Shown: one piece after another, positions 1 to 64,000 of the stretch
Position numbering within the stretch: position 1 is the first letter of the stretch
Layout of the letters: each line of letters opens with the position of its first letter
Origin: Microthyrium microscopicum
Taxonomy: Eukaryota > Ascomycota > Dothideomycetes > Microthyriales > Microthyriaceae
DNA: 64,000 nucleotides
Assembly: GCA_010405405.1 (NCBI GenBank)
Contig: MU004232.1
Span: 2,313,481-2,377,480 of the forward strand
Direction: 5' to 3'
Translations under genes and position numbers: made by a program
Notes under the pieces: model-generated
Database searches by the model: none
What the model saw: the letters and a program-made list of their open reading frames with translations, nothing else
Told to the model about the DNA's origin: nothing

Positions 1-1190
1 AACGCCCTATGACCAGTAACAAGCCCGAAAAGTATATAAGTAAGCAGCAGGCCCCAGCCTCTCGTCAGTCGTCCAAATTCTCACTTTCATCCTCCTCTCA
101 ATCTTCTTCTTCCATCTCCTCGTCCATCCACCGCAACACAACATCCATTCTTACATCTTTGTTCCATCCTTAGGCGTATCTTTCAGAGTCATTCTATCGC
201 CTCTGGCACTTTTCGAGAAGAAAGTAAGTCGTTCTGACAGCTTCCCGCTCCGAAATCCATTTCTCACATCAGTTTTTCACTGTACATCCATCAAAACACA
301 TGAATATCCTCATTGCTTTGATCCCCATCACTGTTTATACTTTCCATCATCAATGCTGCTAAGCTCGCCATGCTACGGCTTATTGAAGCTGTCTGCATGT
401 GCAGCTCATTGTCATAGTCGTCATCAATCCCTTGGGCTTTGATTTCTGCTACTCAGCATCCATCAATCAGCACAATCAACACCATTACCCCATTTCCAAA
501 CTACCCCATTATCAATAATGATTTTCATTCTCATCTACGGCAGTACACCGTATGTTATGACTTCTCAGAGCTATTCGCAATGAGTTCCTTGCGTTCTCCG
601 CTGAAACCCTCATTTCACGCTCCACCTCCACCTCCTAAGCACCACCCCGAAGCCATTCCACATCACAAACAAGCTACTTATATACCTATCAGTCCTCAAC
701 AGCAGCTGTTGAGTGACTTTGAGCCAATTGTGGCTCAATCGGGTTGCTTATGGTGGATTTGTTGTTTTGCGAGGCTGCAGTGTTGCCAGTCTACCCCTAT
801 TCCACTCGAGCTTGCATTGCACATACCATTCCTTACTTTGCCAGTCTTATTATTTGTGTATAGACGATGCTAACTTCGCTCTTCTCAGTATTGTTCAACT
901 CAATCATCCTCTTCCTCAACAGGAAGCCCTTGTGGCCTCCTTGCGATCCACCGTGCGGCGTGGACAAGGAGGCCACAAAAACAAAGCTGGGTCTAGAGTG
1001 CGGACATATTCGACGGTTGGTATCTCTCTCGTGTGCTCAACGTGTTGACTGACAGATGCTGTAGATAATAGAGTCACCGTCGATTCGGCGGTGGTATAGA
1101 GCACCCTAATCGTGGAACCAGCCATGGTAAGTGTCACATCGCAGTTTAATTATTGGACAAGTCTAACTTGAACTGCTGGTAGATGCTTTC
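1..1190 (+). other. TATA-led, CT-rich leader-like region without a supported gene
   Basis: A TATA element is followed by CT-rich DNA typical of a fungal 5' leader. Intron-like signals follow: a GTAAGT donor near 224 with a CAG near 288, and a GTAAGT near 1130 with a CTAAC and TAG near 1183. An ATG at 301 opens only a 20-codon hydrophobic ORF, and the longer ORF at 439-873 is Pro/His-rich and looks like nothing I know. It could be the 5' end of a noncoding or decayed transcript. No function can be assigned. Confidence 0.4.
33..39 (+). promoter_or_regulatory. TATA box
   Basis: TATATAA is followed within 30-40 bp by a CT-rich tract, the usual layout of a strong fungal promoter. Similar GTATATAAG elements sit upstream of the two secreted-protein genes in this window. 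No downstream coding gene was resolved. Confidence 0.45.
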
Positions 1191-1211
1191 TGGTATAACA
1201 GTCCCTGGAGA

Positions 1212-1748
1212 TCTGGCTTTCAGTACCTGTGGCATCTGATCCAGAAGTTCGTGTGTTCTGCCTGGTGGTGGAAAAGCCCTTCGATCATATCGACATTGTC
1301 GGTGTGTCGGCTCAATTTCTTAGGCTGGTCCATACCTCCACACCAGCATGGACCAGCTTATCTTTCCGGGACCATGATATCCATGATGGGTCTGGCTTTC
1401 AGTACCTGTGGCATCTGATCCAGAAGTTCGTGTGTTCTGCCTGGTGGTGGAAAAGCCCTTCGATCATATCGACATTGTCGGTGTGTCGGCTCAATTTCTT
1501 AGGCTGGTCCATACCTCCACACCAGCATGGACCAGCTTATCTTTCCGGGACCATGATATCCATGATGGGTCTGGCTTTTAGTACCTATGGCATCTGATCC
1601 AGAAGTTCGTGTGTTCTGCGTGGTGGTAGAAAAGCTCTTCGATCATATCGACATTGTCAGTGTGTCGGCTCAATTTCTTAGGCTAGTCTATACCTCCACA
1701 CCAGCATGGACTAGCTTATCTTTCTGGGACCATGATATCCATGATGGG
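1212..1748. repeat. Tandem repeat, three 179-bp units
   Basis: The block beginning TCTGGCTTT starts at 1212, 1391 and 1570, and its prefix recurs at 1749, giving a period of exactly 179 bp. Units 1 and 2 look nearly identical. Unit 3 differs at about ten sites, nine of which are C-to-T or G-to-A and six of which turn CpA/TpG into TpA. That is the pattern expected of repeat-induced point mutation (RIP). Since 179 is not a multiple of three, the ORF crossing the array changes frame between units and is unlikely to be a repeat protein. Confidence 0.85.
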
Positions 1749-3800
1749 TCTTTCTTTCTGTAAGTTTGACTCTTCTGGAGTTTGAATCCTTCTGCAACTC
1801 ACACTTGATAGACTATGTCTGCCACTTTAGCAAAACAACACGGTGGATCTGGCTGATTGAATACACTAGCCGCATGGCTTTGGATCCGCTCTCCATTCAA
1901 TCTGCAACAGGATGAAACTACTCTGCTAGATGGCAATCCACTCTGAGGTGACAAACCAAGCAGGATTATCTCCGTCGCTGGGCTCTAATTTATCACTCAT
2001 TCCGCCAGACATCGATACTGAAAGCAAGAGACCTTTGTCTTCAGTCGGGTTTCTTACGCCTCTCACCGCCACCTCTCGCCGCACTTCTAGTTCAATCCAT
2101 TGCTTTCGTTAGAGCCAGTGAGAGCTCAATTGGAAAGAGTGAGGAGGATTGACTACGGTTTGGGCTCACTGGATAGCGTCATGGCCAGCTCGTGCTTCTG
2201 ATTCTATTTCAGCTTGGTGGTGTGTCATATCGCCAACTTTTACAATCTCAATTCATCGTCAAGAAACAAACCTACTTCTAATCTTTTGAGTGAGTCTGCT
2301 TCAACAGCGGCCAAATAAACGTTCCTGGCCACTGCACCCTGCCCACACCGGTAGGCCTCGATATTCCCGCCCTTGGGCCCACAAGATTACAATACTAACT
2401 TCGCATTCAGTTAGCCACGTCCGCCGCGTGTACCGTCTCGTTCATTACAGTAATTAACACATCTGTTTTACACAAAACTCGGTCCGCTCGAAGCCCCCTC
2501 TCGCCATATGACTATTCCCGACGCTCACACTTTGTGGCTCTGGCTGCTGTCGAAGCAGATACTCTGGTGGCAACTGCAGCACTAGTTTGGTCTTTATACC
2601 CCCAAATCATCCGCACGGGTCATGTCATGTTCGCGACCTGTTCCAACCATGGCCAGGTAAGTAAATACCAATATGATGCATCATCACATGCACAAACGAT
2701 GGAAATGCTAACTTCATCAAAGCTGGATTCGGGCGCGAGAAGCAACAGAGAAGCGACTTTGGGCTACAGTTTCAGTTTGCCAGTGTTCAATCAGCATTGG
2801 ATCATTATTGCAGAGCTAGATGAGGATGGCATCAAACAAAAACGACAACGACTTTTAGGTGCTGGTGCCGCCGCCACTAATACGCCCTGCCATCAGAACC
2901 CACTAGCTCTCAAATACCACTGGCGGGGGAGTTATGTAGGCTTTGGTCATGGTGCCTGCTGCTTACTGCTTTAAACAGCGTCAAGGATTTTGGTGGAGTG
3001 TGTTTTAGACTCATACCCTGCTTGGTGTTGTGTCGTTCGGATTTGGTCCTGGTGCTAATGGCTGCACATGCCGAGCCGAAAGCACAAGGAGGAGGAGGAG
3101 AGGAGAGCACGAAGAAGTCGCACTTCTACGTAGTTCACTGAGAATCATGAATGCCTCACCAGCATCAAGTCTCGAGCAGATCCCAAACACTACGATCAAA
3201 GAAGTGATTGGCTCCACTGGAGATTGGTTTATATTCAGTTTGGTATTGTGTCATTCAAGTCAAGCATGGCTGAGTAGTGTATAGCACATCAATACAAAGT
3301 TGTGTCTTGAAATAGCTCTGTGTCGTCTGATCGTGACAAACTCCGCCATATATTTCGTAACAGATAACTCAATTTTCATCACTAAATGACGAAAATGGTA
3401 CCATTCGAAAGCTGAAATTCACGAAAATACGCCCATTGTACTTTCCGAAAGAGTAAGGAGCGGGTGGTTGCTCAGGTGAGCTTTCAAGGCTGGAAGGCAC
3501 GAAGGTTGAGCCCACAACACAACACCTTATTTTGTCGCCCACGAACTTCGACTCTTCCTCTTCCCCTCTCTCCAAGCACAACACCAATTGTAAGACTATC
3601 CCCTTCCTTTCATACCCAAATCAATTGGCGTGGAGGAATGTGCCATGCAAGACAGTAGCAGTCACTGTCTAGCATCTACACTATCCCCTCGCCGCTTTGA
3701 TATCACAATTCTAAGCACTTGCGACCCTATCTTCCTCCCATAGACACCCAGAACACACCAAACATGTGTCTCTTTGAGCAATTACTAACATCCCAAAGCA
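1749..3800. other. Gene-poor stretch with one strong intron-like signal
   Basis: No convincing gene was seen. At 2657-2722 there is a textbook intron on the + strand: GTAAGT donor, GCTAAC branch point and AAG end, 66 bp and free of stops in the surrounding frame. The open frame around it (2534-2974) has no early ATG and no recognisable domain. It may be a noncoding spliced transcript or a decayed gene. Confidence 0.35.
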
Positions 3801-3807
3801 GTAAAAA

Positions 3808-4092
3808 ATGGCAGACCTACCAATTGCGATGAGGTACTTGATTCCCGACTACATTGCGTGGGTGATAGTCACCGAGACCGAGCCGGCCGAGGAAGCCCCA
3901 CCACCACCGCCGAGTCCTCCTGCCAACACTGGTGGACGTCGGGGTGCTGTTGGCTTGCCCATCGCCCCTGACTTCACTAGGGTGGAGAGGGCGAGGCTCT
4001 GGTGGCGGCGGGTGAGGTGGGCGGCGGGGAGCAGAGTGGAGAGAGCGGTGGAGAGAGCGGTGGAGAGAGTGAGAGAGCGGGTGCGGCGATAG
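3808..4092 (+). CDS. Possible small protein, unrecognised
   Basis: A 94-codon ORF starts in a good context (AAAAATGG). It encodes a short hydrophobic N-terminal part, a run of five prolines near residue 31, and a very basic tail with an RxVERAVER-type repeat that comes from a purine-rich simple repeat (about 4030-4080). I recognise no family. The repeat-derived tail and small size make a chance ORF quite possible. It converges on the Atp25-like gene, whose stop lies 121 bp away. Confidence 0.3.
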   Translation: MADLPIAMRYLIPDYIAWVIVTETEPAEEAPPPPPSPPANTGGRRGAVGLPIAPDFTRVERARLWWRRVRWAAGSRVERAVERAVERVRERVRR

Positions 4093-4212
4093 TGTATGGT
4101 ATGTTCTACTGGTCGTTATGGAAAGAGAAGACTCTATATAACTCACAGCTGTGGGAAGAGGGTATTGAAATGAGATGTGAATATCGCTAACAAAACGCGC
4201 AGTATTACCCCC

Positions 4213-5160
4213 TTAACCAACCCATTGCGTTCTTTCATCACGCACTTCCTCATCAAAGTCATGCCATTTGATGCCTTCCTTTTCCTCCCGAATCATCTGC
4301 CGTTTGAGGCGAGCACTCCAGTACTGCTCTAGACTCAAGTCCTCTCTCTTCCCTTCTGTCATCAATTGTAGCACAATCTGCACATCATTTGATGACTCCC
4401 CAAAGCCCACGAATCCCTGTTGCACTGGCTCGTCTCTTGAAGTACCATCCGCTGACTTGACACCAGGAATACTGACACAAACCCAACCGGTACGTATCCC
4501 ATCATCCATATCAGGCGTTTCTGCCGAGCCCACATGCGCCATAATTCTCAATTTCTTTGCCCGTCTTCTCAACTTGAGCTTCAACTCTCCCCTACCCAAC
4601 AATCCATCCGCTCTGGGCCGCAGCTTATGCTGGCTACGCAACCATCTACACGCACGATCGGCTGACACATGTAGATGTTTTTCACCCCGCGCAGTGCCAA
4701 AAGCCATGATGACGTTGGAGCCGAGGGCAGCTGGCGGGTCCAGTTGTCTGAGGTCCACCAACGTTAGGTAATCCATCCCAAGATCTGTCGAGATGTATTC
4801 TAACAATGGCTCTAGTAATGGCGGCGGGTCTTGTGGAAGAGTCGGTATTTGTTGCCTGGCCACTACGTGGTCGGGCTGTTCAGGTTTCGTCGTGGTAAGT
4901 TGATCCTGCAAGTACCATGGAATGGATGGTGCTGTTTGTGCTGTTGTGGCTGGTTTTGATACCTGGATTTCCTCGACAATGTCTGTTCCCAGGTCTTCAA
5001 GTCGTTGCAATGGATCCTGGAATTGGTTTTTCACTGGTTCCTGGCTCTTTTGGCGATATGCTGGACGCGCTCTTGGATACCATGCTGGGCTGGTACTTGA
5101 GATAAAGCGCTGTTGCCGGAAGTTTCGACATATACTTCTTACTGGACCCGAAAAGGACAT
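4213..5160 (-). CDS. Mitochondrial RsfS-like protein (N-terminal half of Atp25)
   Basis: A 315-aa protein starts with an Arg/Ser-rich presequence suited to mitochondrial import. The region from about residue 115 to 215 matches the ribosomal silencing factor (RsfS/Iojap) fold found in fungal Atp25: an LGMDYLTLVDLRQLDPP segment, then GTARGEKHLHVSADR, then an Arg/Lys-rich LKLKLRRRAKK stretch. RsfS proteins bind the large ribosomal subunit. In budding yeast Atp25 is a composite precursor of over 600 aa, cleaved into an RsfS-like half and a half that stabilises the OLI1 (ATP9) mRNA. Here the frame stops about 100 residues after the RsfS domain, and I see no second half nearby. It is divergent from the Nmd3 gene, with about 355 bp shared upstream. 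Confidence 0.8.
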   Translation of the reverse strand: MSFSGPVRSICRNFRQQRFISSTSPAWYPRARPAYRQKSQEPVKNQFQDPLQRLEDLGTDIVEEIQVSKPATTAQTAPSIPWYLQDQLTTTKPEQPDHVVARQQIPTLPQDPPPLLEPLLEYISTDLGMDYLTLVDLRQLDPPAALGSNVIMAFGTARGEKHLHVSADRACRWLRSQHKLRPRADGLLGRGELKLKLRRRAKKLRIMAHVGSAETPDMDDGIRTGWVCVSIPGVKSADGTSRDEPVQQGFVGFGESSNDVQIVLQLMTEGKREDLSLEQYWSARLKRQMIREEKEGIKWHDFDEEVRDERTQWVG

Positions 5161-5516
5161 TTCTCCGGATGACAGTGGTTGGTAATGGTTGATACTATCA
5201 ACTCTTCTGGCAATGATGACAGCTGCAACTAGCCTGCAAGAGACAGGAGGTTAAAAAAAGTTCCAAAACCCCGGTTGCACTAGCCACCGCTAAAAGTCAG
5301 CACCAGCCACAGCAGCAACAGCAGCCACAACGCCAGCAATGCACCTGCCCCTCATCACCTCTGGTTCTTTCCATATTTTTTATTTTGGATTTCAAAGCTA
5401 ACTTCGCTCTTTCCAGTATTCAGTATCGCCAATCCCCTCTTTCCCTCTCCCACTTCTCTCTACCCTCTGTAAAACACCATTCGCCCACCCATTTTTTGTA
5501 ACAACAACTTCTCATC

Positions 5517-7037
5517 ATGGAAATCGACTCGGGCGTCATCGCCATCCCGGCCGCGCAGGCCAACACCATCGCCACCATCCTTTGCTGCAATTGCGGCGTC
5601 CCAATCGACGGGCAAACCGCCGCGGGGGCACTCTGTACTGAGTGCCTCAAACTCACCGTAGACGCTTCTCAAGGCATCCAGAGGGAGGTGATCCTCCACA
5701 CATGTGGGGATTGCGACCGATGGCATGCGCCGCCTACGTCGTGGTTGGTTTGCCAGCCAGAGTCAAGAGAACTGCTTGCTCTGTGCCTAAAGAGGCTGAA
5801 AGGTCTTTCCAAAGTCAGAATCATCGATGCATCATTTATCTGGACCGAACCCCATTCCCGCCGTATCAAAGTCAAAATCACAGTCCAACAAGAGGCTTTT
5901 CAAGACACTATCGTCCAGCAATCCTTCGAAGTCGAATACATCGTCCACAACCAACAATGCACCGATTGCAAAAAATCATACACACATCACACATGGCGCG
6001 CATGCGTCCAAGTCCGACAAAAAGTGCCACATAAGCGTACCTTTCTCTATCTTGAACAACTCATCCTCAAGCATGGAGCTCATTCAGACACTATCAACAT
6101 CAAGGAAGTTCATGATGGCATTGACTTCTACTTCGCCCATCGAAATCAGGCTGAAAAATTCACCGATTTCCTATCATCTGTCACACCAGTCATCACCAAG
6201 AAGAGTCAAGAATTGATCTCTCACGATGTACACACCTCCACGAAACAGTACAAATTCACCTTTTCCGCAGAAATTGTACCAATCTGCAAAGACGACCTAG
6301 TCGCACTACCTATCAAGCTCGCTAAATCAGCCGGCAATATCTCTCCACTTGTGCTCTGCTACCGCATCGGCACTTCCGTTAACGTCATGGACCCGACTAC
6401 TCTACAAACCGCCGAAATCTCATCCAAGCAATTCTGGCACACACCTTTCATGCCACTAGCAGACGTCCAAGAGCTTCAGGAATTCATTGTTCTCGACATC
6501 GAGCCAATTGGCGTATCAAAAGGCCACTCTGTCCTAGCCGATGCCACCATTTCACCTGCCTCTGACTTCAACAAAACTTACACCGTCCGCACCCATCTCG
6601 GTGCCGTTCTTCATCCAGGCGATTCTGCACTCGGCTTCCATCTCAGCGGTAGCAACTTCAACAACCCACAATTCGAAGCCCTCGAGCTGAGTAGACAATA
6701 CGCCTCCACCATTCCCGATGTTGTTCTCGTCAAGAAACACTATCAACGCAGCCAGAAGAAACGCAAGAACCGAACCTGGCGTCTTAAGCGCCTCGCTCAG
6801 GAAGAAAGTGATATGGCGCCTCGCAAACAAGAACAAGAGAAACTTGAGCGTGATTATGAGATGTTCTTACGTGATGTCGAAGAAGATACTGAGTTACGTG
6901 CCGGTCTCAATCTCTACAAGCAGCAGAGACAGCAGGATGAGATGGATCTCGAGAGCTCGATGGGCGATGATGAAGGATTGAAGGTACCATTGGAGGAGTT
7001 GATGGACGAGTTTGACGAAATGACTATCAAAGAATAG
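5517..7037 (+). CDS. NMD3: Nmd3, 60S ribosomal subunit export adaptor
   Basis: An intronless 506-aa protein of the usual Nmd3 length. Nmd3 binds the nearly mature 60S subunit and links it to Crm1 for export from the nucleus. The N-terminal zinc-binding cysteines are visible: C23-x2-C26, C40-x2-C43, C63-x2-C66, and a later CxxC plus Cys in CTDCKKSYTHHTWRAC. The beta-rich eIF5A-like and SH3-like domains follow. A basic stretch near residue 410 (KKRKNRTWRLKR) fits the nuclear localisation signal. The acidic, Leu-rich C-terminus (LKVPLEELMDEFDEM) fits a nuclear export signal. Base use shifts from C/A-rich to G-rich around 6845, near the end of the gene. Confidence 0.95.
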   Translation: MEIDSGVIAIPAAQANTIATILCCNCGVPIDGQTAAGALCTECLKLTVDASQGIQREVILHTCGDCDRWHAPPTSWLVCQPESRELLALCLKRLKGLSKVRIIDASFIWTEPHSRRIKVKITVQQEAFQDTIVQQSFEVEYIVHNQQCTDCKKSYTHHTWRACVQVRQKVPHKRTFLYLEQLILKHGAHSDTINIKEVHDGIDFYFAHRNQAEKFTDFLSSVTPVITKKSQELISHDVHTSTKQYKFTFSAEIVPICKDDLVALPIKLAKSAGNISPLVLCYRIGTSVNVMDPTTLQTAEISSKQFWHTPFMPLADVQELQEFIVLDIEPIGVSKGHSVLADATISPASDFNKTYTVRTHLGAVLHPGDSALGFHLSGSNFNNPQFEALELSRQYASTIPDVVLVKKHYQRSQKKRKNRTWRLKRLAQEESDMAPRKQEQEKLERDYEMFLRDVEEDTELRAGLNLYKQQRQQDEMDLESSMGDDEGLKVPLEELMDEFDEMTIKE

Positions 7038-7338
7038 TCGGGATTTGTTATTTTTGTACGATTATGCATTCAAAAAGGGGATCACGGATTAAGCATCATT
7101 ATGCATTAGGATTGCGAAATATCATTTCTGGCAGCATGCCAGCCTATCATCTACATTCTTTACGTTCCATATTCACTGTGCATTATACTTTTATTTTTGG
7201 AACGAAACCTTTTTCATTAGATGTTTTCTGGCTTGAAGGCCTTTTCTATCTTCTATAGCTTGCAGGCTACTTGTCTTTCTCCTCATCTCCCACCTCTCTT
7301 CCCTCCTACAGCCCTTACTTACCACACCCTATGGCCCC

Positions 7339-7506
7339 CTACTCACCGTTTAACCGCCACTTTCCGCAACGAGCAGCCTTGACGGCACGTTCTTCGTTGC
7401 GGCGAGTGGTTGAGCCCTTGATGTAAGCTTTTGCTTCGCGGCGTTTGCGGTCGCGAGTGATGATGAGGCTTTTGATTTGGCGGCCGGTTAGCTCGCTGTT
7501 GGCCAT
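7339..7506 (-). CDS. Possible small basic protein or exon, unrecognised
   Basis: A 55-codon open frame begins MANSELTGRQIKSL and is rich in Arg/Lys/Glu. The frame also extends upstream to 7653 through a low-complexity Thr/Pro/Asn stretch, so the ATG at 7506 is only my preference. A GTGAGT next to the apparent stop suggests the last exon may lie further left, towards 7290. The character resembles a small organellar ribosomal protein, but I cannot place it. It converges on Nmd3. Confidence 0.3.
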   Translation of the reverse strand: MANSELTGRQIKSLIITRDRKRREAKAYIKGSTTRRNEERAVKAARCGKWRLNGE

Positions 7507-7539
7507 GAGGCAGCTAAGGCATGAAGCGCTGTTGGCTGG

Positions 7540-8328
7540 CAGTGGATTGGTTGAAGGTTGGCTGGTAGGTTTGTGTGTTTGGCTGTTTAGGTGCTTGGGG
7601 TTGGTTGTGTTGGATTGTTGGGTTGTTTTGTGCGAGTGGTGGATGAGATGCATGGTTTGGGGATGTGAGGAGGGGTGTTATGTGTATTCTGGGCATGGTA
7701 ATAGTGTTTTTGTTTGGGGATGAGGAAAGAAATGGTGAGAGAGGGAGGCAATGGGAGTATAGGGGTTGTTGGGGGACGATGGTTTTGGTGGTGAGAAGTA
7801 TGGTATGGTCACTGAAGTTTATTTGGAGAACAAGGCAGTATTTCTGTAATATTCGAACATGAAAGAATCTGTCACTGAATTCTATCTTAATGATTTTGCG
7901 ATTTGGTATGGATCAGATGCCATTGTACAATTGATGAGTAGTATGTCAGAGACTAGCCTGAGTAGAGCCAGGCTGGTATACAGTCGCCAAATATGGAATA
8001 GACTACCAGGTAGAAATTTGATAGTTCTCTATTACTTAAATGAGTCTAAGCTGCTACAGAGTTTTTCTTAAGAATATAATGGGCTATTACTGCTCTTTTT
8101 CGTAAAGACATTTGGGTACTATGTACCAATACATCCTATGTTTGAATATTTACCTCCTGATTAGGCTCAGTCTATTTCATATTCTCTAAACAAGGAACCC
8201 TTTCAATCCGTAATAAATCTGGCCAGACATTTTTATAGGAACACAGGAACCTCCTATATGACCTTTTGCTACATCCTGTTGATTACCCCCTAAACTTTCA
8301 TTAGGCTTTGGCCCAAAACTAACAAAGC
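7540..8328. other. Intergenic, no supported gene
   Basis: G/T-rich DNA to about 7800 is followed by AT-rich DNA. The ORFs are short and frame-scattered. I see no repeat, RNA gene or recognisable coding region. Confidence 0.5.
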
Positions 8329-9531
8329 CTACCACGCACAGCCACCATACGAGACATACGATGGACGCTCACAATGAAGATTCTTAGTAGCAGCGGTACA
8401 GGGCTGTAGGAATCTCGCCTCATTCATCTGCAATCTCTCTTCCAGCACTTCCTCCTCCTGAAGTCGTTTATTCTTCTCTAGGATGGCTTTGAACTCTGCA
8501 AAATAAGCCTTCGTCTGATCAATCGCTTCCACAGCTTGCTCTCCCACTATCTCAACAACTTTCTCTGGTTCCGGGCTACTCGTCCTAGACCGATCAGGTG
8601 TTTCACTCCATTCACTATTATGAGCAGAGTCAGTCGCGTCCCATCGCGTCTTTCGTCTTCGTAGTGCCAAATCATCCACTATACATTTGCGTCGCTGTTC
8701 TTTGAGATGTGCAAAATGCTCACTGACCAACTCATCGCGCAAATCACGTTGCAAACGGGCTTTCCCGGCAGCTCGTTCGGCTAAGAAGGAATCTCGCCAG
8801 TTACACACGCGATCGAGATCATCAAGGCTGTGATCATCCGAGGTGATGCGTCTGCGCTTAGATGTGAACGAGCTGTGGATGCGTTTGATGGTAGAACGGA
8901 GGGTATCTGTTATGTGCCGAACGGGGATAATGTGAGAGAGAAGGACAACTATGGAGGATATGATCGGGATTGGAGTCGCGTCAAGGATGAATATTGCAGT
9001 GGATGTAATAGGAGCAAGGATCCACTGCCAGTTGGTCGGAATCCAGACAATGTCTTTTGGAGATGATGGGGAGTTGTTTGAGGCTTGGGGGCGTGATGAA
9101 GTGGTTACGGTCCAGTCAGTGTCGGTATCATCATCGCTTGTTGGTGGTGAAGATTCTTTGAAAGGGTTCCTGGAGAATAAAGACGACTTCACAAGGGGCT
9201 CTTGAGCTAAAGTCGGCAACTTCGACTCCGAGCTGTTGGAACGAGCATTTTTGGCAGATTTTGCTTGAAGACGTTCAGTATGCTTGAGCCATGCTAAACC
9301 AAGAACTCCAACAACTGCTACACCAGCGACGACTTTGCCTTTAGAAGCCAGTAACTTGTCTATAAGGCTAGGAGAAGGCAGAGCTTTGGGTGCGCAAGGA
9401 AATGCGCATTGAGATGGGCGAAGCCGCCAGTTAGCCAAGTTCACTGAAGTAGTACACGGCTTCCGCATAGATGTAAGCTGAGATAGCTGCACAAATGGTG
9501 TTGAAGGCATAGTGATGGCGGTTCGTATCAC
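8329..9531 (-). CDS. Putative mitochondrial membrane protein, unrecognised
   Basis: A 400-aa single-exon protein. The N-terminal 45 residues are Arg/Ser/Thr-rich and nearly free of acidic residues, as in a mitochondrial presequence. A hydrophobic segment (VVAGVAVVGVLGLAWL) follows near residue 70. A longer hydrophobic hairpin lies near 175-210 (APITSTAIFILDATP then IISSIVVLLSHIIPV). The C-terminal half is charged, with a predicted coiled coil around FAEFKAILEKNKRLQEEEVL. A second Met at residue 8 is an alternative start. No family is recognised. Base use switches from C-rich to G-rich on the + strand near 8825, inside the gene. Confidence 0.7.
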   Translation of the reverse strand: MIRTAITMPSTPFVQLSQLTSMRKPCTTSVNLANWRLRPSQCAFPCAPKALPSPSLIDKLLASKGKVVAGVAVVGVLGLAWLKHTERLQAKSAKNARSNSSESKLPTLAQEPLVKSSLFSRNPFKESSPPTSDDDTDTDWTVTTSSRPQASNNSPSSPKDIVWIPTNWQWILAPITSTAIFILDATPIPIISSIVVLLSHIIPVRHITDTLRSTIKRIHSSFTSKRRRITSDDHSLDDLDRVCNWRDSFLAERAAGKARLQRDLRDELVSEHFAHLKEQRRKCIVDDLALRRRKTRWDATDSAHNSEWSETPDRSRTSSPEPEKVVEIVGEQAVEAIDQTKAYFAEFKAILEKNKRLQEEEVLEERLQMNEARFLQPCTAATKNLHCERPSYVSYGGCAW

Positions 9532-9854
9532 AGTCTAGTTTTTGCAGTGTCAACTTTTTGTACTCTAGTCAACTCGCTGAGCTATTCTGACAGATATCCA
9601 TGAGGTAGGTATAGAATGGGAACAATGTTATTGTGTTGCAGAAATTCAAACACATTGAAAGGTAATAACGCTGCTAAGAATACAAAGAATTCACATGGTT
9701 ATCAAGTTGAAAGTGGTTGTTTGGAAATAAAGAAACTTCTATTAAGATAAGAATAGAGTCGGTGCAACAGGCACCAGTTTTCAAGATCTCTACCTTCTAT
9801 TTGTTTTGTGTTTTGCCTCTTTATAGTTCGGGCAGAACTCATCCTTGAATTGAC

Positions 9855-10226
9855 TCAGTTGGCTCTGTGAGCTCTCTGAGGACGCTGAACATCCCGCACC
9901 CGATCATTGACGAAAATGTTCGAGAGCCGTTCGAGTCGCTCTGCGTCCTGTTTGGAGTAGGCTTTGGGGATTTCAGGGGCAAACATCTGCTTCTTCTTGG
10001 TCTGAAGCTCGATAGCTCGAGCTTCAACGTCGATGTGCTTTCTGGGCCGGATGCAGCTCCAGAAGACCACGCCGATGATTGCTACAATAGCGAAGGCCAC
10101 TATGATCCAGATCGGCGTCATAATGGCCTTGGGAATTGGTGGGTCGGTTGAACCGGTCTGAGCTGTGGCTGAAATGTTAGCCATGTGCTCGGTGGTGTCA
10201 AAGCCACTTACTGTGAAGTTATACAT
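9855..10226 (-). CDS. Small single-pass membrane protein, unrecognised
   Basis: From the preferred start (MYNFTVSGFD) the product is 123 aa: a short Thr/Ser-rich N-terminal part with NxS/T sites, one strong transmembrane segment (IWIIVAFAIVAIIGVVFWSC), then a basic stretch and a charged tail of about 60 residues. The frame is open up to 10385, but that extension looks like leader. No signal peptide is seen, so it is probably a type III or tail-out single-pass protein. It has the same strand and general plan as the gene at 12862-13302. Confidence 0.55.
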   Translation of the reverse strand: MYNFTVSGFDTTEHMANISATAQTGSTDPPIPKAIMTPIWIIVAFAIVAIIGVVFWSCIRPRKHIDVEARAIELQTKKKQMFAPEIPKAYSKQDAERLERLSNIFVNDRVRDVQRPQRAHRAN

Positions 10227-11235
10227 TTCAGGAGTTGTGCTGTGTATTGACGTTGTGTTTTGAGTATGTGCTCGGCTTCGTATGTTAAGGGGCTGAGAAC
10301 AGGCTTCTGCTTTTGGAGATCCAAGGATAAAATCACTATACACCTGAGGTTCGAGTACTATAAATATTTTCGAGGTTTGTATCACAAAAAGAGACTGTGT
10401 GGTGTATAAAAGAGATTGAAGGCTTTACCAATGCCATTGTCCACTCAGGTTGTGTGTTGAAGCTGAAAGAAGAATAACATATCAATGCCCTTGTCTTGAG
10501 AACTATGACCTAGGAACAAAGACCAAAATTTCTTTGTCGTTAGTCAAAATGGTGATCCTGTCTCATGTCTCAAACCAGCCACTTAGATGGGTTAATTCAA
10601 TATTTGCATTACTGAGGTTTTTGATATACAGATGAAGATATCTATTCTGATCTACTGAGCTTGGGATATCATTAGAGAATGTTTATCCGCCAGTCTTCGC
10701 TCCAGAGAACCTCACAGAAATCAATTGTTGCCCTCAAATCTTTTGAAATGGGATTTTTTCTAAAACGGCTTTGACGGTACTTTTTCTCGCAACAAAACAA
10801 AAATGTTGCTTCACTTGCTGGAAGAGAGTGGTGATATTGCAGTTGGGTGGTTGAAGTCGGCTCGCTGCATTGTTTACAAATTCAAAATGCGTCAGGGGTA
10901 AAAAGGGGCTTCTCCGTCACAACTCCCTTACCAAAAATCGACTTTAGAGCGCATGCTCACAAGCTCTTCACGTCTGCGCAGGACCCCAGGTGATATGGGA
11001 GTGAATTACTCCTGTTAGAAGATATGAAATTGGGCACCAAAAATTTAGGCAATAAATTGAAAGGACTTTTTCTATTGTTTAACGTGACAACGACCAAGAC
11101 ACAGTGATTGACGGGCACGAGACGAGAGACTACGATGATACATATTTGTTATGTTGCGTTTGAAGGAATTCCGGCTTATACTATTAACTTACCATTTTGT
11201 GAGTTGAGGCTTTTGACGGCCATTCTAAATGAGGC
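10227..11235. other. Intergenic, no supported gene
   Basis: Moderately AT-rich DNA with only short ORFs. It presumably holds the promoter of the upstream-reading small membrane protein and the 3' region of the repeat protein. No repeat or RNA gene was seen. Confidence 0.5.
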
Positions 11236-12075
11236 TCATTTCTGACCGCAGTGAGTTGGGCAGCCAAGGCAGATCGGCTTTTCGACCAGGTCGTGCTTAG
11301 CCTCTGCCACTTGAGAGCGGACATTACCGCGTGCTGCGTTCGAGCTACGAGCTCCCTTGGTGCTTGAAGTTGGCACGGTGGCTGGTCCGGCGAAGCGGGA
11401 GAATTCAAGTCCGTTGACCCGCTTAGCGGTGACTGGAGGAGCAGCAACAGCTGGAGCTTGCTGAGGAGCAGCTGGCTTAGTAGCTTGGGTATGCCGAGAT
11501 GGAGCGAGACCTGTTGGCTTTGGTGGCTTTGGGGCATGCTGAGATGCTACAGGAGCTTTTGGCTTGGGAGCATAACGAGAAGCTTCAAGGCCTGGTTTCG
11601 AGTCATACAGAGGTGTTGCAAGATCTGCTGGCTTTGGGGCATGCTGGGATGCTACAGGAGTTTTTGGCTTTGGAGCATTCTGAGATGCTACAGGAGCTTT
11701 TGGCTTTGGGGCATATCGAGATGCTTCAAGACCTGGTTTTGAAGCATACAGAGATGGTTCAGGACCTTTTGGCTGTGGGCCTTTTGGAGTCTTTGAAGCT
11801 GGCTCAACGAAGGCTTGTACGGTTTCCGCGGGCGGAGTAGTTGTAGCATCTTTGGAGGCCGCAACATATGTGGGCTTTGATGCCAGTGGAATCTGGGGTG
11901 CTTCGTTCGCTACTGGTAGCTTTGGTGAAGTGGTATGTGCAGCAACAGAGCTTGGTTGGGCCTGAGTAGGCGGAGGAGTTAGAGTAGTCGGAGCATATCT
12001 GGAAGACTCAAGTCCTTTGAGGTTAGGAGCCATTGGGTTGGCAGTTTTCGACTTTTGAATTATGTAGCTTTCCAC
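11236..12075 (-). CDS. Pro/Ala-rich repeat protein with GLExSRYA motifs
   Basis: A 279-aa, low-complexity, probably disordered protein. The middle (about residues 110-190) is built of repeats such as GLEASRYAPKPKAPVASQ followed by APKP. The short motif G-L-E-x-S-R-[YF]-A occurs near the N-terminus (GLESSRYAP), twice in the repeats, and again near residue 220 (GLEFSRFA). Looser copies are GPEPSLYA and GLAPSRHT. The C-terminus has CLGCPTHCGQK. No catalytic domain is present. The recurring motif looks like a short linear binding motif, which is my inference. It lies between two single-pass membrane proteins on the same strand. Confidence 0.6.
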   Translation of the reverse strand: MESYIIQKSKTANPMAPNLKGLESSRYAPTTLTPPPTQAQPSSVAAHTTSPKLPVANEAPQIPLASKPTYVAASKDATTTPPAETVQAFVEPASKTPKGPQPKGPEPSLYASKPGLEASRYAPKPKAPVASQNAPKPKTPVASQHAPKPADLATPLYDSKPGLEASRYAPKPKAPVASQHAPKPPKPTGLAPSRHTQATKPAAPQQAPAVAAPPVTAKRVNGLEFSRFAGPATVPTSSTKGARSSNAARGNVRSQVAEAKHDLVEKPICLGCPTHCGQK

Positions 12076-12861
12076 TTTCGAATAGGAGATTGTGTCGCGG
12101 CGGTATTGAGTATTGGAAACAAAAATGACTTAAACCATCGTAATTGTGGTATATGTATGTTCCACAGCTCCCACGATTTTAGTGACAAAGGCATTGTCGA
12201 CAACAGGCGAAAGATTACAAAACAGAAAGAATGTATAAACAAAGAGTTTACTTTATCATTGCGAGGATTGTATTTCACAAAATCTCTAGAGAACAAGGTG
12301 ATGGCGCAGCATAAAACCCTCACTGAAATACAACATATTAGTGGATCGGACAAAGGCATATTCAGCCAATAATTTGGGAAAATGGTACTTCTTTCGAATG
12401 TGTTTAACGTCCAAGTTACGACGTTTAAAGTCCAAGCGACAAGGGGTCAAACTCTATAAACTTAAAACTGCTCTATTTATGCATTTACACACTGTTAACC
12501 TCACCACTCGAGGTCTTTGGCAATTTGACCGGACCACGCCGACTTTTTGCTACAGGCCTGACAGCTGGACTTTTGGTTTTTAGGTACGCGAGATGGCGAT
12601 GTTGGACGATCGGCTTCACTCAGGACGAACAGCTGGGAATCAACATAAATCGAACGCGAATTCAGTTTGATTATTCAAGCAAAATGGATTGAGGTACCAA
12701 AACTTTACTAATCCACTGTAAAGTATTGGATCGAGATAGGCAGTCCGAGATGGAAAGTTGTTAGACGCAATTATAATTGTATTGGTGCAAGAGACGTGGC
12801 TAAAGATAAGCTGATGATAACCTAAAAGTTCCTGGACGAGGAGACGATCTATAAATTGAGC
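12076..12861. other. Intergenic, no supported gene
   Basis: Overlapping ORFs on both strands at 12055-12372 have no recognisable domain and look like chance. The stretch probably holds the promoter of the repeat protein. Confidence 0.45.
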
Positions 12862-13302
12862 TCAGATACGAGACCCCAATGTTCCTCGATAGATAGCAGG
12901 CGGTGCTGCTACTGAGCTAGGCCGCGAAGATCCTTCGGCATCATATTGGAAACAGCGAGCAAGATCGCGATCCATACTATCCCCGGATCTCGGTGAATCC
13001 ACAAGGACAGATAGACGCAGTGGCCTTAGACCCTTCTGCTCCTCAGCTATGCGGAGCTTGTCGCGTCGTGCTCGTTGGTATTCGACGTCGACATGAAGGT
13101 GGTGCCAAAATACAATGGCATCCTGCTTCATAATGTCTCGGCAGTCTACACTGCGACGTATGACTAGCAGGAAGTAGATCAGTGCGGAGGCGAATACGAA
13201 TAGGAAAGATGTGAGCATCGCAACTGCTGCAATAGCACCGTCTGGCCATTGTCCTGAGTAGGTTGGCTGAACCATGTCAGAAGCGGCCGAAGCGGGTGCC
13301 AT
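12862..13302 (-). CDS. Small single-pass membrane protein, unrecognised
   Basis: A 146-aa protein: about 22 polar residues, a transmembrane segment (AIAAVAMLTSFLFVFASALI and on to YFLLVI), a basic RRS stop-transfer stretch, then a cytosolic-looking region with an HHLHVDVEYQRARRDKLR helix and a Ser/Pro-rich tail. No cleavable signal peptide is obvious. I do not recognise a family. It shares orientation and plan with the gene at 9855-10226. Confidence 0.55.
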   Translation of the reverse strand: MAPASAASDMVQPTYSGQWPDGAIAAVAMLTSFLFVFASALIYFLLVIRRSVDCRDIMKQDAIVFWHHLHVDVEYQRARRDKLRIAEEQKGLRPLRLSVLVDSPRSGDSMDRDLARCFQYDAEGSSRPSSVAAPPAIYRGTLGSRI

Positions 13303-13691
13303 TCTGGATATTCTTGCTGTGCTAACGAGTTAGGGGTGTTGTTTCAGGAACGAACCTGGTACTGTGCAATACTGTAGATAATATTACAATGGCCAAGTCT
13401 GTTGGAGTAGCTTAGTTCTACAAGACGAAATACGGGCTATATATTAACATCGTTGGAGATCTAGATGGAAGTAAGAACTGCATAATGTTATTATGGTGGA
13501 TTGTGGACGACTGGTAAACCATGAAAGAAACGTCATCTCCATCAAGGATCGCTCTTTGTTGATAGTGCTAACAATGGGTTTATTTCGATAGTCTTTGTGT
13601 CAAATGAGAGAGTCTTCAGGATTTGGGCAACATGTATTTGATTTTTGAAGGCGTGTGTGATATACCAGGGGCTATAGGAAGGTTTGCTCGC

Positions 13692-16180
13692 TCAACCATC
13701 CAAAGCCTTCAGCAACTCATTCAGCACAGCATCCGTGGTTCTCTTCGACACCACCAATCCACTCATGAAGTACATGACATTTCCAAGCACTCTGGAATGA
13801 ATCATCCAGCCTTTTTCTCCGACCTGGGCTAGTTGGGCCTGTACTCCGGCTGCCGCTGTGCTGTTATATCCGCCCTTGCCAGCTTCCGCCTTCAAGGTCA
13901 CCGCTAACACCGTGCCAAGCGCTATGACACCCTCAACTCGTTTATGTGCTGCGACTTTCCCCACTAAATCGTCTTCCCAGACACACCATAGCTGATCATT
14001 TTCGCTAGCTGCGTATTGAGCCCAGGGCTTCTTTTGCATAGTCTCCAGAGACGTAATCGCAACCTGGCATCCAACTGCGTGTGCGGTATAGCTATGCCCA
14101 TGGAGCAGTGCGCTAGTTTTATCTTCTCCTTCGAAGGATTTGAATATGGACTGGCCAGCCATCGTGGTACAAAGCGGGAGTAACCCACCAGTAAGCAATT
14201 TCGCGTTGACGACTATGTCCGGCATGACATGGGTCAAGTCATTGGTGTTAAATGGTCCCAGGCGATGTAGACCGGCGAACACCTCATCGTGGATGACGGG
14301 GACTCCAGACCATTCTTTTGAACCAGTAGTTCTAGGTGCAGCGGAATTGACGAGCTCCGGTTCGTTGCGGACAAGGTTGACTAAGGCGGCGTGGAAGACA
14401 GGATCCACGAATATCATACCACCAGCACCGAGAAGGATAGGCTCGAGCAGCAGGGCACCGAATTTGGTGCCTTCTGCATTAAGTCTTTTGAGAGTGTCGC
14501 GGATGTATGAAGTGTATTGTTCGTACAGGGTGCTCGAAAATCGCTCTTTCTGGAATATTTCCGGTAGAGCTCTAGCAAAGCCTTTGGTGGCATACGCCTC
14601 TGTTTCAGAGGTCAAGTAAGACTTGAGCTCAGATGGAAATGTAATTGTGTACTTTTGAGGTCCTGTCATGTGAATCTGAGGCGTTGGGAACCAGACTAGA
14701 GGAAATTAGCGACAGTGTTAATGAGTTGACTGACATGATACTTACAACCCTTTGGCCTGTACCATTCCACTTTATCGTTGTATATCGATGGTTCGGAACT
14801 ATCCATGACTCCCATGGTATCACCATGATAGCTTCCTTGAAGGCCCAAAACCTTTACATCGTCTGTTTTATGGTTCCAGCCGTATCTATCACAAGACGCT
14901 CGAAGGGCCATCTTCAAAGCGACTTCCATACCAGTGCTACCATTATCCGAGAAAAATACTCGATCTAATCGTGAGTTGTTGTGTCCTTCAAGTAGTGCTT
15001 CTGTAATCTTAAGAGCCGGCTCATGAATGGCGCCTGCAAACATGACGTGCCCATATCTTCCAGCCGCATATGCTGCTGCGAGTGATAATTCCGGATTCCC
15101 GTGTCCTAGACCTTGAGTCCACCATGAAGCGGATCCATCAACAGCGGCACGCAGAAGAGATTCGGATTTAGACTTTTCGTTCTTCACAAGAGTATCAAAG
15201 TTGTTCTTATACGCAGAGTCAATGACCAAGATATCCTTAGGCTTCAGGTTGGAATGTTGAGTGAATGGATACCAGATCTGCTTGTGTGCGCGTTCAGCCA
15301 TGGAGTCTAGTTCAGTGATTCGATTAGTATGGCCCGACTTGAGCTTATCGAGCACTTTATAGACCATGTCCAGGGATGTAACTTCGGAATAATAGTTCCA
15401 CATATTTTCCATATCCTCTTCTGGGTTCTTCTTGGGTGCAGGCGGTTTGGGCAAAGCCAGTGTTGGAACACCTCGTTCGTCGAAATAGCTTTCCAAATAT
15501 TTGACATTCTGATACTCGTCCTCTTCGAAAATAAGATGAAGAAGTACATCGTATCCGCGAAGTTTCAGAGACTCATATCCCGAGATGGTCGATCCGATAC
15601 CCCCTAAGTGAAAGTCTCCCACGAATAAAACTGGTAGCCGCAATGGACGGTACAGGTCGGCCTGTAAATTGCCTGATGGCGCAGGAGAGAGTACACCGCC
15701 AGCTGTTTCCACGATGGAGACATCGTCTCCTCGCTTAGCACTTTGTAATAGGCGATCATATGTCTTTTCTAGAATTTCAAAGTCTTCCGGGACCTGCAAA
15801 GCATTAGAATGGTGTTTCGATAGGACATAGTCACATACATGGCCTTCAAATCTCGCCGCCAAGTGAGGACTTATGGGCTTTGAAAATTGGAAGATAGTTT
15901 CTGTATTAACACCATCTATAAATTTCGAAATATGACTACGTCACAAATCAGTACCAATGCACTTTGTATGAGACGATGGAAGAAAAGTAACATACCGCCC
16001 ATCAGCATGTTCAATGGCTCCCGTAGACACTGGCTTCAGGTAATTGACCTTTGCTTTTTGTCTCTCGCGAAACGCTTTGCAGAGAATAGTGCTGACAATG
16101 GTCTTGCCCACATTAGTATTGGCACCATAAACCTGAAAGGTCTGCAGGGTCGGCCAAAGCGTCGCTCCAATTCGCTGCAT
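13692..16180 (-). CDS. bioDA: Bifunctional dethiobiotin synthetase / DAPA aminotransferase (BioDA)
   Basis: Four exons give 777 aa: 16180-15996, 15935-15839, 15793-14746 and 14695-13692. The introns are 60, 45 and 50 bp. Intron 2 (45 bp) has no stop in frame and would be read through by a simple ORF caller. The N-terminal third is dethiobiotin synthetase (BioD) with the P-loop GANTNVGKT at 19-27 and an ETAGGVLSP motif. The rest is the PLP-dependent 7,8-diaminopelargonate aminotransferase (BioA), with GSASWWTQGLGHGNPEL, Asp in IHDEVF (about 580) and the PLP lysine in NAKLLTGG (about 609). The fused enzyme makes DAPA from KAPA, then dethiobiotin, in mitochondria of plants and probably of fungi. 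BioB and BioF lie about 15.6 kb away. Confidence 0.95.
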
Positions 16181-17087
16181 CCTGAACGTCGTCTCAATTC
16201 CACATTAGCACAATGAACTGGCAACAGATGCTCCTCATCAAATTCGGCCTCAATGTTCGTAACGCGAAGCGGGGAAGGGCCAAGAGAGAAGCTGGTGGTT
16301 GGTTTGAAGCAAGGTGCGGTTGTGCATGTAATTTCCAGGGTTGTTGACGTTGGGAAGGCTCACACTAATGCGGCTGTTGAACGCCTCTCGGCCCAATTGG
16401 GTGGACCCTGAGGATTGGCTCGGTACTTTTACGCTTATTGGATGAGATCTGCAGCATAAGGCTGAAATTGTTTTGTAGTAAGCTTAAGGTTAGAGAGAAT
16501 TATATTCTCGGTCCGACTGCGAAGCATGCAATCTGCTAGTGTCATGGCTCATTATGATACAAATATCAACTATTATGTGCTAAGAACAGATATTGGAATT
16601 ATTTCATACAAGCAAAGAGTGAATATGGTTAACTGTTTGATATTCGATACTACAGGAGGCTGACTAGAACTATGTTTCATGCACTATTACAGGACTTTTG
16701 ATCAACCATTGCACTAAAGTTTTTGTCAGAGCCCAAGATAAAATAGGAATTCTGTCTTTCAACCAGACTCTGTAAGCAGAAAAGAGACAGGAAGAGTAGG
16801 TAGGTAGCTTGCAATGATGCAGTAACCTAAAAGGCCAAAATCTCCAACTGGTCTCAAACAGTAGGCATTAGTACCTAGTGAGAATAACTTTCATATCCAG
16901 ATTGTCAGTTGATGAGATGTTACTATTTGGCCATTTCAATGCTGCTTTATTCACATCACCAATACATATGACTCCAAGGACATTGTCACCCGTGATTTTT
17001 TGCTTTATAACACATGAACTGCTTTCAGACCTCCTTCTCAGTATCCCAAACCTCCATCATACGAGTCTCTCACACACCAACTTCAAA
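16181..17087. other. Intergenic between BioDA and a small Cys-rich gene
   Basis: It contains the BioDA promoter and AT-rich spacer. A TTTATAA element at about 17004 lies 80 bp before the next start codon. Nothing else was recognised. Confidence 0.5.
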
Positions 17088-17381
17088 ATGGAGGAAGATC
17101 TCCTCACCCTATGGAATTACAAGCACGAATACGCTGTAGACTCTACACAAAGCCACTGGACATGTCCCTGCCACTTTAGCAGCGACGCATTCTGGTTCCT
17201 CAATGGGACCAGATGTAAAAATCGCTGCGAAACATGTTCAGTGCAGCAGTGCGCGATTGCCTGCTTGAACAACGCTGAGCCAGCGAAAGCCATGAAGAGG
17301 ATTGATGGAAAGTGGCAAGTAGTGGAAATTGCAGAGAGATGGGATGATGAAGGAGACGTAATATGGAGTGGCTCTGAATAA
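17088..17381 (+). CDS. Small cysteine-rich protein, CxCH type
   Basis: A 97-aa ORF starts in a good context (CAAAATGG), 80 bp after a TATA-like element. It has seven cysteines: C26-x-C28-H, then C43-x3-C47-x2-C50-x4-C55-x3-C59. This spacing suits a small zinc-binding or disulfide fold. There is no signal peptide. The C-terminus is acidic. The frame extends upstream to 16878 without added support. I know no family with this pattern. Two further CxCH-containing fragments follow within 1.3 kb. Confidence 0.5.
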   Translation: MEEDLLTLWNYKHEYAVDSTQSHWTCPCHFSSDAFWFLNGTRCKNRCETCSVQQCAIACLNNAEPAKAMKRIDGKWQVVEIAERWDDEGDVIWSGSE

Positions 17382-19064
17382 AGACACGTCGTTTTCTGTA
17401 ATTGGTTATAGAAGCTATGATGTGTGTGTATAAGCTCCGTGACATATCTGAAGAGCCATCAAAAAACCGGCAAAATTGAACAAACGAATGACGAAGAAAA
17501 CAGTCAATTCTAGAGCACGCTGCTTATTTGGTCATCTCCTCGACAATTCTACCACAAACTGACCAGCAAGAGGAGGTACATAAGCCACTAACGATCGTAT
17601 GTAAGTCAAAATGACTTGCTCTCTAAACTCAACGCTCCGTAGACAGAAATTTGATCCAAACAAACCAGCAGTTCCCCATTATGCAACCGAATCGCTCGTA
17701 TGGCCCTACGCGCTTCAGTGACCGGCCTGATGCCATGCAACAATGGGAAGATAGGACCATTACCAACGACTATTTGAAATGCTCATGCCATCTGTACTAT
17801 TCCGGCAACTCATATCTTATTTCCCCAAAGTCCAACAGCATTGTCGTCAACAGTGCAATCTATGCTCCGTTGTACCACCTATGCTATATCAAATTTGTCA
17901 TATACTAATTGGAACTATAGAGAAGACAGTGTTTCTTCCATCTCCAGCTACGCTTCCCTTGGGCAAGATTCATGTACGGTCCGAAGCAGGTCAATGTAAT
18001 GTAAAGGATAGAGAATATGGGAACGATGGGGATGATGACGCGCTACTGTAACAGACTTTTGGCAGAATGCAGCTATAGAGACTGGTAGAATTCACATTGA
18101 CTGATAAGCTCCTTTGATACAAAGAACTGGTGATCAGGACCGCCTGTGGAGCAGACACAGCTTTGCAATAGTGAATAACACTCAAAAGCGACTATATAAT
18201 CTAGTCAATTATGTTCTGCATGCTCCAACGTTCAGTCCGTATTGCGTATACTAGGTATCAATATCAGCGCCACATTCCACAAGGCTACAAATCATCCACG
18301 ACAAGCCATTATCATGCAATTTGATGCACTACAACCATGTGAAGGCAGGTCATGCCAGGTGGCTACAAGACCTGTGCATGCCATATTGACGCCATCGCCG
18401 TACCCAACAACCAATTCCGCTTACGTGTACTAAGATTCTGCTCACCAAGCTGCAAGATATGGCATGTACGTTCGAGCACTCAAGTAGCCCCAAAAAACGA
18501 CCAGCCACGAACTAAATTACCGGGCAAACGTTGCTGCAAACTGACTGTAGCAAACCTTAAATGGGTGGGTGGGACAACCGAATACGATTCCAAGATCGAT
18601 AGATTTCACGTCTATTCACGGGGCCGACGCATTGAGCCATCACAGCAAGTCCGAAGGAGAGTAAACTGGTTGTTAATAAGTTTGTTTTGATGAAGTGACT
18701 ATAAGAATATATGTCCATGTCCATGGGAGAAAAGAAAGGCCCAACGAGGACAACCCAAACACCGACTTTTTTTGAATATTCCCAATAATGCTGCTGAATA
18801 TACACAAACAGCCGAGACCAACCGCTAGTAATACCGCAGTTTCAAACCGGAAGATGCTACATTCGATGTTTTTCGCTTTCTGTTAAGTGAGGTGGTTAGA
18901 GTAGTTCAATGGAAAGAGTTGAAGCAATAAGAAATAATTGAATGTCGCGAGAGTCGTTGAAGCAGACAAAAAGTTGAAGGGAAGAAAAAAAGGAGAAATA
19001 AAGTAGAGACAAGGATAGAAGAGGAGGTCAAGACGATTGACCACCAACAGAAGATTTGACTCCA
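17382..19064. other. Region with two CxCH-containing gene fragments
   Basis: Near 17780-17830 on the + strand the reading KCSCHLYYSGNSYL, and near 18370-18460 TCACHIDAIAV followed by CSPSCKIW, resemble the CxCH and CxxxC parts of the gene at 17088. Their frames are short and their starts and introns could not be resolved. They may be decayed or multi-exon relatives. From 18700 to 19064 I see only AT-rich 3' flank of the KH gene. Confidence 0.3.
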
Positions 19065-20619
19065 TTACGTTGTCAAACCCTCCATAAGATCTAAAGTCTT
19101 CACAGGAGCGTTATTGTGTTGCTTGAACTCACCAAGCCGAGAATAGAGCATATACAATGCCATCTGGTTGCATTCCTGGGTGCCGGTGATCGTTACGAGG
19201 CGCTCGTTGCTGTTGTCTTGTGGTTCGTTGATCTTGATGACACTTCCAGAAAGTTGACGAATCTCATTGATCTTGGCACCACCTTTACCAATGATTGCAC
19301 CAACCATATCATTTGGAATGTAGATCTGTTGGGTAATAGCCTGACCGGGAACAGCGTTGGGCATGGCTTGCGTTGGCGTCGCGGCATGTTGGCCAACCTG
19401 TGAAGCAGCATGTCCATATTGCTGCTGTGCTTGCTGTGGAGCGGCCGAGTAGTTGCCCATGTTAACTGCTCGAGGTGAGCCAGGACCATATGGAGCTACG
19501 GCTTGAACTTGTTGCTGTGCCTGAGGAGGCTGGCCGTGTAAGTATGGCATGCCATATGGGTTAGCAGGAGTACGCTGACCACCTTGATTATTGTGACGAC
19601 GGAAGTTGTCTGGATGACCCCATTGACCTCCGGCGGCTTGTGGAACATATGGCACAACCTGGAGCCCACCTGGAACAACGCTTGCAGGAGCTCCACTGCG
19701 AGTAGCATATGCAGATGCAGCTGGTCCTCCAAATCGTTCCCCAAGTTGCTCAACCAAAGTGCTGCCCACATAGTAGGTTGCAATGTGAACAGCATCAGCA
19801 ACGCCAAGCACGACAAGGGATCGCTCTGTTGACAGAGGTAGTGGAGATTCCGAAGCATTAAGACGAGCACCCGAGGCGTCTTGGATCTCGCGAATGCGAA
19901 CTCCACCTTTACCAATGATGGAGCCGATGAGAATGTGCGGGATCAGAAGACGAAGTGGATAGGTCTTTGATTGCGGGGTGGAAGACTCCTCAAGCGTCTC
20001 ATTATTCAGAGTTCGAATAATGAGACCAAAAGCCTAGAAGATTAGTCGAATACTCGGAAGATAGAGAAAAGATGAATACCTTTGCAACAGCATCAACTGG
20101 GCCGCTAACAGTGAGAATGCGCTCAACGGCGCCACGGGTGTAATCAGAGACTGTGCACTTTGCGCCTGACATGCGTCGAATCAATGTGACATTTTCACCA
20201 CCTTTGCCAATGACAGTCGCGGCCTCCGCACTGGAGATAATGGAACGAATATGAAGCCACTGACTCTCATCCTGGGGTGCTCCCGAGGTAGTAGACATTG
20301 TGGTTATTCCATTGGAGCCAGCGACTGGAATGGGTGCCTTGAGATCCTGAGTGGCTCCAGCTTGAGTTGCGGCAGTTGAAGAGCCATTGTGAGTTGGAAT
20401 TGGCTGGGGTTCGTCCTCGCGTTTAATAGGGACTTCATTGCCAGTCATCGGGTTCACAGGAAGAGAAACATCTGGTTCTGGGGTCGGGTCTCTTATGACC
20501 TTATCTAGTGCCGGACGCTTAGCCTCTGGTTGTTCTCCTGCACCAGACGGAGATGATGGTTCCTCCAGAGGTCGCTTCTGCGAAGGTTGAGCTGTGGCTG
20601 TTGATGGAGAGTCCGCCAT
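19065..20619 (-). CDS. Triple KH-domain RNA-binding protein (Rnc1/Pbp2-like)
   Basis: Two exons (20619-20080 and 20033-19065) with a 46-bp intron give 502 aa. The first 115 residues are disordered, with a basic QKRPLEEP-type nuclear signal. Three KH domains follow, each with the RNA-binding GxxG loop: GKGG at about 138-141, 221-224 and 429-432. A Gln/Ala/Pro-rich linker separates KH2 from KH3. This is the architecture of hnRNP-K/PCBP relatives such as fission-yeast Rnc1 and budding-yeast Pbp2 and Hek2, which bind pyrimidine-rich mRNA and control stability or localisation. Divergent from the CENP-K-like gene, with an unusually long (about 1.1 kb) shared upstream region. Confidence 0.9.
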
Positions 20620-21755
20620 TGTGAGAAATTGGTTGTAAGTTGAATCCGTGTAAGTATCACTGGTTAAATTTTGTCGAAAACTCTGGTTGTAAAATCACCA
20701 GAACTTTAGGTTGAGCAAAAGCGAATAGATTTGATCTCTTGTTATTCTGGAAGCTTTCTACGTACAGCTGGGTGTAGTCGAGGAGGAATTGGGTCGGCGA
20801 GAAAGCAGTCGGGAGCAGGATGGTGCAAGGAGACTTGTGGTGGAAAGGAGACGAAGCTGTGAAGGGACGAATCCAAGTGCTGGTGATGGTTGGGAGAACA
20901 GGCTGTGCTGGAAGTTCGGAAACGGAGCCAGTGAAGGATTGCTGAAAGCTTGCTGGGGAATGGAAGCAAACTTTCGATGAAGGCAACGGTTATCTTGTCT
21001 GGTTCGATGCCAGAGAAAAGAGCCGCACCACCAAAGGAACAAATGGTGGGATGACAAACAGTGAAGGAAAGAAAGCGGTCGATTGAAGGTCGTGAAGGAT
21101 GAAAGAGAAGGCGAATTGATGGATGGAGTTGATGTAGAGGATGCAGAGGATGTAGGAGGGATAGCTACTAGTAGTGAAGAGGAATTGAGCTTTATATCAA
21201 TCAGCAAACCTTGAGTTCTCTGAGTTCTCCTTTAGCCTTCCTCAGTAGGAGAATGTATTAGCACTAGGTCAGGGCGACTGGAAAGTCTAGGGAAGCGCAA
21301 GCCGGATTTAGAGCAGTCGCAGCAGTAACTGGGCAGATAAATGAAACCTCAATAGTGATGAAGTAGGAGCTTTTGACGGGTTGACGATTGAAATCGCAAG
21401 GTGGAGTTGTGAAGAGGAGAAGGTGTTGAAAGTGGTGCAAGTCTTTTCGGCATTTCGGTTTCCATTTTGATTGGCCAAAGTCGGCCCGACTACTCAATCG
21501 AGTTAGCATCTCTCGCGTCTGAAGGTGTAATAAGTACTAACAGCAAACGCCCAAGACATGGCAAATACAACAATCGTTCAAGCAAAATTGAGAACCAAAA
21601 AGACCAAGTTGCCAGTAGTGTTGTTTTACTTACGTCACGCGATCTTGATGCGGTTCTTTTTTAGGACAAGTTAGCTACGAAAAGTCTTGGACAAACGACT
21701 TTGTTCAGAGTATCAAAACCGACAGACGCGTCAAGCACGCGACAAATTCTTGAAA
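20620..21755. other. Shared upstream region of two divergent genes
   Basis: On the minus strand the 600 bp before the KH gene is rich in CT tracts and open in several frames, which is typical of a long fungal 5' leader. No domain is seen in those frames. The + strand promoter of the kinetochore gene should lie near 21500-21700. Confidence 0.45.
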
Positions 21756-22876
21756 ATGGCTACAAATGGTGTCTATGCTGGTGTTCTCGAGAGAATTGCC
21801 GCATATCAAAATGGGTTTCATAACGCCGACGAAGAAGAGATGGACGTTGATGTGGCCGAGCCAGTTGATCTTGAAAAGCAGCTTGACTCAGTGATACTGA
21901 ACCTGGAACACCGGCTTAGGGAACATAAAGAAGAGCTTGAAAGCGTATGCTTCTGGAACAAACCTGCTGCAGATACAAACGACTAATTGCCAGCTAGTTA
22001 CAACGCACATCAAAACCACTGGCATCATACACCAGACCTTCTGAAAATGGGCAGGAAAAGTTGAAGCAGTTGGGAGCGGTGACTGAAGCCTACAAGTCTC
22101 TTGCAAATGAGAGTCCGCAGCTACCTGAGCCAGATTCTGTTCTACCATATTTATTGGCAGCCCAAAGCATCAATCAGTCACTATCAGACTCTACAGCGGC
22201 AGTAGAAACGACAATAATTCAGCTAGAGTCCGCAACAGAACATGCCAAGGATGAAGAGAATAGTCTCTCAGACTCAACTCTACTTACAGAAGCACTTGAA
22301 TCTCGTCTTGCCAGACTGCAAATCGAAGAACAAGCACACTCAACTCGAGATCCCCAGGAGATGGCAATAAAGCTACTAGACACAAAAATCCAACGACAAA
22401 GACAATTTGAGACTGAATCCCAACGACTACACAAATCTCTCGAAACCTTCATCAGCGAGCACCTGGGAGCCATGATAGCCGCCGAAGAACTAGGCGGGCC
22501 CGTCGTCGGCGAGCTTTCAGACCTCAACGAAGACATGCTAACCGCCGGCTTCTCTTCACAAGGACGACCCAAACCCGCCAAGCCAGACTCAAACGCCACG
22601 GCAGGAGCAGCCAAACGGCAGCGCCGAATTGACGAAATTTGGGGCAGTGCGACAGCGTCAGGCCAACAAACGTCAGAGCATCAGGCCGCGTGTGAGGAGC
22701 TCAATTCGCTGTTGGATGACCTCGTTTCTGCATCATTGGCAAACACGTCGTATGTCGATCTTAGCAGAGATTCTGCCGCCTCTAGGTTTCTTGTCAGAGC
22801 AAAAGTGGCTCAGTTCCATCCAAAGGATGCTCGGAAATTGCGATTGGTGGACTTTGCTAGAGAACTGGATGGTTAG
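21756..22876 (+). CDS. CENP-K-like inner kinetochore protein
   Basis: Two exons (21756-21944 and 21998-22876) with a 53-bp intron (GTATGC donor, GACTAAT branch) give 355 aa. An ATG at 21687 would add 23 residues. Most of the protein is predicted coiled coil (for example DLEKQLDSVILNLEHRLREH). A C-terminal block follows: RRIDEIWG, then ELNSLLDDLV, then FLVRAKVAQFHPKDARKLRL. This overall form recalls fungal CENP-K (Sim4 in fission yeast), a member of the constitutive centromere network. The family call is by resemblance of the C-terminal block, and another coiled-coil kinetochore subunit is possible. Confidence 0.6.
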
Positions 22877-25800
22877 AGATCGGGAAAAAAAGAATGGGCA
22901 TGTGTCCCGTGGAACGTAGCCTCGACCATCGCCAGGATCCTGAGGTTTCTTCGCGAATCGATAGCCACGTTGACAGTTTGCGATAATTCGGCCTTCGCCT
23001 GATAGGAAGCATAAAGATTGAAATGTGGAAGCCTAAAATGATTGCCTGTAACGCATAAAACCACATGTTGCGTATGCATTTCTGTAAATTGGCCTGTAAT
23101 AGGACAATGGGTGTGGCGAACAATTACGATTAAGAGTATTTGGCCACAGCTGTGGCCGTGTTTCAAGGATATAGCTTACGAGTGAGGGAAACACAGAGTT
23201 CTAGACCTTTCACAGGCTCTTGAGAAACGCTGTTGTAAGTGGTCAGTTGGGGACGTTGTACGTTCTAAGTTTAAAGCAACCTCCGCAATTGATGTGCATT
23301 GAGTGCAGAATGATAGGGGAGCTATGGCAGCTAAGCCACAATGATAGACATTGATGGCGTCGAAAGTGGATAAGGCGCGCCACATATGTCGATCAACACC
23401 TGCAACGATCTTGTAAATGCTTGAGATACCGTTGTGCTGCTTGAAAGTGCCAGAGATTGGTCACGAGCCTGTCGCAGCCGTTGCAGGGTTTTGAATGAGC
23501 AACCAAAGCAGCGCCAGAAATACTGAAAGGGTCCGCGGAAGAGGTGCTAATTGCTGCAATGGTTGCATTAGAGGAGGGGTCAAGATGTAGCTGCGCTCCT
23601 TGTCGAACTCGATAGCCCCAATGAATATCATTCCTAGAAAGGATCAAGTTGTGGAATAGACTCAGTGGTCGGCACAGTATCCGAATGTCTGCATATTGTG
23701 TACAAGAAAAATCACAGCAGTCGTACATTATTAGTAATGTTTGTGAAAACCGGAGTGGCTGGAAATGGATAGCACGCATATAAGTGTGATATCACTGATT
23801 GAGCTGCCCGAAAATTTGCGGTGTAGGTCACTTGCGCAGGTTGAAAGCGAGGATAATAATTATAGCAAAGTAGAACAAGGTGTAGACTGGGAGCTGCTTG
23901 ATCTATCGTCATAGATCGCCCTGGGAGTGTTCGGAATAAGGAAAGACTCGCACGCAAGCTGCAGCGCCTGAGGTGTATTGCATGCTGCAGTTGCTTGTTG
24001 TCGCTCTTCAGCTATACCAATTCGGAGTAAGCTCCGGCCATATCATGCGAGGGCTCTTGGAAGCTGGAAGCCATTTTCTCAATGCCTGCCATCAGGTAAT
24101 GTGCTGAACGTACCGTGGTTTGTAGCTTATCGGCGTCTGTTTTTCCACTTCAAACCTGGCAGATGGAAACACTTGAGCAATCACAAACCCCATGACGTAA
24201 AATGCCACTTGAACTGGATATGGCACACGCTTCCATTGACCGACTCATGTGAAGTATTCTCGGAGTCCTTTTTCAATGCCGTCTGGCTCATTGAAGTGCT
24301 GACTTTGCGGCAAGTTGCGGCAAGTTGCATATCAGTAGCACTCTCTCGGAGGGCGAGAAACTCCTCTCTGATCAAAAAGCCCAACTACCAAGCCAAAAAA
24401 ATGAACAAGAATCAAAAGGTCCAAGCGGGCGACGTTCCAATGTTCCATATCACAGCACAAAGACTGCAATGTACCCAGTGCTTTCACGCTTTCAGCAAGC
24501 CTTTGCAAAATTGCATTGCGCGCCGGGCCAAACATGACATTTGCTGCCAGCCGTTGGGCAAATTGGGGCATTTTGGCGGTGTCCACTGTTGCATCATGGA
24601 GAATTAGGTAAAGTCGCTCCTCTGTCCACTGACTTGAGGAGCATGGCAAATTGGCAATACACATTAGCGCCGCCACATCCGCCCTGACCACTGCCTGCCA
24701 TTTGTCCGTTTTCCACGCTGCTTCAACTGGCGTCCGTCCAGTTACCCGTTATGGAGTGCCTCCAACCAGTCGTAGGCTCTTCCAGCGCGCCAGTGTCAGA
24801 AACGTGGGCCATTTCCCTCGGCTGCACGCCACACCAACGGCTTTTGAGACTGTCATTTGAGCGTGGAGGTCTGCCCAGCCTCGTGGGCAAGTGCCAAGTG
24901 TAGTGTCAAAGTTCTATTTCTGTGAGAGATTGACATGCGCTAACAATCAACGGACACGTTTGGAAGTTTGGAACTGATATGAACGTTACTTCGTTCCTTC
25001 TGTATCTGGGAAGCGCTGAGTATATCGTCGGCAGCCGAAACCATCGATTCTCACAGACCTGGTTGCGTTAATTTTACTTTGTCCAAAAGACTCATGCGCT
25101 AGATCGCGTACAGCACCCTGAACCCTGATACCGAGCGACCCATCAGGACTCCATATTCTGTTAATTTGCAGCCACTGATCAGTTCCATGGGTCCCTAGCC
25201 ATAGGTCGCAGAAAAGAAATGAAGATTGAAAGAACTTACGGGAGCAATAATGAGAGTGCCCCGGCATTTCATAGCTCGGTCGTCGCTCTAAAGCGCGACC
25301 TTCTTGGCGACGTACCGAAAAAATTCATATAATATGTCTACTACTCTTATGATCGGACGGAACTCTATATTGATCTGCTTCCCCGATCATCGATGCAGCT
25401 TTCTACGATGCTACGAAAGGACATTGCAACCCCCAGGAACCTGGGATGTGCTGTGGACCCTCTGTTTGGCTAGGGCGATAGAAAGTTAGGATGCCTCGGT
25501 CTCGGAGAGATCAGCGAGGCATTTGATGACTTGGCTTCAGTGATCAAGCTCTTCCCACATTCCCAAGTGGACGGCGGCTTCACTAGCCACACGCGATGCA
25601 GGGTTGGAGGTCCTTCGAATGTTCCAACAGAAAGTTCGATCGCTAGGCAAGTTGCCAAAGCAGTCTAAGAATCAGAAAGCTTTCAGATCATTTCCCAAAC
25701 GGTCAGAGCGTATTCCTGCCCCATCCCGGCAACTATGGCTTAGCTGATATCTTTGGACAAAACCACAGCGGACTAATGCACGGCTACGAATCCCAGCCGC

Positions 25801-27505
25801 GCAAAAGTACTCGGAAGCACGGCGACAAAAAGGCCACGAGAATTGGGGACTCTTTAGATGTGGCGGTGCACTGGGTGCAGCCGCCGATCATGGGGGATGT
25901 TCGTGGATTCCGCGTGTCAGGTTCAATATGCTTTGTCCAAGGGACTGGCTGTGGCGTGATAGGGATATCGCCCAGCATGCCTTGTTGGACTCGATTCCTT
26001 GCACTCTACTGAGCAGTGAGCAGAGCAATGACAATGGTTTGGTAAAGTCCATAGGGCCAGCACACAAGCGGTGGAAGGAAAAGTATTGTCGTCACTTTAT
26101 GCGCTTATGGAATTGCCCTCTCAGAAATTCAGATGCTTCATAGCGTTATTGTACGCCTTGATACTGGCCAGATCCAAGCTGTGGCATTAGAGTTTCATAC
26201 TATTAGGTGTGGCATAAAAGTGACGATACTAGACGATACTAAGTTACCTCTCCTTCGAGTCGCATCTCTGATCTCGCGTGTCTTGATATGCTATTCTTCC
26301 GATACCCTGCTAGCAGCAATCTAGAGGACGACTCTATTGGCACTTTAAGCCACGCAGATCCAAGCTCCTGGACTTTTCGCGTGTTGTGGCATCTGAATAA
26401 TCTCCAATAATCCTCCTTGTCACAGGTAGTCCTCCAATCCTCGTGAGTCGTACCTAACAAACTCTAGAGTAGTAGGGAGCACCACTACTACTCTGAAGAC
26501 TGAGTCTAAGCAAGACTTTAGGTCCTAGACAAGCATTTGGCCTGTGTACCTGTTTGGAGCTCTGACATCCAGCTGCCTGTGGCTTGATTGCAAGAGTTGC
26601 CTTCGAGACCCTCGTAGACCCTTCGCGCACTGCTCAGTGTCACCTCTGCTGCTGCTGCTGCTTCTGCAAACTTTCCATCTGTTCAAAAAGAAGAAAAAGA
26701 CTCTTTTTTCCCTGCCCCCCTTCAAGGGCCTCACTCCTCATCCTTGTGACTCCTTCTCCTCTTGCATTATTGATCTTAACCACAAAGCTCTCTAACTACC
26801 ACCCTGGAGCATCTAAACTTCTCCAGCAATCCAGATCCATTCCACCTACGTAGCTATTCTAACTTCACCACGGATTCTATACTTTCATCCTAAGGCCAAA
26901 CTCGGTCAGACTGGTCTCGATTGTCAACCTCTAAGCTTCTCCACAAACCTTGAAGCCTTGCGACCCACCTCAGCCCCATCCTGTCCACGACTCCACGCCA
27001 GTGCCTGTCTGCGACACACTAGCCAGCACGTTGATCTTTCCGCCCTTTTGTTCATTTCCAGCAATCCCAACGGCTGTCCCCGTAATTCACTGAAGTCACT
27101 GGCCAGAGGCTCCTTGTAGTGGCTGTCATTTATGTCTGCCACCACCCACCCTGGAAGCGTCCCGAGTTCCCTTAAGGTTCCTTTCCCACCCGCTGTGGCT
27201 TGACCCCTTCTGCGCCGCAAGTCTCTTCTGCTTTCTCTCTCGCGTCCAAATCCGTCTCTCAAAGTGACCTTACTTTCTCACCACATTTCCCCCGACCAAC
27301 CCGCCCTTGACCTTCTTTTCTTCTCATCTCTCATGCGCCAACCATTATAATCAGTACATGTCGTTGTTTGAGCGATGTTTCGCAATAGGCAAGTCTCTCT
27401 CCAGTCTTTTATTCTTCGCGCATTCAAACTTTGGTCCTGGTCGGCCCCTACTGGGCGCCAGTCCCGCCTGTCGCATCTTTCAATTCTCTCTAGGTTCCAG
27501 TACTA
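22877..27505. other. 4.6-kb gene-poor stretch
   Basis: No intact gene is seen. The minus strand at about 24332-24860 has an open frame with a helical, Ala/Leu-rich reading (for example RLAANVMFGPARNAILQRL) followed upstream by a TPVEAAW-like stretch, faintly like an ankyrin-type repeat relic. The direct repeat GCGGCAAGTT occurs twice in tandem near 24307. From about 26560 the DNA becomes CT-rich with a CTG run near 26650; this looks like the promoter and long 5' leader of the grainyhead-like gene. Confidence 0.4.
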
Positions 27506-30321
27506 ATGAACATCTTTAGGAACTCGCAGAAGCCAGCCGATGAGCTTCTAGCCAACTTCAAGGCCTCATTCCCAGGCCTTTCCTCCAGTGGAACCCGCAG
27601 TGCCAGTCTTACTACTGCTGCTGAGGCAGATGCTAGCCATTCCACCACCTCGCTAACAGATGCCCTGGATGTCGCCGTGACTTCGAGGTATGTCGCTCCA
27701 CCACCATGTCGCTCTTCACCCTATCTGAATAGCACCACCATCCCAACATGTGTTTTGGAAATAGTCCACTAGAATTATTTAGTCGTGACTTTTTCAAAAT
27801 GATGAGATTTCGATTTCCGGCTATTCTTGGAAAAATGCGCAGTTTAAAGTAGAAAGTGCTGACTTGCAATCAGGCCTCATGGCGCCGAACATGATATCAA
27901 AGATATGGATCCTACGCCAAGGGCGAATGCGGATCAATGGAGATTCACACCTTCGCTCCTAGATCCCAACAGTTTCGCATTCAGCAATTTTGCGAACCAG
28001 CCGCCTGGTTATTATACTCCGACTCCGGGAGGCACCAATACCATTTATCATTCGCAGGCCGGAGACTTGCATACTCCTGGATTCGCTATGGGTCTAAATA
28101 CACCACTCTCTATGCCAACATCTGAAGGAGGTGTACGAATTGGCTCTCCAGGACAGGCTTTTCCCGACCAGTCAATTGCGTCGCACCAGATGTTCCAGAA
28201 TCCAAACCCTTTTGGCTATCAACAACACAATGACCATCACGACCATCATGATCATCATGATCATCATGATCATCACCAACAACAACCAATTCAGCATCAA
28301 CAGACGTATGCGCCTCATCATTTCTCGCATCAACCAAGCCATTTCGATACATACCACCACCATGTCGAACAACCCAAGATGGAAGATTACTCAGCGGACG
28401 TGGAGATGGGAGAATCACAGCAGGTGGACGCTTATCCCCAGCAACATCTGGATATATCAATGCATGCTGGTCCTGCTCCGATTCCAATGGAAAAGTATGC
28501 CGGTTTCTTCATTCCTAGCGCTGAAACGTTGCCAGGAACTGTTTGGGACATGCAAGCTAACAATTCCAGTTTCCGGTACCATGTCACACTAAATGCTCCG
28601 ACGGCGATGATAAAACACGCGGACGAAATTCCAGTGACTTATCTCAATAAAGGCCAAGCATACACCATTAAAATCATGGACACAAAACCAGCGCCTCCCA
28701 CTGGAGTGTTACCAACATATAGGACATTCATCCGCATTTCTTTCGAGGATGATACACAGCGACAGCGACCATCTCAATGCTGGCAACTTTGGAAAGAAGG
28801 ACGAGGTAGTTCCGAAGCCCATCATCGAGGTGGCCGTCTACAAGCAGTAGAATATGTTGACCCAAGCTCATCTGGAGGCGTGGACCAATCCATTAGACCG
28901 CGAGTGGAAGTTGAATCGTCATCATTCGATGGATTTTCTGTAAAATGGACTCCTTCTCCTCATGGACCTCCAGAATGTCAACTTTCTCTACGGTTCAACT
29001 TCCTTTCAACCGATTTCAGTCATTCCAAGGGTGTCAAAGGAATACCTGTTCGGCTATGTGCAAAAACACACATGTTGGCAACGGACCTGCCAACGGCTTC
29101 TGAAAACCTAGGTCATGAAGTCTGCTTTTGCAAGGTCAAACTTTTCAGAGATCATGGAGCAGAGCGCAAACTCACCAACGATGTTGCTCATGTCAAGAAA
29201 TCAATTGACAAGCTCAAACAACAAATCGCTCAGTTGGAAACCGGAATTAAAGATTTTGGGAAGCGAAAACGCACCGATTCTGGATCGAAACCGAGCACTT
29301 CCAATAGGCCTGGCAAAGTTCCTAAACACAAGCGAACTTGGTCCATGTCTTCTGTCAGCGAATCCAGCAATAAGGACTCTTCGCAAGAGGATGATTTACA
29401 AGCCAAATTGACTGCACTTCAGGACATGTTCACATCGACACGTCCCGCCTCTGTTCTGTTCTTGAAAGGTGACGACAGCGACGATCCTGATATCAATCCA
29501 GTATTCCTCAATACAGAGCCCATCGCTACCCTCGCTCGAGTTGATACTAGTGAATCTCAGCTATGGGAAGAAAAGGGAAGCGGAAACGATTCATCAATCA
29601 TTTCTCCAACCCCAAGTCATCAATCCTTACAATCACAAGAACGAGAGGATTCGATTGGATTTCAAAGACCCGCCCCATTCCAACCACCAGCGCCAACTGA
29701 CTGGCCAGCTCAAACGGCGACTCAGGACCTGCATGGCGGAGCACAAGGCTTTAGCCCTACCGCATCGGCATCGGCTTCTACAGTACCAGTCAAAGTATCG
29801 AAACACACGGAAGATAGTACTCAGCTGGCTAGCTGGATTGAAGCGCTTGGAGTAGATTACTCTTATCAACCCCCTCCTCCGCGAACAGTCAAGCCAAGTA
29901 AGTGCAATGATCCTTTCATTTGAAAGCCACGCTAATAGTCGCTGCAGTCGCTTGCTACTACGTACAACCTCGAATTCAAAACGAACCTCCCAAAGATAAC
30001 TACTTCCGTGCGGTATACCTGATGCAGAAAACAGTCAAAGATCTGGCCAACGGTATCGCGGTAAAGAGTGGTATAGACTCGATGAAAGTTCTTCGAACTC
30101 TCCGAGTAACTCCCAAAGGCGTGATCATTCTCCTCGACGACGAAGGCGTCACGGAAATACCAGAAGGCCAAGACATGGTAGCCGAGTTCCAGGAAATACA
30201 CCCATCCTCACCTATGAAACGAGAATGGGATTCTGGTCCAACCGATGTCCAAGTAGACGGCGAAGTCGACGTCATTAATACCGTTCAGTCAGAAGGCTAC
30301 GAGCTGCGTTTGCTGTTTTAG
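27506..30321 (+). CDS. Grainyhead/CP2-family transcription factor
   Basis: Three exons (27506-27687, 27874-29897 and 29948-30321; introns 186 and 50 bp) give 859 aa. The N-terminus is disordered, with a His/Asp run (HDHHDHHDHH) near residue 183 coded by a CATGATCAT repeat, then Gln-rich sequence. The CP2 DNA-binding domain spans about 268-505, starting KYAGFFIPSAETLPGTVWD and including QCWQLWKEGRGS and VKWTPSPHGPPECQLSLRF. A coiled coil (VKKSIDKLKQQIAQLETGI) follows. The C-terminal exon codes the ubiquitin-like dimerisation domain (LRVTPKGVIILLDDEG). Known fungal members regulate conidial separation and cell-wall remodelling. The gene has a long CT-rich leader. Confidence 0.92.
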
Positions 30322-31781
30322 TGGAGAGTGCGAAGCGAGACCTATTTTTTTTACTTTGTAACAGTTCCGAGGATCCGAGTCACCATCCTGTAATCTTCTT
30401 ACGACTGATGACCCAAGATACCAACAAACCAACATCCAGCTAGTCCTATCTCTGGCGGTGACCCGCAGAATATGCGAGCCAGCAAGATTCGATAGCAGGA
30501 CGAGTTTAATTAGGCGGAGCTCGATTATATCCGTCAAACTCGCCAGTTTTCCTTCCTTTTTTCTTTTGACCTTTCTCAGGATACCCAATACACGACTTTT
30601 TATCGGACTGATATGAGCCGGCTTTGATTCTTTCCATTGTTTTTCCCTTTGGCTTTGTAAACATGGAAAGATACACGCGCGGATACAGCATCAAACAATT
30701 TTACCATCATACCTTTAGGAGTATCATCTACATATTCTTCATCGGCAACAAATTGTCTTATCAAGATATACCCCCTATTGTTATTGATTTTATTATATTT
30801 TGCTTTCTTGGTTTTTGAACTTGTTTCACTTCTTTCACTCGAACAACGATTACAAGTCTCTATATGACTCTATACCTGCTTTTTTATATAATGTTTTCCG
30901 CACAAAGGGAATGGGAATTTGTCGGCTGGGCCATTTTTAAACCAGATATACCTTCCTTTTCAATACTCTCCTCTGTTTGGCTTCCTGCAGGCGTTGATAC
31001 ATGTCATTGGCAACCGCTTTCATGGCCTTTCACTATTATCAATAGTGTGTCTGGTGGGCTTGCTTTTCAACTATACTTGAGCTGCGTTGGTTACAATTGT
31101 CTTACTAGGCAAGACCCAGCATGTATTCCCTCCCTCAATGTTACATTCGCAAGCTCTGCAGCATCCAACCATTCATTCCTTGACTGCGTCTGCTTTGGAA
31201 ATGATTGTGGAGTTTATCATTGTTGGCATGCGCCGTGCGAGGATTACTCTACTTGGACGGGCGCGTTTGGTGTATTGGGACGATATGGAGGCATGTATCA
31301 TGTGTTATTGGTGTGTATGGGCAAAAAGCCACTACAATAATAATCAAACTCTTTTCAGCGGGCCTGGTGAGCCAGCTTTCATCAACTTTTGTCTTGTGTA
31401 TGTGCTCTTGTGCCAATGCTCCCAAAGTCAGCATGACCTTCATACTCCAGAAATCTTCAAAGACCGCATTTCAACTTGATCAACACCGATCACTCGCCAT
31501 ACAATGGAGTCGTCTTCTTACGAGTTGTGCTAGAAATCCCGATCATATTCCAAGTATAGATGGAAGAAGAGAGGATGTTGACGGGTTGAGGAAAGGAGAA
31601 TAAAGTGGAACCCTCACCGACAGCCGAACTTCGGCGAATCAAGTCCGCAGCAATCAACAACTCTCCCACTCCCGTCCCTCTCCCACCTCCAATGTTTATT
31701 ACCTCCTCCTTCAATACATACACTACCTCTTTTTTACCCATTGTGTGCCAGCCATAGCACCGAGAGGCTTCAATTGCAATC
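30322..31781. other. Intergenic upstream of biotin synthase
   Basis: Overlapping + strand ORFs at 30864-31603 carry a few hydrophobic stretches but no domain, and they disagree in frame. The last 150 bp is CT-rich leader for the biotin synthase gene. No repeat was seen. Confidence 0.45.
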
Positions 31782-33056
31782 ATGGCTGCTATACGGTCTC
31801 AATTGGCTCCTCGCCTCCAAGGAACCTTCACCATCGTCCCCTCCCGCTTCACCATATCCCGCTCATTCAGCTCCGTACGCGATGTTCCGATAACCTCCTC
31901 CACACTCCCCTACCAAGTCTCCCAGCCAAAAACATCCGCCCTTCAAGAAGCGCTCGCTGCCTCTGCTCCTCGTACAAACTGGACCAAAGAAGAAATATCC
32001 GAAATATACAACACACCGCTCTTCGAACTACACTATGCCGCCGTACATACCTCCCCTGCCCAAGTATTTCCAGAAACAAACTAACATACAACCCAGGCCA
32101 CAATCCACCGCAAATTCCACCCCCCCGGCGCCATCCAACTATGCACCCTAATGAACATCAAAACCGGCGGCTGCTCCGAAGATTGCTCCTACTGCGCGCA
32201 ATCCACGCGCTACGACACCGGCCTCAAAGCCGAAAAAATGTCCACCGTCGACGCCGTCCTCGCCGCCGCCCGCACCGCCAAAGCCAACGGCGCAGCGCGT
32301 TTCTGCATGGGCGCTGCCTGGCGCGACATGCGTGGACGCAAGACATCTCTCAAGAATGTGAAGGCGATGGTGACGGGGGTGAGGGAGTTGGGCATGGAGG
32401 CGTGTGTGACACTGGGCATGATTGATAAGGAGCAGGCGAAGGAGTTGAAGGGCGCGGGGTTGACGGCGTATAATCATAATGTTGATACGAGTCGTGAGCA
32501 TTATCCGAATGTTATTACGACGAGGTCGTATGATGAGCGGTTGGCTACTATTCAGAATGTGAGGGAGGCGGGGATTAATGTTTGTAGTGGTGGCATTCTT
32601 GGGCTGGGGGAGAGTGCGAAGGATCATGTCGGGTTGTTGTATACGGTTGCGACGATGGAGAGCCATCCAGAAAGTTTCCCGGTGAATGCGCTGGTCCCAA
32701 TTAAGGGGACGCCGTTGGGGGATAGTGAGGCCATTCCATTTGATGCTATTGTGCGTACTATTGCGACGGCAAGACTGGTGCTGCCAGCGACGATTATTCG
32801 ATTAGCGGCGGGCAGGATTATGATGGGCGAGGAGAAGCAGATGATGTGCTTTACAGCTGGTGCCAATGCAGTGTTTACAGGCGAGAAGATGTTGACGACG
32901 GACTGCAATGGTTATGAGGAGGACAAGGCCATGTTCGACAAATGGGGTCTCAAGCCAATGGCGTCGAAACATGCTGATACTGTCGCTTCGGTGGATCAGG
33001 TACCCGTGTCATCATGGCAACAATTTAAAGAGGACAAGCCAGAAGTGACGGCATAA
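31782..33056 (+). CDS. bioB: Biotin synthase (BioB)
   Basis: Two exons (31782-32042 and 32097-33056) with a 54-bp intron (GTACAT donor, CTAAC branch, CAG end) give 406 aa. A radical-SAM enzyme that inserts sulfur into dethiobiotin. The N-terminal 35 residues (MAAIRSQLAPRLQ, later RFTISRSFSS) form a good mitochondrial presequence. The radical-SAM cluster motif C113-x3-C117-x2-C120 is in GGCSEDCSYCAQS, followed by YDTGLKAEKM. Other signatures include YNHNVDTSREHYP and CSGGILGLGES. The 3' end converges with KAPA synthase, 100 bp away. Codon choice changes abruptly near 32340 from C-ending to G/T-ending. Confidence 0.95.
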
Positions 33057-33156
33057 TCTTGTGTATAGATTTTCAAAGTACGGATTATATAGAAGGAGGC
33101 TGATCTCATTGCCATGGCCATATAGCGGCCGGCATCAAAATATGAGTAAATTATGT

Positions 33157-34488
33157 CTAAAGTCTAGCTTTTATTTCTGCATCCGCTGATTCATGAACCT
33201 GTGGTTTTAGTCTGGTTGCGAGCCATTCGTCTATTCTTCGTACAAGACCATTGATTTCTTCGAACGTATTGCCTGCATGTAAACAGACTCGAACGCGTCT
33301 CGTAGGTACCGTTGGCGGCACTACCGCCCGCACCACAAATCCACCATCTTGACAGTATTTCGCCAAACTTCGACAATCGTTCGTCTCCAGCGCAAATATG
33401 GGTGATCTGGGACATGCTGCCGTAACATGGAGCAGCAGATTATCCCTAGACTGTCTCGCGATACTTGCCATAAGCAGAGCATGAAAGTGCGAGACCAACG
33501 ACCTAAGATGTGTGGACAACTCATCCGCATATCCATTTCGAAGTAGTGAATATGACGCCTTGATCATGGCGAGCGACGGAAATGGCATGAATGTCGTATA
33601 AATCAGCGGCCTTGCGTAGTTGATCAGATAGGACCTCACGACCGGACTACACAACACAATCGCTATACAAAATATTAGCCCACCATACCCATATGCAAGT
33701 GATAAGAACTTACCACCACTACAAGCCAAACTCTTCCCAAAAGTATGCAACCTCGCAAAAACCCTCCCCTCCAACCCCAAGTCACAAACCAACCCCCGTC
33801 CCAACGGACCCAGCACCCCCGTCCCATGCGCCTCGTCAATAATCACATGCCCATTTCCATGAGGCAGCACTTCCTCCTTGAGCTCCACAATCTCTCTTAG
33901 CGGCGCCAAATCGCCATCCATACTATACACGCTCTCAACAGCAATAAAAACATTCCTCTCGCCACTCTTAACACCCTCATCGCTATTAACTTCATCCTCC
34001 AAAACACGCCTCAAATCACCAACATCATTATGTCTAAACCCCACCCGTCTCGCCGCCCGAGAAAGCCGCATTCCATCGTGAACACTTGCATGGATCAACT
34101 CATCATGCACAATAACATCCCCCCTCTGCGGAACCGTCGCAAACACACCCGCATTCGCATCAAAGCCCGAGTTAAACAGGAGACCTGCCTCTGCGCCGTG
34201 GAACGTACTGATACTGCTCTCTAGGTCGTCCGCGTACCGAGAATTGCCGTCGAGGAGTCGTGAGCCGCCGGATCCTAGGGGGAAGGTGGCGTAGTGGGAC
34301 TGTAGTTCGGAGAGGTAGGCGGCGCGCAGGACGGGTGAGGTGGCGAGGGAGAGAAAGTCGTTGGAGGAAAAGTCTGTGGAGTCGGGGGGCGAGGTGCTGA
34401 GTTGGCGGAGGAGGGAGTTTTGGTGCCGGGTTGAGAGGGCTTGGGATAGTTGCCTTTCGAGGGAGGATTTTGGTTTTGTGGACGCCAT
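33157..34488 (-). CDS. bioF: 8-amino-7-oxononanoate (KAPA) synthase with peroxisomal signal
   Basis: Two exons (34488-33714 and 33662-33157) give 426 aa. The 51-bp intron has no stop in frame. Splicing it restores the family sequence: SG then AIVLCSP, against GGAVLGSP in bacterial BioF. This PLP enzyme condenses pimeloyl-CoA with alanine. Signatures are DEAHGTGVLGPLGRG and the PLP lysine in HTFGKSLACSG (about K252). I chose the Met at 34488; the frame runs 15 codons further upstream. The last three residues are Ala-Arg-Leu, a peroxisomal targeting signal type 1. Fungal BioF is known to act in peroxisomes, where pimeloyl-CoA comes from beta-oxidation. Confidence 0.93.
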   Translation of the reverse strand: MASTKPKSSLERQLSQALSTRHQNSLLRQLSTSPPDSTDFSSNDFLSLATSPVLRAAYLSELQSHYATFPLGSGGSRLLDGNSRYADDLESSISTFHGAEAGLLFNSGFDANAGVFATVPQRGDVIVHDELIHASVHDGMRLSRAARRVGFRHNDVGDLRRVLEDEVNSDEGVKSGERNVFIAVESVYSMDGDLAPLREIVELKEEVLPHGNGHVIIDEAHGTGVLGPLGRGLVCDLGLEGRVFARLHTFGKSLACSGGKFLSLAYGYGGLIFCIAIVLCSPVVRSYLINYARPLIYTTFMPFPSLAMIKASYSLLRNGYADELSTHLRSLVSHFHALLMASIARQSRDNLLLHVTAACPRSPIFALETNDCRSLAKYCQDGGFVVRAVVPPTVPTRRVRVCLHAGNTFEEINGLVRRIDEWLATRLKPQVHESADAEIKARL

Positions 34489-35547
34489 GATCGACCAGGG
34501 CGGTTGAATAAAGGGCGGTGTTTTGGGTATCAATATTCAATATGAGCTTTGAGGTGTATGTTGATGTTTGTTTGGTGTTCAGGGGTTGGATCCGGGTGGT
34601 GAGATTATGATATGTGGGCGGTTCTGGCTCAATTGGCCGCAGCCTACAGTGAACTGAGTTATGGCCTCATTAAGTCGTCAATTGAGAAGTCCGATATCCA
34701 AGTTCCTTGCTCTTTCAATATATTTCCAGATGTGGTATGGTTGAGATGTTGATGTCGGAGAATGGTTCGGCTGAGAGAAACGAAATCCGTGTGGCGGTCG
34801 GGTACGAATTTTGTGCCGATTGACCGCCTTCCGACGACTACTCTGTATTCAATCACCACAAAATAACTTTTTTAGGACAATTTTACTTGATTTTGGACAC
34901 TCTTATATTTTTCTACCCATCATCTCTACCATACTTCTCCAACTTTCGTCTTGAGAAATTCTGTTTTGAGTTTCAAAGTTGAAGCAGTGAGAGCAGGCCC
35001 AAGAGGAAGCTACGCCACGTGGGCAGGCCACGTGGGCAGGCCACGAGGCTGCCCTTCAGCCTTGTTTACTTCCCCTTAACTACCATCCTATCCAAACACC
35101 CATGGAATGAAATTACAAAAGCTTAATATTCTAAGCAGCCTTATCTTTTCAATTTGAGGCCTCAATCTATTCTTGACTTCGGTATGAGTCCGAGTAATCG
35201 CAATCCCCCATGCACCTCCAGTGGTTCATACATGGATTGATATTAAAGCACGAAACCACTGCACCACTTGAACTTAGAGATTGCCTAACCAAATATATCT
35301 TGGTAAATTGTGCATAAAGATGATTGTCAAATTTGAAAAAGGGTTTGATTTTGAAAAGTGCGATATTTTACAAGGGACAGAAGATAAAAGTTTTTGTCGC
35401 TCCCTCTGATCAGGCAAACACGCACCACAACACTCAAAATTGATCTGCTGCAATAGTCCCCATCAGAAATTAACAGTTAGATTATTGGGGACCAGCGAAA
35501 TCGATTGGGAAGCGTTCTAGTAGTGACGTCCTAAGCGCCCAGTTAGC
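34489..35547. other. Intergenic upstream of KAPA synthase
   Basis: It holds the bioF promoter and a small array of E-box-like sites at 35016-35047. The rest is AT-rich with no recognised feature. Confidence 0.45.
35016..35047. promoter_or_regulatory. Three tandem 13-bp units with CACGTG boxes
   Basis: The unit CACGTGGGCAGGC repeats with a 13-bp period: CACGTG at 35016-35021 and 35029-35034, and a degenerate CACGAG at 35042-35047. CACGTG is the palindromic E-box bound by bHLH factors such as Cbf1. The array is about 530 bp upstream of bioF. A regulatory role is inference. Confidence 0.4.
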
Positions 35548-36243
35548 TCAATTGCGTTCTAAGGTTTCCTCGAATAGAAACTTGCCATTGTTGTAGTATG
35601 GGCGGTTCTCATAACGGTCATTTCGGCCGTTGTGGTTATAATCGCGATAGCCGTTGTAGCCATTGCCACGATAGCCTGGTTTTGTCAGCTGCGTTGATAA
35701 AGTGATGTGGAAGTATCATGAAGATATAATCCACTTGGAGGACCTACCATCACGGTGTTCAAAGCGGTCATTTCGGCCGTTGTGGTTATAATCACGATAT
35801 CCTAGAAGAAATATTAACATTGTTCAAAAGAACCGTGACAAAGTCCCAAGGACTAGAGAATGATATGTCTTACCGTTGTTGTATCGGTCTCCTCTGTACT
35901 CTCCACGGTATGGGCGGTCAGCCTTGAAATTTGTTAGTAAGTTTAGGATTAGACCATCTAGTTTCTTCGTGGTGAGACCTAAAACACCCTTGCATTCAGT
36001 GGGATCCATAGCACACGGTTGGGAACCCGTGCTATGGTAGCCATCGAGTGTTATGGGAGTTGTGATTGTTTTGGTCCCATTTGACAACGTCACGTAAGGT
36101 ACTCTAGCACGGGAATATCGTACCTCAGCAGCTGCGGTGGCTTCGGCAGCTGGAGCCGCAACACTTGCAGCGCTTGCTGGTGCTTGCTCAGCGGCAAAGG
36201 CAACTGATGCCAAGAAGGCGAGGATGACAGACTGGAATTGCAT
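35548..36243 (-). CDS. Secreted repeat protein with Gly/Tyr/Asn-rich tail
   Basis: Three exons (36243-35874, 35801-35748 and 35675-35548) give 183 aa. The N-terminus is a classic signal peptide (MQFQSVILAFLASVAFA), followed by an Ala-rich stretch and a central part with PCAMDPTECKGVLGL. The tail has repeats GYRDYNHNGRNDR followed by [YF]E[NH]R. Exon 2 is only 54 nt, symmetric (phase 1 at both ends), and codes one full repeat; exon 3 codes the second. A TATA element lies 100 bp upstream. No domain family is recognised. Probably a cell-wall or extracellular protein. Confidence 0.7.
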
Positions 36244-36343
36244 TTTGAAGGTTGGAAAAGAGTGTTGATTGGAAGAAGGACTGTTTGAGTTTGGAAAGCT
36301 GGTGAGTTGATGGAAAGAAATCTAGAGAGCAGGAATCAGGGGC

Positions 36344-36350
36344 TTATATA
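36344..36350 (-). promoter_or_regulatory. TATA box of the secreted repeat protein
   Basis: TATATAA on the minus strand (in GTATATAAGCC) lies about 100 bp upstream of the ATG at 36243. The same GTATATAAGC context occurs upstream of the secreted peptide at 61958-62233. Confidence 0.55.
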
Positions 36351-38432
36351 CCTAGGGAGCTCAGCTACTTCGTCAAGAAGGCAGCATGATACAATCCAGT
36401 ATCGTAAAGTCGAACTTTCTATTTTCGTAGCTTGTCAATACCGAGCTCAGATTGTATTCGGGAAGCCATTGACCAGTTCATGATCATTGCTTTCTGTCTG
36501 ACGTGCCATGAATTCCGTTCTTGTTCAAGTGTGGTCAGATCATGGTTCTCAGAGCAACCCTCTTTGGTCTAGACACTACGAACTAAATGGTAAGCATATA
36601 TTAAATTTCTAGGGATAGCATACATGCGTTCATGCATTTATAGCACTGGTTCGTCAGTGATGTTCGTTGTCTCTGCCAATGGGAAAAATAGCCTAAATTA
36701 AAGATCCATATGTAGCTTTTCCTATGGAGGTATTTGTTCACTATCTCAAAGGATGGGTACGGACGGAAAGCAACGCTATCGGCATGGTTCATTCTTATGA
36801 GCGGTGTAGATGTGTTAATGCTAACATCGGCGGTAACAATTTTAATTGAGACCCCAATGTGTAAGGAACGTGCTCATCTTGTTAGGATGGTATCACGTAT
36901 TCTGTCGATTCTAGGCGCCGTATGGCTTTTGTTGTCGTACGTCGTCGCCACTTGTGGCATCCGTTTCTCCGTGAGGTTATTGCCTTCAAGTCAAGGTCTG
37001 ATATATGAAATGATGAAATAAATTTGCTCTTCGGCGTCATGGCTCATTTGAGTGCCGGGGCAGGCTCATTTCTTCTTCGTATCATGTGGAAAATGACGTG
37101 AAAAGAAAACTCCCATTATGCTCCTCTGCCGCATGCGCATCATCACTGACTTATATACACTCAAAATTCTTCGATTCTACTATTGGATTGAACCATTGCT
37201 GAGATAACTGATAAGAGCAGCCAGGATAACTATCTCTTCTTCTTGGCGCCGAGTACAATTTTGCGCGGTTGGGAGGTAGAGTAACCAGTGTTGACAGAAG
37301 TTTGGGCATTGATCACTTGGGAATCGGTTGAAAGCAATATAACGTTGCCCCGTTGACCGAGAACCGGGGATTCTGGACCCAAATCGACCAGTTTTAGTAT
37401 CAGTGAACCATGGATCATAGCCCGAATATGGGTAGAAGGGCAATCTAAATTGAGCTAATAATGGCAGGTGGCCAGCGTGGGAGTCGCACAACCCTGATTT
37501 TTCCGTCTATCTTCTCGCTTGAAGAGATAAGGAGAACGGAGTCGGAATCCAAATATTCCTGAAATCAAGATAGCAAGATGAGAAGTCCGCCCGATTGCTA
37601 CATCAGAGCCGATATATTGCTCTGAAAAATGCCTGGATCGCTTCATCAATTGAGATATCAAAGCTTCACCATTGATATGCGCTTATCTGTTGCCGCCCCC
37701 ATGAAGCCAAGAATAATTGATTGTGGCCAAACTTGGGTATAGACTGTAGCGTTTACGCCAAAGAATAGTTGTATTGTGTCAATATGTGGCCGGAGAAATT
37801 GACTACCGCAGAGAGAATATGTAACATACTGTTAAGTTCTTCAGACAAGTTGCCATAACAAAGGCACAGTAGGAAGGTTAATGAATAAATGGTTGGTTAC
37901 TTTATTTCGACAGTCATTAACGGAGTCAGACTTTGCCCATAGGAAAGGAAGCCACTGGCAACGTCTAGTTTAAAAAGAGCAAAGAACTGAGACGGAAGTG
38001 AGGAAACGCATGGAACCATATATATCCAGACGTACCTGACCCAAGAACCCGTCTAGCACACTTCCAAGCTATTCAAAGACCTTGGTTCCAGCCAGCACCC
38101 AGAGCTTGTACGATTTGACCCTTGCATAAACGGAGGGCGGTCTGGACGGACCAACAACTTTATAGCCAACCTGAAGCTTTTACGTATAGCACTCGGTGCA
38201 ATATATGAAGACAGCAAAGTTCATTGAAACAAGAACTTCTTTTGGAAATGTACCGAGGTAGCTTACAGATATCCGCCTAATCACTGCATTACCATAGTAA
38301 ACTGCCGCACTGTAGGACTCAGACTAATAGCAAAAACCTACTCTGCTATGATTTAAGTATTGTCTAGCACTACTTTGAGGTCGTCACCGAAACCTGTCTT
38401 CCATGCGGCCTTTCCTCTTGATGGCTTCCAAT
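36351..38432. other. Gene-poor stretch
   Basis: Short ORFs only. One at 36734-37021 (+) has two hydrophobic segments. One on the minus strand at 37230-37418 ends in a basic KKKR. Neither has a recognisable domain or splice context. No repeat was seen. Confidence 0.4.
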
Positions 38433-39418
38433 CTAAGCCTCTAGCAACATTCGAGACAGTGCGTGCGTTACTAGATAGACCCAATTCCACGATACCTTCA
38501 TCGGCAACCCCAAGCTTAAAGAAAGCAGCTTTGTGGCCTCAGATAGGCTCAAGCTTTCTATCTTCTTGGATGCGACTTTGTTCTCTTCCCGTGTAGCATA
38601 CATCAGCCACACCCTGCGCCACCTCCATCCAAGAGTGAGAACCATTTTCACTGAAAATGATCCCATTTTTGCTTTAGGCAATGCTCTACCTCGGTTCTGT
38701 ATAATCTCCCGCACGACGACTATTTTATACAAATCTGCCAGGTCCTCGACGTGGACCTAATTCCTGACACCACTGCCGTCTCCGACCACAACGTCGCGAC
38801 CATGCTTTAGCACAGGCTGTATGTAAGCCGGGATTTGCTGACTGACGCGGTTGAAAAGTCTAGTCCCAATGCCAAACACGTTTGGACTCATGATTACGAG
38901 TATGTTGACGCTAAGTTCTAGTCCAGTATCCACGACTCCCATTTGCACGCTTCGTAGTGGATATGGATGCACTGCATCACGTTCCTGCTCATAGCCATAA
39001 ATGTCGCCCTTGTCATTGTCAAATATGCGTTTTGGTTTTACCCACTTGCCAGAGATATGCTGGTCGGCTAGGATCGAAATGCCGGATGAATGAATATACC
39101 CCACTTCTTGGCTAGTGGTAGCTTTGCCTTGCGCCAGATCTCGAAGAAGAGCTTGCGCTGGAGCCGCGTGCAATCTGTGGGTTGTGCTTATTACTATAGC
39201 GTGCTGAGACGCGGCTGCTGTAGTTACTTTCAGATCGTCAAGATCTTTGTAGAACATTGATTGCACGCGGTCTTCATATGTTGAGGTGATTCTGCCAGCT
39301 CGATCGTGGCCACGAACGAGGCAGGTGATGATAGCATGGCTAAGTGCTGAAGGTGGGATTTGAGAAGTCAAGTAAGCATCGTACCGCCAATGAAGCCTGT
39401 TGACCCAGTCAACAGCAT
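38433..39418 (-). pseudogene. Decayed NAD(P)-binding Rossmann oxidoreductase
   Basis: The start reads MLLTGSTGFIGG, the glycine-rich NAD(P) motif of extended short-chain/NmrA-like proteins. Just after it (about 39371) the frame changes by one base. The long middle (38757-39371) reads TSQIPPSALSHAIITCLVRG onward, with the family pieces YKDLDDL, LADQHISGKW, YGYEQERDAVHPY and KHGRDVVVGDGSGV. A stop at 38757 interrupts it just before VHVEDLADLYKIVV. The last part (38433-38732) continues in mixed frames, including KIESLSLSEATK. So at least one frameshift and one internal stop are present, plus a disturbed C-terminus. Alternative splicing at the N-terminus was considered but does not give a good family match. 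Confidence 0.7.
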
Positions 39419-39811
39419 GCGAGGAGCCTCAACGGAAGATATGAGCTTGATTGAGAGACAATAACATGTAATTTAGAGTCAAGGATACTTGGAAGTATTG
39501 CCAGTAAAAGTAAAAGATCGAGGTCACATATGTGCTTATGGTTTTGCGTTGGCCAGTCTTGCCAGGGGACACTTTTTAGAGTGGATGAATAAGCCCGAGA
39601 AGAAGCAGAAAGAACATAAAATTAAAACTCTACACATTCACTGCCAGTAACCGTTGAAGTTTTTGAGCCCTTTGGCATGCAGACATAAGGCTGAATATCT
39701 CAGCCTTGCGCTTAGATTGGTCGGTGCTTTTAACCAATCAGGCTCCTGGAACTGCAGGTCGCCCCGCGCACCAAAAATCTGTTTGCTTGCCAGAGATGAA
39801 TTGAGTCACCA

Positions 39812-41242
39812 ATGTCTGCCCGCTCTCGTTTACTTCAGCTTTCGCGTTTTAGCCGTTACAATTCCAACTCTACTAGATCCACTTACCATATCGCCCGTCC
39901 TTCTCGTTTGCTTCTTCAGTCTTCGCCTATAGTGCTGCTACGTCGCAACATGGCTACCGCGTCGCTAAGCCAGCAAGCTCAAGATCTCATCAAATCCTCC
40001 TTCCCTAGTGCATCAGTAGCCCCAGCCGATGGCGCCTCTGCTGTGTCCGCCTCCATCTATCCCCAAGTAACCTACACAGACGCCGAGAAGAAGGAGATTG
40101 AGCAATGGACAAATCTCAGTCCCCAGCTTCAACCAGGAGCTGACGTACTCAATGTGCTCAACAACCATCTCTCAACCCGCACAACTATTCTAGGCACAAA
40201 ACCTTCGGTCGCAGATATTGCTGTATACACCCAGCTAGCTCCTTATGTGAAGAACTGGTCTGCTGAGGAGCGGTCTGGCGAAAAGGGCTACCATCACGTT
40301 GTGCGCCACGTTGATTTCGTTCAGAATGCGGCTGTATTTTTGCTCAACATCAAGGATGCGGACAAGATCGATATTGATCCTTCTGAGGTGACATTCGTTA
40401 TACCACCAATCGACGCCAAGGCTGAGAAGGAGCGGAAGAAGAAAGAGAAGGAAGCTGCAGCTGCAGCTGCTGGAGCTCCTGCTACCGAAGTTGAAGACAA
40501 AAAGAGCACAAAAGAGAAAGTCAAGGAGAAGGTCGAAGGCGCTGCTGGAGCCGTTGCTGGAGCTATACCTGGCACTACAGAGCACAAGAAGAAAGAAAAG
40601 AAGGCAAAAGCACCAAAGCAACCTGCACCACCTCCCAAGGAGAAACCACTCACTCCAGCTCAAATTGACTTGCGCGTGGGCCACATTCTCAAAGCTATTC
40701 AACATCCCAACGCTGATAGTCTCTACGTCAGCACAATTGCAATGGGCGATGCACCAGGCACAGATAACACGTCTGAATACGAAGGCAAGATCGTGCGGAC
40801 AGTCTGTTCAGGTCTTAATGGCTTAGTGCCACTAGAGGAGATGCAAGGTCGTAAGATTGTTACAGTCTGCAACCTAAAACCTGTGACAATGCGAGGCATC
40901 AAGTCGGCCGCCATGGTGCTTGCAGCATCGCCACGAGCCAAAGAAGGCGAGGATGATCATAAGGGTCCAGTGGAGCTCGTCAACCCCCCAGCAGACGCCG
41001 AGGCTGGCGAACGTGTATACTTTGAAGGTTGGGAGGGCGAGCCAGAACCAGTGCTTAACCCCAAGAAGAAGATATGGGAGTCGGTTCAACCAGGCTTCAC
41101 AACAACAGACGATCTTGAAGTGGGCTTCAATGTGGATGATGTTCCACAGCTAAAGGAGTCTGGCAAGACGGGAATTGGAAAGCTGAGAACAAAGCAGGGC
41201 TTATGTACTGTGAAGACGCTGAAGGGTGCCACTGTGCGATAA
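39812..41242 (+). CDS. ARC1: Arc1/AIMP1-type tRNA-binding cofactor
   Basis: An intronless 476-aa ORF. From about residue 290 it is an EMAPII/OB-fold tRNA-binding domain (LRVGHILKAIQHPNADSLY, CSGLNGLVPLEEM, NLKPVTMRGIKSAAMVL). A Lys/Ala-rich linker (about 190-285) and a GST-C-like N-terminal part (PSVADIAVYTQLAPYVKNW) precede it. In yeast, Arc1 binds methionyl- and glutamyl-tRNA synthetases and presents tRNA to them. Two starts are plausible: the ATG at 39812 (C at -3, weak) adds a 46-residue Arg/Ser-rich, mitochondrial-like extension, while the ATG at 39950 (AACATGGC, strong) begins MATASLSQQ, the usual cytosolic form. A CCAAT box is at 39734-39738. Confidence 0.92.
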   Translation: MSARSRLLQLSRFSRYNSNSTRSTYHIARPSRLLLQSSPIVLLRRNMATASLSQQAQDLIKSSFPSASVAPADGASAVSASIYPQVTYTDAEKKEIEQWTNLSPQLQPGADVLNVLNNHLSTRTTILGTKPSVADIAVYTQLAPYVKNWSAEERSGEKGYHHVVRHVDFVQNAAVFLLNIKDADKIDIDPSEVTFVIPPIDAKAEKERKKKEKEAAAAAAGAPATEVEDKKSTKEKVKEKVEGAAGAVAGAIPGTTEHKKKEKKAKAPKQPAPPPKEKPLTPAQIDLRVGHILKAIQHPNADSLYVSTIAMGDAPGTDNTSEYEGKIVRTVCSGLNGLVPLEEMQGRKIVTVCNLKPVTMRGIKSAAMVLAASPRAKEGEDDHKGPVELVNPPADAEAGERVYFEGWEGEPEPVLNPKKKIWESVQPGFTTTDDLEVGFNVDDVPQLKESGKTGIGKLRTKQGLCTVKTLKGATVR

Positions 41243-41814
41243 GGCTGGCGTATCGCGGGCAGTCCAAATAATGCTCAGGTTGTCATTGACTGGTTGTCTT
41301 CAGACGTGAGACACGATATACAGTTCATAGTGAGTGGAAATTCGCATAAAGCATACATTGACCACTACATGCAGAGCCGTTTTACTTCATCTGGAATTGT
41401 TAAATTGTGCCACTAGATCAGTGTGATTGCTCAATTCTAGGTAATATAAAGAGTCAGAGGTACCTTAAAGGCCGAGCGGGGTTACCCTGGTATGGAGCTT
41501 GAGGGCATCAACTTCACTTGTTTGCTTGGGACTGACCTCCAGCCTAACCACTAGCTACACAACCTTTGTGTCATTTTGGTACGCTTTAAAGCGCACCTTC
41601 AACCAACATTTGATCTCGTTGTGATGACTCTAAATTCACTGCTGCTGAGCATTTCATCCACGACCTTTCAACTGGAGGGCAATGCTCTACGCCAAAGCAA
41701 CCCCAATAGCATTCGCCACTGACTGACTTCGAGGAACACGTTCCTCCTCAAAAGCTGAGGATATCAGCTTGATCAGAGCTGTCGTGCCGAAATTCGTTAG
41801 TCCGTACCTTCGCC
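41243..41814. other. Intergenic
   Basis: 3' flank of the Arc1 gene and promoter of the GH85 gene. I see nothing else. Confidence 0.5.
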
Positions 41815-44109
41815 ATGGCTAATCACTACGACTATTTTCGTAATTCTTCCTGGCGGGACATTCTGCGTCCAATACGCGATGGCCTTGACAATATAAGAGA
41901 ACGAATCCCTGACCTTCGTCCATATGACCCAACTGAGGACAACTTGAGAAAACGCAAGCGCCAGGATGACGCTCTCCAAGGCTTTGCCTACATAGAGTCA
42001 TTTGACGATCTTCTCTCTTGGAGACCAGAACATGCGGATCCCATTCAGAAAAGCAGCACTCCACTACTACAGCGCACTGCATCTCTGAACCCTACGAAGG
42101 ACCAGCCTCCAGGAGCGAAGGTACTTGTTTGTCACGACTGTAGCGGCGGCTATCATCCATACGAGGCAGTAGTACTCAATCAAATTGAACATGAAGATTT
42201 CTCCCTGGAATATCTGCAGTTTGTAGAGACCTTCGTTTACTTTTCCCACCGGCTGGTCACAATCCCCCCTCCCAGCTGGACTAACACATTACATCTAAAT
42301 GGAGTTCTGTCGCTTGGCACCTTCATCGTGGAGCCAGGTACAAAGCGCGCCGAAGAGATATTCCATTATACGACCAACTCGGACAGCACCAAATATTTTC
42401 CCGTTGCAGAACAGTTAGCAGCTATTGCTGAAGCTTATGGCTTTGATGGATGGCTCATCAACATTGAAAAGACATTTACGCAGAACTCATGGGACCTTGA
42501 TGCTATGATAGGCTTCCTCAAGGCCTTGCGAGGCAAGATGGGCCCAACTCGAAAGCTAGTATGGTATGACTCTTTAACCGTGGGCGGAAGAGTACGATAT
42601 CAAAATGCTTTGACGTACTCGAATTTACCTTTCTTCGAGACATGTGGCAACATCCTCACCAACTATGCGTGGGAACCCTCCATGATCGAGATGTCCAAAG
42701 CTGTGGCTAAGAACAGTGGCGTGTCTGTGGCCAACATCTACTTTGGTGTGGATGTATGGGCCCAAAACAAGCCAGTGGATAAATACCATCCTCGTGTCAG
42801 CTTTCCTCAGAATAGAGGAGGAGGAGGTACTAACACTGGCGTTGCAGTCAGTGAGTGTCGCAATCAAGGCGTCAGTTCTGGTATCTTTGCTCCAGCTTGG
42901 GCATATGAACACTTCAAGTTGCCCGAAGATGGTCCTACGGTCTCTCGTTGTATGTGGGAAGGAGAACCTCTACCAAAAGAAGTCGAATGCGAATGCTATG
43001 GTGGTAGACCAAATGCAGCAATGTGCCACTTTACGCATCGAACAGATGCTTCCATCACAAGATCGGCTCTGGAATATCCTGCTGGTTCCGAAGACTTCTT
43101 CTGGACCGACTTTTGCAAAGCTTTCAGCCAACGGACAATACGCCCAGACTCAAGCTCGGCAAGAACTGAAATTAACGCCCACCTAGGATCTCAGAGCGTA
43201 CTCCCACGGCAATGGCGCGCCAAAAACGAATGGCGACATCGCCAGCTTACGATGAAACTGATAGGACACAATCCATCTCGAGCAGTGATCGGTCTTCCCA
43301 GGTCTGATAACGTCACCGAGACCATTAACCGAATGGAGCTCTTCGCCTTGCGCCTGCGAATACCGCACAAGAAGGAGCATAAACAACTTCAAATCACCAT
43401 CCACTACAATATTTGCCAACTTGGTCATCGAGTCAATCTTATAATTCACAAATCAAATGGCGAATCACCCATCACCCAAACCCTTCCCAGCGATCAGGAA
43501 TCCACCACCATCGTACTCATAGGTGGCCCGCCACACTCCAATAACGACGAACAAGAATACGTCACTAGTATTGGCATTGCAACTCAAGGTGGCCACCAGT
43601 CGATCACCTTCCCCCCCTCACAAGGCCCACGTCTTAATCCAGAGCCGATCGTAGAAATCACCAATATCCGCGCCTGCCACACCACCACTGAGCCCGACGA
43701 CGGTGAAACCGTCGATATCTGTCTTGACGACGATGACTCCCCACCAAAAGCCCTCTCCATCCAAATTCAAAATGTTCCAGAAACACCATACATGTCCCAG
43801 CACATCCGTGTATCATGGGAGCTGAATAATACTGCACTCAACGGCCCAGATGATGGACTACTTGTTCCTCGATCGAAACTCACTGGCCAGATGGCGTATT
43901 TCAATGTCTGGATTGACGATGAGTTTCTGACTCGGGTTTATGGCTTGGAGATGGTGCTGCCTAGAGGCTATATTGAGCGGTGGCAGTCGTATAAAGGGAT
44001 CAGAGTGCGAGTAGATTGTGTAAGATTTGGTGGGGAGGTTTGGGAGGGAAGCTGGTTTGCGTTGACGGCGGCGGATGCGGAGTGGGTTGTTGTCGACGGT
44101 GATGTTTAG
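41815..44109 (+). CDS. Cytosolic endo-beta-N-acetylglucosaminidase, GH85 (ENGase)
   Basis: A single-exon 764-aa protein. GH85 enzymes cut between the two core GlcNAc residues of N-glycans; eukaryotic ones act on free or misfolded-protein glycans in the cytosol. The catalytic part spans roughly residues 60-400, with LVCHDCSGGYHPYE, NGVLSLGTFIVE, and the substrate-assisted pair in GWLINIEKTF (N216 and E218). FFETCGNILTNYAWEPSMI and the later SSGIFAPAWAYEHFK fit the barrel. The C-terminal half is beta-sandwich-like. There is no signal peptide, supporting a cytosolic place. Base use turns from C-rich to G-rich near 43900. Confidence 0.92.
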   Translation: MANHYDYFRNSSWRDILRPIRDGLDNIRERIPDLRPYDPTEDNLRKRKRQDDALQGFAYIESFDDLLSWRPEHADPIQKSSTPLLQRTASLNPTKDQPPGAKVLVCHDCSGGYHPYEAVVLNQIEHEDFSLEYLQFVETFVYFSHRLVTIPPPSWTNTLHLNGVLSLGTFIVEPGTKRAEEIFHYTTNSDSTKYFPVAEQLAAIAEAYGFDGWLINIEKTFTQNSWDLDAMIGFLKALRGKMGPTRKLVWYDSLTVGGRVRYQNALTYSNLPFFETCGNILTNYAWEPSMIEMSKAVAKNSGVSVANIYFGVDVWAQNKPVDKYHPRVSFPQNRGGGGTNTGVAVSECRNQGVSSGIFAPAWAYEHFKLPEDGPTVSRCMWEGEPLPKEVECECYGGRPNAAMCHFTHRTDASITRSALEYPAGSEDFFWTDFCKAFSQRTIRPDSSSARTEINAHLGSQSVLPRQWRAKNEWRHRQLTMKLIGHNPSRAVIGLPRSDNVTETINRMELFALRLRIPHKKEHKQLQITIHYNICQLGHRVNLIIHKSNGESPITQTLPSDQESTTIVLIGGPPHSNNDEQEYVTSIGIATQGGHQSITFPPSQGPRLNPEPIVEITNIRACHTTTEPDDGETVDICLDDDDSPPKALSIQIQNVPETPYMSQHIRVSWELNNTALNGPDDGLLVPRSKLTGQMAYFNVWIDDEFLTRVYGLEMVLPRGYIERWQSYKGIRVRVDCVRFGGEVWEGSWFALTAADAEWVVVDGDV

Positions 44110-44330
44110 ATGGAATCATTGCGGTCTGTCAGCATGGTTCTATTTCGGGCTATGAGCCGGGATACCGGTGCCCATATCCATGAGTGATATGGTTTCTACT
44201 GAATCTTGAGCCTATTGAAGTAGTTGTCAAAGTCAACTTTCAAATCTGTTCATGTTCATTGCTGATATCGGTCGTTGAGTCTTTGAGAGCTACTAACGAG
44301 CAACCTAGAGTAGAAACTACTTCCTTTTCA

Positions 44331-44720
44331 AGGATAAGATAAGTGAGCCGTTTTCGACTACTACTCCCATCGGCTACGATAGCTGCCATAACACTTCTTA
44401 CAGAGCGATTGCTTTAAATCCCATCGGCATCGAAGAACTTACATCAGATTATCGAATACGATGGCTGCCATAACACTTCTCAAAGTGTGATTGCTTTATT
44501 TGCCATCAGCGTTGAAGAATTTGCATCAGATTATCGAATTTGATCGCTGCCATAACACTTCTTGAAGAGCGACTGCTTTAATTCCCATTGGCGTCAAAGA
44601 ACTTATATCAGATTATTGAGTAAGACGGTAAATCAATGCAGTCACTCTTTAAGAAGTGCTATGTCAGCCATCGTAATCGATGGGAACTTCATCCAAACGG
44701 GTCACTTATTTTGTCCCTGG
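44331..44720. mobile_element. MITE copy 1, long terminal inverted repeats
   Basis: The left end reads AAGGATAAGATAAGTGAGCC and continues to about 44410. The reverse complement of the right end reads CAGGGACAAAATAAGTGACC and continues in the same way, sharing CCCATCG, TACGAT, GCTG and CACTTCTTA in order. The inverted repeats therefore span about 80 bp at each end. No coding capacity is present. It is a plain DNA-transposon derivative of unknown superfamily; I could not fix a target-site duplication. The middle is expanded by an 82-bp tandem triplication. Confidence 0.8.
44382..44627. repeat. 82-bp tandem repeat, three units, inside MITE copy 1
   Basis: The segment beginning GCTGCCATAACACTTCT recurs at 44382, 44464 and 44546, an exact 82-bp period. 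Each unit ends near ATCAGATTAT. The related MITE at 46359 has only one unit, so the size difference (about 390 against 216 bp) is mostly explained by this expansion. Confidence 0.8.
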
Positions 44721-44948
44721 CGAGACTGCTTTAGGAAGGAAGGACTCTGGGGAGGGAAGGGACGCCTCGAGAAATCACAGGTCTTCCCACAAACTTCAAG
44801 GCTGGAATTGAACCTTCATCTCTCCAACCTTCACTCTCCATACTTCAACTTCCATCATTTAGCCTCCAGCCTCCAGCCTTCAACCATCCGGTATCTTCAG
44901 TTCTACATTCATTGCCCGCAGCAAATCGCTGCCTAATCAAGCGCAACA

Positions 44949-46067
44949 ATGTCACAGGAAGCGCCTCCACCAAAGCGTCGAATTACAGGCTACCACTCTG
45001 AGGCTCCATACTCTTTTAACGACTCTCAGGTCGACGATATCGTTCGCGTCTGCAGCTACCACCGGCGAGACCACGACTACTCCGTCATCTGGTTTCATCC
45101 TAGCACACACACGCCAGTAGGAAATCTATGCGACTGCAAGCCCCGCGAATCCAACTTTACACTTGGAACCATCGAGAAGCTACCAGTAGAGTTGATTCAG
45201 CAAATTGTCCTAGGCCTAGACATTGAGAGTCTATTTCGTTTCCGCCAAACTTGCTCCAGAGCCCGAGAACTTATCGACAATCTACACGAATATCGCGCAA
45301 TAACGAGTCACGCCCTCAACACATTTCTTGCGCTCCTACGAACCGAATCAGCATCGCAGGTCTCGTTGTTGCGGTTCTATCAGCTTCTTTGCTTTAATGA
45401 GTGTGCATTCTGCCCATCTTTTGGCAATTTCGTTCATCTACTACGCTGGTGTCGCTGTTGCTATGATTGCCTCATCCTGTCAGGCTATGTGACAGCTCTC
45501 CCTTCCAACCTTCAGAACATTCCAATACGCAGTCTTCCGTATCTCGAAACTCTTCCTGGGCTGTACTCCACAAACTTGCTCGAAGAGAATCCCTACACAG
45601 AACGAACCTTGCTTGCGACACCTGAAAATATTGCGACAGCTTATCAGCAACAAAATGCTGAAGAAGATGTAATTGGCGGAAGACTGGAGTGGCCAAAGGA
45701 GAAACGTGTATGGCGCTTCATGGCTTGCTGTGCGATACTGTCCTTTGACCCAAAAACGAACAAAGTCGAGAGCGGCATATCTTGCTCCGGATGTGAACTT
45801 GCCTTTGACGAAGGCCATTTCTCTGACGATAAAGACCAAGACGAAGAAGAACTTGCACAGGAAGTTGTTGGGTATTGCAATAAAGTATATTCAACCACGT
45901 CGTACTTGGAGCATTTTGCTTGGTGCCATCACGCCCAAGCTCTATGGATCGCAAGCAGCAGCGAATCCGTTCGGCCTGCCAATCTTCCTCAAATGTGTCA
46001 AGATGGCGGCTTTTTGAGGGCAAGAGATCAGGATTTCTGGGTTTCGGCTGTTCCTTATAAATTTTGA
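44949..46067 (+). CDS. F-box protein
   Basis: A single-exon 372-aa protein. An F-box lies at about 74-112 (IEKLPVELIQQIVLGLDIES, then LFRFRQTCSRARELID). F-box proteins recruit substrates to SCF ubiquitin ligases. The rest is Cys-rich, with CAFCPSFGNFVHLLRWCRCC and a later CxxC pair (SCSGCELAF), suggesting metal binding. The substrate cannot be inferred. It is flanked by two copies of the same MITE and converges on the P450, with the stops 95 bp apart. Confidence 0.8.
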   Translation: MSQEAPPPKRRITGYHSEAPYSFNDSQVDDIVRVCSYHRRDHDYSVIWFHPSTHTPVGNLCDCKPRESNFTLGTIEKLPVELIQQIVLGLDIESLFRFRQTCSRARELIDNLHEYRAITSHALNTFLALLRTESASQVSLLRFYQLLCFNECAFCPSFGNFVHLLRWCRCCYDCLILSGYVTALPSNLQNIPIRSLPYLETLPGLYSTNLLEENPYTERTLLATPENIATAYQQQNAEEDVIGGRLEWPKEKRVWRFMACCAILSFDPKTNKVESGISCSGCELAFDEGHFSDDKDQDEEELAQEVVGYCNKVYSTTSYLEHFAWCHHAQALWIASSSESVRPANLPQMCQDGGFLRARDQDFWVSAVPYKF

Positions 46068-46161
46068 TACCTCTTAAGGCCCTCGATGTCTCATTGCCGC
46101 GCTCATCCTGTATCCATCGGCAAGATCTACCAAAAGCCTAAAGAGTTCTCCGTAGATAGAC

Positions 46162-48197
46162 TTATCCTACACGACTGAATTTCACGATCAATTTTCCGCC
46201 AACTGGTCCCGCTATTACCGCATTTTCTGATTGCTGGATGTCATCATCATCAACTATCGTGATTTTGAAGTTCGTATAGATAGCTGCCAATAACAGCTTC
46301 AAGACTGCCAATGTGTTAGCAAGGTGAAGGAAAATGAGCCCGGTAATCTAACTCTTTGGGGACAAAATAAGTGAGCCGTTTCGACGACTATTCCTATGTA
46401 TTACGATGGCCGCCCTAATATTCATTCAAGAGTGACTACTTTGTTTACCAACGAAGTCTATAATATAAGTTTTACGACGCTGATAGGGATTGTAGCAGTC
46501 ACTCTTCAAGAAGTATTATGGCAGCCATAGTAATAGATGGGAACTCGTACCAGACGGCTCACTTATTTTGTCCTTGAGGAGTCTACTTACTCAACACCAT
46601 AAGGTGATTTCCAATACACATTCTACTCCCACTGCCAAATGTCCAGAACCACCGACGAGGATTAGATTCCGCATCCTGCTTCTCCATGTTACCTGAAATT
46701 TGTTAGTACAGGATTACGCTCAAAGCTCACACCGTGAAACACCCATCGCATTCTGTGCAATCCACAGCATTCGATTAAGAACGCATTCTATGGTAGGCAT
46801 TGGGTACGATGTGAGATATGGTCATTTTCGTTCCAATGGATGTCGTCGTCAAGAGATGTGCTTTGACATGGGAAAATCTCACCCCCAGCTTTACCATCCT
46901 GAGTATCCTCAGCGCACCTCCACCTCTCTGGCTTCCACTCTTCTGGTTCTGAAAACGCAGCGCTGTTGCGATTCAGACAATGTGACGATGAATGGATCGT
47001 TACACCAGGCGGTATGAAGTAGTTGTCAATAGTCGCTCCTCCTTCAGGCACTACGCGGCGTAGAGGAACTTGGGTGGTAGGATATAGACGTAATGTTTCG
47101 GTCAGTATTGCGTCTAGGAGAGGTAGTTTGTCAAGCCCTCGCAATATCGACTCTGACACTTCCTTTGAACCAGCAGGATAAATCAAAGGCGGTTCTAACG
47201 TCATCAGCTCTTTACGCAAAGCTGCTTCAAGCAGTGGTTGCTTTGACAGCTCGTGTATGGCGTAAGTCAGGGTAATCGCGCTGCCTTCTCTACCAGCGTC
47301 CAAATTATCAAGAAATTCTGAAGCGATGTGATGAAGTAGTTCTTCTTGGTCTGTGATTCCTTCTTTGCTTGGGATCAGCTCCCTCATTTGAGCGAAAACA
47401 ACTGGATGTGAGCTGGTTTCAACTTCGTTCGACCCAGAGGCAGCTTTCTCCATGGATCTCTTTGCCCTCTTACACATCTGGAGAACTTCCTCTTCTGATT
47501 CCTCGACAGCCAATTTGATATCATCTGTTATCTTAGCACCCATAAGCGGACTCAGCTTCTTCTTCGCATTCTCCAGATACTTCCTTTGCACCAATTCCTT
47601 TCCCTTCCCAAGCAAATTAAAACCATTCTGAACACCAACCATATAAGCACTCAGAAACTCAACTCCCGCCGCCGCACCAAGATTCAAAACATTAACCTCC
47701 TCTCTACTTCTCGTCACACTATCCAGATATGGGAAGAACCTCTCAAACAACAACACGCCAGCCAAAATCCGAAAATCCTCAGACCCTAGGATATACGACT
47801 TCGTGTAAACAGGAGCCAGAATTCTCTTTCTCACAGAATGTTCCTTCTTGACAAGCATCGAGCTCAAGTTCGGCACCTCACCAAACGCACGAACCTGCAA
47901 AAACCACTCATGGCGATCCCAGCTCCCAGCATAGATCTTGCGTAGGCCGTCGAGTGAGTTCACTGATACTTCATTGGGTCCTAGGCGTACCACTGGGCCA
48001 AGCTGTTGGTGGGCTTTGTGGATGGTGCGAACTTCGTGGCCTTGGCGTCGTTTCCATGTTATCCAGAGAGAGGAAATGGAGGAGGTGGGGTGTGCGAAGG
48101 GGACTTTGGAGAAGGGGGTGAAGAATGCTGGGTGGAGGATGTAGGTGTAGAGAAGGGAGAGGAAGATTGTGACTGTGAGGATGATAATAACACTCAT
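46162..48197 (-). CDS. Cytochrome P450 with a MITE in its last intron
   Basis: Three exons (48197-46895, 46692-46591 and 46304-46162) give 515 aa in one frame. The N-terminal anchor is VIIILTVTIFLSLLYTYIL. The I-helix region is LDNLDAGREGS, the K-helix ExxR is in ETLRLYP, and the heme-binding motif FGSGSRMCIG (Cys about 460) is split off in the short second exon. Intron 1 is 202 bp with a perfect TACTAAC branch point. Intron 2 is 286 bp and contains a 216-bp MITE; without it about 70 bp remain, a normal size here. The last exon (LKLLLAAIYTNFKI to the C-terminus) is intact. The substrate is unknown; the form resembles fungal secondary-metabolism P450s. Confidence 0.88.
46359..46574. mobile_element. 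MITE copy 2, inside the P450 intron
   Basis: The left end reads GGGACAAAATAAGTGAGCC; the reverse complement of the right end reads AAGGACAAAATAAGTGAGCC. The inverted repeats continue for about 80 bp with matching CCCATCTATTAC-, GGC- and AAGAGTGACT-type blocks. The sequence is clearly related to the copy at 44331-44720. No ORF is present. It lies wholly between the splice sites of the last P450 intron, about 16 bp from the donor and about 50 bp from the acceptor. Confidence 0.85.
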
Positions 48198-49005
48198 GGT
48201 GATGGACGGGTAACACAGGGATTGGGAAAAGCAGACATAACAACCTTGGAAGAGTATGAGGATCAATAGTTTTGTTCATGTGTGATTTCTGAAAACAGGC
48301 GGACCCGATTTCAATGCCTCGAAAATAGGACAAAGTTCGTCAGATAAGAATCCAAGGTTCTCTGTGCAAATACATGTTCTTATTTGCTGGCAAGGAAACT
48401 TCATGAGGTTTAATTACCATCTGGTCAAATGTATTTCGAAACAACTTGTATGAAAAATAACTTACTTCCATAAACACGATCTGATATTGACCTACGGAGG
48501 AGTACTCTAGAGAGAACTAAACTCCAACTTCCCGCCATGAACATCGAGTTTTATCTACCACCCCAAATTGATTATCTGGAATTACCTTTTTCGCAATAAC
48601 TTCTAATACATCAATTTCGAAAGATCAAGAAAATATTGGCTACTCAAGCAATTATCACGTGCGAGGATATTTTAGCTATTTTAGGAAGCGCTAGCAAGAC
48701 CATCATTCAGCCAATCAGGGGCAAGACGCTAACGGCACCTAGTACGTCCTGCTCTGTAATATAAACTCCACGCGACCAACAGCTCCTGTCTTCAGAATCG
48801 CCATCAGGCATGCATCCTACTTCAATTCGCCTTCGTCCTTGCCTTCTGAGACCATGAAACTCCGCTTAACAGTTGCACCTCCCATACCTGCCCTCTACAC
48901 AACTGGCGCGCCGCCTCTCTCGGGAAGGTGAACCATCATCATGCCAGGCCTTCCAAGTAAATCCGTCTCCCAATGCCCTCCAAAGATAAATCCGACTAAC
49001 CAGAC
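48198..49005. other. Shared promoter region of P450 and Ppg1
   Basis: Divergent intergenic DNA, AT-rich in the middle, with a CCAAT box at 48711-48715. An ATG at 48941 could join the phosphatase ORF in frame through a 47-bp intron-like segment ending in CTAACCAG; I treat that as an alternative start. Confidence 0.5.
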
Positions 49006-49962
49006 ATGCTCCGCTCCACAGCCTCCATCGATCTCGACGAATGCATATCCCGTCTCTACAACAAAGAGCTCCTCGCCGACTCCGTCGTCGAAGCCATCTG
49101 CGCCAAAACCAAAGAACTCCTCATGAAAGAGTCCAACGTCGTGCACATCGCCGCCCCCGTAACAGTCGTCGGCGACATACACGGCCAATTCTTCGACATG
49201 ATTGAAATTTTCCGCATCGGCGGCTTTTGTCCCAACACAAACTACCTCTTTCTCGGCGACTATGTAGACCGCGGGCTCTTTAGCGTCGAAACCATCTCCC
49301 TCCTCGTTTGCCTCAAACTACGATATCCGAGCCGTGTACATTTGATACGAGGCAACCATGAGAGTAGGGGCGTGACGCAGAGCTATGGGTTTTATACGGA
49401 ATGTTCGAGAAAGTACGGCAATGCTAATGTCTGGCATTACTTTACGGACATGTTTGATTATTTGACGCTGAGTGTGGTGATTGATGATAAGATTTTCTGT
49501 GTGCATGGGGGTCTGAGTCCGAGTATACACAGCATTGATCAGATCAAGATCATTGATCGGTTTCGCGAAATTCCACACGAAGGCCCGATGGCTGATTTGG
49601 TCTGGAGTGATCCGGATGCGGAGAGGGATGAGTTCAGTCTGAGTCCACGGGGCGCGGGATATACGTTTGGGGCACAGGTGGTCAAGAAGTTTTTGGAGGT
49701 TAATAATATGAATCACATATTACGGGCTCATCAGCTGTGTCAGGAGGGATATCAGGTGCTTTACGACGATCGGCTGAGCACGGTGTGGAGTGCGCCGAAT
49801 TACTGTTACAGGTGTGGAAATATGGCGAGTGTGCTTGAAGTCAGTGATACGGGAGAGCGGTTCTTCAATGTGTTCGATGCGGCGCCGGAAAATGATGCGC
49901 ATCGACAGGAGCAACAAGCTCAGCAGGGCAAGGATGGGGTGGTGACGGAATACTTCTTATGA
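49006..49962 (+). CDS. ppg1: PP2A-like serine/threonine phosphatase Ppg1
   Basis: A 318-aa catalytic subunit of the PPP family with all metal-binding signatures: GDIHGQF, GDYVDRG, and GNHESR, then the HGG motif in CVHGGLSP. The sequences TQSYGFYTEC, RAHQLCQEGYQ and APNYCYRCGN match Ppg1 of budding yeast better than Sit4 or Pph21. It ends in YFL, the tail that is carboxymethylated in PP2A-type enzymes. Yeast Ppg1 works with the Far complex, for example in mitophagy control. Synonymous base choice flips sharply from C to G/T at about 49322. Confidence 0.93.
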   Translation: MLRSTASIDLDECISRLYNKELLADSVVEAICAKTKELLMKESNVVHIAAPVTVVGDIHGQFFDMIEIFRIGGFCPNTNYLFLGDYVDRGLFSVETISLLVCLKLRYPSRVHLIRGNHESRGVTQSYGFYTECSRKYGNANVWHYFTDMFDYLTLSVVIDDKIFCVHGGLSPSIHSIDQIKIIDRFREIPHEGPMADLVWSDPDAERDEFSLSPRGAGYTFGAQVVKKFLEVNNMNHILRAHQLCQEGYQVLYDDRLSTVWSAPNYCYRCGNMASVLEVSDTGERFFNVFDAAPENDAHRQEQQAQQGKDGVVTEYFL

Positions 49963-50200
49963 TGGAAGGACAAGACGCGAATGAACTGTTTGTAAATACC
50001 CTTTTTTGTTATATACCACTTTGATTGTACAATCTCACGGCATGCGAGTATTTCACGCTTTCAAGAGAGTTGGTCCCTCATCCAACTTTTGGTACAGGAC
50101 GCTCGATAAGCATGCTTCTGGTTCCGATGCAAGGGTGTACTTGTAGCATATCATAAAGTCGTGATTGTAAGTAATGGCTCAGTCCCAATGCTGCCTCCAT

Positions 50201-50913
50201 CTATTTCTCCCAATCCTTCTTGATGTCAAAGCTCCATTCGAATTGTAAATGGGTTACGTTGTCATCGTCGACGAATTTGGAGGTAGCCTTGTAGTGGCCT
50301 CGAACCAGCATACCACTTGGGGCGTCTTCTGGAGCGACTGGACACAGTCAGTACATGCTTTCCAGCTGGATGGAATACTTACATTTCTTCTCGTAGTGTG
50401 GCTTGTCACTCGTGTTTGGGCTGAAGCTTCCAATCATTTCCTGATTCTTTGCTCCAACGCCCATACGCTTCACCATCTGCAGGTACTTCAAGCCCGACAA
50501 TATTTGATGTTGGACTCGGAACTTGACCTTCATGCTGTATGTGGCCCCCTCCTTGATGGTGAACGGTTTGTCTTTGAGAGCCTCCAGTTGGCCAGGGTGG
50601 GATAGATCGAGTGTAATGTCAGGACGTCCTTCAACTTCGAGACCGAGAGAAAGTATGATGCAGGTTCGTTTGTCGTTTGGGTCAGCTAGGGAATTGCCAG
50701 AGCCCACGCCTAGGGACTCTTTCCAGCGGCGCATGGCATCATCGTCGGCATCTAAATGTGTTAATTGGATGTTCAAGGAAGCCATCATGTTTGGCGGCTC
50801 CAAAGTCGAGACATACCAAGCTTTTGATATTCATCCAATGTCTTCTTCTCCCCAACCTTGAATCCCTCGGTGTGCTCAGCTTGGAGCTCTTCGTCGGTGA
50901 TTTTGTCGGCCAT
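50201..50913 (-). CDS. RDI1: Rho GDP-dissociation inhibitor
   Basis: Three exons (50913-50817, 50751-50383 and 50337-50201; introns 65 and 45 bp) give 200 aa, the usual RhoGDI length. RhoGDI extracts prenylated Rho GTPases such as Cdc42 from membranes and keeps them GDP-bound in the cytosol. The N-terminal regulatory arm includes EKKTLDEYQKLDADDDAM and RRWKESLG. The immunoglobulin-like domain includes FTIKEGATYSMKVKF, SGLKYLQ and a C-terminal EWSFDIKKDW. Exon 3 restores the family core APEDAPSGMLVRGHY. It is divergent from the Bqt4 gene. Confidence 0.95.
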
Positions 50914-51930
50914 GATGGGAATGCAATTGCTGAGAGAAGGCTCAGAGGATCAAAAAGAAGAGTCAATTACAAGTAAGAGGAATTGAAGATGAGGGATGTA
51001 AATTGTCAGTGTTGGGTTTTGGTGATGAACTTACCCTTATGCGGGGTGTCCCCCACTACCAACGAATGACAAGGTCAAAGCTGGAAACAGGTCAGGGATG
51101 TGTTACCAAGAATAGATATAGCGCTGGTTGAATTGAGCAATTGAATTTGCTATATGTTAACGAGAATTGTATCAAACTGATAGACTAGGAGTATTCTTGT
51201 AGGTAGAAACGTCGACCCGACCTTTCCGTGTCAATTCACGCCTTCTAAGAAAAAGGAACATGTATATGTGCATGAATGAGCCAGCCTTGTAGGAATTACA
51301 ACTCAACTATCACTGGTCCAGTTGACTCCAATGTAAGATGATTACTTAAGATAATACGAAACCTCATATAGTTAGCGTGAATGCTGAGTCAGGGGACAGA
51401 TCAAGTCAGTCAGGGGCGAGTTTGGGCGTTGAAACGGCAGAGGAAGGAAAAGTCGAGGAACACCAACCCAGCCCAGCCCCATTTTTATCCTTCAGGGGAC
51501 TCGTTGTTAACTGTTTGCTTCTCTCTCTTAATTCTTTAACGCTTCAATTTTGTATCCCACTTGTCCCTAGAAGATCCGTACCACTACTCGTTCAACCCTA
51601 TCTTATCCGCCCTAAGTACTGTAGTTACTGCAAAACCGCCCAGGTATGTTCGCGCCGGCACGGTCCCAAGTCCCATCTTCCCCCAGTGCCCCAGCGATCC
51701 CAGTCAGACACTTGCAGCAATCTGCATTTGGCGTGTGGTCACTGTCAATTGGTCGCTTCGGCTGCTAGCACCCTTCCATCTGTCTCTTCATCGCCCCGGC
51801 CGCCTCTTCCCCAGATCGACTCCATGAACCCTTCTCATTCGATTGTTCCATCAACCCACATCTTCCATTGAGCCAGCATATACTTGTCTTGTCATTGACT
51901 TACCCTTTAGATCTTATACAATTCATCAGT
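50914..51930. other. Shared upstream region of RhoGDI and Bqt4 genes
   Basis: From about 51450 the + strand is CT-rich and open in more than one frame (for example 51377-51871), typical of a long 5' leader. No domain was seen. Confidence 0.5.
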
Positions 51931-53386
51931 ATGGTCAAGCGCAGAATTCCCTCGGCGCGCAATCCTCTACTCGAGCCCGAGCATACACCTCTCTGTACGT
52001 ACTACGCGACATTATGCGCCAATTACTCATCGCGCGTTTTCATCATCGCGCCTTTGCTGATTCTCTTTAGATGAGCTACTCGTTGAAAGGCGCCGACTCG
52101 GTCAAACAGATCTCGCAGTTACGCCAGCCGTCGCTGGAACCACATCCTCCACCAAGCCTGAAGTATTGGGCATTTTCGATTACGCCCACTTGCGCGTGCC
52201 ACTCCCTCAAGACCTCAAAAAGTCGGGAATCTTTACACCTCTGAAGAATGGACAGTACCCAGAATCTTACTTTTTGATGGTACGCTTACATGCGCCGATG
52301 GATGACGGAGCTCGACTAATTATATAAATAGCGTCGCAGCAGTGATGGCTACATTAGCGCGACTGGAATGTTCAAGGCCGCCTTTCCTTGGGCATCAGTT
52401 GAAGAGGAAAAGGCAGAGCGAAAGCATCATAAGCTCCTTCCTACTGGAAACGGGGAGGAAGTAGCAGGCAACGTCTGGATCGCACCTGACACAGGTACAT
52501 CTCACATGCTCAAAATACCGAAATCGGATGCTAAACAATTTCATAGCCCTTACACTAGCTGACGAGTACGCGATTCGTCCTTGGATTATTGCTCTTTTGG
52601 ACAACGAAGATATCGAAGTTGGTTCTAAGGAAAAGATAGTAGGCACAGTTTCCGCACCACCAAACTACGAGCTGGGTATTAGCGACAAGAAACTCCTGGG
52701 AATTCCTACTCCCGACCTCGCACCAACACCAACTCGTGCTAGAGCCAAGCGTTCATCCTCTCCAACAAAAATGTCGGCGACCCCACGTAAAATCGCATCT
52801 CCAAGAAAACGTCGCGCCGCAAGCAAACAACCCGAAGACAAGGCCGAAGGTTCTCCTGCTGCTACGCGCAAAACATCCAAAGCTCTCCAAAAGGAACAGT
52901 CAAACGGCGTTTCAGACCCCAAAGACACAATTGAGGAAGAAACCTCAGGTGGCGCTGAGTCCGACAAAGTGCGCGTTGAGGTCAAGGAAACCGTCGAAAA
53001 GAAAGACGATAAGGAAATCACGCACACCACAGTAACCGTCGCCATGCCCGCCGACCACCCAGATCTCCCGCTTCCAGAAGATACCACTGCCATGATTGAA
53101 AAAGCCAAGGAAATGGTCGAAGAAGCCAACAAGCTCGAGAAGCGCACTGGAAAAGGCACAAAGCGAAAGGCCTCGTCTAACCTCACGAAGGCAGACACAG
53201 AAGATGCTCAGCCAGAGAAGAAGGCAAAGACGGAACTTCAAGAGAAACTCATCACAGAGCGTGTCAAGACACGCGCACTCATTGGCCTCACAGCAACACT
53301 TGCAGTCGGGTATGTTGACTGCATTGCCCTTGATTTGAATCGTTCGCTAACATTTTCACAGTGCTATCATCCCCTACTTCTTGTAA
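51931..53386 (+). CDS. Bqt4-like inner nuclear membrane protein
   Basis: Five exons (51931-51994, 52071-52279, 52332-52494, 52547-53309 and 53362-53386) give 407 aa in one frame. The N-terminal part (about 35-165) is an APSES/KilA-N-type domain: [20 protein letters not shown], then [12 protein letters not shown] and the later [21 protein letters not shown] long Lys/Glu/Pro-rich disordered region with basic SPRKRRAA-type signals follows. The last 19 residues form a single transmembrane helix, completed only by the tiny fifth exon ([12 protein letters not shown] then AIIPYFL). This is the plan of fission-yeast Bqt4, which anchors telomeres to the inner nuclear membrane. Confidence 0.88.
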
Positions 53387-54341
53387 TACCCTTTTTCCAA
53401 AGCGCCATTCTAGGTCTCTGACATCTTTGTTTTTGTCGTAAACACACGCATACCCCATTTTCCTATGTCTATTACCCCCTTCTGGCTCTCGGCGTTTGAC
53501 AGGTCATTTCACACTTTCGGCGCGTATACTGGCTCAGGCGGCAAGGCGGTTTTCAACTGTCTGGAGTAGTGATTGAACAAGAGGCGTGGATCATCGGGCT
53601 TGGATCACTGGAGCCCAGGTCAATGGGCTTGGAAAGGAAGCTTCTGTGTCAAAAGATGCCCTAGCAGTCCAATTCGGGTAGCTGCAACTGTGGTTGCGGC
53701 TTTGTAGGTATTTGTTGTGCTATGCATGTATGGACGGTATTCTTGGCATCCTTGAACTGGATGGACTTTTGTAGATCTCTGTAATCAATGGTGGAGTGGG
53801 TGGCTTCACTTGAATAGACGCTGTTTTCCTTATGGGTGATTTCGTTTGTGTTTCTGGATTGATGCTGCTTGAGCGATGTGCGATTCGTTGTCTGGAGCTT
53901 CGGACTGGCAAGAGAAGGAGTGGACCTTTCGCTCCGCGCATTGTCTTGGATTTCTCATGCTTCTACCCGTTCTGCAAACGACCAAAGAAGCAAGTTCCCC
54001 ATCTTCAGGCAACCGGATTACCACTGGAGCTGTCAGAACCACTCTCGGCAAACCAAAGATATGACGATGCGGGCGTCCTCGCGTTCTCCAGCTACAGAAT
54101 TTACCTTTCTAGTAACACATATCGATCAGCCATCAGAATCAATCCTCGTCTCCCAACCGCTTCGCTTCTCGTTGAGAGAACACGCAGCTCCGCATGTATG
54201 AACCAAGACAATCCCTGTGGTTCTGCGTCCTCCCGAACTGTCTCCGCTCGTTGGCGCTGATTCTTTGTAGGAACTTTGCGACTTGCATGAGACAAACATG
54301 GCGACTCTGCTAGCAACCGCTTAGGCATCACTTGGAATAGT
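53387..54341. other. Intergenic, no supported gene
   Basis: Overlapping ORFs in all three + frames at 53832-54260 show no domain. Base composition turns G-rich at about 53490. Nothing else was seen. Confidence 0.45.
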
Positions 54342-55349
54342 TTGGACAGAGTGGCCTTTGCTGCTATGGAGTGCTATTTAGAAGACATGTTCGCCGGAAC
54401 TTGGGCTTTCGAAACAATCGCTCGACCCTTTGACTACCACCCGCACCCAGCTACACCTACAATGCCCACTCCATTCGAACAGTTCGCCATGGCCCTATTC
54501 GAAATTGGCACCGGCTTCCGCCTCCTCCTCAGCTCAAGTTTCAGCATCACCAACCTATTCTGGCACACCTTCATGGATCAGCTACAAGATGGCATCCCAA
54601 TCGCCCTAATGCTCTTCGGCCTCGTCGCCGTAGGCATCATCCCGCAATTGATCTCCAAAGACGGCAAATGGCATCCTCGTCCTCGCGTCTGGTCCCTCAT
54701 CTCCTCTGGCGTCCTCTCGTGGCTATATCAAGTATTCTTTCTCTGCCTCGGGGCTGGATGTCTGTTGCTGTTCGCCGCCTGTGCCATGAAGATGGGATCT
54801 GTACCTCAAAAGGTCGCTCGCGTCAATCCCACGGCGGAAGAACTCGGTGTGCGCGGTCTCGTCTTCTTCTGGTTCGCGATATTGTTTCAGGAGGCGGCGA
54901 GGGCGCTGAGCGCGCGCGAGGATGTTGTTGCTGACGTGCAGATATTGCGGCGTCTTGTTTTCTATGAGTGCGGACCAAGGTACTTTACTGCCGCTCGGGA
55001 GTCTTGCTACAAGTTGGCGACAAAGACTCGCAAGCAAGTCGAGCTTTGGGCGGCAGATAAGATGGCACGTCTTCGCAAGGTCATCTCTCCGCTACGACCT
55101 CAGCCTGTTACCGATGACGGCGACGCTCCAAGCACTCGCAACACGACAACTTCCCCGGAACCGGAGCGCTACACCGAAGAGGACGCTGGAATCAATGGAA
55201 AACCAACCAGCGTCTCTGACCAGGAAATTTCCGACGCGATGTCACTCAATGACTATGATGAAGAGGTTCTGTACACGCCGAGCTCTTCGAGCGATTCTAT
55301 GGATAGTGGTTCGTCCACCTATTCACTTTGCAAGGTATGGACCATATAA
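54342..55349 (+). CDS. Polytopic membrane protein, unrecognised
   Basis: A 335-aa single-exon protein. The ATG at 54366 (MECYLEDMF) is an alternative start. Hydrophobic segments lie near residues 85-110 (IALMLFGLVAVGIIPQLI), 118-152 (two segments around VWSLISSGVLSWLYQVFFL and CLGAGCLLLFAACAM) and 168-188 (VRGLVFFWFAILFQEAARAL). The C-terminal 130 residues are polar, Ser/Glu-rich and probably cytosolic. I know no family. Base use shifts from C-rich to G-rich near 54840. Confidence 0.65.
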   Translation: MDRVAFAAMECYLEDMFAGTWAFETIARPFDYHPHPATPTMPTPFEQFAMALFEIGTGFRLLLSSSFSITNLFWHTFMDQLQDGIPIALMLFGLVAVGIIPQLISKDGKWHPRPRVWSLISSGVLSWLYQVFFLCLGAGCLLLFAACAMKMGSVPQKVARVNPTAEELGVRGLVFFWFAILFQEAARALSAREDVVADVQILRRLVFYECGPRYFTAARESCYKLATKTRKQVELWAADKMARLRKVISPLRPQPVTDDGDAPSTRNTTTSPEPERYTEEDAGINGKPTSVSDQEISDAMSLNDYDEEVLYTPSSSSDSMDSGSSTYSLCKVWTI

Positions 55350-56170
55350 CTGACGCGATGGCAGTTCCTGCATCTGATACCTGGGACTTTGAGCGATCTT
55401 GAAGTGATAGTGTGAGGTTGGGTACGAAATTACCAAGGTCGAAATTTGGAGATGCTATGATGATGTATACTGGGAGTTTCCTTTAAAATGTTGTAGTTGC
55501 GAAGACTGCCTTGTCTTGGGGGACTCCTCCGCTTGTTGGCTTCTTGGCTTAGTGAGCGATGCATTCATGCGTGTTTGGAAATGAAATATATACTACAATG
55601 GATATCTGGTATTGGAATAGAACGTGTCTTCTCTTCTACTACATTTTGTGAGCAGCTCGGGCCAGGATATCATTGATAAGGCTGGAAAGTTGGCAATCAA
55701 CGTCTTTTATGGCGTAGCACGCAGTAGATATCAACTCCAGCATTTCTTTTTGCATCGAAATCCACCTTTCTACTCAAAGCATTTGCACGCCCAATTACAC
55801 CACTTAAAATGCTTCCAATTCAAGCCACAGCTTCTATCAGTGACGGATGTGATCAGCTTGCGTGCAACCCACCTTTGTCTGACGCAAGGCGTTGTTGGCG
55901 CATGGTTGAAACGATCAGCTTATTTTATTTATCTCTCTACACCGCCCTTCGATAACCAAGGTCTCTCTCTCTTTCTTTCATACATTCCATTCTGCCTTGA
56001 ATATACACACGAGCTTTGAAGTATCTTGAACTGTCAGGCTGTCATTGAGTGTCTAGCAGCACCATGAGATCTACGCAGGGATTACATGGCCAATCGGCGA
56101 CCCTACCGATAAGGAGCTATGAGGAGCTTGTTCTGCAAGTGTTCGTGAAAACGAACCCCGTTGACGATAG
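55350..56170. other. Intergenic, start of next gene unresolved
   Basis: Mostly AT-rich. An ATG at 56064 with 35 open codons may be the first exon of the following gene, but no splice pair that I tried keeps the frame. Confidence 0.4.
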
Positions 56171-57123
56171 CTGCTGACAGAAGAAAGAACACCACAGGAA
56201 ACATCTAGTGGTTTTCCTTTTCTGAGATTGCCTGGTGGTATGTGATACTTCTTGTTCACTCATCGATTCGTTCAGTATTCTGACGTGGACTTCTAGAGCT
56301 CCGCAACCAGATATACGAGCTAGTATTTGGAAAAAATGTCTACTACATCGACACCGGCTGTAAGAGCAGACCTCGTCAACCACAGATCAGCTCAGGTGAG
56401 CCCGTAGACGAGTCTTATGAAAAAAAACCATGCCGCTGGATCAAACAATGCTCGTTCGGAGGCGCCAACTCAACAACTTGGGACCACAAGCCAGATCAAA
56501 TCACCATAGTCAAATCAGACGAATGGTTCACACAACACATGAAGAACTGGCACCGCTGTGCCGCCAGTGAACAGGTATACCAACCAGCAGCATTCCACAG
56601 CCATCCTGTACTGCATACCTGCCGACAGATATACCACGAAGCCCGCCTTGTCCCCTTCCGAACCAGTACGTTTACCTTCATGGGCAGACGGACGCTGGAG
56701 AACTTCGTGCTCAAGGATCTCGATTGCGATCAAGCAGCAGCTATACGACATGTGGCTATATGCGACAAGGTCAGCGGGTGCATAGCGCAGCAGGATGAAG
56801 AAGTGCAGGCCAATTTCTGGTGGCGGAGCGAGGACTTTAGTTCGGAGTTTGTTGAGAGGCTTTCTGGACCATTTAAGTTATCTCTTCATGTATCTTTTGA
56901 TGCTGCGCTTTTGCATATGGCTTCCGGGTTTGTGGAGGACTTGAAGATGGAGGGCTTGAAGGATTTCAAAGCGCTAAATGTGAGGGAGGTGGTGAGCAAA
57001 GTACACGATGGCCGCTGTGAAGAGCCATGTTGTGATGAACTGCAAAAAGGTTTGGACGTTGGCGAGTTCATGGGACAAATGCAGAGAGAGATCCTACAAA
57101 AAAGAATTGGAGAGACGAAATAG
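56171..57123 (+). CDS. Fungal LPxELRNxIYELV-domain protein (2EXR/DUF-type), N-terminus uncertain
   Basis: Two exons are clear: one ending at 56237 and one at 56297-57123, with a 59-bp intron (GTATGT donor, CTAG end). Joining them gives FLRLPGELRNQIYELVFG, a motif found at the N-terminus of a large family of fungal F-box-like proteins. LHTCRQIYHEARLVPFRTST follows, another hallmark of that family. The remaining 150 residues are helical and end in a Lys/Glu-rich tail. The family is abundant in Pezizomycotina and its role is mostly unknown. The first codon was not located; 56171 is only where the frame opens after a stop. Confidence 0.7.
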
Positions 57124-57372
57124 ACTAGACCCGATGCAGACTTAGCGTCGAAATGCAGAGTACAGGGCTCAAGTCTTGGCGGTCTACTTTTTTTCGATCT
57201 CGACCTTCCAATCGTCACGAAGATACATTTAGCATACACTCCTCATCGCCATACCCCTTATTCTCCCTCTTCTAATTCTCTCCTTGTTGCATTACTTCTC
57301 AGTCGGTGCTCTTAGTTGTTAATCTTTGTTCTATTGCATGGCTGTCGTTATACCCCCCTTATAGTACTCGAA

Positions 57373-60300
57373 ATGCTCACACGAGCAACGAGATCGACTC
57401 TTCGCAAGACTCCAGTACTCCTCTCCAAAGCCGCATGGCCGTATCGAGTCTCAAAATCATTGGGCGCATCGTCAATATGGTTCCACTCCTCTCCACACAC
57501 ATTCGAACCGCACCTTCCCGATAACCCAAAGTCGTCCCATCGAACAGGGGCAAAAGCGAGCCCAACGCGCTCCATCTCAACCGCCGTCGATGGCTTCAAT
57601 TTCTCTGGCTCTCATCACATGCTTCTCGATACCTTGCCTCCTCCTAGTTCCAATATGTCCACTTTCATGCCGCTATGGGATTATACTAGAGGAACTGAGT
57701 TGCATAAAAGGGATGCCCTTCTTGGCCAAAACATCGAAGAGTCACTGAAGAATCTTCGCGCATGTCTAGCTGTTGGCAGGTTCGATCGTGCGGAGGCTAT
57801 ATTCCGTCGACTTGCCAAGCAATCAATATTCAATGTAGCAGAAGTATTGGAGGCCAACAACACATACGTGCGAAGCATGGTACATGGACTTTTCCGGGGC
57901 CAAGATGGAGTCGCCCTCAGGAAATTGCAGATGTGGTTCGAGGTGGACATGAGACAGCTTGGAATTTCCCCAGATGCTACCACACTGGCTCTGATGTGTC
58001 GATCTGCGTTTTTGCTCGCCAGCGAAAAGTCTCGCGACCGGACGTTACGGCGTTATCTATGCATTGCTGAGGAGGCTGGAATACTACACGAGACAATCGA
58101 ATCCGGAGAATACCTCCCGCACGAGTTCAATCAAATCGCTCGAGCCCGGGAAGACCTATTTGAACAATTGCCCGAAGAGGTTGATCAGACGGCCGACGAA
58201 GTACAATTCAGCTCTGCCCCGGTCCCGGCGCCGCCAGCTGTAGTACTGAATCCCGCCTCTCAGCGAGGATACGGACTAGAAACTCTACTTAAGGGCCTCC
58301 GATCTCTTCACACGGACGACAGTGTCGCGCAGTTGGACGACCACCAGCGCAGTAATTGGCAAATCAGCCTAGAAGAGGACATTGTCACAGCAGAACTGGA
58401 GCGCTGGAGACTTGAGCACGCGGCTATACTTAAAATGGGTATCAATCCTGCTTTATCCTCAAAATCCATGGAAGCACTTATGTGGGAGTGGCAGGACAAG
58501 TTGACCAAGGAGATAAAGGCTTACTTATCAAGTATATCCAAAAATTCACCAAAATATGTACATGGCGACGGACCTTATTTGGAGCAAATTGGGCCTCAGA
58601 AGTTAGCTGCTATCACCATCATCGAAACTATCAGGACTTTGACTTGCGAAGGCATTTCCGACGGCGCTCCTGTCTTTCGCGTAACGGACAACTTGGGAAA
58701 ATCTCTTGAGATGCAGAGTTCAGTCGATAATATTCAAAATCGACAAGAAACTAAATTACGGCATGCCAAAAGTGGACAACGAAACAAGATGATGAAAACA
58801 CTTCGAGTCAACAAGGGTATCGAAACGAATTTGGGTAAAGGGGGTCTCATTCCCCTAGAGACAAAGTTAGCTCGAGAACGTCGATCTGACGAATGGCCCA
58901 AGGTTGCTAGGTTTCGAAGTGCGGCATTACTCTTGTCAAAGTTGATCGAAGTGGCCCGGTTCCCCAAAAAACAGACTAATGTGGAGAGTGGAACAAAAGC
59001 ACGTGTGGAGAGCACTCTTGCCTTCTCTCATGCCATTATACGAGTGAACGGGAAGAAAAAGGGAATGCTATACGTTGACCAAGAGCTAGCAAAACGACTT
59101 ACTAAAGAACCTCCGCCATGCAATATGGCTCATCAACTGCCAATGGTTGCTCCACCAGAATCGTGGTCTGATTTCACTGGAGCTTATTTACGATATCCTG
59201 CCAACCTGATGCGATTAAAGGATCCTAGCGGAATTCAAGACATGTATCTTCATGCTGCAATTGAAAATGGCAATCTGGGAAAGGTTTTTGCAGGACTGAA
59301 CGTATTGGGCAAAACGGAATGGCGGATTAACAGAGCAGTATTCGAAGTGATGGCTAATACCTGGAACTCAGGCGAGGCCGTCACAAACTTTCCCGCCTCC
59401 AACCCATCCTTAGAGCTTCCCCAAGAACCTGAGGAATCCGCCATACCATTGACAAAGTTCAAATGGAAGCGAGAATGTCAACGGCTTCAGAATGAGTATA
59501 ACGGCTTCCACTCGAATCGCTGCTATATGAACTTGCAAATGGAAATTGCTCGCGCTTTCCTTGGTCACACGTTCTTTCTCCCACATAACATGGATTTTCG
59601 AGGCCGGGCATATCCAGTTGCTGGTATATTTCATCACATGGGAGCAGACAATGCTCGTGGGCTGTTTCAATTCGCCAAAGGGAAAGCTCTTGGTGAGGAG
59701 GGCCTTTTCTGGCTCAAGGTACATCTCTCTAACACCTTCGGATTCGACAAAGCCAGCTTAGAGGAACGTGCCCAATTTACCATGGATCATCTCGACGATA
59801 TCAAGGATTCTACCCAAAATCCACAGAACGGTCGAAGATGGTGGTTGAAAGCCGATGATCCGTGGCAATGTCTAGCAACATGTTTTGAACTTCTTGCTGC
59901 TATGGAATCACCAGATCCAAAAGAGTACATCTCTCACCTCCCTGTTCATCAGGATGGGACCTGCAATGGGTTACAGCATTACGCTGCTCTTGGTGGTGAC
60001 GAGTTGGGTGCTGCTCAGGTCAACCTCATTCCTAAAGACAGACCAGGTGATATCTATAGCGAGGTTGCGCGGCTAGTCAAGGCAGATGTCGAAAAAGATT
60101 CTGAGGCGGGGAATCCGATCGCGAAGATTCTGCATGGGAAAATTTCCCGGAAGTTGGTCAAACAACCAGTGATGACCTACGTCTATGGTGTTACCTACTT
60201 TGGCGCTCGAGCTCAACTTCAAAAGCGCCTTGATGAGATCATTGTTGATTCTCCAAGCAACGAGATCAGAAATTTTACCATCGCAGTTTATCTCACCAAG

Positions 60301-61536
60301 AAGGTGTTCACTCACTTTGGAACTATGTTTTCTGGCGCAACCAGAATACAACATTGGCTGGCTGAATGCGCTGGCCGCATATCTACCGCCGTCACTCCAG
60401 AACAGGTTGAAAAAATTCGAAAACTCAACATGGAAAAGGAAAGGCAAGCCGGCAAGATACTGAAAAAGAAGGACCACTTTCTCAAGTTCCAGTCTGGAGT
60501 TGTGTGGACGACGCCTTTAAATCTTCCGGTTGTCCAGCCTTATCGCGAAGTCGACAAGACTAAATCAGTAGCTACCGCCTTGCAATCGTTCAACATCTTT
60601 TTTCCCAGTGTCAATGATAGTGTGCACAAGCGCAAGCAGATGGCTGGATTTCCTCCAAACTTTGTCCATTCCCTCGATGCTACACACATGCTACTTTCCG
60701 CACTCAAATGCGATCAGCTCGGTCTCAGCTTTGCGTCTGTCCACGACTCTTTCTGGACACATGCTGCCGATGTGCCAACTATGAGCAGAGCTCTTCGCGA
60801 CGCTTTTGTAGAGATCCATGGCGAAGATGTGATTGGTCGATTGGCTGAGGAGTTCAAGACCCGATACAAGCGGTCCATGTATCGACTATCCTGTCCCTCA
60901 TTGAGTCCACTTGGCCTTCAGATAAGAAAGCTGCGAGCTGAGCGAAGAAAGGGATATGGAAGGGGGAAGAACAACCTTGGAGCTCCCGTCAAGGAAAAGC
61001 TTGGGAGGGATGAGATGATTGATGAATACGATCGTCTTTCACTCCTACAATCCGAAGACCCGGCAGAGAGAGCGAAAGGCGAAGCTATGGTCACCCCAGG
61101 CAGTCTTTTCGCCGCTCTTGGACCTGAACATCATGACCTCTTACATCCCGTTGATCTCCAGAAGTTGCTCAATCCGGAAGACACCTCCGTTGACCACAGC
61201 ATTGATGCCGTCCCTGCTGAAGAACTCGAGGCGGCTTCTCACAACAATATCGACGCCGCTCCCGAAGAAGAGATTGAGGCAGCTTCAGACCACAATATTG
61301 ATGCTGCTCTCGAAGAAGAGATGGAGGCTGCGCCAGACCACAATACCGACGATGCTCCTGAAGAAGAGATTGAGGCAGCCACCGAAGAGCAGAGCGAAGC
61401 AGTCCCCGGGGTGAAAAAGGCCAAAAGACCTCACACCAAGACATACTTCTGGGTACCACTTACCTTCCCCACCGTTCCACAAAAAGGCAGCTTTGATGTT
61501 CAAATCGTCAAGGACAGCACGTATTTCTTTTCATAA
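57373..61536 (+). CDS. RPO41: Mitochondrial DNA-directed RNA polymerase Rpo41
   Basis: A single-exon protein of 1387 aa from the preferred Met (MLTRATRSTLRKTPVLLSKA), a good mitochondrial presequence; the frame opens 19 codons earlier. This single-subunit, T7-type polymerase transcribes mitochondrial DNA. PPR-like helices occupy the N-terminal part. Polymerase motifs are all present: HNMDFRGRAYP, DGTCNGLQHYAALGGD (catalytic Asp about 861), KLVKQPVMTYVYGVTYFGAR and FASVHDSFWTH (catalytic Asp about 1125). The C-terminus ends YFFS, as expected. Between the polymerase body and that C-terminal block lies an acidic repeat tract (about residues 1275-1338), which is unusual for the family. Confidence 0.96.
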   Translation: MLTRATRSTLRKTPVLLSKAAWPYRVSKSLGASSIWFHSSPHTFEPHLPDNPKSSHRTGAKASPTRSISTAVDGFNFSGSHHMLLDTLPPPSSNMSTFMPLWDYTRGTELHKRDALLGQNIEESLKNLRACLAVGRFDRAEAIFRRLAKQSIFNVAEVLEANNTYVRSMVHGLFRGQDGVALRKLQMWFEVDMRQLGISPDATTLALMCRSAFLLASEKSRDRTLRRYLCIAEEAGILHETIESGEYLPHEFNQIARAREDLFEQLPEEVDQTADEVQFSSAPVPAPPAVVLNPASQRGYGLETLLKGLRSLHTDDSVAQLDDHQRSNWQISLEEDIVTAELERWRLEHAAILKMGINPALSSKSMEALMWEWQDKLTKEIKAYLSSISKNSPKYVHGDGPYLEQIGPQKLAAITIIETIRTLTCEGISDGAPVFRVTDNLGKSLEMQSSVDNIQNRQETKLRHAKSGQRNKMMKTLRVNKGIETNLGKGGLIPLETKLARERRSDEWPKVARFRSAALLLSKLIEVARFPKKQTNVESGTKARVESTLAFSHAIIRVNGKKKGMLYVDQELAKRLTKEPPPCNMAHQLPMVAPPESWSDFTGAYLRYPANLMRLKDPSGIQDMYLHAAIENGNLGKVFAGLNVLGKTEWRINRAVFEVMANTWNSGEAVTNFPASNPSLELPQEPEESAIPLTKFKWKRECQRLQNEYNGFHSNRCYMNLQMEIARAFLGHTFFLPHNMDFRGRAYPVAGIFHHMGADNARGLFQFAKGKALGEEGLFWLKVHLSNTFGFDKASLEERAQFTMDHLDDIKDSTQNPQNGRRWWLKADDPWQCLATCFELLAAMESPDPKEYISHLPVHQDGTCNGLQHYAALGGDELGAAQVNLIPKDRPGDIYSEVARLVKADVEKDSEAGNPIAKILHGKISRKLVKQPVMTYVYGVTYFGARAQLQKRLDEIIVDSPSNEIRNFTIAVYLTKKVFTHFGTMFSGATRIQHWLAECAGRISTAVTPEQVEKIRKLNMEKERQAGKILKKKDHFLKFQSGVVWTTPLNLPVVQPYREVDKTKSVATALQSFNIFFPSVNDSVHKRKQMAGFPPNFVHSLDATHMLLSALKCDQLGLSFASVHDSFWTHAADVPTMSRALRDAFVEIHGEDVIGRLAEEFKTRYKRSMYRLSCPSLSPLGLQIRKLRAERRKGYGRGKNNLGAPVKEKLGRDEMIDEYDRLSLLQSEDPAERAKGEAMVTPGSLFAALGPEHHDLLHPVDLQKLLNPEDTSVDHSIDAVPAEELEAASHNNIDAAPEEEIEAASDHNIDAALEEEMEAAPDHNTDDAPEEEIEAATEEQSEAVPGVKKAKRPHTKTYFWVPLTFPTVPQKGSFDVQIVKDSTYFFS
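61195..61386 (+). repeat. Coding minisatellite in RPO41, four 48-nt units
   Basis: Four imperfect 16-aa units follow each other: HSIDAVPAEELEAASH, NNIDAAPEEEIEAASD, HNIDAALEEEMEAAPD and HNTDDAPEEEIEAATE. The period is 48 nt, so the frame is kept. The tract is strongly acidic. Confidence 0.85.
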
Positions 61537-61957
61537 TCCCTCGCTAGGCGTCCCCACTCAACCCAACCTTTCGATTTAAGAAATGTTTTGAATATCTGGG
61601 CTCTGGCGTTCCTGTGTTTCCAGCTCTGTAATACCCCCCATGAATTGTACAAAATAGATGGCTGTGGAAGGCGATTCGATGCGTTTGCTGCATTACATCT
61701 CCTGGTACGGAGACTTGTCTAGACTTTTGCATGTGTTGGCGTTCTCAAGGCTTTCACTTCGCATTTTTGGTGGGCCTTTTCGTGCGACTTTGTATATATG
61801 TACCCTTTAGATAAACCACTTCTAACACGTGTATCAAAAGATGTTTTCAACTATTTCAAATACTGTTCATTCAATCTGCCTATATCTGTATCCTTCCCGC
61901 TGTCCTAATCACAAGCTATAAATTTTTGGACCGTTGTAAATATGGGTATCGATGAGT
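61537..61957. other. Intergenic between Rpo41 and a secreted peptide
   Basis: 3' flanks of two convergent genes. I see nothing else. Confidence 0.5.
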
Positions 61958-62233
61958 TCAAGAAGTCTTGCAGGCGCATTGCTGTTTTCTGGTGGTGAGT
62001 GCTTTGGATCGGTTTTTGCATTCGATAGACTGTTGCGTTATGGTTAGACTTTGTACAGCGCTACTGGGCGCTGGGTTACGTACCTTGGGGTCCATGCCTT
62101 GGGTGCACATGAAGCCTTCTGCTTGACAGGCAGCGGCGCATGTCATGACAATTGGGTCCATGTTCATTTGTGGTGCTGGGGAAGCTGCGACGAGCGCGGC
62201 GAAGGCGATGGTGAGGACGGCGAAGTATTGCAT
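61958..62233 (-). CDS. Small secreted six-cysteine protein
   Basis: Two exons (62233-62084 and 62029-61958) give 73 aa. The 54-bp intron (GTACGT donor, CTAAC branch, CAG end) is free of stops in frame, so an ORF caller reads 18 extra residues. The signal peptide is MQYFAVLTIAFAALVAASPA. The mature part of about 50 residues has six cysteines (TCAAAC, FMC, EC, CAC), a size and pattern common among small secreted effectors or defensin-like peptides. No specific family is recognised. It has a TATA box 128 bp upstream. Confidence 0.7.
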   Translation of the reverse strand: MQYFAVLTIAFAALVAASPAPQMNMDPIVMTCAAACQAEGFMCTQGMDPKVRNPAPSSAVQSLTITQQSIECKNRSKALTTRKQQCACKTS

Positions 62234-62360
62234 TTTGATGATGATTGGAAAATGGATTGTGGTGGTAGGAATTATGTTGAGTTTGGTATTGTTTGTGTTT
62301 TGGGTATGATGTGAGTGGGTGTATGAGATATATGGTAATATGCAGTACGACAGCGACAGC

Positions 62361-62367
62361 TTATATA
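62361..62367 (-). promoter_or_regulatory. TATA box of the six-cysteine peptide
   Basis: TATATAA on the minus strand, within GTATATAAGC, lies about 128 bp upstream of the ATG at 62233. The context is the same as the TATA box at 36344-36350. Confidence 0.5.
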
Positions 62368-63900
62368 CACTTCTGAAGATAGCGAGCTCAGTACCACGAT
62401 CTGTTTGTCAGGGGATTACATCGATTCCTTGATACATCCCTTGACATCCCTTAGGTCCTGCTCGCCACCCTGAGGTAGTGGTTGAGTGTAGATTGATTGC
62501 ATCTGTGATGAAAATAGCAGGGACAAGGATGGCTCGGTGACTTCAAGGGCTTGTGGCCACACAGCGAGGTAGTACTGGATTGTCTGCTTTTTTCTCTTCA
62601 CTGAGATGGAAGGTTGTGAAAATTTGCAAGTGTGATGGAAGTCTCTGTTGACGGTGAGTAGAGAAGCGTAGGGAAGAAAGGGTATTGACATCTAAAGTTA
62701 CTAGACTCAGTTCTTGAAGATGAGTTCAGCCTAATGAAAGTTGCAATAGGTCAACTCTAGGTCAATGTATTCTTATCGAATGTTGGTAAATTAGTCCTAT
62801 TTTGAGGTCAAATTTGCCCTGGAGATATAGATTGGAGCTTGATATTGGATGTAATTATAGGCGACATGCTTCAGCCCCGGTTTAGCAACCTCAGAATTAG
62901 GAACAAGGGAGTTCAAGAAAGCTCTGTTATGGATTCAAGCACAATTGGAGAGCGTTATCGTAATGGGACTCAACCTGGATTCCTGGGGATCTTCCGTCAA
63001 GCTAAATTTTCTCCTTTCACTATTTATATCCATATCTCTCGCCGCCCTTGAGAAGGACGGTTCCATACGGAAGCTCTCAGAGAATGTCCCCGTCGGGCTC
63101 AAAATAACCAAAAAGTCAATTCGTGTCATTACAGACTTTGCTCAGCCGTTGCAGCTCCATTAGGAAAGCAACAGGACTGCTGCTGTTCGATAGCTGTCAT
63201 ATTCAGGTAATTTTGCTTGGTACTGGGCTTATCTTCCTTCAGATGTACCTGTAAATAGCGGGCATCTTTACAGGAAATTGGTATCAGATATTCGAACACA
63301 GTCACAATGGCAAGTTCGCCAAATTCGACAAGCCCATTTTTGTCCAATTCTACTCTACCGCCTTTCACTGACGAGTCTTTGTATGTTAGCTTTCGAAATA
63401 CGCTCTTTTTTGGGTTCAGTGTCTTTCTGAAGGCTTTTGATACAGGCCAATCGGGCTACATGTCGGCTTAAAGTAACATGTACTGGTGTACGATGTGGGG
63501 TGGTGAAAGAGCAGAAATGCAAACAGAATGCTGCTGCCAACGCGCCGCTAAGGCGAGATAACTAAAAGGGCGACAACGGTATTGAGACGGCCAATAACAA
63601 ATGGCAGATCCTTCCGTCTTAGGACTGCATATGTACTCGAAATGCGGGTGTATCAATCGGACGTTGAGATGTCCTTTTTGCTCAGCCTGATGTTTGAGCT
63701 GCGTGAAAGCTCGCCCACTCCTGACTTTTCCACGACGGTTGTGATTCTGGTGCTGCTGGAGAGTGCTCCTTGGCTGCCAGATGTTTGTCAGGATTCCTTT
63801 TCTGACACAACTTACTCTCAAGCCCTATTATTTATCTTTTAAAACTGTTACAACTCTCTACAGCCTACAATCAGAACAATATTGCTTCACTCATTACAGG
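62368..63900. other. Intergenic, no supported gene
   Basis: ORFs on both strands are short and have no domain. The last 100 bp before 63901 probably contains the promoter and leader of the gene cut by the window edge. Confidence 0.45.
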
Positions 63901-64000
63901 ATGCCAGGAGCCTCAAGAGGGCGATTACTACGCATCTTCTGCCAATTGCTCATCTTACCTCTTCTACTCGGAACATGTACTGCCGATGGCATCGCCGTCG
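63901..64000 (+). CDS. Start of a secreted or membrane protein, cut by window end
   Basis: An ATG in a fair context (AGGATGC) opens a frame to the window edge, 33 codons. It reads MPGASRGRLLRIFCQLLILP then LLLGTCTADG, a typical signal peptide with a basic n-region, a hydrophobic core and a possible cleavage after TCTA. The rest of the protein is outside the window, so no function can be given. Confidence 0.5.
   Translation, partial: MPGASRGRLLRIFCQLLILPLLLGTCTADGIAV

Follow-up and report, generated by a model that had tools for sequence, protein, structure and literature searches.

C-to-G strand switches inside genes of Microthyrium microscopicum: mostly a strong, blocky form of the known fungal gene skew

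Introduction

Why does the forward strand of a stretch of the Microthyrium microscopicum genome repeatedly change from C-rich to G-rich inside genes? The window, by which we mean the whole 64,000-nt stretch analysed (GCA_010405405.1, MU004232.1:2,313,481-2,377,480), contains ten such switches listed in a preliminary description, which attributed them to a local replication start or strand-specific repair. A gene skew with C at the 5' end and G at the 3' end was found in most fungi surveyed by McLean & Tirosh (2011, PMC3315797), and the passages of that paper used here leave its cause between mutational and adaptive explanations. We find that the pattern in M. microscopicum is mostly a strong, blocky form of this known skew, and not clear evidence for intragenic replication starts.

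Sequence sample, gene models and skew analysis

Beyond the ten listed sites, the genome sample comprised 23 stretches (284 kb), later 27 (324 kb); L001, which lies inside the window, was not counted. L004 (GC 0.33), L006 (6,992 N) and L021 (GC 0.218) were dropped from the 284- and 324-kb flip counts, the gene models, the skew HMM and the long-gene bins, and were kept in the 259-kb flip count, the decile profile, the smooth-gradient test, the aligned profile of 13 flips and the autocorrelated null. Genes are models predicted by a codon HMM from the sequence only. Blocks (C, neutral or G) were called by a skew HMM using G and C alone, adopted because an HMM of three states whose emissions were left free had drifted to an AT-rich state; a later version had equal direct-flip rates. 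The best z at a listed site comes from 300-bp windows searched within 120 bp of its position. The 324-kb flip counts and sharpness fits used positions with more than 60 G+C letters on each side, and flank skew was computed from bases outside all gene models.

Results

The ten switches in the window

A C-to-G step is present at all ten listed sites (z 4.6-8.9). The features, with best z in listed order and a skew-quiet stretch placed last, are as follows.

5805..7138 (+): nmd3 switch; gene 5517-7037, NMD3 family; C block 5805-6798, G block 6800-7138 (skew HMM); z 5.3
7139..8123 (-): small-gene switch; model 7339-7653 (-); C block 7139-7395, G block 7396-8123; z 8.6
8126..9182 (-): switch in the gene model 8329-9468 (-); C block 8126-8808, G block 8809-9182; z 6.1
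31611..32947 (+): bioB switch; gene 31782-33056; C block 31611-32288, G block 32289-32947; z 8.0
33634..34822 (-): bioF switch; gene 33157-34488 (-); on the + strand, C block 33634-34238, G block 34239-34822; z 8.9
43378..44170 (+): GH85 switch; gene 41815-44109; inner C arm 43378-43883, G block 43885-44170; z 7.0
47444..48302 (-): P450 switch; gene 46788-48197 (-); on the + strand, C block 47444-47927, G block 47929-48302; z 7.9
48736..49992 (+): Metallophos gene switch (ppg1 in the preliminary description); gene 49006-49962; C block 48736-49328, G block 49329-49992; z 5.3
53235..53835 (no strand): weak switch near 53535, outside gene models and inside an HMM neutral block; z 4.6
54366..55349 (+): weak switch near 54720, in a gene model; C block 54406-54749, then neutral; z 4.8
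34948..39805 (no strand): skew-quiet stretch, one neutral block (skew HMM)

The best position lies 104 bp from the listed 7400 and, at the edge of the search, 120 bp from the listed 54840. The switches had been placed inside genes, which is correct for nine of the ten best positions but not for the one listed at 53490. The nmd3 flip, at about 6799, falls 239 bp upstream of the gene end, and the C and G blocks of the Metallophos gene together span all of it. Blocks are clustered, as illustrated by the single neutral block at 34948..39805. Protein families had been said to continue undisturbed through the flips; one Pfam domain does span the flip in bioB (Radical_SAM), bioF and the phosphatase, but the aligned domain of P450, GH85 and nmd3 does not include the flip. 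Beyond the listed sites, a single Pfam domain spans the flip in three further genes (L002, L008 and L009:451-1200). A Pfam search found no family for the models 7339-7653 and 8329-9468.

Direction and sharpness of the flips

The flips do not always run in the same direction, as had been reported. Raw flips with |z|>5 number 36 up (C to G) and 35 down in 284 kb, and 38 up and 39 down in 324 kb, and a one-directional rule over the whole sequence is rejected on these near-equal counts. The strongest raw flips favour up: 16 up and 5 down at |z|>=7 (rounded values, 284 kb), and 12 up and 3 down at |z|>7 (259 kb). Within coding segments, the asymmetry at fourfold sites is pronounced. Across 115 segments, sharp steps number 17 up and 0 down at z>4, 20 and 3 at 3.5, and 32 and 13 at 3; the equal fourfold flips in both directions that the preliminary description had named as evidence against its pattern are therefore not what coding segments contain. 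A pure smooth gradient along coding segments is likewise rejected, as the one-sided fourfold steps exceed it.

Could such steps be chance runs in a skew that is autocorrelated and blind to direction? Residual skew is indeed autocorrelated out to about 300 bp. However, a simulation matched to it (sigma 1.0, lag-1 0.159; observed 0.149) gave on average 6.7 up and 4.3 down steps at z>4, against 13 and 0 observed in 103 segments, and the observed up-down difference was reached in 0 of 300 simulations, or in 1% at sigma 1.2 (lag-1 0.212). Chance is ruled out for the direction within coding segments, and as an account of the pattern it is extremely improbable.

The switches are broader than the few tens of bases first described: pooled up flips fit a logistic scale of about 40 bp, corresponding to some 175 bp from 10% to 90%. 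Nor is the reverse change gradual, as had been suggested. Pooled down flips are best fitted by the sharpest step, and scales of 80-160 bp fit best for eight single flips in each direction (of 39 down and 38 up). For single up flips, 1 bp fits best in 15 of 38, a value that simulated broad steps also yield; since even steps simulated at scale 160 are best fitted by 1 bp, what counts against gradual down flips is the pooled curve across the full range of scales, and not just its best value.

Anchoring to genes and their ends

Direct C-to-G switches lie mainly inside genes (26 in, 4 outside) and direct G-to-C switches outside them (1 in, 19 outside; 27 stretches, 324 kb; Fisher p 5e-9), giving about one in-gene direct flip per 12 kb (26 in 324 kb). 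The four stretches added late contain few direct switches and show no separation (C to G, 1 in and 1 out; G to C, 1 out). Across 106 coding segments divided into deciles, fourfold skew begins at -0.37 and -0.42 on the 5' side and reaches +0.03 by the 3' end. In genes of at least 1100 bp (n=31), coding-strand skew is -0.27 in the 0-150 bp past the ATG, -0.10 to +0.01 in the interior bins and +0.15 in the final 150 bp.

For 75 complete genes, the state was read 75 bp inward from each end of the CDS: the 5' end is in the C state in 30 and the G state in 0, and the 3' end is G in 13 and C in 1. Such calls are eased for C at 5' ends and impeded for G at 3' ends, because at fourfold sites the coding strand leans towards C in neutral blocks too (-0.248). 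Taken by gene, 22 have 5' C only, 6 have 3' G only, 7 have both, 39 have neither and 1 has C at both ends. A comparison of the two flanks is free of this bias. Within 100 bp of the gene, skew is -0.295 (se 0.029) in the 5' flank and +0.061 (se 0.029) in the 3' flank, the latter a weak signal; the skew thus reaches clearly into the 5' flank and barely into the 3' flank. Gene direction therefore matters, contrary to the earlier view that the pattern ignores it. That view drew on switches in genes of both strands, yet a C-to-G step remains a C-to-G step on the opposite strand and could not reverse with gene orientation under any cause, so that finding it in genes of either strand says nothing against a role of gene direction; the anchoring and the unequal flanks point to genes. 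The same caution applies generally: strand switches in genes of either orientation are not evidence against a gene-oriented cause.

Codon positions, AT skew and GC content

The change had been described as carried largely by synonymous sites. Fourfold sites do switch, but so do codon positions 1 and 2: across 17 flips chosen at fourfold sites, with bases beyond the segment not screened for other genes, position 1 skew goes from +0.01 to +0.44 and position 2 skew from -0.38 to +0.08. Codon choice alone is rejected, because the switch extends to positions 1 and 2 and because the 5' flank, measured outside all gene models, is C-rich; strand-asymmetric mutation or repair becomes likely. The asymmetry is anchored to genes, has a 5'/3' polarity, affects all three codon positions and is present in the 5' flank.

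At strong flips, fourfold AT skew also switches, from +0.23 to -0.21 (17 flips); over gene deciles it stays between +0.05 and -0.10. Around 26 flips, fourfold GC is 0.606-0.669 within 200 bp and 0.454 at 900-1000 bp; neutral blocks have 0.451. For the 19 G-to-C switches outside genes, nearby noncoding GC is 0.42-0.48, with no clear peak over the background of 0.43.

Inner arms and a two-armed subset

Of the 12 flipped gene models that measure at least 1100 bp, 9 have their second block in the interior, an observation that goes against a plain rule of C at the start and G at the end. An inner G arm stands behind a 5' C block in five, and an inner C arm ahead of a 3' G block in four. The inner arm lies within one ORF in at least four genes (bioF, P450, GH85 and L003); among the remaining models, some could be merged neighbours. 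On its coding strand, bioF, a single ORF, has C from 327 bp upstream of the ATG to +250 and then an inner G arm ending 477 bp before the stop. The inner G arm of P450 stops 656 bp before the stop codon, and the inner C arm of GH85 begins 1563 bp past the ATG, each in a single ORF. The distance from flip to nearer CDS end in the 12 long genes has a median of 260 bp, against 439 under uniform placement (P 0.026). Across the 31 long genes, 5' C strength and the inner G arm correlate negatively but without significance (rho -0.22, p 0.24), as on the 3' side (-0.29, p 0.11), and the inner arms therefore rest on individual genes.

Aligned on the 13 strongest fourfold flips, the profile is a two-sided dipole running from -0.46 to +0.54 and faded by 600-700 bp, with GC raised at the centre. 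A subset of the switches, GC-rich, two-armed, about 1 kb long and mostly 100-500 bp inside a gene end, may be point sources, fixed sites within genes from which replication or recombination set out in both directions so frequently in the course of evolution that a strand dipole was left in the coding sequence, although we consider this unlikely. If it were so, such sites would be readable from one genome at near-gene resolution.

Discussion

Based on these results, we propose that each transcription unit probably carries its own strand asymmetry, C at the 5' side and G at the 3' side, generated by transcription-linked, strand-biased mutation or repair and not by codon selection. On average, the coding strand is C-rich between roughly 200 bp upstream and 300 bp downstream of the ATG and G-rich over the last 300 bp or so, and about half of the genes have no detected block at either end. 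In a minority of strongly skewed genes, two blocks of about 0.5 kb abut, which places the C-to-G switch in the gene and the G-to-C switch between genes. The two sides may reflect different phases of transcription, initiation on one and termination on the other, each with its own strand-biased mutation or repair, as proposed for the known fungal skew.

The first suggestion, a replication start or strand-specific repair tract, holds in that the pattern is neither chance nor codon choice alone and that strand-asymmetric mutation or repair is likely. Local starts in gene bodies would swap leading and lagging templates and turn C-rich into G-rich sequence across an error-prone zone of about 0.5 kb on each side; the C-to-G polarity is as expected, and the two-sided dipole with its raised central GC also counts in favour. 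Human constitutive origins share the local GC rise and a strand bias that inverts at the centre (Murat 2022, PMC9645720), and GC skew generally rises across yeast Mcm sites (Foss 2024). However, the yeast Mcm sites with skew are intergenic, and an earlier yeast report cited in Foss 2024 saw a small effect in the opposite direction. In M. microscopicum, the sign is tied to gene bodies, the two flanks are unequal, in-gene direct flips come as often as one per 12 kb and the blocks are only about 0.5 kb long. Opposite switches are equally common and no more gradual, which argues against replication starts for the pattern as a whole; we regard them as quite unlikely.

Stable intragenic recombination hotspots, at which break repair with strand-polar, GC-biased conversion would leave a GC-rich dipole around the point of breakage, would account for the fourfold GC peak and for two arms a few hundred bp long. 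In Zymoseptoria tritici, hotspot centres likewise fall inside exons of a filamentous fungus (1435 of 2578; Stukenbrock & Dutheil 2017, PMC5844332), but GC-biased conversion is there extremely weak or absent, just 149 hotspots are co-located between two species, and strand skew does not appear in the passages of that paper used here. No strand dipole at hotspots appears in the titles and abstract openings of the literature searched, and the two gene ends differ; we consider hotspots rather improbable. Selection on codon use or transcript elongation, changing along each gene (for example, C-rich slow starts), agrees with the fourfold C bias of neutral blocks (-0.248), and McLean & Tirosh (2011, PMC3315797) offered a version with CTP-limited elongation. 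Codon choice alone fails on positions 1 and 2 and the C-rich 5' flank, a result that leaves the elongation version untouched; selection of either kind seems to us decidedly improbable. We favour transcription-linked asymmetry, and keep a local replication or recombination start as a minority option for those flips that show inner arms and raised GC.

Stagonospora nodorum, Pyrenophora tritici-repentis and Leptosphaeria maculans are dothideomycetes. The first two are named in the list of McLean & Tirosh (PMC3315797), whose pattern ours resembles in its C-biased 5' end extending into the promoter, its intermediate middle and G-biased 3' end, and in affecting both fourfold and non-degenerate positions. 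The passages used here from that paper give mainly averages, with a 2-kb window in the case of one selected region of Candida albicans, and a flat AT skew, whereas in M. microscopicum blocks of about 0.5 kb meet abruptly within single genes, some long genes carry inner arms, and at the switch fourfold GC is raised and fourfold AT skew changes sign. The raised GC runs against the fit to the published pattern, and the AT skew, which changes sign at strong flips but varies little over gene deciles, does so in part. In L. maculans, a CG skew peak lies near the start codon, and the coding strand is likewise C-rich just upstream (Bourras 2012, PMC3411245); that report deals with promoters and T-DNA insertion sites, and its passages used here do not describe an in-gene switch.

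Where the skew forms strong blocks with clear bounds in single genes, a number of which also have inner arms and a GC peak, its cause becomes testable gene by gene, unlike with averages, by setting block edges against mapped transcription start sites, termination, origins or break sites. A minor observation concerns two-fold sites, whose composition would suit one-strand transitions and is partly circular because the blocks were defined on the same letters: C makes up 67% in C blocks and 25% in G blocks, and G 32% and 73%, respectively.

C-to-G switches and their relation to genes

The preliminary description listed ten places in the window at which the forward strand passes from C-rich to G-rich (about 6845, 7400, 8825, 32340, 34210, 43900, 47940, 49322, 53490 and 54840). 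A C-to-G step is found at all ten, with a best local z of 4.6 to 8.9 within 120 bp (300-bp windows). These steps are also visible in GC skew at 250-bp steps, and 9 of the 10 lie inside a gene model. The strongest is that of bioF, with C116/G34 on the left and C52/G131 on the right. Unlisted C-to-G steps occur in the 3511-4655 region (z 6.3 near 3821 and 5.3 near 4659) and near 17180 (z 5.4, 250-bp windows). The window genes named here are:

13692-15862, -, gene with AAA_26 and class-III aminotransferase Pfam matches
31782-33056, +, bioB (Pfam match)
33157-34488, -, bioF (Pfam match and names of BioF matches)
41815-44109, +, GH85 gene
46788-48197, -, P450 gene

The assembly comprises 36.9 Mb in 20 contigs (C1-C20), the window being part of C3. 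Beyond it, our sample took in twenty-four 10-kb stretches from C1-C19, 5.1 kb at the end of C20 and, later, four further stretches of 10 kb; the usable set numbered 23 stretches (284 kb), or 27 with the later four (324 kb). Genes were predicted by a codon HMM trained on long ORFs, and all gene-based counts rest on these models. The AT-rich stretches L004 (GC 0.33), L029 (GC 0.37) and L021 (15-kb contig C20, GC 0.22) may be repeat-mutated regions and a fragment of an organelle genome. C and G blocks together take up between 0 (L024, L027) and 0.49 (L011) of a stretch and are therefore clustered; stretches with active skew alternate with block-free ones across the sample.

Contrary to the proposal that the switches always run in the same direction, they go both ways over this sample: flips with |z|>5 number 36 up (C-to-G) and 35 down (G-to-C) in 284 kb, and 38 and 39 in 324 kb. 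Up flips lead among the strongest (|z| 7 or more; 16 vs 5 in 284 kb), partly because, by letter counts, they pass from full C to full G, whereas many down flips pass from block to neutral. Nor do the data uphold the supposed contrast between a sharp C-to-G and a gradual reverse change. Fitted with a logistic curve, the 38 up flips prefer a scale of 40 bp (about 175 bp from 10% to 90%) to one of 1 bp by 26 log units, whereas the 39 pooled down flips are fitted best by the sharpest step, scales of 80 and 160 bp falling short of it by 75 and 126; in simulated controls, single best fits at 1 bp carry no information.

The two kinds of flip differ in where they lie. Of the 36 up flips, 30 fall in gene models, which cover 48% of the 284 kb; of the 35 down flips, 29 fall outside. 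A three-state skew HMM in which both direct switches were given equal rates places C-to-G switches 25 in genes and 3 out, and G-to-C switches 1 in and 18 out, in the first 23 stretches; the four added stretches contribute two C-to-G switches, one in a gene and one outside, and a single G-to-C switch, outside genes. Over all 27 the counts are 26/4 vs 1/19 (Fisher p 5e-9), and a free-rate fit yields 23/3 and 3/20. The 19 G-to-C switches outside genes comprise 9 in divergent, 3 in convergent and 3 in tandem intervals and 4 between the end of a stretch and the gene nearest to it, vs 27 divergent, 26 convergent and 54 tandem among all gene intervals; back-to-back C-rich 5' ends would produce this share of divergent intervals.

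The main argument of the preliminary description, that the pattern ignores gene direction, falls on symmetry. Because a C-to-G step reads the same after reverse complementation, a gene-oriented gradient looks alike on the forward strand whichever strand the gene occupies, and genes on both strands show the same picture either way. In 31 genes of at least 1100 bp, coding-strand skew is -0.26 at -150 to 0, -0.27 at 0-150 and -0.15 at 150-300; it lies between -0.10 and +0.01 in the interior and reaches +0.08 and then +0.15 over the last 300 bp. Flanks within 100 bp of 75 complete genes, outside all gene models, average -0.295 on the 5' side and +0.061 on the 3' side, a difference expected of an effect of transcription direction and not of a direction-blind process at gene ends. 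A C-rich block of more than 1 kb at 26600-27747 precedes the gene of a CP2-family transcription factor (27905-29923, +) and is perhaps a long 5' UTR.

Polarity within coding segments

Sharp steps at fourfold-degenerate sites (20 sites each side, z>4) are not balanced, being up in 13 and down in 0 of 103 segments, and 17 up and 0 down in the 115 segments of the 27 usable stretches. A smooth decile-gradient null gives means of 0.09 up and 0.06 down (200 simulations). When autocorrelated skew without a preferred direction is added to the gradient, at about the observed autocorrelation, the means are 6.7 up and 4.3 down, and the observed up-down difference is reached in 0 of 300 runs, or in 1% at larger variance. 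Since both nulls fall short, the polarity inside genes is real; rather than a uniform gradient, we take it to be a 5'-C to 3'-G pattern that varies strongly among genes. Neutral blocks, too, have a coding-strand excess of C at their fourfold sites (GC skew -0.248); this may be a codon preference, and it tilts detection slightly towards C blocks.

As the preliminary description held, codon choice alone does not account for the switch. At the 17 flips chosen on fourfold sites, skew also rises at codon position 1, from +0.01 on the left to +0.44 on the right, and at position 2, from -0.38 to +0.08; 13 down-steps picked likewise (z>3) show nothing comparable at these positions. Outside the coding segment, in bases that may include other genes, skew keeps this polarity, at -0.46 and +0.38 within 300 bp (just 84 and 207 bases) and -0.28 and +0.10 at 300-600 bp. 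Fourfold AT skew moves from +0.23 to -0.21 over the same 17 flips. The two arms of up flips have a fourfold GC of 0.66 and 0.62, vs 0.48 for down-steps; around 26 flips, fourfold GC stands at 0.606-0.669 in the first 200 bp and is down to 0.454 at 900-1000 bp.

Flipped genes below about 1.1 kb are mostly divided between a C block and a G block. Among 12 complete flipped models of 1100 bp or more, five (bioF, P450 and those in stretches L003, L030 and L022) have an inner G arm directly behind the 5' C block that ends over 300 bp short of the stop, and four (GH85, L012, L016 and L019) have an inner C arm directly before the 3' G block that begins over 300 bp downstream of the ATG. The inner arms of bioF, P450, L003 and GH85 lie within one ORF; the models in L030, L022, L012, L016 and L019 could be merged neighbours. 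Together with the GC peak, the inner arms make a roughly 1-kb island with two arms.

Origin of the pattern

The pattern is real, strong, non-random and anchored to genes, and for the most part it is a vivid form of published fungal gene skew. McLean and Tirosh (2011, PMC3315797) report that in most surveyed fungi genes are C-biased at the 5' end, G-biased at the 3' end and intermediate between the two, with skew extending into promoters and 3' UTRs and present at fourfold and non-degenerate positions while AT skew stays flat; as causes they put forward mutation linked to the phases of transcription or CTP-limited elongation. A C peak in promoters is reported for Leptosphaeria maculans (Bourras 2012, PMC3411245). 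The averaged published pattern does not describe the two-armed island, and among the open-licence matches listed, titles and abstract openings held no abutting blocks or GC-rich dipoles in fungal genes.

Skew centred on replication origins is known from human (Murat 2022, PMC9645720) and yeast (Foss 2024). A replication start, suggested in the preliminary description, is not supported as the cause of the entire gene-anchored pattern. We keep it as a less likely alternative for the two-armed subset, which could be made by a point-source process, either an origin or a recombination site; hotspots inside genes have been reported, with little or no GC-biased conversion (Stukenbrock and Dutheil 2017, PMC5844332). 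Overlapping sense and antisense transcription could also build such an island.

Probable biotin genes and a repeat ORF

The gene at 13692-15862 looks, from its domain matches, like a fusion of bioD and bioA that a likely intron divides into two ORFs. With bioB and bioF, which adjoin convergently, it would make up a likely set of three biotin-synthesis genes within about 21 kb. The best named matches of BioF include, at 60% identity, proteins from Venturia inaequalis and Tothia fuscella, which suggests that the genome is that of a filamentous ascomycete of the Dothideomycetes. An ORF at 11236-12075 (-) carries a repeated RYAPKPKAPVASQ-type motif and lies mostly within a forward-strand G block at 11359-12116.
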